A stretch of DNA of 41,282 bases from positions 1-41,282 of IMG/VR virus record IMGVR_UViG_3300009702_000046; one strand, written 5' to 3'. Shown piece by piece: positions 1 to 41,282 of this stretch. Source of the stretch: a virus. A program made the position numbers and the translations under genes. The notes beneath the pieces were generated by a model, which saw only the letters and a list, made by a program, of their open reading frames with translations, ran no database searches and was not told the DNA's origin. Position 1 is the first letter of the stretch. The number at the start of each line of letters is the position of its first letter.

Positions 1-839
1 ATCGGATCTTGGTAAAGAATGAGGCTGGCCTCGATAACGGTATCTACGAAGTTACCGCTCTTGGGGATGCTTCGAACCCTTGGATCATGACCCGTGTTAC
101 TGACGCTGACTCGGCATCTGAAATCACCGCCGGTCTGTTCACCTTTGTGGAAGAAGGTACGACAAATGGTGACGTCGGTTTCGTTCTTACCACGAACGAT
201 CCGATCACTGTCGGCACCACTGCTCTGTCCTTCACTCAGTTCAGTTCTGCTGGTCAGGTCTCTGCTGGAAACGGCTTGTCGAAGACTGGTAGCACCCTCG
301 ACGTCAATGTCGATAGTTCTACCATCGAGATCGTCACCGATACTCTCCAGGTCAAAGACGCTGGGATCGCTCTTGCCAAGTTGGCAGTTGATTCGGTTGA
401 CGAGAACAAGATCAAGTCAACTTCTTTGGGTGACGGCCTGGCAGGTGGTAGCGGGACTGCTCTTTCGGTCGACTACACGAAGTCATTGACCAACGCTCAG
501 GGAAGCACCATCACGGTTCGCCAAGTGGTCAAAATCGGTGCGACGATGACCTTGGCCACAGCCACGGACTCTGGTCTCAGCGATGTAGCCTTCGGTGTCG
601 TTTCGGATGCCAGTATCGCTAACACGGCAGCTGGTCTGATCTATGTCCGTCGTGGGGCAGTCATCTCTGGCTTCTCCGGACTGACTCCGGGCAAGGCTCA
701 GTATGTCGATGCCACAACGGCTGGCTCTCTGACTGAGATTGCTCCTTCGACGACTGGTCAAGCGATCGTCAAGATCGGCAGGGCCATCTCCGCAACAGAG
801 ATCGAGTTTGACCCTCAATTTGTTTCTCAGATCGCCTGA
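1..839 (+). CDS. Tail fibre / structural protein, 5' partial
   Basis: The reading frame is open from the first bases, so the gene begins upstream of the window; the TTG at position 9 is probably not the true start. The N-terminal part has the phage-fibre module pattern LVKNEAGLDNGIYEV, TRVTDAD, FVEEGTTNGDVGFVLTT and ITVGTTALSFTQF, which recurs in fibre and baseplate-attached proteins. The C-terminal half (roughly residues 150-276) is Gly/Ala/Thr-rich and beta-predicted, with RRGAVISGFSGLTPGKAQYVD, a capping-type domain of structural proteins. It ends just before a strong terminator, so it is the last gene of an upstream structural operon. The general class is fairly secure; the exact virion position is not known. 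Confidence 0.7.
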   Translation, partial: RILVKNEAGLDNGIYEVTALGDASNPWIMTRVTDADSASEITAGLFTFVEEGTTNGDVGFVLTTNDPITVGTTALSFTQFSSAGQVSAGNGLSKTGSTLDVNVDSSTIEIVTDTLQVKDAGIALAKLAVDSVDENKIKSTSLGDGLAGGSGTALSVDYTKSLTNAQGSTITVRQVVKIGATMTLATATDSGLSDVAFGVVSDASIANTAAGLIYVRRGAVISGFSGLTPGKAQYVDATTAGSLTEIAPSTTGQAIVKIGRAISATEIEFDPQFVSQIA

Positions 840-849
840 AGTTGAACCT

Positions 850-874
850 GGGGAGCCTTCGGGCTCCCCTTTCC
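850..874 (+). terminator. Rho-independent terminator
   Basis: An 8-bp perfect stem GGGGAGCC / GGCTCCCC closes a UUCG tetraloop and is followed by TTTCCT. It lies 11 bases after the stop codon of the fibre gene and ends the upstream structural transcript. Confidence 0.85.
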
Positions 875-885
875 TGGGATGAGCT

Positions 886-1161
886 ATGGGTCTACTCAAA
901 GTCTTTTGGGATACGGCGACTGGGAGCCATGTATTCAAGTCGGCCGTGGACTTCTCCGACGAGTTCTTCACTTCGTCCGGTCAGACTCAATTTAGCTTAG
1001 TAACGAATATCGACGGGACGAACTCACTTGATGTTTTTGTGAATGGTGTGCTCAAGGAAGAAACCTCCGACTACACGATCGACACTGTGAATGACCGTGT
1101 AGACTTTACATATACGGTCCCAAGTCCAGCCAGGGTGAGGGTGAGAATCTATGGTGCCTAA
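886..1161 (+). CDS. Small virion-associated protein (91 aa)
   Basis: A 91-residue protein with no signal peptide or membrane segment. The segment SLDVFVNGVLKEETSDYTI followed by RVDFTY and VRVRIYG is a beta-rich pattern common in small phage tail/fibre-associated proteins. It lies between the fibre terminator and the adhesin genes, and its last 11 bases overlap the next start, implying translational coupling. A structural role is inferred from position and style; no catalytic motif is visible. Confidence 0.55.
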   Translation: MGLLKVFWDTATGSHVFKSAVDFSDEFFTSSGQTQFSLVTNIDGTNSLDVFVNGVLKEETSDYTIDTVNDRVDFTYTVPSPARVRVRIYGA

Positions 1162-1387
1162 GAGAATACTGATCATACCCATATTGCTGTTTTCGGTAGC
1201 AGCCGCTATCGTTATTTTTATCCCTCGCTCTCACTGTGAAGATAAGACCGTCAAGCAGACCATTCTGTGTGTTGACGGAGATGAAGGTAAGAAGTGCGTC
1301 CTCCAGTTCGAGGATGGTGGAGTCAGTTTCCAAGATCCGGCTAAGTCTGGTGAGGAAGTCGAAGTCTGTCGCAAGGAGAAAAAATGA
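1151..1387 (+). CDS. Small membrane-anchored protein (78 aa)
   Basis: Residues 5-24 (RILIIPILLFSVAAAIVIFI) form one hydrophobic segment after a basic start, giving a signal anchor or uncleaved signal peptide. The remaining ~50 residues are charged and contain three cysteines (around CEDK, CVDG, KKCVLQF) plus one near the C-terminus, consistent with an exported disulfide-containing domain. It overlaps both neighbours (11 bases upstream, ATGA downstream), so it belongs to the same translation unit as the adhesin. Function unknown. Confidence 0.6.
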   Translation: MVPKRILIIPILLFSVAAAIVIFIPRSHCEDKTVKQTILCVDGDEGKKCVLQFEDGGVSFQDPAKSGEEVEVCRKEKK

Positions 1388-1617
1388 GAAGGTTCTCGAA
1401 GGGCCAATGGGTCGCATTGATCGTCGCGCTCCTTTGTGTGACGACACTTGTTGAAGGTCGGACGTTCATCCAGAACTTCCAGATCATCCAGAGTTCGGTC
1501 TTGAAGGAATTGGGACTGGCGGCGAACACGGATGATGAGACGATCCTGAGTGCGGTTGATGATGCGCTCAATCAGCCTCTCACTGCATGCCTCGATCCCT
1601 GCCAATACGCTCCTTAA
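1384..1617 (+). CDS. Signal-peptide N-terminus of the large adhesin (frame 1 part)
   Basis: The start is well supported by AAGGAG seven bases upstream and an ATGA overlap. The product begins RRFSKGQWVALIVALLCVTTLVEG, a clear Sec-type signal, then a helical stretch RTFIQNFQIIQSSVLKELGL. The frame ends with DPCQYAP-stop, but the +1 frame at the same place reads IPANTLLNIEPSS and continues for about 1,350 residues. Dropping one C from the CCC run at 1597-1599 would join the two as ...LDPANTLLNIEP. This is therefore most likely the N-terminus of the gene that continues at 1550-5686, separated by a frameshift (programmed, mutational or sequencing error). Confidence 0.6.
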   Translation: MRRFSKGQWVALIVALLCVTTLVEGRTFIQNFQIIQSSVLKELGLAANTDDETILSAVDDALNQPLTACLDPCQYAP

Positions 1618-4600
1618 TATCGAGCCTTCTTCAACGACGGATGGAGACGGTGGTAGCAAGTCAGTCCCTCCATCGGGTGGGACGGTTGGTAGCTATGTTG
1701 CTACGACTGTTAGCCTCCAGGATGGAACGATCACAGGTGGTGTGGTCAAGACTGATGGTGGGACCTTTACTCTCCCTACTTGTACGGTGACCTTGTATCA
1801 CCGGATGGTTCTTACCTATGATGCAACGACCAATTTGGTCGATACTCATTTCAGTACTGAGCAAGCAAGCGTAGGGGCTCTAACAAACGCAGGCGAACTT
1901 TTGTCGTCTCTGTCCGGCATCCCTGTCGGTTGGATTGACCTTCGTTGTACGAACACAACTGGCAAGTATAAGACGGCTTCCTCGACCACGAATGTCATTG
2001 AGAATGCTGATATCCATCGCTTCTCTTCGGGAGCAGGTGGTGGAGGAGATGTCAGTCAAGAGAACCTCCGCAATGTGAATATCCAGGGAAACCCTGGCTT
2101 TGAATCTGGGACCTCTAAATGGACTGCCTCAGGAGGGACCTTCTCCACTACGACTTTGGCATTCGTGGGCAACAAGTCTGGAACCTGGGATGCCTCAGCA
2201 GCCAGTCAGACTCTTTGTGGTGACCAAGTCACAATCCCTGATGGACTCCAAGGTCAGACCTGCTATGCACGTACGTTCTATAAGGGTGGTGACGCGAATC
2301 TGAAGCTCACTGCTTACGATGGCACTACCAACGTCGCTTCCAAGGTCCTTGCAGTACAGTCCTCCTGGACTGAATTCGGCTACCCATTCCAATGCCCATC
2401 TTCAGGAACCCTTAGCATCTGTCTTGAGTCGACAGCTGATGCAGCTTTGGTTGACATTGACCAAGTATTCCTCGGTCTGATGCCTGACAAAGGCGAAGTA
2501 GTCAATCCCATCGTCAAGACCATTACGGGGACTGTGGGGTCGGTGGGATCTGTCGGTCAGATTTCCGCTGGTCATGTCCTCGGATCTTCTAGCTTCAATT
2601 TCACGCCTGCGGATGACCTGGCCTACTGGCATCTCTCTAGCGATGCCACGGACAATTCAGGGGTGACAGCATGTAGTTCTGGTGCGGCAGCTTGTGACCT
2701 GACCAACAATGGGTCGACCCCATTCACCGGGACGGACCTATTTGGGGCTACTGGTGCGGCGACCCTTAATGGTACGAGCCAATATTTTTCATCTACTGAT
2801 GCTTTCTTCAATCCCGGTGATTCAGATTTTACGGTTTGGGGTTGGTTCAAATCAAATGATTGGAGTCCTTCTTCAACTCAAACGCTTATGGGGCAAGAAA
2901 ATAGTGGTTCTGACCGTGGGTGGTATGTAGATAATTTAATTGGCACCAATGATATACGCATTATTAATGAACCAGAAGGCACTGTCCTACAAAAGACTAC
3001 GGGTTTCGTAGATGGAAGCTGGCATTTTGTCTTGGCATCTTTTAGAGCATCTGATGATACCTGGACTCTCTATTTAGATTTAAATAAAAGCCAGGTTTCT
3101 GGGCCTTCTGGCGTCCATACTGTCACGTCACCGTCTTTTGAGATTGGCGCTCTACGTGCTACACCACAGAATTTCTTTTCTGGATCTGTTTCTAATGTAG
3201 GTTTCGTTACTAAACTTCTCTCCGACGAAGACATTCGCAAGCTCTATTCCTACAAGCAACCTCTCAATCTAACGATTGGCCCTGAGAGCCAGGAATGGCT
3301 TGGCCTGTGGTCTAGGTCTGATGGTCAAGTAAAGAACCAGCTTGAGAATGGCTGGCTTGTCGACAAGAGGTCTGACGAGGTCTTCTGGGATCTATCCAGC
3401 CTGGACTCTTCTGACTCGGTCGATCTCAAGCTAAAGCAGCTTTCCTTCAACGCCAACACATTGTCCTCAGCAACCTATGACTCAGGTGTCCTTAGTGCGG
3501 CTCCCACCTTCCCATTGGCTCATGGTCTCCCTGGAAGGCCTCTGTCGGTCACTGTCTGGGTAGAAGGTGCAACCACCGCTGGTACTTTTGACCCAAGGAC
3601 TGATTTGTGCTCGGCTGATGCAACCAATCTCACATGTGACCTATCTAGTCTGACCATTGACGGTACTCATAGAATCGAGATCACAGCCAGCATGATCCCT
3701 GGTGGGAGTGCTATCAGATGTTCTGACGGAACGACTCAGGGCCTCTTTTGCGGTCAGGTGTCGGGTTCTGGTACTGGCGGGGTTATCAACCTGAACAGCA
3801 ACCCAGATGGAGTATCTGGTGTCGATCTAGGGGCTACCAGTAGCATCGGTGACTGGGTAGCTACTGAGGGTGGCACAGGTGGTGCTACTGGACTGACTGT
3901 CGCAGGGACTTCATTAGCGGCTGATATCCCCCTCTATCCGGTCAAGACCTCAGCCGTCAAGCTGACTCTGGGGACTGGTGCCAGCGACTATGTCCGGCTG
4001 AGGATGACCGTTCCTCAGGGGTCTAAAAACCGCAAGCTGGGGCTATTCTTCTATCAGCATCCAGGTAGCTACACGGATGGAGACATTAGAGTAGAGGTCT
4101 ATAAGAACAGCGTCTCAGACTTCTCTGGGACCTATACTGAGGTAGCTCTTAGTTCCGATGATAGCTCTGGGAATACGACCCTCAAGAATGCTGACGGTCT
4201 AGTAGGGCCTATCGCCTTTGATTGGGACAACAGTGACGCCCTGGAAGTCCGGTTTGTAAATAATGCAGCGACTCCTACCGGCACGATGACTATGAACAGC
4301 GTTACGGTTACGCCGAGCCCGTTTACGGTGAGTGCAGACGTTGTTGGGGGCGATATTACTTTCACTCCAACTATCTCCGGTATATCTTTAACTACTTCGA
4401 CTGCAACTTATAACCAAGTGGGAAGTAAGGGGCACTTTAGTATCACTGGGGAAATTAGCAGTGTTTCTGGAACTATTCAGATTATAACCCTTCCAAATAA
4501 TCTAACCATTGATAGCAGTAATCTAGACAATACTCATAATACAAACGTTGGTACTGTTTGGGCCTTAGATTCAGGGACAGCCTTCCATGAAGGAACTGTT

Positions 4601-5686
4601 TTTTATGAGCCGTCTTCTGGGCGGTTACAAATGACAACAGAAGCAGGTGGCGGTCTTTGGAGTGCTGGCAACCCATTCACATGGGCGGCAGGAGATTCAA
4701 TCTCTTTTGATTTCACTGTCCCCATCGCCGAGTGGGCTGGCTCGACTACCAATGTCGGGAATGGTGATGTTGAGTATGCTTCAAACTCCAGCACTACAGA
4801 TTCCGATGACACTTCTAGCTTTGTTCATGGGCCATCTGGTTCCTCTGGTATTCTGGGGACCACCGCGCTGACGGGAAACCGGCGTAAAAGGGTACATTTT
4901 TTGACGCCAATTCAGGTGACTGATCATCTTGAATTGCAGGTATATGACGGGGAAAAATGGCTTCCTATCAGCGCGGCTAGTTCGGCTGGATTGCAACCGA
5001 TGACGTTTCAAAACGGCACTTGTTACGGCATGGGTCTCGATACCAACAGTCCTGGATCATCTGATACTGATGTTTTCTTTTGTCAGTATTTTTACCCAAA
5101 TGGGACGACATATGGCGCGGCAGGTGCGGGATGGGATACTCTTGGCTCCGTTATTAAATGGCGCGTCGTCAAATCCTCCAACCCTTCCGCTATTGGCTTC
5201 GCGAATGCGACCGGCGCTTCGGCGGGGCTTACAAAGCTTCCCGATTCTGAAATTCAAATGATTGGTGGAAGTGGTCATGGATTGACAAATACTAATATAA
5301 GGCGCTTCACTACCATACAAATAAATACTGGCACGGGTATCACCATCACGCAAAGTGCTACTAATGGTGATAGTTTCACTATAAATGAAGATGGTATCTA
5401 TTCAATTACATATAGTGAGAGACGTGTAAGCACAGGTGCTGCCTCATATGGACTATCTTTAAACAGTTCACAGTTAACAACATCAATTGGAAGTATTACA
5501 GCCGCAGATAGGCTCGCTATTTCTTTGGTAAACAATTCATCATTGTCAGACAGCGATCATAATAATGACACAGTATCTGTAACGGCCAGATTTTCTGCAG
5601 GCGATATTATCAGGGCTCATACGAGTGGCCTTGTGGATGGATCAGGTGATGTCCAGCTGAGAATTGTACAAGTGGTAAGATTATAA
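1550..5686 (+). CDS. Giant multidomain adhesin / receptor-binding tail protein
   Basis: About 1,360 residues are open. The only local start (GTG 1550) has no ribosome site, so translation probably enters from the 1384 frame. Domains in order: a beta-rich collar; a carbohydrate-binding-like module at ~180-305 (NPGFESGTSKW ... VDIDQVFLG); a LamG/concanavalin-like domain at ~350-560 (AYWHLSSDATDNSG, WGWFKSNDW, GSWHFVLASF, GSVSNVGFV); Ser/Thr/Gly-rich beta repeats; and a C1q/TNF-like jelly roll in the last ~130 residues (IQINTGTGITI, EDGIYSITYS, ending LRIVQVVRL). The LamG segment (about 2790-3240) and the C-terminus (about 4380-5690) are visibly more AT-rich than the rest, suggesting imported domains. 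Probable host-glycan binding; exact role inferred. Confidence 0.7.
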   Translation: MRLMMRSISLSLHASIPANTLLNIEPSSTTDGDGGSKSVPPSGGTVGSYVATTVSLQDGTITGGVVKTDGGTFTLPTCTVTLYHRMVLTYDATTNLVDTHFSTEQASVGALTNAGELLSSLSGIPVGWIDLRCTNTTGKYKTASSTTNVIENADIHRFSSGAGGGGDVSQENLRNVNIQGNPGFESGTSKWTASGGTFSTTTLAFVGNKSGTWDASAASQTLCGDQVTIPDGLQGQTCYARTFYKGGDANLKLTAYDGTTNVASKVLAVQSSWTEFGYPFQCPSSGTLSICLESTADAALVDIDQVFLGLMPDKGEVVNPIVKTITGTVGSVGSVGQISAGHVLGSSSFNFTPADDLAYWHLSSDATDNSGVTACSSGAAACDLTNNGSTPFTGTDLFGATGAATLNGTSQYFSSTDAFFNPGDSDFTVWGWFKSNDWSPSSTQTLMGQENSGSDRGWYVDNLIGTNDIRIINEPEGTVLQKTTGFVDGSWHFVLASFRASDDTWTLYLDLNKSQVSGPSGVHTVTSPSFEIGALRATPQNFFSGSVSNVGFVTKLLSDEDIRKLYSYKQPLNLTIGPESQEWLGLWSRSDGQVKNQLENGWLVDKRSDEVFWDLSSLDSSDSVDLKLKQLSFNANTLSSATYDSGVLSAAPTFPLAHGLPGRPLSVTVWVEGATTAGTFDPRTDLCSADATNLTCDLSSLTIDGTHRIEITASMIPGGSAIRCSDGTTQGLFCGQVSGSGTGGVINLNSNPDGVSGVDLGATSSIGDWVATEGGTGGATGLTVAGTSLAADIPLYPVKTSAVKLTLGTGASDYVRLRMTVPQGSKNRKLGLFFYQHPGSYTDGDIRVEVYKNSVSDFSGTYTEVALSSDDSSGNTTLKNADGLVGPIAFDWDNSDALEVRFVNNAATPTGTMTMNSVTVTPSPFTVSADVVGGDITFTPTISGISLTTSTATYNQVGSKGHFSITGEISSVSGTIQIITLPNNLTIDSSNLDNTHNTNVGTVWALDSGTAFHEGTVFYEPSSGRLQMTTEAGGGLWSAGNPFTWAAGDSISFDFTVPIAEWAGSTTNVGNGDVEYASNSSTTDSDDTSSFVHGPSGSSGILGTTALTGNRRKRVHFLTPIQVTDHLELQVYDGEKWLPISAASSAGLQPMTFQNGTCYGMGLDTNSPGSSDTDVFFCQYFYPNGTTYGAAGAGWDTLGSVIKWRVVKSSNPSAIGFANATGASAGLTKLPDSEIQMIGGSGHGLTNTNIRRFTTIQINTGTGITITQSATNGDSFTINEDGIYSITYSERRVSTGAASYGLSLNSSQLTTSIGSITAADRLAISLVNNSSLSDSDHNNDTVSVTARFSAGDIIRAHTSGLVDGSGDVQLRIVQVVRL

Positions 5687-5726
5687 TCCTATGCTTTTAT
5701 CTTCAACATCTCTCACGAGGTAGCAT

Positions 5727-6302
5727 ATGAAACGACATCATAAGATTTTGGCCTTATTCGCTGGACTAGCGATGCTGGGGATTGGAGCGGTCAGCTATTC
5801 GACCAGCACGAATGTGCATGACCTAAAGGTCGTCGATGGAGGACTAATAGCGAATATACGGGGAGGAGATTCCCAAAAGATACCGACTGAAAAACAAGGT
5901 GAATGGACTCCAACTATTGGCGCATCTAGTTCTGATCCCAGTATTACTTATGCTTTCAGAAAAGCTTATTACTTACGAAGCGGTAATTTAGTCTGTATCT
6001 GGGTAAATGTTACTTGGAACGCTGGATCTGGAGGATCTGGGAATGCCGCGCTAAGAGGTCTCCCTTATTTATTTGATAATAATGTAGCCACTGGATTTAG
6101 ATTCTATGTCAATCAAGAAAATATATCTTGGAGCGGTGGCACGGTTGTCGATGGTTTTAGTCAACCTAATGGAGATATACATTTCCGTCATAGTGGCGAT
6201 GCTGCGAGCGGAGGAACTGAAGCAATATCTGTTTTTACGAGCGGAACCTTCACAAAGGTAATGCGCATAACAGGATGCTATGTCACTTCAGATCCTTTTT
6301 AA
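5727..6302 (+). CDS. Signal-peptide-bearing tail/receptor-binding-like protein (191 aa)
   Basis: Residues 1-25 (basic KRHHK then LALFAGLAMLGIGAVSYS) form a signal peptide or signal anchor. From residue ~58 on, GEWTPTIGASSSDPSITYAF, RSGNLVCIWVNVTW, GSGGSGNAALRGLPY and a terminal VMRITGCYV match the beta-sandwich C-terminal domain seen in many phage tail-fibre and appendage proteins. The ATG follows a GAGGTAG site. It is AT-richer than the fibre gene at the left edge. An export signal on a virion-type domain is unusual; an alternative is a host-surface decoy or adhesin. Confidence 0.6.
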   Translation: MKRHHKILALFAGLAMLGIGAVSYSTSTNVHDLKVVDGGLIANIRGGDSQKIPTEKQGEWTPTIGASSSDPSITYAFRKAYYLRSGNLVCIWVNVTWNAGSGGSGNAALRGLPYLFDNNVATGFRFYVNQENISWSGGTVVDGFSQPNGDIHFRHSGDAASGGTEAISVFTSGTFTKVMRITGCYVTSDPF

Positions 6303-6323
6303 TCAATTAAAGGAGGTCTCTCA

Positions 6324-6977
6324 ATGAAATATCTCGCATTACTATTTTGCTTGCTACCCGTCACGGCCTTCGCCCAACAAAAGCGGACGATCCCCAATAG
6401 AGCCTTGAACCAGGACCTATGCCTCAATGTCAACGTGGCGGGGACACCGACCGATGAACTATGTGTGAATGGGGCGGATGGCAAGATCAAGGCTATCGGC
6501 GGGTTTGATACGACTGGCGGTGCTGGACTGGCTACAAGTGCAGCGCAAGGTGTCGTCTATGGTAAAGATAATGTCACAGATCAGAATGATACATCTTGGA
6601 GCGATAACGTCATTTCTGATCTAGGCGCTCAAACTCTTATTATGCCAGCAGGGACATATCTCGTTAATTTCGGGACAACCTTCCGCGTACAAACAACAGG
6701 ACTAGCGACAGGCGATGCTTGCATTGGATATCTATATATAACGGATAGCTCAAATACTTTTTTATCATCATCTGATGAATATGAAAGTTCTACGTCTATA
6801 CCAAGGCGTGGTGCAGACGGGATTACTGATCAATATATGAATCAATTTTCCAAGATCATTAAGATCACTCTTGGATCTCAAACCACAGTGAAGCTCCGAG
6901 CTAAGATAAATTATTTAGGTGCTTCTCCGTCAGTTGTGGCGACACTCAGAGCATATATGGTCTGGGAAAGAATTTAA
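6324..6977 (+). CDS. Secreted jelly-roll protein, receptor-binding-like (217 aa)
   Basis: A strong AAAGGAGG ribosome site precedes the ATG. Residues 1-18 (KYLALLFCLLPVTAFAQQ) are a textbook signal peptide with an AFA-Q cleavage site. After a linker, residues ~75-217 form a C1q/TNF-like beta sandwich: NVTDQNDTSW, LIMPAGTYLVNFGTTFRV, ACIGYLYITDSS, QFSKIIKIT, TVKLRAKINY, ending AYMVWERI. The fold resembles the adhesin C-terminus. It sits directly after another signal-bearing tail-like gene. Function inferred as surface or receptor binding. Confidence 0.6.
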   Translation: MKYLALLFCLLPVTAFAQQKRTIPNRALNQDLCLNVNVAGTPTDELCVNGADGKIKAIGGFDTTGGAGLATSAAQGVVYGKDNVTDQNDTSWSDNVISDLGAQTLIMPAGTYLVNFGTTFRVQTTGLATGDACIGYLYITDSSNTFLSSSDEYESSTSIPRRGADGITDQYMNQFSKIIKITLGSQTTVKLRAKINYLGASPSVVATLRAYMVWERI

Positions 6978-6993
6978 TCCCGAAGGAGCCACC

Positions 6994-8097
6994 ATGCGAA
7001 TCCTAACGTTCCTGACCTGCATCGTTCTCTTCGGTTGCGCCTCCATTAAAAAAGACAACGATCCCAAGAAGCCCAATAGCCTCTCTGAGGTCGTTGACTT
7101 GATGCACGATGTCTATATCCAGGATGGCAGGTCGAGCTTAGATTCTCATGGCATGGTCTTGATGGACGGGAGTAAAGGGGACTCAGCGCTATTCTCCTGC
7201 CTTGCCTACTCGGCTGGACTGGCCAGTTTCGACGTCGAAATTCTATTCGACAATGGTAAGCCACTCCGTCACCCTGATATCTCTCCAGCTGACTCAGACA
7301 CTCCTATCTCAAGAGACATGGTCCAAGGCATTGCCTGGTGTCTATATAGTCTCGGTGAGAAAGACAGGGCTAAGGCGCTTAGCCTAACGAAGAAGATGAT
7401 CGAATACGGTACCAGTCATCTCTATCTGACCGGCTGGAACTTCTGTAGCGATGAGGATAAAGAGGTCTACAAGATCAAAGCAGACGACTTCCTTGGCAAG
7501 TGTGTCATGACTCCTTCTACTATGAAGGATATCTACCGCATTCTTATCTTAGAGGGAGGAGACTGTGACTCAAGATGCCAGATTGCTATGGCTATTGGTC
7601 CGAACATCCCAAGCAACTCACACGGCTTCCAGAGACATCTTAGCATCATCGCAACGATTAGAAACGGTTTGGTCGAAGGCGCTATCAATGACAACAGCCT
7701 CAAACTGCTTAGAGAGGCAAGCAAGGAAGAGCCTAACAACGCTCTATACAGCGCCGCTTATCATCTCTTCTCAGGAGGAGACCAATCAAAAACTTGGAGT
7801 CTTCTCGCGAATAAGAACTTGTTTCCGCATGATCATGCAGCTACCTCGGACAACTACTGCACCGGCTACCTCTACCAACGAGATGAGAAAAGAAAAGAGG
7901 ATCTCGATGTAGTCGATGGTTGTGTGAGCTATGTTTCTGCCGATACCAAGAAGCCAGTCAAGGAATGTGGGCTAGACCAGGAGAGTGTCAGTCGACTGGT
8001 GTACAATGGTGACTGGCTCCCTTGTAACGATGGTAGGAAGAAGTCCATGGTCGATTGGCTCTTTGCTGAACATGTGGCCAAAGGGAAACTCCAATGA
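6994..8097 (+). CDS. Large lipoprotein of unknown function (367 aa)
   Basis: The start is ATG 6994, chosen because GAAGGAG lies six bases upstream and the next 15 residues (RILTFLTCIVLFGC) are a lipoprotein signal with lipidation at Cys15. The mature protein is helical and cysteine-rich (LFSCLAY, GIAWCLYSLG, GWNFCSDED, GDCDSRCQIA, DNYCTGYLY, WLPCNDG), suggesting disulfides in the periplasm. The arrangement of short helical pairs (SLGEKDRAKALSL, EPNNALYSAAYHL) is TPR-like. It may modify the infected cell envelope, for example in superinfection exclusion, but this is inference. A perfect copy of the genome-wide operator palindrome lies inside the gene at 7227-7240. Confidence 0.6.
   Translation: MRILTFLTCIVLFGCASIKKDNDPKKPNSLSEVVDLMHDVYIQDGRSSLDSHGMVLMDGSKGDSALFSCLAYSAGLASFDVEILFDNGKPLRHPDISPADSDTPISRDMVQGIAWCLYSLGEKDRAKALSLTKKMIEYGTSHLYLTGWNFCSDEDKEVYKIKADDFLGKCVMTPSTMKDIYRILILEGGDCDSRCQIAMAIGPNIPSNSHGFQRHLSIIATIRNGLVEGAINDNSLKLLREASKEEPNNALYSAAYHLFSGGDQSKTWSLLANKNLFPHDHAATSDNYCTGYLYQRDEKRKEDLDVVDGCVSYVSADTKKPVKECGLDQESVSRLVYNGDWLPCNDGRKKSMVDWLFAEHVAKGKLQ
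7227..7240. promoter_or_regulatory. Operator palindrome, intragenic copy
   Basis: Perfect TTTCGACGTCGAAA inside the lipoprotein gene, where it encodes part of SFDVEI. It is one of nine perfect copies in the window and the only perfect copy lying well inside a gene, so it may be a remnant, a protein-binding site for looping, or chance tolerance by the codons. Confidence 0.55.
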
Positions 8098-8417
8098 TCT
8101 CTCTGACCAGCCTTGTCCCTGCCTTAGCCAACGGTCTCATCGTTGTCATCGGGGGGATACTTGTCTGGGCTGTCAAAAGTGCTGTTAAGAGGCTTGAGAC
8201 TCAAGCTGAGACCATCGAACAGATCAAGCTCGACCTGAATACTGCCACTCATCAGATATCCCATGCTCTCGATCTAAGAGACGATCAGAAAAGAGATCAT
8301 GACAACCTGATCGAAATGAAGGTCACGGTCAAGAAGCATGGCGAGGATCTTAACGTTCTGCATGGTAGAGTAAGGAAAACCATGTCAGAGATAGACCGAC
8401 TGAAAGATGTGAGATGA
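8094..8417 (+). CDS. Membrane-anchored coiled-coil protein (107 aa)
   Basis: Starts by ATGA overlap with the lipoprotein gene. Residues 4-27 (LTSLVPALANGLIVVIGGILVWAV) form a single transmembrane helix. Residues 30-107 are a long charged coiled coil (RLETQAETIEQIKLDL through VRKTMSEIDRL). The topology resembles phage lysis accessory or inner-membrane spanin/holin-class proteins, and it precedes the endolysin cluster. The assignment to lysis rests on position and topology only. Confidence 0.55.
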   Translation: MISLTSLVPALANGLIVVIGGILVWAVKSAVKRLETQAETIEQIKLDLNTATHQISHALDLRDDQKRDHDNLIEMKVTVKKHGEDLNVLHGRVRKTMSEIDRLKDVR

Positions 8418-8439
8418 GCATTTAACCAGGGAGGGTGAG

Positions 8440-8781
8440 ATGGGAGAGAAAGAGAACAAGTTAGACATTTCGGAAGCCATGGATGTGATTGGCTACGCAC
8501 AGACTGTGGTCCAGCATCTAGCTGATGCACGTGCAGACGACGGACAGATCAGTAAGTCAGAGATCTTCATGACCTTCATTCAGACGGCTCCTGCTGCCGT
8601 CCAGGCTATTGTCGGGGCTGACAAGATTGATGATGAGCTAAAGGACTTGACTGAGGATGAGAAGACGAAACTTTTGCTAGCTTCTTTCCAGGTGGTCAAG
8701 ACTCTCTCCGGTATCTGGGGAGGTGATCTTGCAAAGGCTCACAAAGAATCTCTTGCCTCTGAAGACTCGGCTAAAGCCTAG
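8440..8781 (+). CDS. Small acidic helical protein (113 aa)
   Basis: The ATG follows GGGAGG. The product is mainly alpha-helical, with DVIGYAQTVVQHLADARADDGQISKSEIFMTF and a second amphipathic half FQVVKTLSGIWGGDL; there is no signal peptide and no convincing membrane segment. It lies between the coiled-coil membrane protein and the endolysin and ends with TAG, evidence that TAG acts as a normal stop in this genome. Function unknown; structural or lysis-regulating roles are both possible. Confidence 0.55.
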   Translation: MGEKENKLDISEAMDVIGYAQTVVQHLADARADDGQISKSEIFMTFIQTAPAAVQAIVGADKIDDELKDLTEDEKTKLLLASFQVVKTLSGIWGGDLAKAHKESLASEDSAKA

Positions 8782-8887
8782 GTCCTTCCCTCCGATACAT
8801 AGCTTAGGGGCCATTGTTCCCCAGGCTAAGGTTTGTGGCTGAGTTCCTATATAAAAACCCAGCCTTCGTTCTTACATGGAGATAGTC

Positions 8888-9349
8888 ATGGCTGAGCCCT
8901 TCCGTCAGCTCTCAAAGGAAGTAGCGGTAGAGCATGGTCTGAATCCTGATCTTGTCTACGCCATGATCCAGGTTGAGTCAGGATGCAACCAATGGAGTTT
9001 ACGTTTTGAGCCACGTTGGCGGTGGTTCCTGTCTCCTAAGACTTGGTCAAAGATTTTGAACATCTCTGAAATGACTGAGCATGTCTGTCAACAGATGTCA
9101 TGGGGGTTGATGCAAGTGATGGGAGGGGTAGCTAGGGAGCATGGCTTTGACGATCTACTCTCCAAACTGATGATCCCCAAGGTCGGCATTGACTACGGTT
9201 GTCGTCATCTAAAGAAGATGCTGGATCGTTATGGGAATCTCCCAGATGCAGTCATGGCCTACAATGCTGGTCATCCTGGCACTGGTCTCGGTCATGCCTA
9301 TCTAACGAAGGTCATGGACGCCATGCAAAAACTTGAGAGGATGTCATGA
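8888..9349 (+). CDS. Lytic transglycosylase endolysin (SLT fold)
   Basis: Start ATG 8888 is preferred over the in-frame ATG 8876 because GGAG lies just upstream of it. The 153-residue protein has the Slt/goose-lysozyme-like signatures: catalytic Glu30 in IQVESGCNQWS, the SWGLMQVMGG motif at about residue 75, and AVMAYNAGHPG near residue 125. It should cleave peptidoglycan glycosidic bonds with anhydro-ring formation. No signal peptide is seen, so release depends on a holin, for which the next overlapping gene is the candidate. Position after the fibre genes fits a lysis cassette. Confidence 0.85.
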   Translation: MAEPFRQLSKEVAVEHGLNPDLVYAMIQVESGCNQWSLRFEPRWRWFLSPKTWSKILNISEMTEHVCQQMSWGLMQVMGGVAREHGFDDLLSKLMIPKVGIDYGCRHLKKMLDRYGNLPDAVMAYNAGHPGTGLGHAYLTKVMDAMQKLERMS

Positions 9350-9633
9350 TCAACCAGGCTAGTACGATCCCACCTGAGGTATGGGCCTCAGCAATTAACT
9401 ACCTAGCGAAGCTCCTAGGAGTCCCCAACTTCGTTGCCATGTATTTAGTCGCTATGACTGGTCTTAGAGCGGTTGCAGAGGGTGCTGGCTGGGTTGCTGA
9501 CAAGACCAAGAACAAGTTCGACAACAAGGTTGTTCGTGCTCTCTGTAATGCGGTCAATGCGATGGCATGGCTAGCAGGTCTATTCGGTTTTGGTAAGCCA
9601 AAGCATGTGAAGCATCCCGTGAAGCAGGGATAG
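9346..9633 (+). CDS. Holin-like small membrane protein (95 aa)
   Basis: Starts by ATGA overlap with the endolysin. Two hydrophobic segments are visible, about residues 27-48 (GVPNFVAMYLVAMTGLRAVAEGAGW) and 68-84 (LCNAVNAMAWLAGLFGFG), separated by a charged loop with KTKNKFDNK, and the C-terminus is basic (KPKHVKHPVKQ). This small two-helix design with a charged tail next to a transglycosylase fits a class II-type holin. It could instead be an unrelated membrane protein; no sequence signature is diagnostic. Confidence 0.55.
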   Translation: MINQASTIPPEVWASAINYLAKLLGVPNFVAMYLVAMTGLRAVAEGAGWVADKTKNKFDNKVVRALCNAVNAMAWLAGLFGFGKPKHVKHPVKQG

Positions 9634-9656
9634 TGTGAGTTCGTCCTATCTTGGAG

Positions 9657-9686
9657 CCGGGTTCAATGGTGAGCCCGGTTTCTGTT
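9657..9686 (+). terminator. Rho-independent terminator after lysis genes
   Basis: An 8-bp stem CCGGGTTC / GAGCCCGG (one G-U pair) with loop AATGGT, followed by TTTCTGTT. It ends the plus-strand structural/lysis transcript. Confidence 0.7.
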
Positions 9687-9712
9687 ATGATGTGGACTGG
9701 ATTCGGATTAAG

Positions 9713-9741
9713 GGGCTGCTTTTCAAGCGGCTCTTTTTTTT
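9713..9741 (+). terminator. Second rho-independent terminator with T8 tract
   Basis: A 9-bp stem GGGCTGCTT / AAGCGGCTC (two wobble pairs) with loop TTC is followed by eight T residues. It acts on the plus strand and physically overlaps the last codons of the convergent minus-strand gene. Together with the hairpin at 9657 it forms a tandem terminator block. Confidence 0.8.
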
Positions 9742-10124
9742 ATGTCGATGATGCCTTGAGCTATAGCCATAGAGGCGATCTCAGCATGATGTCGACAGAA
9801 CTTATCGTAGCCAGTCAGATCGCCAAACTGCTCGGCATACCAACTCTGGACACCGGTACTGGGGAGGCCATAGGCCTTAGAGACGACCAGCATGTTCAGC
9901 CAGGGGAGGTAGTTGTCATTACAGTATTCCCAGAGAGCCCCAAGGCATTTCCCCATGACGAAGCGGCTAGTCCCTTCTGGAAAGGCGTCACTGTAGCAGA
10001 TTTTATGAGGGGTGATCATAAGCTGCTTAAGAAGGGCATTCAGCGAGAATCTGAATGCCTCACTGTTCTTCGGACTGTTCTTCGGTAGGTAGGCTGCCAC
10101 GTCGTCAGGATTGATTAGAAACAT
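9723..10124 (-). CDS. Conserved phage-type protein of unknown function (133 aa)
   Basis: Start ATG at 10124 is chosen because GGAGAG lies a few bases upstream on the minus strand; a longer start at 10157 has no such site. The protein reads MFLINPDDVAAYLP, a basic/helical section, then FVMGKCLGALWEYCNDNYLPWLNMLVV...GLPSTGVQSWY. The pattern of a small helical domain followed by LPxLxxLVV and GLP is one I associate with a small uncharacterised domain in phage and restriction-related proteins, but I cannot name it. It is one of only four minus-strand genes. The stop lies inside the plus-strand terminator stem. Confidence 0.65.
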   Translation of the reverse strand: MFLINPDDVAAYLPKNSPKNSEAFRFSLNALLKQLMITPHKICYSDAFPEGTSRFVMGKCLGALWEYCNDNYLPWLNMLVVSKAYGLPSTGVQSWYAEQFGDLTGYDKFCRHHAEIASMAIAQGIIDIKKRAA

Positions 10125-10353
10125 ATGTCTCTCCGTTGTTGGGGTGGATTTTGACACCGAGTGGCATCTCCACGTTGATAACCCAATGGTCTGTACTCTT
10201 ACTCTCCCAAGGCCTACAGGTCAAGGGTGCCCATTTTATCCCCAGTTTGTCCACAGGGTTGGCAGTTTCGACAGTCGAAATTCTGTTTGACGGTTCACGG
10301 ATGATCCAATACAAGCTCTCCCCATCACCAAGACGACGCACTTCGGAGACCAC
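10105..10353 (-). CDS. Small protein, minus-strand partner (82 aa)
   Basis: It overlaps the downstream minus-strand gene by 20 bases and is read first in a two-gene unit. The sequence ESLYWIIREPSNRISTVETANPVDK ... KSTDHWVINVEMPLGVKIHPNNGETY looks like a folded beta-rich domain. The GTG start at 10353 is only two bases from the divergent GTG of the helicase; an internal TTG preceded by GGGGAG is an alternative. A near-copy of the operator palindrome lies inside it. Function unknown. Confidence 0.5.
   Translation of the reverse strand: MVSEVRRLGDGESLYWIIREPSNRISTVETANPVDKLGIKWAPLTCRPWESKSTDHWVINVEMPLGVKIHPNNGETYVSNQS
10266..10280. promoter_or_regulatory. Operator palindrome variant with one extra base
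   Basis: TTTCGACAGTCGAAA is the genome-wide palindrome with one additional A at its centre. It lies about 75 bp upstream of the UvsW-like helicase start, inside the divergent minus-strand gene, where a promoter for the helicase would be expected because the two genes are nearly head to head. Confidence 0.5.
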
Positions 10354-10355
10354 CT

Positions 10356-12728
10356 GTGGTCACTCTGGAACTGTACAATTCCCGTTGTCGGGCAAAATGC
10401 GACAAGATCCTATTGAGGGAGTTGTGGCAGGTACTCTCATTCGAGGTCGATGGAGCCGAGCATATAAGGCGGCACATTGGCGAGCATATCAAGTGGGACG
10501 GTCGTAAGCGCCTCCTAGACCGACGGAACGGCTTCTTCCCAGCTGGTCTGGTCCCTCAGGTCATCCGCTACCTTAAGGCTGAGAACATCCCCTATAAGAT
10601 CGAGGACTGTCGGGAGAAGCCTAAGACTGGCTCGTTTGCAATGACCAGGGAGGCCTCGGAGAATATCCAGTCGAGAGAGTACCAGGAGGAAGCTCGGGCC
10701 TGTCTAAAGAGAAATGCTCGGGGGATCATCGTTATGTCTGTGGGTGCTGGTAAGTGCCTCGCCAAAGGAACGAACCTCCTACGTCACGACGGATCAACCG
10801 TGGCGGTGGAGGACGTCATCGTCGGGGATCTTCTGATGGGCCCAGACTCCAAGCCTCGGAGAGTCCTTTCATTGGCGCGAGGTCGAGAGCGTATGGCTCG
10901 CATCATCCCCGTCAAGGGCGCTGCCTGGGAGTGCAACGTGAGCCACGTCCTCAGCCTCCGTTGCACGGCAACACACTCGCGCAAGTACAAGAAAGATGCA
11001 ATCGTCAACATCTCGGTCAGCGACTATCTGCGAGAGAGCGATAACTTTAAGCAAATGATGAAGCTCTGGCGGACTGGCGTTGAATTTCCGAGACGCGAGA
11101 CCCCTCTCGACCCTTATTTGCTGGGACTCTGGCTCGGTGATGGAGCATTTCGTAGCAGTAGGATCTTCAATCAGGACGAAGAGATTCTTGATTACCTAAA
11201 GACAGAGACCGACTGCACGACAAAGTGGGACCGGACAACGTTCGGGACCTATGTTCGTGGCATCTCTCATCACTTAGCCGAGGCCAGAGTCGACGGTGAG
11301 AAAAGGATTCCATTCAGTTACAAGATCAATGAACGGCAGCAACGACTCGCCCTGCTAGCTGGCCTACTCGACACTGACGGTTACCTGCATCATGGTTTCT
11401 TCGATATCGTCACGAAATATGCGGGTCTCCGTGACGACATCTTATTCCTGGCCAGATCCCTCGGACTGGCAGCCTATTCGCGCGAGATGGTCGGAACGAT
11501 CAAGAGCATTGGATTTCGAGGGCTCTATCATCGGATTGGGATCTCCGGTCACGTTGACGAGATCCCTTGTCGCATCGCCCGCAGGCAAGCGGACAGAAGG
11601 CGGCAGAAAAAGAATGTCCTCAATGTCGGCTTTAAGGTCGAGCTTTTGCCTGAGGCCGACTACTACGGCTTTGAGCTAGATGGCGATCGTATGTTTCTGT
11701 TGGACGACTTCACGGTCACTCACAACACGATCCTTGCTGCTCAAGCGATTGCTGATAAAGGTCTGCCTACCTTATTCGTCACGCCAGACACGGGACTGAG
11801 AGAGCAGACTGCCAAGGTATTCAGATGGATCTTTGGCGAGAGCATGGTCGGCATGGATGTCACCGGTAACCATCCAATCGTTGTCCAGAACATCCAAGCT
11901 CTAGCTAGGCGTGACCGGAAACACTTCGAACGTTTCAAGGTCCTGGTCACTGATGAGTTCCACCATTCAGCAAGCGAATCTTACCAAGCGTTGAACCATT
12001 TGCTTGTCTCGGCCTACTATCGTTACGGACTCACGGGCACGCCAGTCAGACCAGACGGTCAAGAAATGGTCATGTTCGGTGTCCTTTCGAAAGTTATCTA
12101 TAAGAAGACAGCCTCAGAACTTATTGAAGACGGTTGGCTTATCCGTCCGAACATCAACATCCATCGTTGGCAACTCAAAAAATATAGCAAGCTGAACTAC
12201 AGAGAAGCCTACGCTCGTCTCTGTAACGACATACCGTTTCAAAAATACATCGCTGGCCTAGCGAATGACTGTGCGAACAACAGAGGCAAGAGAACGCTTG
12301 TCCTTGTCAAGAATATCGAGCACGGCGAATTGCTCAGCTCGATGATCGAAGGAGCGGTTTTCCTTCACGGGAAACACAAACGTGATCACAGAGAGAATAT
12401 AAAGGAAGCGTTTAACAAGGGTGAGCTAAAGTGCCTGATCGCTACTTCAATTATGGGCGAAGGTCAAGACATTCCCAATATCAATGCGTTTGTGAATGCT
12501 CGGTTCCAAGCCTCTGAGATCCAAACGAAACAAGGCATTGGTAGAGCCCTGAGACTGGCTCAAGGCGCAGGCAACTACAAAGAATCCGTCGCTCTTGGCA
12601 AGGCCGATTGCGAGGTGTATGATTTTCTAATCAAAGGCCAGAGAAATCTTTTAAATCATTCGGTCAGCCGACTGCTGCAATACAAGAGCGAACCTGCGTT
12701 TCGTATCCATGTATGTCGCGCTAATTGA
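10356..12728 (+). CDS. UvsW-like superfamily 2 DNA helicase, intein-interrupted
   Basis: GTG start with CGGAG seven bases upstream. Residues ~1-90 match the UvsW N-terminal domain style (SFEVDGAEHIRRH, IKWDGRKRLLDRRNGFFPAGLV). The Walker A motif SVGAGK is split by a 324-residue intein after the lysine (residues 134-457) and resumes with TILAAQAIADKG. Downstream come DEFHH (motif II), YGLTGTPVRP (III), and QGIGRALRLA (VI), giving a spliced protein of about 466 residues. In T4, UvsW unwinds R-loops and D-loops and drives branch migration during recombination-dependent replication. UvsX, UvsY-like and gp32-like genes elsewhere in the window support the same role. Confidence 0.85.
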   Translation: MVTLELYNSRCRAKCDKILLRELWQVLSFEVDGAEHIRRHIGEHIKWDGRKRLLDRRNGFFPAGLVPQVIRYLKAENIPYKIEDCREKPKTGSFAMTREASENIQSREYQEEARACLKRNARGIIVMSVGAGKCLAKGTNLLRHDGSTVAVEDVIVGDLLMGPDSKPRRVLSLARGRERMARIIPVKGAAWECNVSHVLSLRCTATHSRKYKKDAIVNISVSDYLRESDNFKQMMKLWRTGVEFPRRETPLDPYLLGLWLGDGAFRSSRIFNQDEEILDYLKTETDCTTKWDRTTFGTYVRGISHHLAEARVDGEKRIPFSYKINERQQRLALLAGLLDTDGYLHHGFFDIVTKYAGLRDDILFLARSLGLAAYSREMVGTIKSIGFRGLYHRIGISGHVDEIPCRIARRQADRRRQKKNVLNVGFKVELLPEADYYGFELDGDRMFLLDDFTVTHNTILAAQAIADKGLPTLFVTPDTGLREQTAKVFRWIFGESMVGMDVTGNHPIVVQNIQALARRDRKHFERFKVLVTDEFHHSASESYQALNHLLVSAYYRYGLTGTPVRPDGQEMVMFGVLSKVIYKKTASELIEDGWLIRPNINIHRWQLKKYSKLNYREAYARLCNDIPFQKYIAGLANDCANNRGKRTLVLVKNIEHGELLSSMIEGAVFLHGKHKRDHRENIKEAFNKGELKCLIATSIMGEGQDIPNINAFVNARFQASEIQTKQGIGRALRLAQGAGNYKESVALGKADCEVYDFLIKGQRNLLNHSVSRLLQYKSEPAFRIHVCRAN
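10755..11726 (+). mobile_element. Intein with LAGLIDADG-type homing endonuclease (in UvsW-like helicase)
   Basis: The element starts at Cys (CLAKGTNLL after GAGK) and ends with VTHN before Thr, the canonical N- and C-terminal splice residues. Splicing block B is NVSHVLSLR and the C-terminal block is YYGFELDGDRMFLLDDFTVTHN. The two DOD endonuclease motifs are LLGLWLGDG and LLAGLLDTDG, both with their Asp intact. At 324 residues it is a full-size, probably active intein inserted in the P-loop between GK and T. It is clearly homologous to the RecA intein at 34997-36013. Confidence 0.9.
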
Positions 12729-12755
12729 CCTTGAATGTTGACCTTGAGGACGACC

Positions 12756-13346
12756 ATGGATCGAGTCTCTCGCTTAATTAAGCGACACGAGCCCCTTCTC
12801 CGCTACATCGTCAAAAAATACCTAGAGCGACTAGTCAATGACGATCGATCGGCATATCGTTTCGATGATCTTCTTCAAGAAGCCAGGATAGCAGCTTGGC
12901 GTGCGGTCATGAGCCATGACGAGAACAAGCGCTCAAAGGTCTCTACGTATATGGGGACATGCGCTACGAACAAGATGCGCGACCTCGTTCGGAAAGTTAA
13001 TCGCCTTAAAAATCCTTCCTATACTCCCATCGAAGACATTCATCTCGAAAAGGTCGATGAGTCGATCGAACAACAATACGACCTGAAAAACATGAGTGTC
13101 ACTCTCGAAAAATTCCTAGAAACAGACCACTACAAATATATCGAGAAGATCATCAACGAAGACTTCACGCTAGACGAGATCCTCAAATATGCGATGGGTC
13201 TTCACGGTTCTGATCCTGACGACGGAAGACGTCATAGAAGGAAATGTCGTGACGAGGTAGTGAGTTGTTTGTCCCAAGTACAGCAAGCATTAGAATTGAG
13301 CGCGAAGAGCCTGACATCGAGGTCGACAAAGCAAAGAGCTTTGTAG
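12756..13346 (+). CDS. Sigma-70-like transcription factor
   Basis: Start ATG 12756 is preferred because GAGGA lies five bases upstream. The 196-residue protein has a sigma region 2-like core: FDDLLQEARIAAWRAVMSHDENKRSKVSTYMGTCATNKMRDLVRK, where the DLLQEA helix binds core polymerase in the family and the STYMGTCATNKMRD segment corresponds to the -10-recognition helix. A convincing region 4 is less clear; FTLDEILKYAMG may be part of one. It could read the CTAAAG/TATTAT promoters of this phage. Its end overlaps the next frame by 82 bases. TAG stop. Confidence 0.7.
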   Translation: MDRVSRLIKRHEPLLRYIVKKYLERLVNDDRSAYRFDDLLQEARIAAWRAVMSHDENKRSKVSTYMGTCATNKMRDLVRKVNRLKNPSYTPIEDIHLEKVDESIEQQYDLKNMSVTLEKFLETDHYKYIEKIINEDFTLDEILKYAMGLHGSDPDDGRRHRRKCRDEVVSCLSQVQQALELSAKSLTSRSTKQRAL

Positions 13347-13777
13347 CAAAGCGCAACCACCTGATCGCACAAAGAGTCGTTACAGCTAGTCTCTTGCAGT
13401 CGCCTAAGCGTGCAGGAGCCACGGCTAAGCGTCGACTTGCGAAAAAGTGGGAACAAGAGAAGCGACTGGAGAATCTCCGGCCGTTCGTCTCTGAGTGGAA
13501 CAAGTGGCGTGAATTCTACCTGGACTTAGACCCATCCTGGGAACCTAAGAACAGTAGTCAACTAACCTGCATCGAAAACATTCTTGAGATCGTCAAAGAA
13601 AACGATATCGACCTAGGACTTTTTATAGCCTGTAGCTTCAAGGCTTTACTTTGGCGAGGAATCTCTCCGTCTCTCCAACAGGTCCAATCGAAAGGTCTGG
13701 AGACGTACTATGGTTTTCGTGAAGAAGTTAACTGCGATATCGACGAAGCAACCTACAATGCCGGAGCAGAATACTGA
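13265..13777 (+). CDS. Unknown protein upstream of replicative helicase (170 aa)
   Basis: No ATG is present in the first half; TTG 13265 with GAGG seven bases upstream is the best start, which overlaps the sigma gene by 82 bases in another frame. The N-terminal half is basic (KRAGATAKRRLAKKWEQEKR), and the C-terminal half is helical (CIENILEIVKENDIDLGLFIACSFKALLW, SPSLQQVQSKGLETYYGF). It abuts the DnaB-like gene by TGATG overlap, so a helicase-loader or accessory role (T4 gp59 position) is possible but unsupported by motif. Confidence 0.55.
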   Translation: MFVPSTASIRIEREEPDIEVDKAKSFVAKRNHLIAQRVVTASLLQSPKRAGATAKRRLAKKWEQEKRLENLRPFVSEWNKWREFYLDLDPSWEPKNSSQLTCIENILEIVKENDIDLGLFIACSFKALLWRGISPSLQQVQSKGLETYYGFREEVNCDIDEATYNAGAEY

Positions 13778-15132
13778 TGACTGTGCCGTTCAAGTACGGA
13801 GCTAAGTTCCAAGATAACATGCTCTCGTTGATGCTGAAGGATGTGGCCTTCGCTGATAAATGCCTTCAATTCGTCCCAGAAGAGTACCTACACTCAGACG
13901 CTCACAAATGGCTCTTTGAGATCATCAACGAGCGCTACGAGGTCGACGGATCAATCCCCTCTCAGGTAGAGGTCGAAGAACTTCTAAGACGTATCCCCAA
14001 GGGCAAGCGCAGAACCTTGACTCGGTTTGTCGATCGCATCGTCTCAAACGATCCAGAGTCTCCTGAATATATCCGGGATGAGCTAAAGGACTTCGCGAGA
14101 CGGGCACAATTTGCCGAACTCTTTGCCCACGGTCAGACCCTCTACAATGCCGGTGAGCATGATGAGGCTTACCTATATGTCCTGGAGCAGATCAACCACC
14201 TGCACGCTATCAACTTCAACCAAGAAGAAACGATCGACATTGAACTCTTTGAGAAGGTCCGTAACCGATACTTGTCTCAGATCAAGATCACTGGGGGCGA
14301 TGTCTCAACCATGATTCCCGATCTTGACTCGGTCATGGCTGGCGGGCTGTCTCCAGTAGAGGGAGAGCTTGGGGTCCTGATCGCTGAGGCCAAGACAGGC
14401 AAGTCAATCGGTCTCATCCATATGGGATACGCAGGAGCCATCGTCGGCAAGAAGGTTGCTCACTTCGTCTTGGAAGGCAACACAGAACAGACCATGATGC
14501 GCTACCAGTCAAGATTCACGCGCATTCCTTACCATAAGATCCGCAAGGATGAGTTGGACAAGAGAGAACAGGACTCTCTCGACAAAGTTACAGAGCGTTA
14601 CGCAGGCAATCTTAGACTGATCCCCATGAATACCGAGTGGGACTATACAACGGCCGATGTTGAGGCCAAACTTAAAGAGTTCGACCGCGAAGGCTGGCGC
14701 CCTGATCTACTTGTCATTGACTACGCTGACCTACTAAAGAGTCGGCACAGTGAACACTACCGAAGAGAAGACCTAGAGCAACGAGACGTCTATAGAGAGA
14801 TCAAGTCGATTGCCATGACCAGGCGGCTTGCTATCTGGACGGCTTCTCAGGCTCGTAGGCCAAACGATCGAGATACATTCAAGAAGAGAACCCTAGGCAG
14901 TGGCTCAGTCGCTGAGTCATTCGAGAAGATCCGTATCGCTGACTTCCTAGCGACCCTGAATCAGAGTCCCGAAGAGAAGCGCATGGGCATGATGAGGATG
15001 CACTGCGATCGGTATCGTTCTAACTCTTCTGGTCGGACCATCTTTCTGATCACTGACTTTTCGAGGATGATCTTCCATCACAAAATCTGGGGCACTATCA
15101 AGCCTAAGTTCTTACCTGAGAAGCTGAAATGA
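13777..15132 (+). CDS. DnaB/gp41-like replicative DNA helicase
   Basis: A 451-residue RecA-fold hexameric helicase. The N-terminal ~150 residues are the helical DnaB-type domain (FQDNMLSLMLKDVAFADKCL, SDAHKWLFEII). Walker A is AEAKTGKS at about residues 203-210, Walker B is LLVIDYADLL, and the conserved helicase C-terminal steps WTASQARRP and GSGSVAESFEKIRIAD follow. It would translocate on the lagging strand and partner with the primase encoded immediately downstream. Starts overlap upstream (TGATG) and downstream (ATGA). Length matches phage gp41/DnaB proteins. Confidence 0.92.
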   Translation: MTVPFKYGAKFQDNMLSLMLKDVAFADKCLQFVPEEYLHSDAHKWLFEIINERYEVDGSIPSQVEVEELLRRIPKGKRRTLTRFVDRIVSNDPESPEYIRDELKDFARRAQFAELFAHGQTLYNAGEHDEAYLYVLEQINHLHAINFNQEETIDIELFEKVRNRYLSQIKITGGDVSTMIPDLDSVMAGGLSPVEGELGVLIAEAKTGKSIGLIHMGYAGAIVGKKVAHFVLEGNTEQTMMRYQSRFTRIPYHKIRKDELDKREQDSLDKVTERYAGNLRLIPMNTEWDYTTADVEAKLKEFDREGWRPDLLVIDYADLLKSRHSEHYRREDLEQRDVYREIKSIAMTRRLAIWTASQARRPNDRDTFKKRTLGSGSVAESFEKIRIADFLATLNQSPEEKRMGMMRMHCDRYRSNSSGRTIFLITDFSRMIFHHKIWGTIKPKFLPEKLK

Positions 15133-15221
15133 CCACGACCCAAGTCGAATGTGACGGACTAATTATAAAGTGTCCCAACTGTCAAAAGAATTTTGCAGTC
15201 AAGAAGGAACGGAACAAATGA
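15129..15221 (+). CDS. 30-residue zinc-knuckle-like mini-protein
   Basis: An ATGA overlap links it to the helicase upstream and another ATGA overlap links it to the primase downstream, so ribosomes must pass through it. The product is MTTTQVECDGLIIKCPNCQK NFAVKKERNK split as shown: a CxxC pair (CPNC) plus an upstream Cys and a basic tail. It may be a minimal zinc ribbon or half-knuckle, or simply a coupling cistron. The double stop/start coupling is the main evidence that it is real. Confidence 0.55.
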   Translation: MTTTQVECDGLIIKCPNCQKNFAVKKERNK

Positions 15222-16273
15222 CCATCCCATCCTACATTGACCTTGACGGTGACAAGAAAGATATCAGACCAGAGCGCTATCCAAACTTCAGTCTGTCTGA
15301 CTACTTGAAAGAGCAGGGGATCAAGTATAGGGAGCGGTCTGCTGATGACCATGTTGAGTTCTCTCTCAACTGCCCTATGTGCACTGAACGAGGTTGTGAC
15401 TAGGCGGATACAAAGCAGAGACTTTGGATCAATCCAAAGAAGGGGATCTTCCATTGTTATCGATGTCACTGGGATGGGACTCTGATCAGACTGGTAGAGC
15501 ACTACTCAAGCGCGAACTATCAGGTGGCTCTGCGTATCCTTGGGGGCTCGGCTCCAAATGCTCTTGAACACCTTGCCTACAAGCTCTTTGATGAAGAGTT
15601 CGAAGAGGATGAGGAAGAGGCGGTCTACAAGGAAGTCGATCTACCCTTTGGCTTCACTCCCTTCGATCGGACTAGGAATCTCTTTAGCGAGTACCTGAAG
15701 AGTCGCGGTATCCCCCTCTCATACGCTATCGAGCATGGCTGGGGCTACACTGAGCGTGGCTTCTATAAGAATAGGATCATCGTCCCTTCTTATGTCAACG
15801 ATGTCATCATCCATTGGCAAGCCAGGGATGTCCTAGAAGACCACCATCCTGATTGGGGCACTGAGGAGTATCGGAAGGTGAGAAACCCTAGAGGACTGTC
15901 CGCTAACAAGGTCCTCTACAACTATGACGGAGCCAAGGAATGCGAAACTGTCGCTCTGTGCGAAGGCTTTGTTGATGCCTGCAAGATCGGCGAATTTGCT
16001 ATGGCGACAAATGGTAAGTTCCTTCACGATGCACAAATAGACCTACTCATGAAAACCAATGCGAAGACCATCGTCATGTGCTGGGACTGGGATGCCTACC
16101 ATGATGAGGCGATGAAGCATGGCAAGCTCAAGCCTTCCTCGGCTAAACGTGCTGAGAAGAAGCTAGCAGCATATTTCGAGGTGAAGCATTTTGCCTTCCC
16201 AGAGGATAGAGACGCTGGGTCATACAAATATGGCGTTCTCGGAAAGAGGATTCTACGACATGCGAAAAGATGA
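15218..16273 (+). CDS. DNA primase (zinc ribbon + Toprim) with in-frame amber codon
   Basis: Start ATG 15218 overlaps the mini-protein stop, with AAGGAACGGA upstream. The frame runs 351 codons but carries TAG at 15401-15403 (codon 62), between the two zinc-binding pairs CPMC (52-55) and CYRC (80-83). The downstream frame keeps full primase identity: FHCYRCHWDGTLIRLVE, LKSRGIPLSYAIEHGWGY, the Toprim motif ALCEGFVDA and acidic VMCWDWDAYHD. Read-through, re-initiation, real inactivation or a sequencing error are all possible; the downstream part alone lacks half of the zinc ribbon. It should make RNA primers for the adjacent helicase. Confidence 0.8.
15401..15403 (+). other. In-frame amber codon inside primase zinc ribbon
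   Basis: TAG follows GGTTGTGAC and is followed by GCGGATACA; both flanks encode conserved primase sequence in one frame. Several other genes here end with TAG (8781, 9633, 13346, 28753, 38108, 41144), so the codon is not globally reassigned. Confidence 0.85.
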
Positions 16274-16454
16274 TGATCTCGTCACGGTGATCCCTTTGAA
16301 GATCAAGAGGGGAGTCTTGAGAGATGTAGTGACCATCTCTCTCCTGATCATTGGCTTCTGTCTGCTCATGGCTATCATCGGCATGTGCCAGGTCACTCAC
16401 TGTCGAAGCAACGGGATAAAATGGCGGGAATGCTTAGCTGGAAAGGTTCCCTGA
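16260..16454 (+). CDS. Small single-pass membrane protein (64 aa)
   Basis: The ATG at 16260 has AGAGGA about ten bases upstream and overlaps the primase end by 14 bases. Residues ~25-44 (VTISLLIIGFCLLMAIIGMC) form one transmembrane helix, with a short C-terminal tail containing two further cysteines (THCRSNGIKWRECL). It is the last gene before a terminator. Function unknown. Confidence 0.5.
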   Translation: MRKDDDLVTVIPLKIKRGVLRDVVTISLLIIGFCLLMAIIGMCQVTHCRSNGIKWRECLAGKVP

Positions 16455-16587
16455 ATCTTAGAGATATTTTGACCTTGACCTTGGAGATACCGCCTATGGA
16501 TTAGACACCTTCTACGATTTAGCTCACTTAAACTGCCAGAATCTTTCCGACTATCCCTCAGAATAATCCAGCATTTACCTACCTTGG

Positions 16588-16626
16588 TCGGCCCGGGACT
16601 TGTCAACTCGGGCTGACTTTCTATTC
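16588..16626 (+). terminator. Rho-independent terminator after primase operon
   Basis: An 8-bp stem TCGGCCCG / CGGGCTGA (one wobble) with a 13-base loop, followed by CTTTCTATT. The flanking stretch 16455-16670 shows no gene; it holds this terminator and an AT-rich run leading into the next promoter. Confidence 0.7.
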
Positions 16627-16666
16627 AGTCTAAAATCCCTGGATTTTCAATAATTTAAAAATTTTC

Positions 16667-16702
16667 CTCAAGGAATTTGCATCCTTTGCCGTCAAGTATT
16701 AT
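16667..16702 (+). promoter_or_regulatory. Candidate phage promoter P1
   Basis: CTCAAG, then 24 bases, then TATTAT at 16697-16702, preceded by an AT-rich run. It is a diverged member of the promoter family seen at 18777, 20626, 21858 and 23806; the shared part is GCCG....GTATTAT. A perfect operator palindrome begins 11 bases downstream. Confidence 0.6.
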
Positions 16703-16712
16703 ATGGGCGACG

Positions 16713-16728
16713 GTTTCGACGTCGAAAC
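16713..16728. promoter_or_regulatory. Operator palindrome downstream of P1
   Basis: GTTTCGACGTCGAAAC, a perfect 16-bp palindrome placed where the transcription start and early leader of P1 should be. A protein bound here would block initiation or early elongation. Confidence 0.75.
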
Positions 16729-16747
16729 TTTGATGGGAGGAAGAGCC

Positions 16748-16948
16748 ATGAGAAACAAGGATGAATACTCCATTTGTAGCTACTGCAACGGCAGTGGAGA
16801 AGGCGACTGTGACGGCTCTACTTGCTCGGCTTGCCACGGTACTGGCTGTGAGGATGAGGATCAACGCAGGCAGGACGCTGAGGACGAGCGGGCTGACTAT
16901 CTCTATGACCAATGGAAAGACGAGGGTCGATATGAGGACCTGGACTGA
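16748..16948 (+). CDS. DnaJ-type zinc-finger mini-protein (66 aa)
   Basis: Start ATG 16748 follows GGGAGGAAG; longer in-frame versions would read through the operator. Two CxxCxGxG-like repeats are visible: CSYCNGSGEGDC and CSACHGTGCE, the pattern of the DnaJ cysteine-rich zinc domain. The C-terminal half is acidic (EDEDQRRQDAEDERADYLYD). First gene of the P1 transcript. It may bind a host chaperone or RNA; this is inferred from the motif only. Confidence 0.65.
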   Translation: MRNKDEYSICSYCNGSGEGDCDGSTCSACHGTGCEDEDQRRQDAEDERADYLYDQWKDEGRYEDLD

Positions 16949-17219
16949 AGAGATACCAGAAGAGAATTGGGATGACTTCGCAGAGTGGCTCTCTGAAGGC
17001 TGGTCTGAAGAACAACAGGATGAGGTCACTATGTCAGCGTGGGATGTCTATTACATCAAGGCCATGGAAGAACTCGAAGAAGAAGTCGGCGGAAGGCCTT
17101 CGGCAGAAGAGATCAAAGCAAGAGCAAAAACTATCTACGAAAGGGAGAATAGCCATGGCGATCAAAAGGAAGAAAGAAACAATGGCGTCAATCCCAAGCA
17201 CACTGGAACAAATGGCTGA
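16932..17219 (+). CDS. Acidic helical protein (95 aa)
   Basis: ATG 16932 follows GAGGG and overlaps the zinc mini-protein by 17 bases. The product is acidic and tryptophan-rich at its start (RTWTEEIPEENWDDFAEWLSEGWSEEQQDE), then helical (AWDVYYIKAMEELEEEVGG, SAEEIKARAKTIYE). The last 65 bases overlap the next gene in another frame. No family recognised. Confidence 0.5.
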   Translation: MRTWTEEIPEENWDDFAEWLSEGWSEEQQDEVTMSAWDVYYIKAMEELEEEVGGRPSAEEIKARAKTIYERENSHGDQKEERNNGVNPKHTGTNG

Positions 17220-17781
17220 GAAGGCTTTTAGCTTCCAGATCATTTCGCAGGAGTACAAGAAGGTCTTTGATGGTGAGAAGAAAACCATCGAGAAGTATCT
17301 GGAAACGACTGACGAGATTGATGTGGACATGGGAAAGGGCATCAAGACTGCATACGGCACGATCATTTACAAGAGTCGCGACAATTGGTCGGTCAATAAA
17401 GATGAACTCGAAAACCTGATCAAGTCAGGGAAGATCAACTTGCGGTCTCTCCTTGAGATATCTTCGGTCAACGCTGCCAAGCTGAAAGACTTAGTCGGCT
17501 CTACTGTATTTGAAAAGATCGCTGAAAATGCTCCCTCAGAGCACCTGGCTTTAACTGCAACCCCTGCTTTTAAAGAAGAGGTCAGAGGACGCTTCTCCAT
17601 CCAGCCTGGTGAGACTGCTCCTAAGCGCAAGCCTAAGACGAATGTCGATGACTCAGTCAAGGCTGTCCTGGAAGCTGACAAGCCAGCCAAGAAGACCAGA
17701 GCCAAGTCTAAGAAAACCAGATCTAAGTCTAAGAAAACCAGTCCCAAAGATGATCTCAAAGAGATCCTGGGAGAGATGTAA
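17155..17781 (+). CDS. Unknown protein with lysine/serine-rich tail (208 aa)
   Basis: Start ATG 17155 is fixed by AAAGGGAG nine bases upstream. Residues ~15-170 look like a folded domain (KAFSFQIISQEYKKVFDGEKKTIEKYL, GKGIKTAYGTIIYKSRDNWSVNKDELENL, LLEISSVNAAKLKDLVG). Residues ~172-198 are a low-complexity basic tail of KKTRAKSKKTRSKSKKT type, resembling histone H1-like tails, then an acidic helix DDLKEILGEM. The stop overlaps the ligase start. A nucleic-acid-associated role is plausible; no family recognised. Confidence 0.6.
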   Translation: MAIKRKKETMASIPSTLEQMAEKAFSFQIISQEYKKVFDGEKKTIEKYLETTDEIDVDMGKGIKTAYGTIIYKSRDNWSVNKDELENLIKSGKINLRSLLEISSVNAAKLKDLVGSTVFEKIAENAPSEHLALTATPAFKEEVRGRFSIQPGETAPKRKPKTNVDDSVKAVLEADKPAKKTRAKSKKTRSKSKKTSPKDDLKEILGEM

Positions 17782-18758
17782 TGGCAGAACTAATCCCACC
17801 ATCCAGATGCAAGGGCAAGCTCCCAGAAGAGTTCTCCGAGTGGCATGTCGCCGAAGAGAAGATCGACGGGAGTCGATACGTGCTCTATCTGGGAAACGGA
17901 GTCGATCCCTATGGAAGGCAGAAGGGCAACACACTCCTGTCTCGTAGGGAGTCCACTGTCGATGGGAAGCATGTCGACAAAACGAAGAACGTCCCTCACA
18001 TAACAAGCCCTGCCTACCCAGAGTCTCTCCAGGACACGGTCATTGATGGAGAGATATTCCTAGGTGACTTTCAGACTACCGCCTCGATCATGGGCTCAGG
18101 CTCTGGGACGGCTATAGCTAAACAGGAAGATGCTGGTTACGTCCTTTACAGGGCCTTTGACTGCATGGTCTTTCGCGGTCAGGACATTCGTGGTCTGGCC
18201 CTTGAAAAGAGACGTCGCATTCTCGAAGAAGTCGTAGCGCGTATGGACAACGAGCATGTTGTAGCTATCCCTCAATGGACTGAGGGATTCCAAAAGCACT
18301 TCCACGATATCACTGACAAGGGCGGCGAAGGTCTGATCATCAAAGACATCCGCATGGGCTATGGAGTCGGATGGGCTAAAATGAAGAAGGCCTATGAAGT
18401 CTCAGCGTTCATCACAGGATTTAAAAACGGCAATGGTAAGTTCGCCGAGCAGGTTGGGTCGCTGGAACTATCCGTCTACCACGAAGGCGGGACAGTCTAT
18501 ATCGGCCACGTCTCTGGTTTTGATGACCAGACTAGGGCCAGGATTACAGAGAACAAGGAAGAGTATCTTGGGAAGGTCCTCGATGTGAATACGATGCGAC
18601 TGAACAAACCAAGCGCTGACTTTCCGCTCGGTCGTTTGTTTCAACCAACATTTCATCGCTGGCGTGACGACTACAATAAAAAAGAATGCACTTATGAAAA
18701 GCTCATAGCTGATCTCAGAAAGAAGGCTAAGAACAGTCGCAAAAAGATAGGAATCTAA
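17781..18758 (+). CDS. ATP-dependent DNA ligase
   Basis: A 325-residue ligase. The nucleotidyltransferase motif I is EEKIDGSR with Lys27 as the adenylated residue; motif III/IIIa is VIDGEIFLGDF with YRAFDCMVF; motif IV is GGEGLIIKD; motif V is WAKMKK. The C-terminal ~110 residues (FITGFKNGNGKFAEQVGSLELSVY...) form the OB-fold. It seals nicks during lagging-strand synthesis and recombination. TAATG overlap with the upstream gene shows coupling. The size fits minimal phage ATP ligases without a DNA-binding domain. Confidence 0.92.
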   Translation: MAELIPPSRCKGKLPEEFSEWHVAEEKIDGSRYVLYLGNGVDPYGRQKGNTLLSRRESTVDGKHVDKTKNVPHITSPAYPESLQDTVIDGEIFLGDFQTTASIMGSGSGTAIAKQEDAGYVLYRAFDCMVFRGQDIRGLALEKRRRILEEVVARMDNEHVVAIPQWTEGFQKHFHDITDKGGEGLIIKDIRMGYGVGWAKMKKAYEVSAFITGFKNGNGKFAEQVGSLELSVYHEGGTVYIGHVSGFDDQTRARITENKEEYLGKVLDVNTMRLNKPSADFPLGRLFQPTFHRWRDDYNKKECTYEKLIADLRKKAKNSRKKIGI

Positions 18759-18776
18759 GAAAATTTAAATAAAAGA

Positions 18777-18811
18777 CTAAAGATTTTAGACAGAATGCCG
18801 ATGAGTATTAT
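18777..18811 (+). promoter_or_regulatory. Phage promoter P2
   Basis: CTAAAG, 23 bases, TATTAT; inside the spacer TTTTAG lies 16 bases before TATTAT, and GCCGATGAG directly precedes it. Located 17 bases before the deacetylase-like gene and lacking both the operator and the leader hairpin. Confidence 0.7.
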
Positions 18812-18827
18812 TATAAGGGGATAGATC

Positions 18828-19691
18828 ATGAAGATTTTCTATAACGAAAAACAAGTGGCGAAGAACGAGGATGCGTTCTCCCCTTCGGCATACAAGCCTA
18901 AAATCATTACAGAATATTGGAAAGACGCAGGGCTACCCGTTGAAATCATTAGGAGCGGTCCAGTGTCAGAGATTGACCTCTGCCTTGCCCATAACCCAGC
19001 CTATGTCCAAGCGGTCCTCAACTGCAAGAAAGAGAATGGCTTCTACAACAAAGATCCAGAGGTCGCTGAGTCTCTCCCATATACCTCTGGCAGCCTTTAT
19101 CACGCAGCCAAGAATGCGATCAAACTGAAAACCGCGACCTGCTCCCCTACCTCAGGCTTCCATCATGCCGGCTATGACAGAGGAGGCGGATACTGCACCT
19201 TCAACGGCCTGGTCGTTACCGCGCTAAAGCTTAAGACTGAGGGACTAGCAACTAAGGTCGGCATCCTGGACTGTGATCAGCACTATGGGAACGGCACCGA
19301 TGAGATCATCGAGGAGCTTGGTCTAAAATGGATCGACCACCTAACGGTTGGAGCCCGTCGTTATACCGCTCGACATGCTGAGTTCTTCTTGAGGTCTCTG
19401 CCTGACTTCATTCGGCATACGTTCGCAGGTTGTGAAGTGATCCTCTACCAAGCTGGTGCCGATCCTCATGTTGATGATCCTTTGGGCGGGTGGCTTACTA
19501 CGAAGCAACTGGCAGAACGTGACCGCATCGTCTTTGAGACCTTGAAAGACATGAAGGTCCCTGTGGCTTGGAATTTTGCAGGTGGTTACCAAAAGGAAAA
19601 AGATGGTTCCATTCCTAAAGTAATTGAGATCCACACAAACACTCTGCTGGAGTGCTTGAAAGTCTACTCAAACAAAAAGAACGTAGCTTAA
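18828..19691 (+). CDS. Histone-deacetylase-fold metal amidohydrolase
   Basis: A 287-residue arginase/deacetylase-fold enzyme. All active-site elements of the HDAC/AcuC/acetylpolyamine amidohydrolase family are visible: the His pair 112-113 in SGFHHAGYDRGGGYCTFN, zinc ligands Asp150 and His152 in ILDCDQHYGNGT, Asp212 in AGADPHVDDPLGG, and Tyr254 in FAGGYQ. It probably removes acyl groups from lysines or small amines. The substrate is not readable; a phage enzyme could act on host acetylated proteins or polyamines. It is transcribed from P2 and shares a transcript with the lipoprotein that follows. Confidence 0.85.
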   Translation: MKIFYNEKQVAKNEDAFSPSAYKPKIITEYWKDAGLPVEIIRSGPVSEIDLCLAHNPAYVQAVLNCKKENGFYNKDPEVAESLPYTSGSLYHAAKNAIKLKTATCSPTSGFHHAGYDRGGGYCTFNGLVVTALKLKTEGLATKVGILDCDQHYGNGTDEIIEELGLKWIDHLTVGARRYTARHAEFFLRSLPDFIRHTFAGCEVILYQAGADPHVDDPLGGWLTTKQLAERDRIVFETLKDMKVPVAWNFAGGYQKEKDGSIPKVIEIHTNTLLECLKVYSNKKNVA

Positions 19692-19701
19692 GGAGAAAGT
19701 C

Positions 19702-20244
19702 ATGAAGAATTTACTTATGGCATGTGCATTGCTCGCCGGTTGTGGTGCCGATCTTAGTTCGCTCAAGGCTGATCAGTGTGATCCGAACAAAAGCGATTGC
19801 ACTAAGCAAGACAGTAGTACTCAACAAGATGTTCCGACCGAGGAAGTTCTACAAAAGAAGAATCCGGAAGTTGCCTCTCTCGAACCGAATGTGAGCGTCG
19901 ATGTCGATGTGAGCGTTGATGTCGATGTCAGTGAGAGCCAGCAAGATCAAGGTGAGAATGGCGAAGGTCCTAGTGCGATTGGCGTGATCTTCACTCCAAA
20001 CCGAATGACCTATGATGAGGCGGTTGCGAATGTGCCAGGTGGCTACAAACTTCCCACTCGGTCTGAGCTGACCCAGATACTCGATGACTACTCTTACCCG
20101 ATTGACGCTACGGACTTTGTCTGGACTGCATCGAAGTCAGGGACTACGACCTCATGGGTTATCTCTCTTAGGGATGGTCGCTCTTTCCCGTATGATCGGA
20201 TAACAACTTTTCGAGTCCTCTACCTGAAGGAAAGTGCACAATGA
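19702..20244 (+). CDS. Lipoprotein with DUF1566 (Lcl C-terminal-like) domain
   Basis: An ideal lipobox LLAGC gives lipidation at Cys14. Residues ~20-90 are a disordered acidic linker with the repeat SVDVDVSVDVDVS. The C-terminal ~85 residues follow the DUF1566 pattern: MTYDEAVANVPGGYKLPTRSELTQIL, DFVWTASKS, SWVISLRDGRS, FRVLYLKES. Such domains occur in secreted and surface proteins of bacteria. AAGGAG precedes the ATG. Located in a replication region, it looks like a cargo gene altering the host envelope; the function is inferred. Confidence 0.75.
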   Translation: MKNLLMACALLAGCGADLSSLKADQCDPNKSDCTKQDSSTQQDVPTEEVLQKKNPEVASLEPNVSVDVDVSVDVDVSESQQDQGENGEGPSAIGVIFTPNRMTYDEAVANVPGGYKLPTRSELTQILDDYSYPIDATDFVWTASKSGTTTSWVISLRDGRSFPYDRITTFRVLYLKESAQ

Positions 20245-20585
20245 AGAAAAAGAAAAAGAAGGGAGTCCAGGTCCAGGAATCCCGCAATGTCAGTTTAAGG
20301 ATGAGCCTTGAAGGCAACCATTATCTCGAAGCCAGGGTAAAGGAGCTAAAAGCCTTGGCCGGACAGGGTCAAAGGCGCTCTGAGATCAACAAGACCTGGC
20401 TGATACATCGACTCATGGAACTAGGAATCGACTTCTTCGATGTGGCCTATCTTGGGGTCAGGACTCCATTTGAAAAGAAACTACATCATATGATCGTCAG
20501 CTGCGGAGGGGAGAAGAAGAAGGCATATCAGGAAGTTATGGATAAATGGCTGGAATATCAAGAGTCGGTCATTTCAGAGGATTAA
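20241..20585 (+). CDS. Possible ribbon-helix-helix DNA-binding protein (114 aa)
   Basis: ATGA overlap with the lipoprotein. The N-terminus is strongly basic (KKKKKKGVQVQ). Residues ~15-58 have a beta strand NVSLRMSL followed by two helices (GNHYLEARVKELKALAG, RSEINKTWLIHRLMELGI), the order expected for an Arc/CopG-like domain. The C-terminal helices may mediate multimerisation. It lies immediately upstream of promoter P3 and its palindrome, so an autoregulator of the palindrome regulon is an attractive but untested idea. Confidence 0.5.
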   Translation: MKKKKKKGVQVQESRNVSLRMSLEGNHYLEARVKELKALAGQGQRRSEINKTWLIHRLMELGIDFFDVAYLGVRTPFEKKLHHMIVSCGGEKKKAYQEVMDKWLEYQESVISED

Positions 20586-20625
20586 GAGATTGAGAACTAA
20601 ATTTCACGTTTTTCTGAAAAAAGTC

Positions 20626-20660
20626 CTAAAGATTTTAGCCAGGAGTCCGATGAGTATTAT
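20626..20660 (+). promoter_or_regulatory. Phage promoter P3
   Basis: CTAAAG, 23 bases, TATTAT at 20655-20660, with TTTTAG 16 bases before the TATTAT. From about 20614 to 20663 it is nearly identical to the stretch at 23794-23843 (P5). It drives the MoxR-like ATPase gene. Confidence 0.8.
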
Positions 20661-20681
20661 GTAGGGCGGGTGATCTGCCTT

Positions 20682-20701
20682 GAGTTTCGACGTCGAAACT
20701 C
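20682..20701. promoter_or_regulatory. Operator palindrome downstream of P3
   Basis: GAGTTTCGACGTCGAAACTC is a perfect 20-bp palindrome starting 21 bases after the TATTAT of P3, between the promoter and the leader hairpin. P4 and P5 lack it, so only the first gene of the module has this extra control. Confidence 0.8.
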
Positions 20702-20715
20702 TTAAAAGACCGGAA

Positions 20716-20733
20716 CCAGGGGTCGCAGCCTGG
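20716..20733 (+). promoter_or_regulatory. Leader hairpin H1 with TCGCAG loop
   Basis: CCAGG / CCTGG stem with loop GGTCGCAG, followed 11 bases later by the ribosome site AAAGGGGATTCC and the start codon. Two other leaders (21912, 23860) have different stems but the same TCGCAG next to the 3' arm. Confidence 0.65.
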
Positions 20734-20753
20734 ATGATCGAAAGGGGATTCCA

Positions 20754-21824
20754 ATGAATGACCAGATTAAATGCCAACTCTGTGAGTACCTCGCTGAGGA
20801 TGGGAACCTGGTTCCTCATCTTCGTGAAAACCATCCTGAGATCTCTCTCAAAGACTATATGGGAAAATTCGGTGGGAAGACCTCAGTCATTGCTGAGCGA
20901 CTTATCCGCGAGCATGAAGAAAAACAGAGGGAGGCTGAATTGGCTGGCATGGAAACAGAAAAACGAGACAGTCTGTCGGAAGAACTCCAAGCCATGATCC
21001 CAGCTTCCGATCCTCATTACGAGATGCAAGAGTTCGCCTCTGACGTAGACTACTGCATCAAGCACAAATATCCCGTCGCGCTCACCGGTCATTGCGGTAC
21101 TGGGAAAACTTCCCTTATTTACGAAATGGCAGCCAAGGCTGGTCAGCCAGTGATCCGAGTCAACGCGAACCAACAGACCACGATCAGCGACTTTGTGGGC
21201 CATTGGGCTGTTAAGGCTGGCGAGATGGTCTGGATTGACGGAGCCCTACCCTACGCCATGCGTAACGGGTGTTGGCTGATCATCGACGAGATCGACTACG
21301 CAGAGCCTGCCATCCTCTCGGCATTAAACGCGGTCCTCGAACCCAGCCGTCGATTGATGCTCAAAGAAAAAGGCAATGAAGTGGTCGAGGCTCATGAAGA
21401 GTTCCGGGTATTCGCCACCGGCAACACTCTCGGTCAGATGCAACAGTACCGAAGTCTCTACCAAGGGACCACGGTCATGAACGAGGCTTTCATGGATCGC
21501 TGGCGCTTGTTCAAGGTCGACTACCTGAGTCAGGACCTTGAGATCAAGGTGGTTACCAGCTCGGTCAGCGGTATGACCAAGCCTATGGCCAAACGATTGG
21601 TCGAGATAGCCAACTCAGTCCGCAAGGCCTTCAACGAGGAAAGCCTGACCTGCACCTTCTCAACGCGCCGTCTCCTGGATTGGGCAGAGATGATCGTGGT
21701 CCATAAGGACAAGCGCCAGGAGGCCCCTTTCCGGGCTGCTGAGAGCACAATTTTCGCCAAGGTCTCGGCTGAGGATGAGCAAGCTATCAGGGGTTTCATG
21801 CAACGAGTCTTCTTCTCCCGGTAA
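20754..21824 (+). CDS. MoxR/CobS-like AAA+ ATPase with N-terminal zinc finger
   Basis: The 356-residue protein begins with a C2H2-type finger (Cys7, Cys10, His22, His27: CQLC...HLRENH) of a kind seen on phage CobS-like proteins. The AAA+ core follows: Walker A TGHCGTGKTS at about residues 110-119, an NANQQTTISDFVG loop, Walker B CWLIIDEIDYAEP, sensor FRVFATGNTLG, and arginine-rich NEAFMDRWR. MoxR/CobS ATPases remodel proteins or drive metal insertion together with VWA-domain partners; such a partner (CobT-like) is the next gene. AGGGGATT ribosome site. First gene of a three-gene module. Confidence 0.88.
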   Translation: MNDQIKCQLCEYLAEDGNLVPHLRENHPEISLKDYMGKFGGKTSVIAERLIREHEEKQREAELAGMETEKRDSLSEELQAMIPASDPHYEMQEFASDVDYCIKHKYPVALTGHCGTGKTSLIYEMAAKAGQPVIRVNANQQTTISDFVGHWAVKAGEMVWIDGALPYAMRNGCWLIIDEIDYAEPAILSALNAVLEPSRRLMLKEKGNEVVEAHEEFRVFATGNTLGQMQQYRSLYQGTTVMNEAFMDRWRLFKVDYLSQDLEIKVVTSSVSGMTKPMAKRLVEIANSVRKAFNEESLTCTFSTRRLLDWAEMIVVHKDKRQEAPFRAAESTIFAKVSAEDEQAIRGFMQRVFFSR

Positions 21825-21857
21825 TTGCAGAGAAAACGGGGATTTTCAAAAAATCCC

Positions 21858-21892
21858 CTAAAGTTTCTAGCCCATTTGCCGATGAGTATTAT
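21858..21892 (+). promoter_or_regulatory. Phage promoter P4
   Basis: CTAAAG, 23 bases, TATTAT at 21887-21892, followed by GTAGGCCGGATGATC as in P3 and P5. No operator palindrome. Drives the VWA-domain gene. Confidence 0.78.
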
Positions 21893-21911
21893 GTAGGCCG
21901 GATGATCGGCC

Positions 21912-21927
21912 CCGGATCGCAGTCCGG
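21912..21927 (+). promoter_or_regulatory. Leader hairpin H2 with TCGCAG loop
   Basis: CCGGA / TCCGG perfect 5-bp stem with the six-base loop TCGCAG, three bases before the ribosome site GGGGGATTCC. Stem bases differ from H1 and H3 while pairing is kept. Confidence 0.65.
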
Positions 21928-21939
21928 AAGGGGGATTCC

Positions 21940-23784
21940 ATGAGACGGATATTCGAAACAGGCCTAGAACGACTAGGTCGGATCATCGCTTCCCAGCACA
22001 ATATCAAAGTGGTCTTCCAGGGAACTCGTTGCGAGACCGATGGGAAAACCATTTGGCTCCCATCCTGTGCTGATCTCAGCGAAGAACTCATGACTGAGAT
22101 GCACGGCTACCTCGATCACGAAGTGGCCCACTGCCTTTACACTGACTTCCGCCAACTAGAAAAACTTGAGGAGAAGGGCCGTTCCCTTCATCAAAAGCTC
22201 CTCAACGCTGTCGAAGACAGTCGTATCGAGCGCGAGATCGTCAAGGTCTATCCTGGATGTGGTCTGAACCTCGATGTGATCAATAATAAATTCAAAGACG
22301 ACAACGACTTAATGATCAAGTCTAAGGTCTGTCCTGTCTGTATGCAGGAGGTCCAAAGTCGACTCTCGTCTAAGCAAATGGGACTCCATCCCGACATAAA
22401 GGCCATTCTCAGGCCATGGGGGTCCAAGACCTGTGAGTTTCACGAAGAACTGAAACCCGTCCTCCCTTGGCCGGTGCGCCTGATCATGGCCATCCGCGAT
22501 GTCATGGACCACCGTGACCCATGCCTCGACGAAGAAACTCAACCCTACTTCGATCTCGTCTCAGACGACGCTGATAGGCTCAATGACTGCGAAGACACCG
22601 AAAGCCTGCGCGTCTTGACCGGTGAGATGGTCAAGAAAATCGTCGAAGCCCTTCCCGAAGAAGAAAAGGAAGATAAGAGTGGTGAGAGCGAGAGTGGTGA
22701 GAGCGAGAGTGGTGAGAGCGAGAGTGGTGAGAGTGAGAGCGGTGAGAGGTCGCTAGGTGACCGTATGGCAGCGTCTGATGGCAGTGACGAAGAGTCAGAG
22801 GATGCCTGGCGCCAGGCCGAGACCTCTATCGACGAACGAATGGCACGTCAAGTCCAGGACGAAGCAAGCGACTCTGATCAGGTCAATCCAGATATCGCCC
22901 ATGTTGCTGATGGACGCTCCTTGCACGTCCCGTTCTCGACTGCCTGGGACACTGAGACCGACCTAAGCGGGAAAGGCGACACAGCGGCCTATCGTGGGCT
23001 CCTGAGAGATGTTTCTCACGTAGTCAACCCGATCCGCCGGGAACTTGAGAAGGTACTTCTGGTTCAAGAAAACCGTCGTTGGGTGAGGGATCGTGAGCGT
23101 GGGTCGATCGACACGTCCAACCTCGCCCGATTGGCAACCGATAGGAACTTCCGCCGGCCATTCAAGTCTGCCACTAGAACTGAGACCAACAATGTCACAG
23201 TCGAGATGCTGGTCGACATGTCAGGGTCGATGAGAGGTAGGAAAATGCTGACTGCGAAAGCAGCTGTGATCGCCATGGCTGAGGCCCTGACTGCCTTAAA
23301 AATCCCCTTCGAAGTGACTGGCTGGCACACCACGCATTGCGGAGACCTCCGCAGAGCATCTCGCGGCCAAGAGAATGGTTTCAACCGGACCCAAGAAAGA
23401 CAGGACTATTACATCTACAAGAATTTCGCTTCCAAGCAGCTGAACGGTATCGAGAAGCTCTTTGTCGGTCACAACAACTGTGATCCAGAGGCCGTGGCTT
23501 GGGCAGCTGACCGACTAAGCCAGCGTCGTGAGAAGCGCAGGATCCTGATCGTCTTTAGCGATGGTTTCCCGGCAGCAATCAGCGACGTTGAGATCATGCA
23601 GGTGGCTCTCAAGGCCAATGTGAAAAAGATTAGTAAATCTGAGATGGAAGTGGTCGGCATCGGTATCCTCAGCGACTCGGTCAAGCACTTCTACCCTGAT
23701 CATGTGGTTATCAACAGGATTTCTGATCTCCCTGGTAGCGCCATGGGGAAACTTGCGAAGATCATTACTCGGAATGCGAAATAA
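21940..23784 (+). CDS. CobT-like VWA-domain protein
   Basis: A 614-residue protein. Residues 60-64 are HEVAH inside LDHEVAHCLYTDF, a zinc-metallopeptidase-like HExxH followed by a NAVEDSRIE helix as in CobT-type proteins. A CPVC pair lies near residue 130. The middle has an acidic linker of repeated SGESE. The C-terminal VWA domain carries the MIDAS motif VDMSGSM at about residue 425, with LIVFSDGFP further on. In the cobaltochelatase analogy CobT works with the CobS ATPase, here encoded just upstream. No cobalamin genes are present, so the pair more likely remodels a protein. Own promoter and leader hairpin. Confidence 0.85.
   Translation: MRRIFETGLERLGRIIASQHNIKVVFQGTRCETDGKTIWLPSCADLSEELMTEMHGYLDHEVAHCLYTDFRQLEKLEEKGRSLHQKLLNAVEDSRIEREIVKVYPGCGLNLDVINNKFKDDNDLMIKSKVCPVCMQEVQSRLSSKQMGLHPDIKAILRPWGSKTCEFHEELKPVLPWPVRLIMAIRDVMDHRDPCLDEETQPYFDLVSDDADRLNDCEDTESLRVLTGEMVKKIVEALPEEEKEDKSGESESGESESGESESGESESGERSLGDRMAASDGSDEESEDAWRQAETSIDERMARQVQDEASDSDQVNPDIAHVADGRSLHVPFSTAWDTETDLSGKGDTAAYRGLLRDVSHVVNPIRRELEKVLLVQENRRWVRDRERGSIDTSNLARLATDRNFRRPFKSATRTETNNVTVEMLVDMSGSMRGRKMLTAKAAVIAMAEALTALKIPFEVTGWHTTHCGDLRRASRGQENGFNRTQERQDYYIYKNFASKQLNGIEKLFVGHNNCDPEAVAWAADRLSQRREKRRILIVFSDGFPAAISDVEIMQVALKANVKKISKSEMEVVGIGILSDSVKHFYPDHVVINRISDLPGSAMGKLAKIITRNAK
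22678..22750 (+). repeat. 15-bp tandem repeat (SGESE linker)
   Basis: About four and a half copies of a 15-bp unit GAGAGTGGTGAGAGC encode repeating SGESE in the VWA protein linker. In-frame unit length allows copy-number change without frameshift. Confidence 0.85.
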
Positions 23785-23805
23785 CATGCTTTTCTGAAAA
23801 AAGTC

Positions 23806-23840
23806 CTAAAGATTTTCGCCAGGAGTCCGATGAGTATTAT
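23806..23840 (+). promoter_or_regulatory. Phage promoter P5
   Basis: CTAAAG, 23 bases, TATTAT at 23835-23840. The surrounding ~50 bp differ from P3 by only a few bases, indicating a recent duplication or strong constraint. Drives the third gene of the module. Confidence 0.8.
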
Positions 23841-23859
23841 GTAGGCCAGATGATCTACT

Positions 23860-23875
23860 CCCGTGTCGCAGCGGG
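23860..23875 (+). promoter_or_regulatory. Leader hairpin H3 with TCGCAG loop
   Basis: CCCG / CGGG stem with loop TGTCGCAG, then CATAAACAAAGGGGATTCTC and the start codon. Same loop, same ribosome site, different stem from H1 and H2. Confidence 0.6.
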
Positions 23876-23895
23876 CATAAACAAAGGGGATTCTC

Positions 23896-25005
23896 ATGGA
23901 ACGCAAAGGCTCACTCGTATGGTGGTCCATCCCGGACGACTTCGAAATCAACCAAGACGATTTGCAAACCGCTGGCTTCGGCCACGTAGCTCCTCGAAAT
24001 GGCGCCAAGGCAGCCCTGATTAAGGCTGTCCAATCCGTTTCGAAAGAACTCCTGGCGAAGGTCGGCTTTGAAGAAGGCGACGTCCCTCGGACTCTCAAGG
24101 CTAAATATTTCAGGTACAAAGACTCCGAAGAGTGCAAAATCCTTGTCGTTCTTCCGGTGGTCGAAGATGGAAGTCTTACATTCAAGAACGTCTGTGACGT
24201 CACCTTGGACAAGGGCTCTGAGAGGATCTCATTTGACGGCTCTAAGAGGGACGAGAGCGCCGTTTCTCTTCTCCAGTACGGAGAGATCAGCGACAAGATA
24301 AAAGAGCGCTATAGGCACCAGCGCGACGTCCTCAACGGTCGTCAATTCGCCGAGGTGGTCAAGCGATCCGTCCTCCGGGACTGTAGGGCCATCTCCATGA
24401 GGCCGAGGTCCGGTGGCGTCTACTTCGTCGATAAGCGGTTTGAAGGAGGTCTGGAGCCTCTGAGAATGCTCTTCAAGACGAAACCCCTCGCCAGTCTAAT
24501 GGTCGCCCCGGTTAGCGATGATCCAGCCTGGTCTGACGCTATCGAATTCGGTGCGGCCTACGAAGTCGAACGAGACCTGCAAGCCTTCCTCCGGGAGTTC
24601 CAGTCTGAGGTCAAGGGCGGGATGACCGAGCGGACCCTTAAGGGGAAGCTCAAGAAGGCTACTGAGATGCGTGAGCGCGTCGAAACTCATGCTCGCAACC
24701 TTAGGGCTCGCTCTGAGGGCTTCGCTGAGACCACTAACGCTTTGATGGAAGTCCTGGGCAAGGAACTCTCATCGGCTCGAAACAAGCTGGTCGAAGAATT
24801 CGATCTGGTCAAAGAGCTGTCTAAAATGGGAGTGCGTCTCTCTTTAGAACCAGAATCCCCGTCTGAACCCGAAAATCATGAGCTTGAGGGACTTTCTGCG
24901 GCCCCTGAGGACTCTGACCCTACTGAGATCGAAGTGCCTGAGGATGCCCCTGAGGATGCCCCTGAGGATGCCCCTGAGGATGCCTGCTTTGACTGGCTCA
25001 TGTGA
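23896..25005 (+). CDS. Third protein of the MoxR-VWA module (369 aa)
   Basis: The N-terminal ~130 residues have a mixed alpha/beta look (LVWWSIPDDFEINQDDLQTAGFG, ELLAKVGFEEGDVPRTLKAKYFRYK, CKILVVLPVVEDGSLTF). The middle contains RPRSGGVYFVDKRF, then a long charged coiled coil (about residues 220-310). The tail is acidic with four PEDA repeats and ends CFDWLM. It resembles a family I believe is annotated DUF6744 in phages with CobS/CobT pairs, but that name is from memory. Its identical promoter and leader argue it works with the two upstream proteins, perhaps as substrate or adaptor. Confidence 0.7.
   Translation: MERKGSLVWWSIPDDFEINQDDLQTAGFGHVAPRNGAKAALIKAVQSVSKELLAKVGFEEGDVPRTLKAKYFRYKDSEECKILVVLPVVEDGSLTFKNVCDVTLDKGSERISFDGSKRDESAVSLLQYGEISDKIKERYRHQRDVLNGRQFAEVVKRSVLRDCRAISMRPRSGGVYFVDKRFEGGLEPLRMLFKTKPLASLMVAPVSDDPAWSDAIEFGAAYEVERDLQAFLREFQSEVKGGMTERTLKGKLKKATEMRERVETHARNLRARSEGFAETTNALMEVLGKELSSARNKLVEEFDLVKELSKMGVRLSLEPESPSEPENHELEGLSAAPEDSDPTEIEVPEDAPEDAPEDAPEDACFDWLM
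24936..24985 (+). repeat. 12-bp tandem repeat (PEDA tail)
   Basis: Four copies of CCTGAGGATGCC encode PEDA near the C-terminus of the module's third protein; another acidic in-frame microsatellite. Confidence 0.85.
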
Positions 25006-25017
25006 GTTGAATTTTAA

Positions 25018-25037
25018 AGGGGTCGATCTCGGCCCCT
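25018..25037 (+). promoter_or_regulatory. Hairpin before the 25051 gene
   Basis: AGGGGTCG / CGGCCCCT 8-bp stem (one wobble) with loop ATCT. No T tract follows; a GGGAGAGAG ribosome site begins three bases later, so it may tune translation of the next gene or act as an mRNA 3' end stabiliser. Confidence 0.4.
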
Positions 25038-25050
25038 CGGGAGAGAGAAT

Positions 25051-25371
25051 ATGAACGACCAAACAACAGCTGCTCTGAAACGACTAACTAAGGGCGAGCC
25101 CATGACCGAGGCTGACCGGCAAGTGGTCCTGACCTATATGGACGACCTGGAAAAAATCGCCCAGGACCAGATTGCCAAGGCTGAGATCATCGAGTCGACT
25201 GCAACCTCTAAGGCAGTCATGAATCTTCTAAAGACAGTCCGCTATCTGCTCTGGTTCATCCGGGCCAGAACTGAAGACTTCTGGGAACCAGGCATTCAGA
25301 AACTTCTAGCCGAGCTGCAAAGCAAAATGCCAGACGGTTACTTCGACGGTCTCTCAGACAGAGGAGAGTGA
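25051..25371 (+). CDS. Helical protein of unknown function (106 aa)
   Basis: ATG preceded by GGGAGAGAG. Mostly alpha-helical: TAALKRLTKGEPMTEADRQVV, TYMDDLEKIAQDQIAKAEIIE, MNLLKTVRYLLWFIRARTEDFW. No membrane segment long enough, no motif recognised. It is the first of three small genes between the MoxR module and the convergent terminator. Confidence 0.55.
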   Translation: MNDQTTAALKRLTKGEPMTEADRQVVLTYMDDLEKIAQDQIAKAEIIESTATSKAVMNLLKTVRYLLWFIRARTEDFWEPGIQKLLAELQSKMPDGYFDGLSDRGE

Positions 25372-25410
25372 TCGTAAAATAGATAGAACCCTTAACGAAA
25401 GGATTAGGTA

Positions 25411-25596
25411 ATGTCCGAGACAGCCAAGAAAACGAAGAGGAAAACGAAGAAAAAAACGACGAGGAAAACGCGGCGTAAAAGCTACCTAACCGATGAACGA
25501 GCGTCGGTAACGCTTAAGCTGGTTTCCGAGGTCCTGGGGCTTGGCCATAAGTCAGCCAAGGACCAACTCTCTCTCATCAGAGAGATCGTCAAGTGA
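25411..25596 (+). CDS. Very basic small protein (61 aa)
   Basis: ATG after GAAAGGATTAGG. Residues 5-24 are almost all Lys/Arg/Thr (KKTKRKTKKKTTRKTRRK), followed by a short helical domain (ASVTLKLVSEVLGLGHKSAKDQLSLI). Likely to bind nucleic acid by charge. Similar K/T-rich tails appear on four other proteins here. Translationally coupled (GTGA) to the next gene. Confidence 0.55.
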   Translation: MSETAKKTKRKTKKKTTRKTRRKSYLTDERASVTLKLVSEVLGLGHKSAKDQLSLIREIVK

Positions 25597-25913
25597 CCTT
25601 GCGAGGACTGACAAGAGATAAATTGCTGGCCTACTGCCGAGAACATGAGATCAGTGTCCCATCAAGTGCCAGTAAAGAACAGATAGAAGCCGCGATAGCG
25701 AGAGCCTATCTGCACCTGCAAGAGGCGAAGCCTGGCAAGTTTGGTTGCTTTGGATACTGGGATGGAGAGGACCAAAACTGTCACCGCTTTTGCAAATACC
25801 GTGAAGAGTGCCTTAAGTCGTCGGTCGGAATGTCGATGAAACAGTACAAGAGACATGAGAAAACTGTAGACCGACTGAGATTCGCGGAACCTATCCGCAA
25901 GAAAAGGCGCTGA
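25593..25913 (+). CDS. SAP-like/cysteine-cluster protein (106 aa)
   Basis: A GTG start overlaps the upstream stop. Residues 1-40 (RGLTRDKLLAYCREHEISVPSSASKEQIEAAI) resemble a SAP/HeH-type helix-extended-helix DNA-binding motif. Residues ~48-75 carry four cysteines and a histidine (GCFGYWDGEDQNCHRFCKYREECLK) that could bind zinc. The basic C-terminus ends in PIRKKRR. Function unknown; DNA binding is inferred. Confidence 0.55.
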   Translation: MTLRGLTRDKLLAYCREHEISVPSSASKEQIEAAIARAYLHLQEAKPGKFGCFGYWDGEDQNCHRFCKYREECLKSSVGMSMKQYKRHEKTVDRLRFAEPIRKKRR

Positions 25914-25941
25914 CTGAGAGAGGAATCCCGCTTGTCAGCAC

Positions 25942-26466
25942 CTAGGCCCTGGGAGGACTGCGACCCTCCTGGGGCCGCCTTTTAAAGGTTGGCGGCTCCC
26001 TGAGAAGACGCTTACTGACCCACCTAACTCTTTCAGAGAACTCCCCACCATAAATTGAGAGGCATACGTCTTGAGTGTTGCCCTTTGATGGGACTCCATC
26101 TTTCAGGAAGTCCACACGACCAGTAATGATCCTTACCTGGGTCGGTGGGACGTGGGCGAAGTATCGAGTACTGATCACCACTGGCATCAAGACGACGATC
26201 TTAGCGCCTCTCCTGAACTCATACTGAGCCTTCTGTATCCAAGGCTTCAATGGGCTGAAGGGAGGATTGAGCCAGAGCCAGCCGTCTAAAAGATGCCAGT
26301 CTTGTTTAAGAGAGTCCTCTTCTGGTGAGAAGAATTTTTCGCACTTCTCAAGGCCAGGACTCGCAGCCAGATCCCAGGTGAACCTAAATTCCTTGTTCAG
26401 TCGATCAAAGAGCCAGTGAGGGGTTTCATAGTCATTACCGTGGACCGTTTTAAACTGCTTTTTCAA
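25942..26466 (-). CDS. Phage DNA N-6-adenine methyltransferase
   Basis: A 174-residue protein of the phage Dam-like family (PF05869-type). Visible motifs: NDYETPHWLFDRLNKEF at residues 11-27, FTWDLAASPGLEKCEKFFSP, catalytic NPPF at 67-70 in WLWLNPPFSPLKPWI, and the GAKIVVLMPVVISTRYF and RIITGRVDFL strands. It transfers methyl from SAM to adenine N6 in phage DNA, usually for protection or timing control. The last ~15 residues (RRPQEGRSPPRA) are encoded by a terminator stem. Second gene of a minus-strand pair; its start overlaps the first by 17 bases. Confidence 0.88.
   Translation of the reverse strand: MKKQFKTVHGNDYETPHWLFDRLNKEFRFTWDLAASPGLEKCEKFFSPEEDSLKQDWHLLDGWLWLNPPFSPLKPWIQKAQYEFRRGAKIVVLMPVVISTRYFAHVPPTQVRIITGRVDFLKDGVPSKGNTQDVCLSIYGGEFSERVRWVSKRLLREPPTFKRRPQEGRSPPRA
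25945..25985. terminator. Terminator between convergent transcripts
   Basis: A 12-bp stem from GGCCCTGGGAGG to CCTCCTGGGGCC (two wobble pairs) with an eight-base loop, followed on the plus strand by GCCTTTT. It also overlaps the last codons of the minus-strand methyltransferase. Confidence 0.75.
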
Positions 26467-26674
26467 TGTCGATCACCCTCTCGAACTGCGCTCTAAAATC
26501 CGACTGTTCACGGACGAACTGAGGATGCTGTTCTCCTGACCGATGGTAAAGGACCGATGAGACCCATTTGCCGTCCCTCTGATCTTTCATGAGGACCATG
26601 TCAGTGACCAGATAGCGCTGGCCGTGGCCCCTCATCACATACTCCCCGAAGATCGGCTCATCTTTTCTCGACAT
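26450..26674 (-). CDS. DUF1653-like small protein (74 aa)
   Basis: First gene of the minus-strand pair, read away from the operator hub. GEYVMRGHGQRYLVTDMVLMKDQ, WVSSVLYHRSG and FVREQSDFRAQFERV follow the DUF1653 layout (short beta-barrel with a conserved Tyr/Val pattern and a final F-x-R helix). Such proteins are small and uncharacterised. GAGGG precedes the ATG on this strand. Confidence 0.55.
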   Translation of the reverse strand: MSRKDEPIFGEYVMRGHGQRYLVTDMVLMKDQRDGKWVSSVLYHRSGEQHPQFVREQSDFRAQFERVIDIEKAV

Positions 26675-26772
26675 TCAACCCTCCGAGATGGAAGTTATCG
26701 GCTCTAAGATTCTGGCTCAGAATGTTATCCCGAGTAAAGGATACAAATTCTTTATTAATTTCGAAGGCCTAT

Positions 26773-26792
26773 CAATTTCGACGTCGAAATTG
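26773..26792. promoter_or_regulatory. Hub operator 1
   Basis: CAATTTCGACGTCGAAATTG, perfect 20-bp palindrome. It is the first of a run of five sites in the intergenic hub, about 100 bp upstream of the minus-strand DUF1653-like start. Confidence 0.85.
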
Positions 26793-26807
26793 GTGAGTTA
26801 TGTGGTA

Positions 26808-26823
26808 GTTTCGACGTCGAAAT
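26808..26823. promoter_or_regulatory. Hub operator 2
   Basis: Perfect core TTTCGACGTCGAAA at 26809-26822, flanked by G and T. Its centre lies 33 bp from that of operator 1, about three helical turns, so both would be on the same DNA face. Confidence 0.8.
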
Positions 26824-26845
26824 TGAGTCAGGGAAGGTCATAGTA

Positions 26846-26861
26846 GTTTCGACGTCGAAAT
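26846..26861. promoter_or_regulatory. Hub operator 3
   Basis: Perfect core TTTCGACGTCGAAA at 26847-26860. Its centre is 38 bp from that of operator 2. Confidence 0.8.
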
Positions 26862-26887
26862 CAGTGAGTCGAGGAGAGTTTTAACAG

Positions 26888-26901
26888 TTTTAACGTCGAA
26901 A
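26888..26901. promoter_or_regulatory. Hub operator 4 (degenerate half-site)
   Basis: TTTTAACGTCGAAA: the right half is perfect, the left half has CG changed to TA. Its centre is 41 bp from that of operator 3, so spacing is kept although the sequence has decayed or been tuned. Confidence 0.6.
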
Positions 26902-26936
26902 TCGGGGTGGCAGGTAGCCAGATAGGGCATTTTTTG

Positions 26937-26958
26937 CCAATTTCGACGTCGAAATTGG
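26937..26958. promoter_or_regulatory. Hub operator 5 (longest palindrome)
   Basis: The core at 26941-26954 is extended on both sides by CCAA and TTGG, giving a perfect 22-bp palindrome, the longest in the window. Next to it starts the AT-rich tract. Confidence 0.85.
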
Positions 26959-26959
26959 G

Positions 26960-27557
26960 TATCGGGCCCCTTTCAGCGCTCGCGCAGCCTTATATATGTC
27001 TATTTATCTACCGATAATGGTAAGTAGAACAATTATTTTCATTTTTTTTAAAAAAACATTTCTTAATGATATTTGTATCTTATGTAAAAAAAGGCTCTAA
27101 AATGACCCAATTCCGTTTTATTTTTTCATTTTTGAAATCTAAAAAACGTAAAACTTCGTAGAAGTTTACTTCGCCGTTCGACGCGGCGAGTGGTCGGCCG
27201 AAGGCCGATGGACCGAAGGTCCACTTACGCCGTAATAAACGTCTATAGGCGTACCCGCCTTTCCTGGCATATTCTTGCCTTTCCTGGCATATCCTTGCCT
27301 TTCCTGGCATCCCTTGCCTTCTCTAGGCATGCTTGCCTTCTATAAGCTATGGCGCAAGCGCCATAGGATGACCATCGCTGCGCTCGGTCATAACCGTGGT
27401 AAACGTTTCTCGTATGTTGAATGTTGGTTGGTCTACGAACATTACCAGACTAGTTCTTCCCAACTGGTTCTGTTCACTGGGGCAGCCCCACAGGGCTGTA
27501 TGCTTATGGTGGAATGGCTAAATATAGAGACATATAGAGGGCTATAGAGGGCTATAA
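26960..27557. other. Non-coding hub: candidate origin or structured RNA region
   Basis: No credible gene lies here. From about 27000 to 27145 the DNA is very AT-rich. Hairpins follow: AAACTTC/GAAGTTT at 27151-27167, twin GAA-loop stems TCGGCC/GGCCGA at 27194-27208 and TGGACC/GGTCCA at 27209-27223, a 9-bp stem at 27347-27366, ATGACC/GGTCAT at 27368-27391, and CAGCCC/GGGCTG at 27483-27498. Iteron-like repeats lie between them. AT-rich tract plus direct repeats plus clustered palindromes is the usual architecture of a replication origin, but a structured non-coding RNA or packaging site is equally possible. Confidence 0.55.
27257..27330. repeat. 20-bp iteron-like tandem repeats
   Basis: GCCTTTCCTGGCAT occurs at 27257, 27277 and 27297 with a 20-bp period, followed by a variant TTGCCTTCTCTAGGCAT at 27314-27330 and a weaker fifth copy. 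Each unit holds a small inverted repeat (TGCC...GGCA). Two helical turns per unit suit a protein bound on one face. Confidence 0.8.
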
Positions 27558-27905
27558 ATGAGAAAGCAGAGACTAGAGATCGAGATGCCAAATGGAACGA
27601 TAGAGGCGTTCACAAATGACGAGACCGATAACTGGGAGGTCAAAGACGACCACCTTCTCTTTTACTGCGGGGTCATGGACGAGGACGACGAGGTCCACAC
27701 CTTCCCAGTGGTCTCCAAGCGCAAGTGGTGCATCCCGAACAAGGACTATCGTCTCTTCGGTCATTTGATCGACCGAAGCTATGCCGAGGAGCACTACGGT
27801 TTCGCGGTCCCTCCCCATTGGAAGAACGTAGTATTGGCTACGAGGATGGAAGTTATGCGCGACACTTACTGGGAGGAAACTTCAGGTCGGAGATTGCGAG
27901 GTTAA
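27558..27905 (+). CDS. Unknown protein (115 aa), first gene right of the hub
   Basis: The ATG follows a weak AGAGGG site. The protein has a beta-rich N-terminal part (QRLEIEMPNGTIEAFTND, NWEVKDDHLLFYCGVMDED) and a C-terminal part with DYRLFGHLIDRSYAEEHYGFAVP and a basic end. No family recognised. Directly downstream is another operator palindrome. Confidence 0.55.
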   Translation: MRKQRLEIEMPNGTIEAFTNDETDNWEVKDDHLLFYCGVMDEDDEVHTFPVVSKRKWCIPNKDYRLFGHLIDRSYAEEHYGFAVPPHWKNVVLATRMEVMRDTYWEETSGRRLRG

Positions 27906-27906
27906 A

Positions 27907-27920
27907 TTTCGACGTCGAAA
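27907..27920. promoter_or_regulatory. Operator palindrome before the kinase remnant
   Basis: Perfect TTTCGACGTCGAAA lying in the 28-bp gap between the 115-residue gene and the kinase-like frame, three bases before a GGAG ribosome site. Too close to the start codon for a separate promoter downstream, so it may block elongation or translation. Confidence 0.75.
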
Positions 27921-27933
27921 CTGTGGAGATAAA

Positions 27934-28110
27934 ATGTGGTTGACCTTGATCGGACCCCCGACCTGCAAACAGGTCGCAGCTGACCTGCTAGTCAAAGAAA
28001 GAGGCTACAAGATAATCGGTGAGCAGCTTTCCCATGACCCAAATTTCTATTCCCAGCTAGAAACCCTGAACCAACGTTTAAGGACAACATCGCATCCCAA
28101 GAAGCGATGA
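27934..28110 (+). pseudogene. Deoxynucleoside-kinase-like N-terminal fragment (58 aa)
   Basis: ATG follows GGAGATAAA. The fragment reads LTLIGPPTCKQVAADLL then GYKIIGEQLSHDPNFYSQLETLNQR, matching the start of deoxynucleoside kinases, except that the P-loop is GPPTCKQ instead of GxxxxGKS/T. It stops at TGA 28108-28110, while the -1 frame continues the same family (FKDNIASQEAMTK...). Adding one T to the TTT at 28077-28079 (CGTTTAAGG) would fuse the two parts as NQRFKDNIAS. So it is a frameshifted or programmed two-part gene with a probably dead ATP site. Confidence 0.65.
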
Positions 28111-28538
28111 CCAAAGCGGAGGTCATAAACCTCTTCTCTTTCTGGGACACGCATGAGGTCTTCGATAAAGCCCTTCATGAGATGGAAGAACTTAGCGACT
28201 ACGAGTTCGATCTAATGGAGAGCACCTATCTCAACTACTGTCCGTTCGTTGAACCGCCGCACGCTTTCATCTACTGCAAGGCTCCGCCTATCTGGATTCA
28301 AAACAGAATGTCGTTTAAGAACGAGACTCCTAACGAGAACTTGATCAAGAGAGTTTCTAAGCACTACGAAGATTTTGTTGAGCGAGTCAGGATTCCGATC
28401 ATAGATGTCGATGCGACTTTGCCATTCGATCAGATATGGGAGTTGCTTAGTTACGATGTCGATCAGATAAAGACAGCGGCAATGGCAACGCAGACTATGT
28501 GGACCAGAAGCGTTTTTAGAAATGGGAGATTGCCATGA
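28107..28538 (+). pseudogene. Deoxynucleoside-kinase-like C-terminal part (143 aa)
   Basis: Overlaps the N-terminal fragment by ATGA. It contains FWDTHEVFDKALHEMEELSDYEFDL, STYLNYCPFVEPPHAFIYCKAPP and a C-terminal HYEDFVERVRIPIIDVDA, which are the core helices and the IYL..PP strand of the dNK family. The usual DRS motif before FWDTHEVF is replaced by NLF, and the lid RIxxRxRxxE by RMSFKNETPNE, so catalysis looks lost. It may still be translated by coupling as a regulatory or structural relic. Otherwise a normal nucleotide-salvage gene broken by one indel. Confidence 0.65.
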
Positions 28539-28753
28539 ACAAACCAATACCTCGGATTTTTTTAGAAGCAATTAAGAAAGAGCGTGACCGTTGCCTTTGC
28601 CTTATGGATGACCTTAACCGCATAGACCCAGTAAACGATAAGGCTGAGTTTCTTGAGGTCTGCGAATTAATCAGAGAGTCATTAGAAAAAATTGAGACGA
28701 TAGTCCTAGAGTCGGGTAGGACAGATTTCAAAAGAGAACTAACACTTGTTTAG
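28535..28753 (+). CDS. Small helical protein (72 aa)
   Basis: ATGA overlap with the kinase-like gene, and its last eight bases overlap the polymerase start. Nearly all helical (FLEAIKKERDRCLCLMDDLNRI, AEFLEVCELIRESLEKIETIV). The position directly before the polymerase gene suggests coupling of its translation to polymerase synthesis. No family recognised. TAG stop. Confidence 0.55.
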   Translation: MNKPIPRIFLEAIKKERDRCLCLMDDLNRIDPVNDKAEFLEVCELIRESLEKIETIVLESGRTDFKRELTLV

Positions 28754-31700
28754 TCATTTGCATTCACACTCTGAGTTCTCTGTAGCTGATGGCTTGCATG
28801 CACCGAAGAAGTGGGCTCAAGCGATAGATGAAGCCGGGTTCAAGGCTCACGCACTAACTGACCACGGCACGATGAGTGGTTCGCTTCCTTTTTTCTACGC
28901 GATGAAAGATCGTGGCCTGACTCCGATCATCGGTTGCGAATTTTACTTCACTGATGATCCAACAAATAAAGAAGAGCGAAGATCGAATCACTTAGTTCTT
29001 TTGGCAAAGGACTACGACGGCTACCACAGTCTTTTGAAACTCCAGCAGCTAAGTAACAGCGAGGGTTTCTATTACAAGCCTCGCATCGGGATTGACTGGC
29101 TAAAGAAACACAACCACGGTCTGGTCTGTCTGACTGCATGTCTTGGCGGAGTTCTCTCGGCCGAGTGCTGGCGAGAATTCGAAGGCGAGAAAACTCTTGG
29201 CTTAGAAAAACGTTACGATCAGTTCAGAAATATTTTTGGCAAGGACTTCTATGTCGAGTTCCAAGGCCATGCTTCGGAAGACCAAGCAAAAGTTCAGATC
29301 CAATTCTACGAACGTCTTCGCAACCGCAAAGGTTTCCAACAGGTCATCACGAATGACTGTCACTATATTCATCCCGATCATGCCATGGTGCAGACTCTCT
29401 TAAAGAGAAATGCCTATGGCAAGTCAGAGTCAGCTGAGAGCTACACAGCATTTGACTCGCTCTTTTTGAAGACTCCAAAAGAAGTCTACGAGACTTTCAC
29501 TGAGAACCATGAGTATCTACCGAAGCGGTTTGTCGTTGATGGGATGAAAGCGACGGAAGAGATCGTTGAGAAGTGCAGAGGTCTTGAGTTCCCGGATCGT
29601 CGCTACCTACCTTCCTTCCCAACCAAGAAGATGACCTCCTCAGAACTATTTAAGAGACTGACCACGAAGAGGCTAAAAGAGTTTCTAGCGGCTGGGAAAA
29701 TTTATGCTGATCGCAGGACTTATATCGAGCGCTTTGCAAAAGAATACAAGGTTATCACAGAGCACAACCTCCAGGACTATTTCCTGATCGTCTGGGACAT
29801 TTGCCGACACGCAAGATCAGAAGGTATTTACGTTGGACTGGGTCGAGGTAGTTCGGCTGGCTCGCTGATCTCATATCTTTTACAGATCGTTGCCATTGAC
29901 CCGATCAGATACAAATTAATCTTCGAGAGATTTTTAAACGAGAACCGTTGCGTCAACGGTGAGCTTCCCGATATAGACCTCGACTTCGAATCGGAGAGGC
30001 GCGAAGAGATCAAGCAATATGTGGTGTCGAAGTATGGACAAGACTGCGTTTGCGAAATCGAAACCTACGGTCGACTCATGCTCAAGAGCGCGATCATCGA
30101 CTTCGGAAAGTTGTTCGAGTTCTCGAATAGTGAGCTACTTGAGATCACGACGAACCTTGACTTGGCAAAGGGAGACGAGAAGGATCTTGAAGCAGCAATG
30201 GAAGCGAGTCCAAAACTTGCGTCTATGATGAACGGCAACCCTGAGTACCACCTTGCTGTCCAGGAGATCATCGGCCAGGTCAAGACTCAGTCAGTCCATC
30301 CAGCAGGTGTCATTATCTGTTCCGAGCCGATTGCGGATGTGACTCCTGTCAAAAGTCAGAAGAAAGATGGCGGACGAGTCACCGTCACTCAGGCTGAGGA
30401 TAAATATGTCATTCGCCAGGGCATGGTGAAGATGGATTTCCTCGGTCTGAAAGAATACGACATAAACAAATTCATCATCGAGAACTCAGGCTGCAAGTTC
30501 ACAGCTGAGAATTATGTCGAGAAGATCCAGGAGATCGCCTGGAACAAGCCCTGCAAAAAAGTCTGGAAGATGTTCCAGCAGGGCGAGACCGATGCAGTGT
30601 TCCAGTTTGCCAGCGGCGGCATGAAGCATCTTCTAAAAACCATGAAGGCGAGTTGCATAAACGATCTAATTGCAGCTGTGGCTCTCTACCGACCTGGCTG
30701 TCTTGAGAATGGCTGGCATGAAGCCTATTGCCGAAGGAAGCGCGGCGAGGAAGAGGTCGACTACATTCATCCGGACCTGGAAGAGGTCTTGGGTGGTACC
30801 TACGGGATCATCGTTTTTCAAGAGCAGTTCATGGAGGTGTTTCATAGGATCGGGAAAATCAAACTCTCTGATGCAGACACGATTCGATCGGCTCTGGGAA
30901 AGAAAGATGCGGAGAAGCTCCAGGGCTTTGAAAAGGAATTCCTCAAGGGTGCAGAGCAGACTCTTAAAGATCGAGGTAAGGCTGTTGATCTTTGGAACCA
31001 GATAAAAGCGGCATCGGGCTATTCTTTCAACCGCTCCCATTCTGCCGTCTACGCTCTTCTGGCATTCATCAGCCAGTACCTAAAGGTCAACTACCCGGCT
31101 TATTTTTGGGCAGCTGTTTTCGAATGGAACACGAAGAAGAACGATAGAGGCAAGCTCCTGATGAACTTGCAGGCTGCCAAGAAGATGGGGATCGTCCCAC
31201 TGATGCCTGATCTGATGAAGTCCAAGGCGACATTCACAGTCAAGAAGGCAATCCCCTGGGAAAGGCATGAGACAGTCCCAGCTGAGATAGAGAGGCCAAG
31301 ATGGTCTCTAGCTGGTATCTCAGGGCTTGGTCCTAAAGCAGCGGCTGAGATAGCCAGTAAGCAGCCTTTCACGAGCTTTAAGGACTTCTACTTCCGGATT
31401 CACAAAGGCAAGGTCAAATGGGACGCCATTTTGAAGATGGCCTATGCAGGAGCATTCGACTGCCTAGAGGACCGCAGGGCGATCATTACTTGGCTTTATA
31501 AGCAGAAAGAGGGCAAGCGCTGCCCCAAACTGACCGAGAGGGATCTCCTTCTAAAATTCCATGAGGTCATGGGGTTCTTCGAGCGACCGTTGTCTGAGAT
31601 ATATGAGGGCATCCGAGACTACGATGTCTCGACCGAGAATGAGCTGTCTGAGTTCAGCAACGGTGATCGAGGTATCTGTGTGGCAGGCATGGTCGCTGAG

Positions 31701-31916
31701 TACAGGACCATCCATTCCAAGAAGGGGAAAATGGGCAAGGCCAGGATCGTCGATGCGACTGGCTCGATCGAACTCAACTTCTTTTCAGATGAGTGGGCTT
31801 CCTACTGTGCTCGCGTCAAGAAGGGCAATGTCCTGGTCGTCACGGGAGAAAAATCTACCTGGGGAGGCAAGGAGAACCTTCTGAACGCCTATTCCGTCGA
31901 GATCATCTCCTCCTAA
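28746..31916 (+). CDS. dnaE: DNA polymerase III alpha subunit (C-family, DnaE-like)
   Basis: The best start is TTG 28746, overlapping the preceding gene; it places the PHP motif HLHSHSEFS at the very N-terminus as in DnaE. The 1,056 residues carry LTDHGTMSG (PHP), the palm block GLGRGSSAGSLISYLL, catalytic PDIDLDFE at about 408-415, the third acidic block VKMDFLGLKEYDIN near 560, FQEQFMEVFHRIG and FNRSHSAVYALLAF, a helix-hairpin-helix region (GISGLGPKAAAEIA) and a C-terminal OB fold (VAGMVAEYRTIHSKKGKMG). It is slightly shorter than E. coli DnaE (1,160). It is the phage's replicative polymerase; no exonuclease epsilon or clamp is seen in the window. Confidence 0.93.
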   Translation: MFSHLHSHSEFSVADGLHAPKKWAQAIDEAGFKAHALTDHGTMSGSLPFFYAMKDRGLTPIIGCEFYFTDDPTNKEERRSNHLVLLAKDYDGYHSLLKLQQLSNSEGFYYKPRIGIDWLKKHNHGLVCLTACLGGVLSAECWREFEGEKTLGLEKRYDQFRNIFGKDFYVEFQGHASEDQAKVQIQFYERLRNRKGFQQVITNDCHYIHPDHAMVQTLLKRNAYGKSESAESYTAFDSLFLKTPKEVYETFTENHEYLPKRFVVDGMKATEEIVEKCRGLEFPDRRYLPSFPTKKMTSSELFKRLTTKRLKEFLAAGKIYADRRTYIERFAKEYKVITEHNLQDYFLIVWDICRHARSEGIYVGLGRGSSAGSLISYLLQIVAIDPIRYKLIFERFLNENRCVNGELPDIDLDFESERREEIKQYVVSKYGQDCVCEIETYGRLMLKSAIIDFGKLFEFSNSELLEITTNLDLAKGDEKDLEAAMEASPKLASMMNGNPEYHLAVQEIIGQVKTQSVHPAGVIICSEPIADVTPVKSQKKDGGRVTVTQAEDKYVIRQGMVKMDFLGLKEYDINKFIIENSGCKFTAENYVEKIQEIAWNKPCKKVWKMFQQGETDAVFQFASGGMKHLLKTMKASCINDLIAAVALYRPGCLENGWHEAYCRRKRGEEEVDYIHPDLEEVLGGTYGIIVFQEQFMEVFHRIGKIKLSDADTIRSALGKKDAEKLQGFEKEFLKGAEQTLKDRGKAVDLWNQIKAASGYSFNRSHSAVYALLAFISQYLKVNYPAYFWAAVFEWNTKKNDRGKLLMNLQAAKKMGIVPLMPDLMKSKATFTVKKAIPWERHETVPAEIERPRWSLAGISGLGPKAAAEIASKQPFTSFKDFYFRIHKGKVKWDAILKMAYAGAFDCLEDRRAIITWLYKQKEGKRCPKLTERDLLLKFHEVMGFFERPLSEIYEGIRDYDVSTENELSEFSNGDRGICVAGMVAEYRTIHSKKGKMGKARIVDATGSIELNFFSDEWASYCARVKKGNVLVVTGEKSTWGGKENLLNAYSVEIISS

Positions 31917-31918
31917 GC

Positions 31919-31936
31919 AGTTTCGACGTCGAAACT
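31919..31936. promoter_or_regulatory. Operator palindrome after polymerase gene
   Basis: AGTTTCGACGTCGAAACT, perfect 18-bp palindrome starting three bases after the polymerase stop codon and about 17 bases upstream of candidate promoter P6. Here it lies upstream of the promoter rather than downstream. Confidence 0.8.
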
Positions 31937-31952
31937 ATCAGAAAAAAATACC

Positions 31953-31988
31953 CTAAAGTCGTTTTCCAGCGAACGTAAAACGTATAAC
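31953..31988 (+). promoter_or_regulatory. Candidate phage promoter P6
   Basis: CCCTAAAG followed after 24 bases by TATAAC (31983-31988); TTTTCC lies 15 bases before it. It keeps the CTAAAG box but has a weaker -10. It would start the recombination operon (UvsY-like, SSB, UvsX). Confidence 0.5.
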
Positions 31989-32016
31989 TATGATGGAACC
32001 ATTTTTGGAGGCATAA

Positions 32017-32469
32017 ATGGTCAAGAAAGGTGCGTCCAGCGCCATTGGCAACCTCATCGTTAAGATCCAGGGCATAACCAAGAATGAGATCAGGGTCCAG
32101 ATCAAGAAGGACCTATCTATCGGCGAGGATATCGACCATGAACTGCGTATGGCGGCATCCAAGTTCGGCTACTATGCGGTTCTTGCAGAGCATGCTGAAT
32201 CCCGCTTTGAGGAGGCGGAACACTCCTACAAGCTATGGACTTCAAGGCAAGAGCGGGATCTGATCACCGAGAACGGGAAGGAATTTAAGACGGTCAAGGA
32301 GCTGGACCGCAAGCTGAGGATGATCCCGGCCTGGTCTCAGTGGCAATCGACGCTGGTCAAGTACCGGAAAGAGGCAAGGGTTCTGAAGCAGGTGGCAAAG
32401 TCGTTTGAGATGAGAAAGGATCTCATCCAATCAATATCCGCCAACAGGCGGGCTGAAAACCACGGTTAA
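32017..32469 (+). CDS. UvsY-like recombination mediator candidate (150 aa)
   Basis: ATG after TGGAGG. The layout matches phage UvsY-type proteins: an early KKDLSIGEDIDHELRMAASKFGYYAVLAEHAE helix pair, a charged centre, then LRMIPAWSQWQSTLVKYRKEARVLKQVAKSFEMRKDLIQSIS, with the length near T4 UvsY (137). UvsY loads UvsX on gp32-covered DNA; both partners are encoded in the same operon. Sequence identity to T4 is low by eye, so the call leans on layout and neighbours. Confidence 0.6.
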   Translation: MVKKGASSAIGNLIVKIQGITKNEIRVQIKKDLSIGEDIDHELRMAASKFGYYAVLAEHAESRFEEAEHSYKLWTSRQERDLITENGKEFKTVKELDRKLRMIPAWSQWQSTLVKYRKEARVLKQVAKSFEMRKDLIQSISANRRAENHG

Positions 32470-32479
32470 GGAGGATCTC

Positions 32480-33373
32480 ATGGGTGATGCAGCACTGGCT
32501 ATCGACATTGACGAAGCAAGGGGAAAGAAGACAGTGAAGAAGGTCAAGACTGTCAAAAAGGCCAAGGCGAAAACGGCCAAAAAGACCACAACCGCCAAGA
32601 CTGAGAGCAAAGAAGTGGCGATCACCACGAAGAAGAGCCATGTCCCGGGTATGGTTGAGGCTGAGAAGGCCAGAAACGATGCCAGAAAGGCCTATGCTGC
32701 CTTCCAGATGTCTTGGTTCGACTTCGCTAAGATCGTCGCTCACATCCACAATGAGGAACTCTGGGCGGCACTTGGCTTTGAGAACTTCAAAGAGTTCTGC
32801 GTGGAAGAGTTCAAAGACGTGGGCTACCAGACCCTCATCAAATTCGTCCACGTCGTGAATGACTGGGGCGAGTCGATCGAGACCAGGCTCTCCAAGGACT
32901 CTACCTATCTTCCTCCCTCTTACGAGACTTGCTACACCTTGACGGCTTCTCAGGACAAGCTCCCCAAAGGTGTCTCTCCGAAACTCCGGAAGAAGATCCT
33001 CGACGGAGCCGTGACGACCAGGGATATCAGGACTCAGGTTGCCGAAGCCAAGGGAGAGCCCAAGGGAGTAAGGTCAGATGCGGCAGAGGCACGCATTTTG
33101 AAGAACGTCGAGGACGCCAAGCCCCTGTCGATGAAGCTAGCTGATCCTAAGGGATTCGACGAGGCAGCAGAACTGATCCTGAGCAAGGTCGACTTCCTGA
33201 TCGAGAACCTTCCTCTTCTCGGCGAGAACATCGGGACGATCTCTCCTGTCCTGGACAACCTTGCCACGAAACTCCAAGACACTCTCCTCCCGAAGGTCGA
33301 TGACTTTCTCAATGCTGTCGCTGACAAGATCGAAGATGCAGACGAAGACGAAGAACTTGACGAAGAGGTTTAA
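32480..33373 (+). CDS. Unknown protein with H1-like basic head and acidic tail (297 aa)
   Basis: Residues ~15-50 are Lys/Ala/Thr-rich (KKTVKKVKTVKKAKAKTAKK) like a histone H1 tail. The centre is helical (SWFDFAKIVAHIHNEELWAALGFENFKEFCVEEF, YQTLIKFVHVVNDWG) in the manner of small phage DNA-associated proteins, then a long helical region, and an acidic end EDADEDEELDEEV. AAGGAGG precedes the ATG. It sits between the UvsY-like and SSB genes, so a recombination or DNA-packing accessory is likely; no family recognised. Confidence 0.6.
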   Translation: MGDAALAIDIDEARGKKTVKKVKTVKKAKAKTAKKTTTAKTESKEVAITTKKSHVPGMVEAEKARNDARKAYAAFQMSWFDFAKIVAHIHNEELWAALGFENFKEFCVEEFKDVGYQTLIKFVHVVNDWGESIETRLSKDSTYLPPSYETCYTLTASQDKLPKGVSPKLRKKILDGAVTTRDIRTQVAEAKGEPKGVRSDAAEARILKNVEDAKPLSMKLADPKGFDEAAELILSKVDFLIENLPLLGENIGTISPVLDNLATKLQDTLLPKVDDFLNAVADKIEDADEDEELDEEV

Positions 33374-33376
33374 TCT

Positions 33377-34522
33377 ATGAAGAAGCAATTTAAAAGGGCC
33401 GGTGCAGAGGTTAAGGGTAAAACCGTGCATAAGTCTAAAACGGTTGGCGTAAAAAAGAAGGTCTCAAGTAGCAAGGAATCTCTGGTCCGTAAAAAGAAGA
33501 TCCCGACCTCAGCTAAATCTGGCGGTCGGTCTTCCTTGCTCGATCGTCTCAAGAAGAAAGCCGTCGAGACACAGAGGCGGAAAGAAGAGCGGGAAGAATC
33601 CAAGTTCTCACGGGTCAATTTTTTCAAGCCGCAACGTGGCAAAAGCACTTTGAGGATTCTCCCGCACTGGGCGGACCCAGATGACAGTTTTTTCTTTGTC
33701 CCTAAGGCTGTCCATGATCTTCCCATGAACAAGAACAATGGTAGTGGGGTCTTCAACGCGCCAATGAAGTACCAGGCGATTGACTTCCACAACCCGGAGG
33801 CGGAGACAGACATTTCGAAATGTCCCGCTTGCATGATGAGAAAAAGGGCTCTGAGGGCTTACGACAAGGCGGACGGCAAGAAACAGAAAATTGTCCTTAA
33901 GAGGATCGCCGATGATCTTCGAGTAACGGAGCGCTATCTCTACAACGTCATTGATTACGATGATGACTCCCCGGCTATTAAAGTCTGGGCGACTCCCCGT
34001 TCCGTTCACGAGGTTGTCATGGGTTACGTTCCCGATCTCGATAGTGAGTTCTGGGACCTAAAGAACGGTCGTGACTGGCGACTAACCAAGAAGGTTGACC
34101 CCAAGCGAGGTGCATTCGGTGTCTCTTATACGATCCTCCCGGGAATCAATGAGACTGCTGTTGCCCGTGATCTTCGTGAGTCCATGAAAGAAGACATGGC
34201 CGATCTTGATGCGGTTTGGGAGGAGAATGGCCTCGAAGAAATGAAAAAGTCTCTGAAGTTGATCAAGCTCCCCGGCTCGAAAGCTGCCGACGAGGAAGAA
34301 GACGAAGAGATCGAAGACGAAGAGATCGAGGACGAAGAGATCGAGGACGAGGAAGAAGCTGAGGAGGAAGCTGAGGAAGAAGAAGCTGAGGAAGAAGAAG
34401 CTGAGGAAGAAGAAGCTGAGGAAGAAGAAGCTGAGGAAGAAGAAGCTGAGGAAGAAGAAGCTGACGTTGAATTTGAAGACGATGAACTCGAAGAAGAACT
34501 TGCTGGTTTAGGGGTTGGATGA
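33377..34522 (+). CDS. gp32-like single-stranded DNA-binding protein
   Basis: A 381-residue protein. A basic N-terminal arm (residues 1-65, LRK-rich) is followed by RVNFFKPQRGKSTLRILPHW, the signature opening strand of phage gp32/SSB OB folds, then KCPACMMRKRA (a zinc-type CxxC, around residue 149) and YNVIDYDDDSPAIKVWATP. The C-terminal ~80 residues are an extremely acidic tail of IEDEE and EEEAE repeats, as in SSB tails that recruit partners. It should coat ssDNA and work with UvsX and the UvsY-like protein next to it. Confidence 0.82.
   Translation: MKKQFKRAGAEVKGKTVHKSKTVGVKKKVSSSKESLVRKKKIPTSAKSGGRSSLLDRLKKKAVETQRRKEEREESKFSRVNFFKPQRGKSTLRILPHWADPDDSFFFVPKAVHDLPMNKNNGSGVFNAPMKYQAIDFHNPEAETDISKCPACMMRKRALRAYDKADGKKQKIVLKRIADDLRVTERYLYNVIDYDDDSPAIKVWATPRSVHEVVMGYVPDLDSEFWDLKNGRDWRLTKKVDPKRGAFGVSYTILPGINETAVARDLRESMKEDMADLDAVWEENGLEEMKKSLKLIKLPGSKAADEEEDEEIEDEEIEDEEIEDEEEAEEEAEEEEAEEEEAEEEEAEEEEAEEEEAEEEEADVEFEDDELEEELAGLGVG
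34373..34465 (+). repeat. 15-bp tandem repeat in SSB acidic tail
   Basis: About six copies of GAAGAAGAAGCTGAG encode EEEAE units. A preceding set of IEDEE units (34306-34350) has the same 15-bp length. Copy number probably varies between relatives. Confidence 0.88.
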
Positions 34523-34788
34523 TGGCAGAGCCCGATCGTATCAACGTCTCCCTTGGTATGAAATTGCCAGGGCCAGTGGACTTCTCTTCGGTCAATTTCA
34601 GTGTCTCTTATTCTTCTGACCTGAAAGAGGGCGAGAGCCAAGTAAAGGCTTTTAAACGTGTGCGTAGTTTTGTCGAAACAAAGGTTGAGGAACTAACAAA
34701 TGACTACGGGAACCTTCAAGCGCCAGGGGACGAAGAAGAGTACGAAGAAGACGGCGAAGAAGGTGAGTGCGAAGAAGACGAAGGTTGA
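34519..34788 (+). CDS. Small protein with acidic tail overlapping recA (89 aa)
   Basis: Starts by ATGATG overlap with the SSB stop. The N-terminal ~65 residues form a beta/helix domain (RINVSLGMKLPGPVDFSSVNFSVSYSSDLKEG, FKRVRSFVETKVEELTNDYG) found next to recombinases in several phages. The last ~20 residues (EEEYEEDGEEGECEEDEG) are acidic and share their DNA with the basic start of RecA in another frame for 89 bases. Function unknown. Confidence 0.65.
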   Translation: MMAEPDRINVSLGMKLPGPVDFSSVNFSVSYSSDLKEGESQVKAFKRVRSFVETKVEELTNDYGNLQAPGDEEEYEEDGEEGECEEDEG

Positions 34789-36670
34789 GCCCGACGACTC
34801 TGAACTCGACGATTCTGTTTTTGAAGAATTGTGTGCTGGCTCTGAAGACTTTTTTGTACCGAACGAAGAGAACAATGGCCGTGTGACTGCGCAGTCATTC
34901 ATCCCAATGCACGAAGAGCTTCTCCCAGTTTTGACTCCGAAAGGTCTTCCCTCAGGTCATGTGATCCATGCAGCTGGGGAGAGCGATTCTGGTAAATGCT
35001 TAAGCCGGGGTACGCCAGTTATTATGGCTGACGGCCTGATCAAGAAGGTTGAAGACGTTGTTGAGGGTGATCTTTTAATGGGGCCAGACGGTCTGCCAAG
35101 ACGGGTTATTAAGCTAGGCCGTGGTCGCGAAAAAATGTACGACGTTCTTCCGAATTATGGTGAAAAGTGGGGCTGTAATGAGTCACATATTTTATCCCTT
35201 AAGTACAAGGGTTTTCGAGAGAATAGGTTTAAGCGAGACGAGATCGTTAATATCTCTGTCAAAGACTACCTTGAATTGTCGTTTACAGATCAAAAGAACT
35301 TAAAACTTTGGCGAACAGGCGTGGAGTTTGAGGGCAATGATCTTCCGTTTGATCCACGTTGGGTGGGAATGTGGCTCGGTGATGGCACCATAAATTTAAC
35401 TATCATTTCAAACCCTGATCAAGAGCTTGAGGCTTATTTTGAAGACTTTGCTGATCGCAATGATCTTCGTTATCGAAAGAGGGAAAACGGCGAAAAATGT
35501 CCATCGCATATTTTTTCAACCCCTCGTGGGCAACCGAACCATTTGCTGACATGGGTCAGAGAGAATCTCGTCATTAACGGTGAGAAGAGGATTCCGCATG
35601 AGTATAAAACGGCGAGTCGTCGGTGTCGCTTGCTGTTGCTTGCCGGGCTTCTAGATACAGACGGGTTTCAAGATGGTTCTGGTTTTGAGATTGCAACCAA
35701 ATACGTTGGGCTTCGTGATGATATTTTATTCCTCGCGAGATCTCTTGGTCTAAGAGCGACTTATGCTGAAAAGACAGTTCGATTAAGAAGCTATGATTTT
35801 GAAGGTGTCTATCATCGTATTTATATCAGTGGTGATTGTGATGAAGTCCCAACCCTGATTGCAAGAAAACAGGCTCCTAAAAGAAGAGATCCAAGAGATC
35901 ATTTAGTCACTGGTTTTGAATTAATCGACAAGGGCGAAGGCGATTATTACGGTTTCACTCTTGACGGATCGGATCGACTTTTTCTCTTGGGCGACTTTAC
36001 AGTAACCCATAACACCACACTTGTTGTCGATGTCATGTGCCGCGTCCAAGAGATGGGTGGCCTGGCTCTTTACGGACTCACAGAGATCAAGTTCGATATC
36101 GATCGAGCCAAGCTGATGGGGTTCAATAGGGACAAGGCAGTTTTTTATAAGCCACCTTCCCTTGAGAAACTTTTCGAGCTTGGCATTAAGAGGATCGAGA
36201 AGTTCAGGGTCAAGTATCCGTCTCGTCCTATCGTCTGGGTTTGGGATTCTATCTCAGCGACCCCTTCCGAGTACGAGTTGGACGATGAGACGAAGAACCA
36301 CAATATGAAGACAGCAAATGCGATCACGGGTTGCATCCGCCGCAGCCGACATTTCATTGATCGCGAGCAGGTCTGTTTTCTGATGATCAACCGGGTCTAC
36401 ACGAAGCAGACCAAGTCACCATGGGAAAAACAGACAGCTACTTATGGTGGTAAGGCTCCTAAGGGATTCTCTTCTATCGAGCTTCAGTTCGCACGGACCA
36501 AGAGTTTGTCTCTTAAACGTAAGATAGAGGGCAAGGATAAGAAGATTCCATTGGGGATACAAACAAAGATCGAGAACACAAAGAACCACCTCTACGAACC
36601 TTTCCATTCTGTCGAAGTGAAGATCGACAAATACGGTTTCGTCGTCGGTGGGAGGAAGCCAACCTTATGA
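34700..36670 (+). CDS. UvsX/RecA-type recombinase, intein-interrupted
   Basis: 656 codons including a 339-residue intein; the spliced protein has about 317 residues. A basic K/T-rich head (residues 10-28) is followed by LPSGHVIHAAGESDSGK (Walker A, split after the Lys) and, after the intein, TTLVVDVMCRVQEMG. Later come a Walker B-like IVWVWDSISATPS and a RecA L2-like segment FLMINRVYTK...TATYGGKAPKGFSSIELQFAR. It forms the strand-exchange filament that starts recombination-dependent replication. The ATG lies inside the upstream gene, so translation is coupled. Confidence 0.88.
   Translation: MTTGTFKRQGTKKSTKKTAKKVSAKKTKVEPDDSELDDSVFEELCAGSEDFFVPNEENNGRVTAQSFIPMHEELLPVLTPKGLPSGHVIHAAGESDSGKCLSRGTPVIMADGLIKKVEDVVEGDLLMGPDGLPRRVIKLGRGREKMYDVLPNYGEKWGCNESHILSLKYKGFRENRFKRDEIVNISVKDYLELSFTDQKNLKLWRTGVEFEGNDLPFDPRWVGMWLGDGTINLTIISNPDQELEAYFEDFADRNDLRYRKRENGEKCPSHIFSTPRGQPNHLLTWVRENLVINGEKRIPHEYKTASRRCRLLLLAGLLDTDGFQDGSGFEIATKYVGLRDDILFLARSLGLRATYAEKTVRLRSYDFEGVYHRIYISGDCDEVPTLIARKQAPKRRDPRDHLVTGFELIDKGEGDYYGFTLDGSDRLFLLGDFTVTHNTTLVVDVMCRVQEMGGLALYGLTEIKFDIDRAKLMGFNRDKAVFYKPPSLEKLFELGIKRIEKFRVKYPSRPIVWVWDSISATPSEYELDDETKNHNMKTANAITGCIRRSRHFIDREQVCFLMINRVYTKQTKSPWEKQTATYGGKAPKGFSSIELQFARTKSLSLKRKIEGKDKKIPLGIQTKIENTKNHLYEPFHSVEVKIDKYGFVVGGRKPTL
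34997..36013 (+). mobile_element. Intein with LAGLIDADG-type homing endonuclease (in UvsX/RecA)
   Basis: Begins with Cys (CLSRGTPVI after SDSGK) and ends VTHN before Thr. Block B is CNESHILSLK; the endonuclease motifs are WVGMWLGDG and LLLAGLLDTDG; the C-terminal block is YYGFTLDGSDRLFLLGDFTVTHN. It aligns along its length with the helicase intein (shared LWRTGVEF, GEKRIP, GLRDDILFLARSLGL), but its DNA is clearly AT-richer than that intein and than the RecA exteins, suggesting separate arrival. Confidence 0.9.
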
Positions 36671-36936
36671 CGCCAAAAGAATATATGAAGGACCTGCGTC
36701 GGTCTTTGAGTCTGAAAGATGTCCTAACAGAGAAGCAGGTGCTCCAAAGCGAAGAGTTTCTCGACCATGGTTTCGAGTTCATCGGAAAGCGGTTGGAGGA
36801 AAACTATGATGACATGGGGCCAGAGGCTACCAAGATTGCCAATCGCCTCAGCTCATTCCTTTTCGTTTTGCTCGAACACTCTTTTAATCCGAGCATGGTC
36901 TTGAAAATGGAGAAGGTATTTGAGCGGGAAAGTTGA
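36667..36936 (+). CDS. Small helical protein (89 aa)
   Basis: ATGA overlap with recA. Helical throughout (PKEYMKDLRRSLSLKDVLTEKQVLQSEEFLDHGFEF, ATKIANRLSSFLFVLLEHSF). Its end overlaps the next TTG start by 17 bases. No family recognised; operon position suggests a recombination accessory. Confidence 0.55.
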   Translation: MTPKEYMKDLRRSLSLKDVLTEKQVLQSEEFLDHGFEFIGKRLEENYDDMGPEATKIANRLSSFLFVLLEHSFNPSMVLKMEKVFERES

Positions 36937-37099
36937 AGCAACTGTCGAGGTCTCTGTCTCAGTCGATATACCTTGGCTCCAAAAATTTGTAGTGAGCGAA
37001 GACGTCCCATACGCGAGACTCGGGAGTAACGAACCCTTCGAGATGCTTGCAGAACGTATCCGTGCGGAAATCAAGGAAATGGAGTTAGATGCCAATTGA
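36920..37099 (+). CDS. Small beta-rich protein with TTG start (59 aa)
   Basis: TTG 36920 has a very good GGAGAAGG site three bases upstream. The product reads SGKVEATVEVSVSVDIPWLQ, then FVVSEDVPYARLGSNEPFEMLAERIRAEIKEME. It fills a 150-bp interval that would otherwise be empty in this packed region and overlaps both neighbours (17 bases upstream, 11 downstream), which supports it as real. Function unknown. Confidence 0.6.
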   Translation: MSGKVEATVEVSVSVDIPWLQKFVVSEDVPYARLGSNEPFEMLAERIRAEIKEMELDAN

Positions 37100-38108
37100 T
37101 TTACTATATTCTGATCTCCACTTGCGAAACGATCGACTTGACGTTGCATCAAAAGTCCTCGACGGGATCTTCAAGATTGGGGAGCGTGCCGGTGTCCTGG
37201 AGTCGGGAGGCGCTTTCCTTAATGGAGGAGACACCTTCCACGTCCGAGGGATGATCCCGACTTCGGCTATGGATCTTCTCTACAAGAAGCGAAGGGAGTG
37301 GAAGAAACGCGGCGTGCTCACTCATGTCGATAACATCGGCAATCATGACCAGGAAGATCGAGAAGGTGAGATTCATCCAATGATGGTCTTCGAAGAACTT
37401 GGAGACGGTTGGATTGTAGCTGACAAGCCCCTCTACCTGAAGTCTCTCCACTACTACGTCATTCCCTATTGCACGCATCTTTCGAGGCTCTTGAAGGGTA
37501 TCCCTACCGAGTTGAGGAAGGGTCTTGTAGCTCTGGTCCATACGGGAGTGAAGGGAGCCTATCTCAACAACCAAAGGCGCGATGATTTCAGCCTTGAGGT
37601 CGACGCATTTGACGGATTCAAGCGTGTGTTCTCCGGTCACTATCATAAGCACCATTCTCTCAACGACCGGTTTACCTATATTGGCAGTCCGAATCAGCAC
37701 ACGGCGGCAGAGAGAGACCAAGCCAAAGGTGTGGTCATATATGATCGCGACTCAGACGTGTTCTCCCATTATCCCATCGGCGGGACACCGAGCTTCCATG
37801 AAGCAAAGGTGTGGTGGGAAGATGACGAGATACAATTCTCTCGGCCGAAGAGAATCTCGCCAGGGGACACAGTCCTCGTCCACGTAAACGGGACGTCAGA
37901 TCAGGTGCGTTCTTTTAAGTCGAAATCGCTCGGTCTGGAATGCCATGTAAAGATTTCCAGGCACACAAAAGACGTTACGCAATCGCGTTTGAATGTTGAT
38001 TCTGAGGATGACAAGGTATCGCTTCTCAAGTCCTATGTTGATTACATGGACCCTGGACTTGATACGAAGAGATTATTCTCAATAGGTAGAAAGTTTCTGG
38101 AGGCGTAG
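37089..38108 (+). CDS. SbcD/gp47-like nuclease subunit (metallophosphoesterase)
   Basis: A 339-residue calcineurin-like phosphoesterase. Metal-binding motifs in order: SDLHLR (Asp9, His11), GGDTFH (Asp48), GNHD (Asn85-Asp87), VHTG (His151) and SGHYHKHH (His184, His186). The C-terminal ~130 residues form the capping domain. With the SbcC-like ATPase encoded 700 bp downstream it makes the Mre11/Rad50-type complex that resects DNA ends (gp46/47 in T4). TAG stop followed at once by the next ATG. Confidence 0.9.
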   Translation: MPIDLLYSDLHLRNDRLDVASKVLDGIFKIGERAGVLESGGAFLNGGDTFHVRGMIPTSAMDLLYKKRREWKKRGVLTHVDNIGNHDQEDREGEIHPMMVFEELGDGWIVADKPLYLKSLHYYVIPYCTHLSRLLKGIPTELRKGLVALVHTGVKGAYLNNQRRDDFSLEVDAFDGFKRVFSGHYHKHHSLNDRFTYIGSPNQHTAAERDQAKGVVIYDRDSDVFSHYPIGGTPSFHEAKVWWEDDEIQFSRPKRISPGDTVLVHVNGTSDQVRSFKSKSLGLECHVKISRHTKDVTQSRLNVDSEDDKVSLLKSYVDYMDPGLDTKRLFSIGRKFLEA

Positions 38109-38495
38109 ATGCCACTCTATGACACGATTTGTTCGAATTGCGCGAACCTGGATCAAAATATTATTTCACTCTCAGATATTGAGAATGACGAGTCAGCGAC
38201 ATGTGAGATCAAGGGAGTCCCCATCCCAGTCTTCACAAAATGGCGAAGCGATTGTTTAGAGTGTGGCGTTGAGAACGTAGTATTTAGATTGCAGGTCCCA
38301 TTAAAAGCGCCATCGTTGCACGTTGACGCTCGCAACTATGACGCTCAGATGTCGAAGATGCACAGGTCACTCGACCAGAGATTCGTTAAGAGCGGAGAAA
38401 TGGATCAGGTCAGACATGAGCACGGGAAAGCTTTTGACGATTCTCTTCTAGCTGGATCAACGAAACGGATCAGAGATGCGGGCTACAATAAGTAA
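38109..38495 (+). CDS. Zinc-ribbon protein (128 aa)
   Basis: Starts directly after the SbcD stop. MPLYDTICSNC at the N-terminus is FmdB-like; a second CLECG pair lies at about residues 49-53, so one zinc ribbon with two Cys pairs is likely. The C-terminal half is charged and helical (AQMSKMHRSLDQRFVKSGEMDQVRHEHGK). It lies between the two SbcCD subunit genes. A small-nucleic-acid or assembly role is possible. Confidence 0.6.
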   Translation: MPLYDTICSNCANLDQNIISLSDIENDESATCEIKGVPIPVFTKWRSDCLECGVENVVFRLQVPLKAPSLHVDARNYDAQMSKMHRSLDQRFVKSGEMDQVRHEHGKAFDDSLLAGSTKRIRDAGYNK

Positions 38496-38832
38496 AAGAA
38501 TTAAGAGTTGGGCTCATAGCCAGGTCATATATCAGATGACCGACATGAGTGACGTGACCCCAGAGCACCGGATTGGGAAGGGTGGAATATTTCTGAATAG
38601 CGTTGCAGGTACGATCCGCTTCATCCCTCGCAGAGAGGCTGATCTCAATCAATTCCGCGACACGTTTCTAAATAGGTTTCATGTTCTCTCACAGATGTGG
38701 GAAAGAGGTGTTTCGAAAGACGCCGAGTTTTTCCAACTGTACGAAGATATCCGCAAGTTCAAGTGGAAGAAGTCGAGAATAAAATACAAGGCTAACCTTC
38801 ACACTAGGATCAGGTCGAAATTTGAAGGCTGA
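38476..38832 (+). CDS. Unknown basic protein (118 aa)
   Basis: Overlaps the zinc-ribbon gene by 20 bases and the SbcC gene by 11. IKSWAHSQVIYQMTDMSDVTPEHRIGKGGIFLNSVAGTIRFIP suggests a small beta domain; FRDTFLNRFHVLSQMWERGVSKDAEFFQLYEDIRKFKWKK is helical and basic. The HRIGKGGIFLN segment looks conserved in style. Function not recognised. Confidence 0.55.
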   Translation: MRATISKRIKSWAHSQVIYQMTDMSDVTPEHRIGKGGIFLNSVAGTIRFIPRREADLNQFRDTFLNRFHVLSQMWERGVSKDAEFFQLYEDIRKFKWKKSRIKYKANLHTRIRSKFEG

Positions 38833-40627
38833 ACTAATCGAACTCAAAAATTTCATGAGTTACAGCTATGCGAAGATCGACGACTTCACACCAGGCTTAA
38901 CGCTCATCGACGGCCCTAATGGGTCAGGCAAGAGCAATCTTTGGGACGGACCAAGTTGGGCTATCTTCGGCGAAACAGTGAGAGGTGCGAAGCATGACGA
39001 AGTTATCAACTGGAGTGCGGGCAAAGATTGCCTTTCTAGGTTTCGTTTTTCTTGTCTCGGTGATGTTTACGACGTGCGCCGTTATCGTAAGTGTGATGAG
39101 ACTGACGATCATGGAAGAAAATTTGGTGATCGACTTATCGTTGAACTGTACCGAGGCGGTTCTTCTCGGAAGGAAACAATCGAGAAGGCGTCGGTTGCTG
39201 AGACGCAGGCCTGGCTTCTGGACAGAATTAAGATCGATTGGCAATTATATGGATCGACAGTCGTCTTCGATCAAGGAGAGCTATTCAACTTCGCAGCTGC
39301 CACAGACAAGAAACAAAAAGAGCTTCTCTCCAAAGTCAGGCGCATCAATTTCGAGAATAGTCTAAAAAGAGTCCGCAAGGCTGTCTCTACTATCCAAGAC
39401 AAAACAGACGATCTCAATAGAGAGAAGGCTCTAAAGCAGGCTTACCTAGAAGATGACAGGACTGTTGAGTTCAAGAGGATGTCGAAGGAATTCGAACAGA
39501 GTAAGGCCGACGACCTGGCAGGAGTCCAGGAGAAAATCGAGTCACTTGAAAGTCAGATTGGACCAGATGAAGACTCTCAAGATGAACTTAAAAGACTCAG
39601 AGAAGATCAGTCGAAGCTAAAGCAGTCGGATGAATCTTGTTCTCTCAAGATCACGAAGATCCGTGGCAAGGTCTTGGCAGAGAAGTCGAAAATTGAGGAG
39701 TTGGATGAGGCTATAGAGCGTATGGCTGGCATTGGAGAAGGCGATTGTCCTCATTGCAATCAGCCAGTCTCAGAGGCTCATATCGAATCAGTTATCAAGC
39801 AAGGTGAGTCGAAAAAGGAAGAGCACGAAAAGTCCATGGCTGATCTGAGACTGAGGTACACGAAGATAACAGCCATGAAAAACAAGTTTCAGGCTCAATC
39901 CGAAGGGATCACCAAAAAGATCGAAGAAGCGAAAGAGCGCCAACGAGAGCGTGCACTCATCCAGTCAAAGATATCGGGTCTCGAAGAGAATCTTAAAGAG
40001 ATCAAAGACAGAGAGAATCCATTCGTTGAGAAGATCAAGAAGTATGCCCGTAAGAAAAAAGAAGTCCTTAAGCAGCTAGAAGAGATCGACGGGAAGATAG
40101 AAAAACTCGCCGATCTTGAGCCCTATCTTCTCTTCTGGGAGAAGGCCTACAGTGACAAGGGCATCAAGTCTTTCCTTTTCGACTCGATGTGCGGGACTCT
40201 GACCAACAAGTCGAATCAGTTCGTCAATATTCTCAGCACTGGTGAGTTCACGATTTCATTCGATACTCAGACGAGACTAAAAAGCGGAGACCTCAGAGAG
40301 AAGTTCGAGTGCATCATTCATGTCGGAGACCGCAAAGTCCCATTCAAGATGTATTCGGGCGGTGAGAAGACGATGATCAGTCTCTCGATCGACATGGCAC
40401 TAGCCAGGCTGATGAACGACTACTACGGATCGTTCTTCAACTTCCTGGTTATGGACGAGCAGGACCAGTATCTCGACAACCGAGGCCGTTCTGCATATCT
40501 CGATCTGCTAAAGGAACTGTCAAAAGAGCAGAAGGTTTTTGTTGTGGCTCATGACGACAAATTCAAATCTGAGTTCGACGACGTAGTATCAGTTAGAAAG
40601 AGGGACGGAGTTTCTTTAGTTGGCTAA
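38822..40627 (+). CDS. SbcC/gp46/Rad50-like ATPase
   Basis: TTG start inside the preceding gene gives MKAELIELKNFMSYSYA, the normal SbcC beginning. Walker A is GPNGSGKS at 31-38, the zinc hook is CPHC near residue 309 in the centre of a ~300-residue coiled coil, the ABC signature is YSGGEKTMISLS, and Walker B is NFLVMDEQDQYLD near residue 541. At 601 residues it is a short phage-type Rad50. It holds DNA ends and gates the SbcD-like nuclease. Confidence 0.92.
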   Translation: MKAELIELKNFMSYSYAKIDDFTPGLTLIDGPNGSGKSNLWDGPSWAIFGETVRGAKHDEVINWSAGKDCLSRFRFSCLGDVYDVRRYRKCDETDDHGRKFGDRLIVELYRGGSSRKETIEKASVAETQAWLLDRIKIDWQLYGSTVVFDQGELFNFAAATDKKQKELLSKVRRINFENSLKRVRKAVSTIQDKTDDLNREKALKQAYLEDDRTVEFKRMSKEFEQSKADDLAGVQEKIESLESQIGPDEDSQDELKRLREDQSKLKQSDESCSLKITKIRGKVLAEKSKIEELDEAIERMAGIGEGDCPHCNQPVSEAHIESVIKQGESKKEEHEKSMADLRLRYTKITAMKNKFQAQSEGITKKIEEAKERQRERALIQSKISGLEENLKEIKDRENPFVEKIKKYARKKKEVLKQLEEIDGKIEKLADLEPYLLFWEKAYSDKGIKSFLFDSMCGTLTNKSNQFVNILSTGEFTISFDTQTRLKSGDLREKFECIIHVGDRKVPFKMYSGGEKTMISLSIDMALARLMNDYYGSFFNFLVMDEQDQYLDNRGRSAYLDLLKELSKEQKVFVVAHDDKFKSEFDDVVSVRKRDGVSLVG

Positions 40628-41144
40628 GAAGAAGAGACAGAAGGAAAAAACATTCCTCACTGAGTTGAGGCATTCCTTCGAAGAGCTTGGATGCTTCTGG
40701 TATAAGATTACCGACTCTCCTGTGTCGGCATTGTTAGGGAGCCGTTTTGAGTCAGCAAAGCCATTCGATGCAATTCTGGTCTACGAGGGCATACCAATCG
40801 CAGTCGAAGCGAAGTCACTCAAAGACTACCAGGCGTTTGGCTTGCGGCACCTGCGACCGAGTCAAGTCAAGGGTCTTGAAGACTTTGAGGCTGCTGGAGG
40901 ACGGAGTCTTGTACTTGTCAATATTAGGCGTGCTGCTAGTCGGGCTAGTGGTGTCAAAAGACTGAACCAGCTGATGGCTTTCCATTGGCCTGAGTTGCGA
41001 GACAGGGGAGAGTCCTTTAAGAAGGGCGAGATGATAGAGAGAAGGCAATGGACGGGCACGAAAAAGAGGTTCCCAGTAGGAGAGATCCTGGCCTTGGTCT
41101 CGGAGTCGGTGATATCGGACCAGAGATCAATTCGGTTCTACTAG
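40620..41144 (+). CDS. RecU/Hjc-like Holliday-junction resolvase (PD-(D/E)xK)
   Basis: TTG start overlapping the SbcC stop. The 174-residue protein has FDAILVYEGIPIAVEAKSL (Asp then ExK of the nuclease core, around residues 49-66), followed by FGLRHLRPSQVKGLEDFEAAGGRSLVLV, a pattern typical of RecU (loop after the active site and the basic QxxxL helix). It probably resolves recombination intermediates made by UvsX. Its last 97 bases are overlapped by another frame. TAG stop. Confidence 0.78.
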   Translation: MAKKKRQKEKTFLTELRHSFEELGCFWYKITDSPVSALLGSRFESAKPFDAILVYEGIPIAVEAKSLKDYQAFGLRHLRPSQVKGLEDFEAAGGRSLVLVNIRRAASRASGVKRLNQLMAFHWPELRDRGESFKKGEMIERRQWTGTKKRFPVGEILALVSESVISDQRSIRFY

Positions 41145-41282
41145 CGACTTCCGACTCTCTAATGACACAACAGGTCAGCTATGCCATATGGGCCAGCATT
41201 GCTTCTCAGACCAAGGCATTCGATCTGGTCAGGTTAAAGATCAATCCGACGGGCAATCGGATTTTCGTATCAATAGGCTTGC
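41048..41282 (+). CDS. Unknown protein, 3' partial at window edge
   Basis: ATG 41048 follows GAGAGAAGG and the frame is open for 78 codons to the end of the window. It begins MDGHEKEVPSRRDPGLGLG and continues PEINSVLLATSDSLMTQQVSYAIWASIASQTKAFDLVRLKINP. The overlap with the resolvase (97 bases) is long; the alternative start ATG 41162 would avoid overlap but lacks a good ribosome site. The sequence after 41145 has no other open frame of note. Confidence 0.5.
   Translation, partial: MDGHEKEVPSRRDPGLGLGVGDIGPEINSVLLATSDSLMTQQVSYAIWASIASQTKAFDLVRLKINPTGNRIFVSIGL

Follow-up and report, generated by a model that had tools for sequence, protein, structure and literature searches.

Introduction

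Cluster A mycobacteriophages, which are temperate, carry many short sites per genome (20-30), the stoperators, most of which lie outside promoters; these sites are asymmetric, are oriented with transcription and are bound by a monomeric repressor (PMC6550527, PMC9283540). Related phages have their own consensus, suited to their own repressor, and the sites are syntenic (PMC6550527, PMC9283540). The temperate Bacillus phage SPbeta has a 15-bp motif in promoter regions, SPBRE, which is bound by MrpR, a protein with a tyrosine-recombinase fold; the element was first seen in silico and the protein was tied to it later (PMC10516654). On plasmid RK2, the operators of KorB are palindromic, and KorB acts over long range from distal operators (PMC11790492). 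In the literature that we searched, dispersed genome-wide sites belong to temperate phages and plasmids, for immunity or silencing.

In this study, we analysed a palindrome repeated in a linear virus record of 41,282 bp; this whole stretch of DNA, referred to below as the window, is a fragment, not the full genome, of an undescribed myophage. Like stoperators, the sites are dispersed over the genome, are spelled distinctly in different relatives and occur at syntenic places. Unlike stoperators, they are palindromic, number 6 to about 17 per genome and show no bias with gene direction (as seen in the relative G067), and no integrase or repressor was detected. Like SPBRE, the palindrome is an element of a large phage that recurs between genes at a number of places, but a match to the Phage_integrase domain was not found in the present phage family. 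With the KorB and ParB/parS sites it shares the palindromic form, whereas the core sequence differs, and neither an HTH-bearing ParB-type protein nor a ParA match was found here. We file it as a putative new variant among dispersed phage binding sites, distinct from the stoperator system. Palindromic sites in phages that look virulent, kept in position while their spelling shifts throughout the genome, would allow the study of a binder and all of its sites changing together.

A repeated palindrome in the window

The window encodes UvsW, a sigma factor, DnaB, primase, ligase, an HDAC-like protein, CobS, CobT and Dam, and further DnaE, SSB, UvsX, SbcD and SbcC. We counted nine perfect copies of the 14-mer TTTCGACGTCGAAA in its 41 kb, against 1.5e-4 expected, and none of 100 dinucleotide shuffles attained 12 matches at <=3 mismatches. 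An earlier note on this DNA had reported these nine copies, and every position was reproduced, as was the expectation. It had also described most copies as extending to 16-22 bp; the perfect palindromes measure 14, 16, 20, 20, 14, 14, 22, 14 and 18 bp in positional order, five of the nine being longer than 14 bp. The natural 22-mer form of the site is CCAATTTCGACGTCGAAATTGG, and the 20-mer is a ready bait for the partner protein. Two near copies had been proposed as well: the one at 26888 is real, with two mismatches, but at 10266 there is no ungapped near copy, because one base is inserted. The sites outside the cluster, and the cluster with its neighbouring tract, are as follows.

7227..7240, unstranded: perfect site within ORF 6919-8097, where it reads ..SFDVEI..
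10266..10280, unstranded: variant site TTTCGAC-A-GTCGAAA, both half-sites whole, with a 1-bp insertion
16714..16727, unstranded: perfect site, 16-bp palindrome, intergenic
20685..20698, unstranded: perfect site, 20-bp palindrome, between o20241 and cobS
26776..26954, unstranded: site cluster in an 883-bp gap with divergent genes on either side
26990..27165, unstranded: AT-rich tract (78% AT by composition) adjoining the cluster
27907..27920, unstranded: perfect site immediately 3' of a stop codon, 13 nt ahead of the next ATG
31921..31934, unstranded: perfect site 4 nt 3' of the dnaE stop; in the relative L102 a site lies within the final codons of dnaE

The cluster comprises perfect sites at 26776, 26809, 26847 and 26941 and the two-mismatch site at 26888, with start-to-start spacings of 33, 38, 41 and 53. 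The adjoining AT-rich tract may serve in melting or control. Downstream of the cluster, the large gap also holds three 20-nt tandem repeats (GCCTTTCCTGGCATATTCTT) at 27257-27316. The variant form at 10266 matches the syntenic sites of two relatives, G045 and L176.

Coding and non-coding positions were judged against our own CDS list, under which 9.4% of the window is non-coding. Eight of the nine perfect copies lie outside this list, in agreement with the earlier description of eight as intergenic, and when the cluster is taken as one, 5/6 sites are non-coding (P = 4e-5). A bias towards gene borders was found in the window and in the relative G025, and many sites touch stop or start codons.

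Architecture of the site

Consensus and flank statistics were computed from 41 sites that carry the two most frequent spellings. The results gave the consensus ARTTTCKACGTMGAAAYT, with the half-site ARTTTCKAC. The combinations of bases at -1/+1 were counted 16, 10, 9 and 6 times, compared with 15.9, 10.1, 9.1 and 5.9 under independence. The two positions therefore vary independently, which indicates no selection for pairing across the dyad, unlike what an RNA stem requires; this independence of the halves favours a symmetric protein that binds DNA over an RNA hairpin. Judged from these sequence features, the palindrome is very likely a dyad bound by a protein. Among the columns up to 60 bp outside the site, none exceeded 0.35 bits, and no promoter partner was found at a fixed distance. 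In G067, where the core is asymmetric, the orientation of the sites is independent of gene direction.

The sequences TTTCGACGTCGAAA, TTTCTACGTAGAAA and CTTCTACGTCGAAG had no occurrence in the open literature that could be searched, and the description of the motif as undescribed holds to that extent.

Relatives and their spellings

We scanned viral contigs with the 14-mer, and multi-copy contigs, including G002, were among the matches listed; two closely placed copies were not found in a scan of viral contigs. Many other contigs with a single site, including L009, L010, L012 and L027, carry one 14-mer with a common flank (GGCAAGCATTTCGACGTCGAAAGTACCCTG or similar). G002 (46.8 kb, with head and tail genes) is 94.9% identical to the start of the window across a 293-bp overlap and, to judge from this overlap, represents the adjacent module of either the same phage or a near one. 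It contains eight perfect copies of the window's 14-mer, about half of them within genes.

Relatives were also sought by dnaE or cobS; scans with a single sequence gave 0 matches, and a two-sequence alignment succeeded. Two further relatives, L102 and L049, have the spelling of the window. G025 (115 kb with an end repeat, collinear with the window and G002) carries 13 copies of TTTCTACGTAGAAA and none of the window spelling, G026 (108 kb) carries six copies of the same sequence, and G028 and G027 carry one each. One more site, in L174, came from a sheath-based scan. G067 (110 kb) has eight sites with the core TTC(TACGTC)GAA and flanks mostly as in CTTCTACGTCGAAG; its capsid is 82% identical to that of G026, and the spelling nonetheless differs between these close relatives. 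Single copies of the spelling TTTTCGACAGTCGAAAA were found in G045 and L176. There are four spellings in total, one per relative, and the site-rich genomes carry their copies often at gene borders.

G038, G053 and G064 and the partial genomes G048, G055 and G058 gave zero or stray single matches. The complete genome G038, a close relative, contains no site under the patterns tried, and no comparable palindrome (half-sites of 5-7 bp, gaps of <=8) was found in G038, G053 or G064, although a more diverged form could escape this search. G055 (L213), in which the main site is absent, carries another palindrome, ATGTAWTACAT, at 5829, 7750, 12881, 18588 and 19232, followed by NACGG in 4/5 cases. In the sheath tree, several forks of which are weakly supported, site-bearing genomes occur in both main branches, and the trait was therefore probably lost or altered more than once.

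Positions kept while the spelling changes

Three lineages with three spellings have a site at the same codons in the interior of dnaE, read as NFDVET in L102, SFYVET in G025 and NFYVED in G067. The homologous codons of the window read TFTVKK.

31230..31245, + strand: place in dnaE of the in-gene site of L102, G025 and G067; no site in the window, TTCACAGTCAAG

The dnaE-interior site of the window was either lost or never present. A second kept position follows the stop codon of the tail-tube gene, where six lineages have a site: G025, G026, G067 and L174, together with G045 and L176, which have the +1 form. Many relatives (sheath loci L156-L200) also have a conserved TTAGATTGA-like word after the tail-tube gene, ahead of the next gene. 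The sites at 8209 in G002 and 1466 in L049 lie in a common gap, before the gene that precedes portal, and those at 93527 in G026 and 790 in G028 both follow the same small gene.

The shift of spelling at kept positions and the use of one spelling in each relative speak for a partner of changed specificity that exerts selection on the DNA, and indicate a putative, undescribed protein-binding site system whose specificity would shift during phage evolution. The expectation that the motif recurs between genes in relatives was borne out in part: sites stand at homologous places under other spellings, but about half of those in G002 are intragenic.

Lifestyle and candidate binding proteins

No match to integrase, resolvase or (above the cut-off) HTH_3 was obtained in those records of the phage family that were searched; the complete genomes G025, G026 and G067 were among them. 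ParA (PF13614) gave 0 matches in nine records that include the same three genomes, and the GTDB genomes, searched by sheath, yielded no relative. On these results, the phages look virulent.

Two proteins of the window were considered as candidates in addition to its sigma-like factor.

20241..20585, + strand: o20241, candidate DNA-binding protein, ribbon-helix-helix-like by eye
32480..33373, + strand: o32480, candidate DNA-binding protein with a helical HTH-like core

The earlier note had named the sigma-like factor at 12756 and the 20241 protein as possible binders, and neither was retained. The former (12735-13346) gives a clean match to sigma-70 region 2, and promoter columns at a fixed distance are absent near the sites. 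The place of o20241 between the HDAC-like gene and cobS is conserved and its helices are compatible with a ribbon-helix-helix, yet zero fold, Pfam or PDB matches were obtained, and its relatives occur also in site-less genomes. The protein o32480 is conserved across the phage family, including the site-less G038; its AlphaFold core is partly confident, with no significant PDB fold match and weak coiled-coil-like sequence matches. An HTH_17 protein occurs in G025 and G067 only, and a ParB_N protein occurs also in the site-less G038 and G048; in relatives the ParB_N gene lies in the part that would follow position 41282 of the window. We found no phage gene common to all site-bearing genomes yet absent from the site-less ones, and the binding protein may be host-encoded. 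The proposal of a dimeric-protein site is thus upheld for the dyad, its non-random occurrence, its mostly intergenic position in the window and its conservation at homologous places, but not for either proposed binder.

Possible roles of the sites

We favour, with a probability of about 0.45, an operator or roadblock role for the dispersed sites, stoperator-like but palindromic, in apparently virulent phages. A symmetric sequence-specific DNA-binding protein would contact two ARTTTCKAC half-sites at many places per phage genome. The bound protein would be a genome-wide operator or roadblock factor at gene borders, which might shut or pace the transcription of units, as mycobacteriophage stoperators do, and its main control region would be the cluster of five sites at 26776-26954, which is flanked by divergent genes. 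Several results count against this model: no phage gene tracks the sites, G038 is site-less, and about half of the G002 sites are intragenic. Since no lysogeny gene was found, there is no need for an immunity repressor. The sites of G025 are spaced more evenly than chance (CV 0.34, P = 6e-5), which also counts against the model because it does not require evenness; even spacing was not seen in G026, G067 or G002.

The word regulon, used in the earlier note, may claim too much in view of the G002 sites within genes, which leave room for a genome-organising role. ParB/parS, Noc and MatP sites organise DNA in cells, and a dimeric protein could likewise bridge, condense, pair or position the phage DNA, nucleating mainly at the cluster of five sites. 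The even spacing in G025, the several intragenic sites of G002 and G067, the ParB_N-domain genes of G026 and G028, which lie close to a site, and the arm RTTTC..GAAAY, which we take to resemble parS and Noc sites, would fit such a role. It nevertheless seems unlikely, with no even spacing seen in the other three genomes, no ParA-type ATPase in the nine records, and ParB_N proteins that have no HTH in Pfam and are present in site-less genomes. Equally a minority view is that a still unrecognised dimer encoded by the phage uses the dispersed palindromes to organise or pace the entire genome of virulent myophages, with a specificity that switches at all sites between close relatives; if true, lytic phages would have a genome-wide site system of a new class. 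It is doubtful, if somewhat less so, that the binder is a host regulator or nucleoid factor which the phages recruit or titrate, the spelling tracking changes of host. This reading would account for the lack of a phage gene that tracks the sites and for the different spelling of the close relatives G026 and G067, and the same core is carried repeatedly by two unrelated contigs, G003 and G001; however, one spelling per genome would fit a phage-encoded partner too, and G001 and G003 were found by a search with the same 14-mer, so that coincidence is possible and the evidence weak.

The five spaced copies, the 78% AT tract and the tandem repeats, in the largest gap and 1-2 kb upstream of dnaE, also bring replication iterons to mind, and clustered direct repeats do stand beside an AT-rich tract at 26776-27165 of the window. 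The cluster would then be an origin and the single sites stray copies, which is very improbable: G025 and G026 carry single sites only and do not keep the cluster, single sites far from dnaE are conserved in position, and an initiator gene was not found. An RNA hairpin, which would terminate or process a transcript or act as a translational switch between the genes on it, is hardly credible. A stem with an ACGU loop can form, and the change from G5/C10 to T5/A10 between relatives is compensated, but A..C mismatches at -1/+1 are as frequent as chance predicts, a T-run after the sites is absent, the 14-bp core of the perfect sites shows no drift, and some sites are intragenic or lie in a divergent gap. 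The operator or roadblock role remains our preferred reading.

Further features of the contigs

G003 (L126-L127, 33 kb, isolate 2832556195), which has an integrase, carries eight sites, four of them perfect and four with one mismatch; two pairs are spaced by 33 bp, and the same R..Y flanks are present in 7/8 sites; credible protein homology with the phage family was not found. G001 (L121-L122, 28 kb), an unrelated phage contig, has 11 core copies at <=1 mismatch. On one strand, GA or GAT trails most of the G001 copies, with a consensus near CTTTCGACGTCGAAAGATC.

The genes for the UvsW helicase and the UvsX recombinase contain intein-like insertions that match Hom_end_hint and LAGLIDADG (10356-12728 and 34700-36670 in the window, 2919-4784 in L123). 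The terminase gene of G002 likewise reads as interrupted compared with that of G025.
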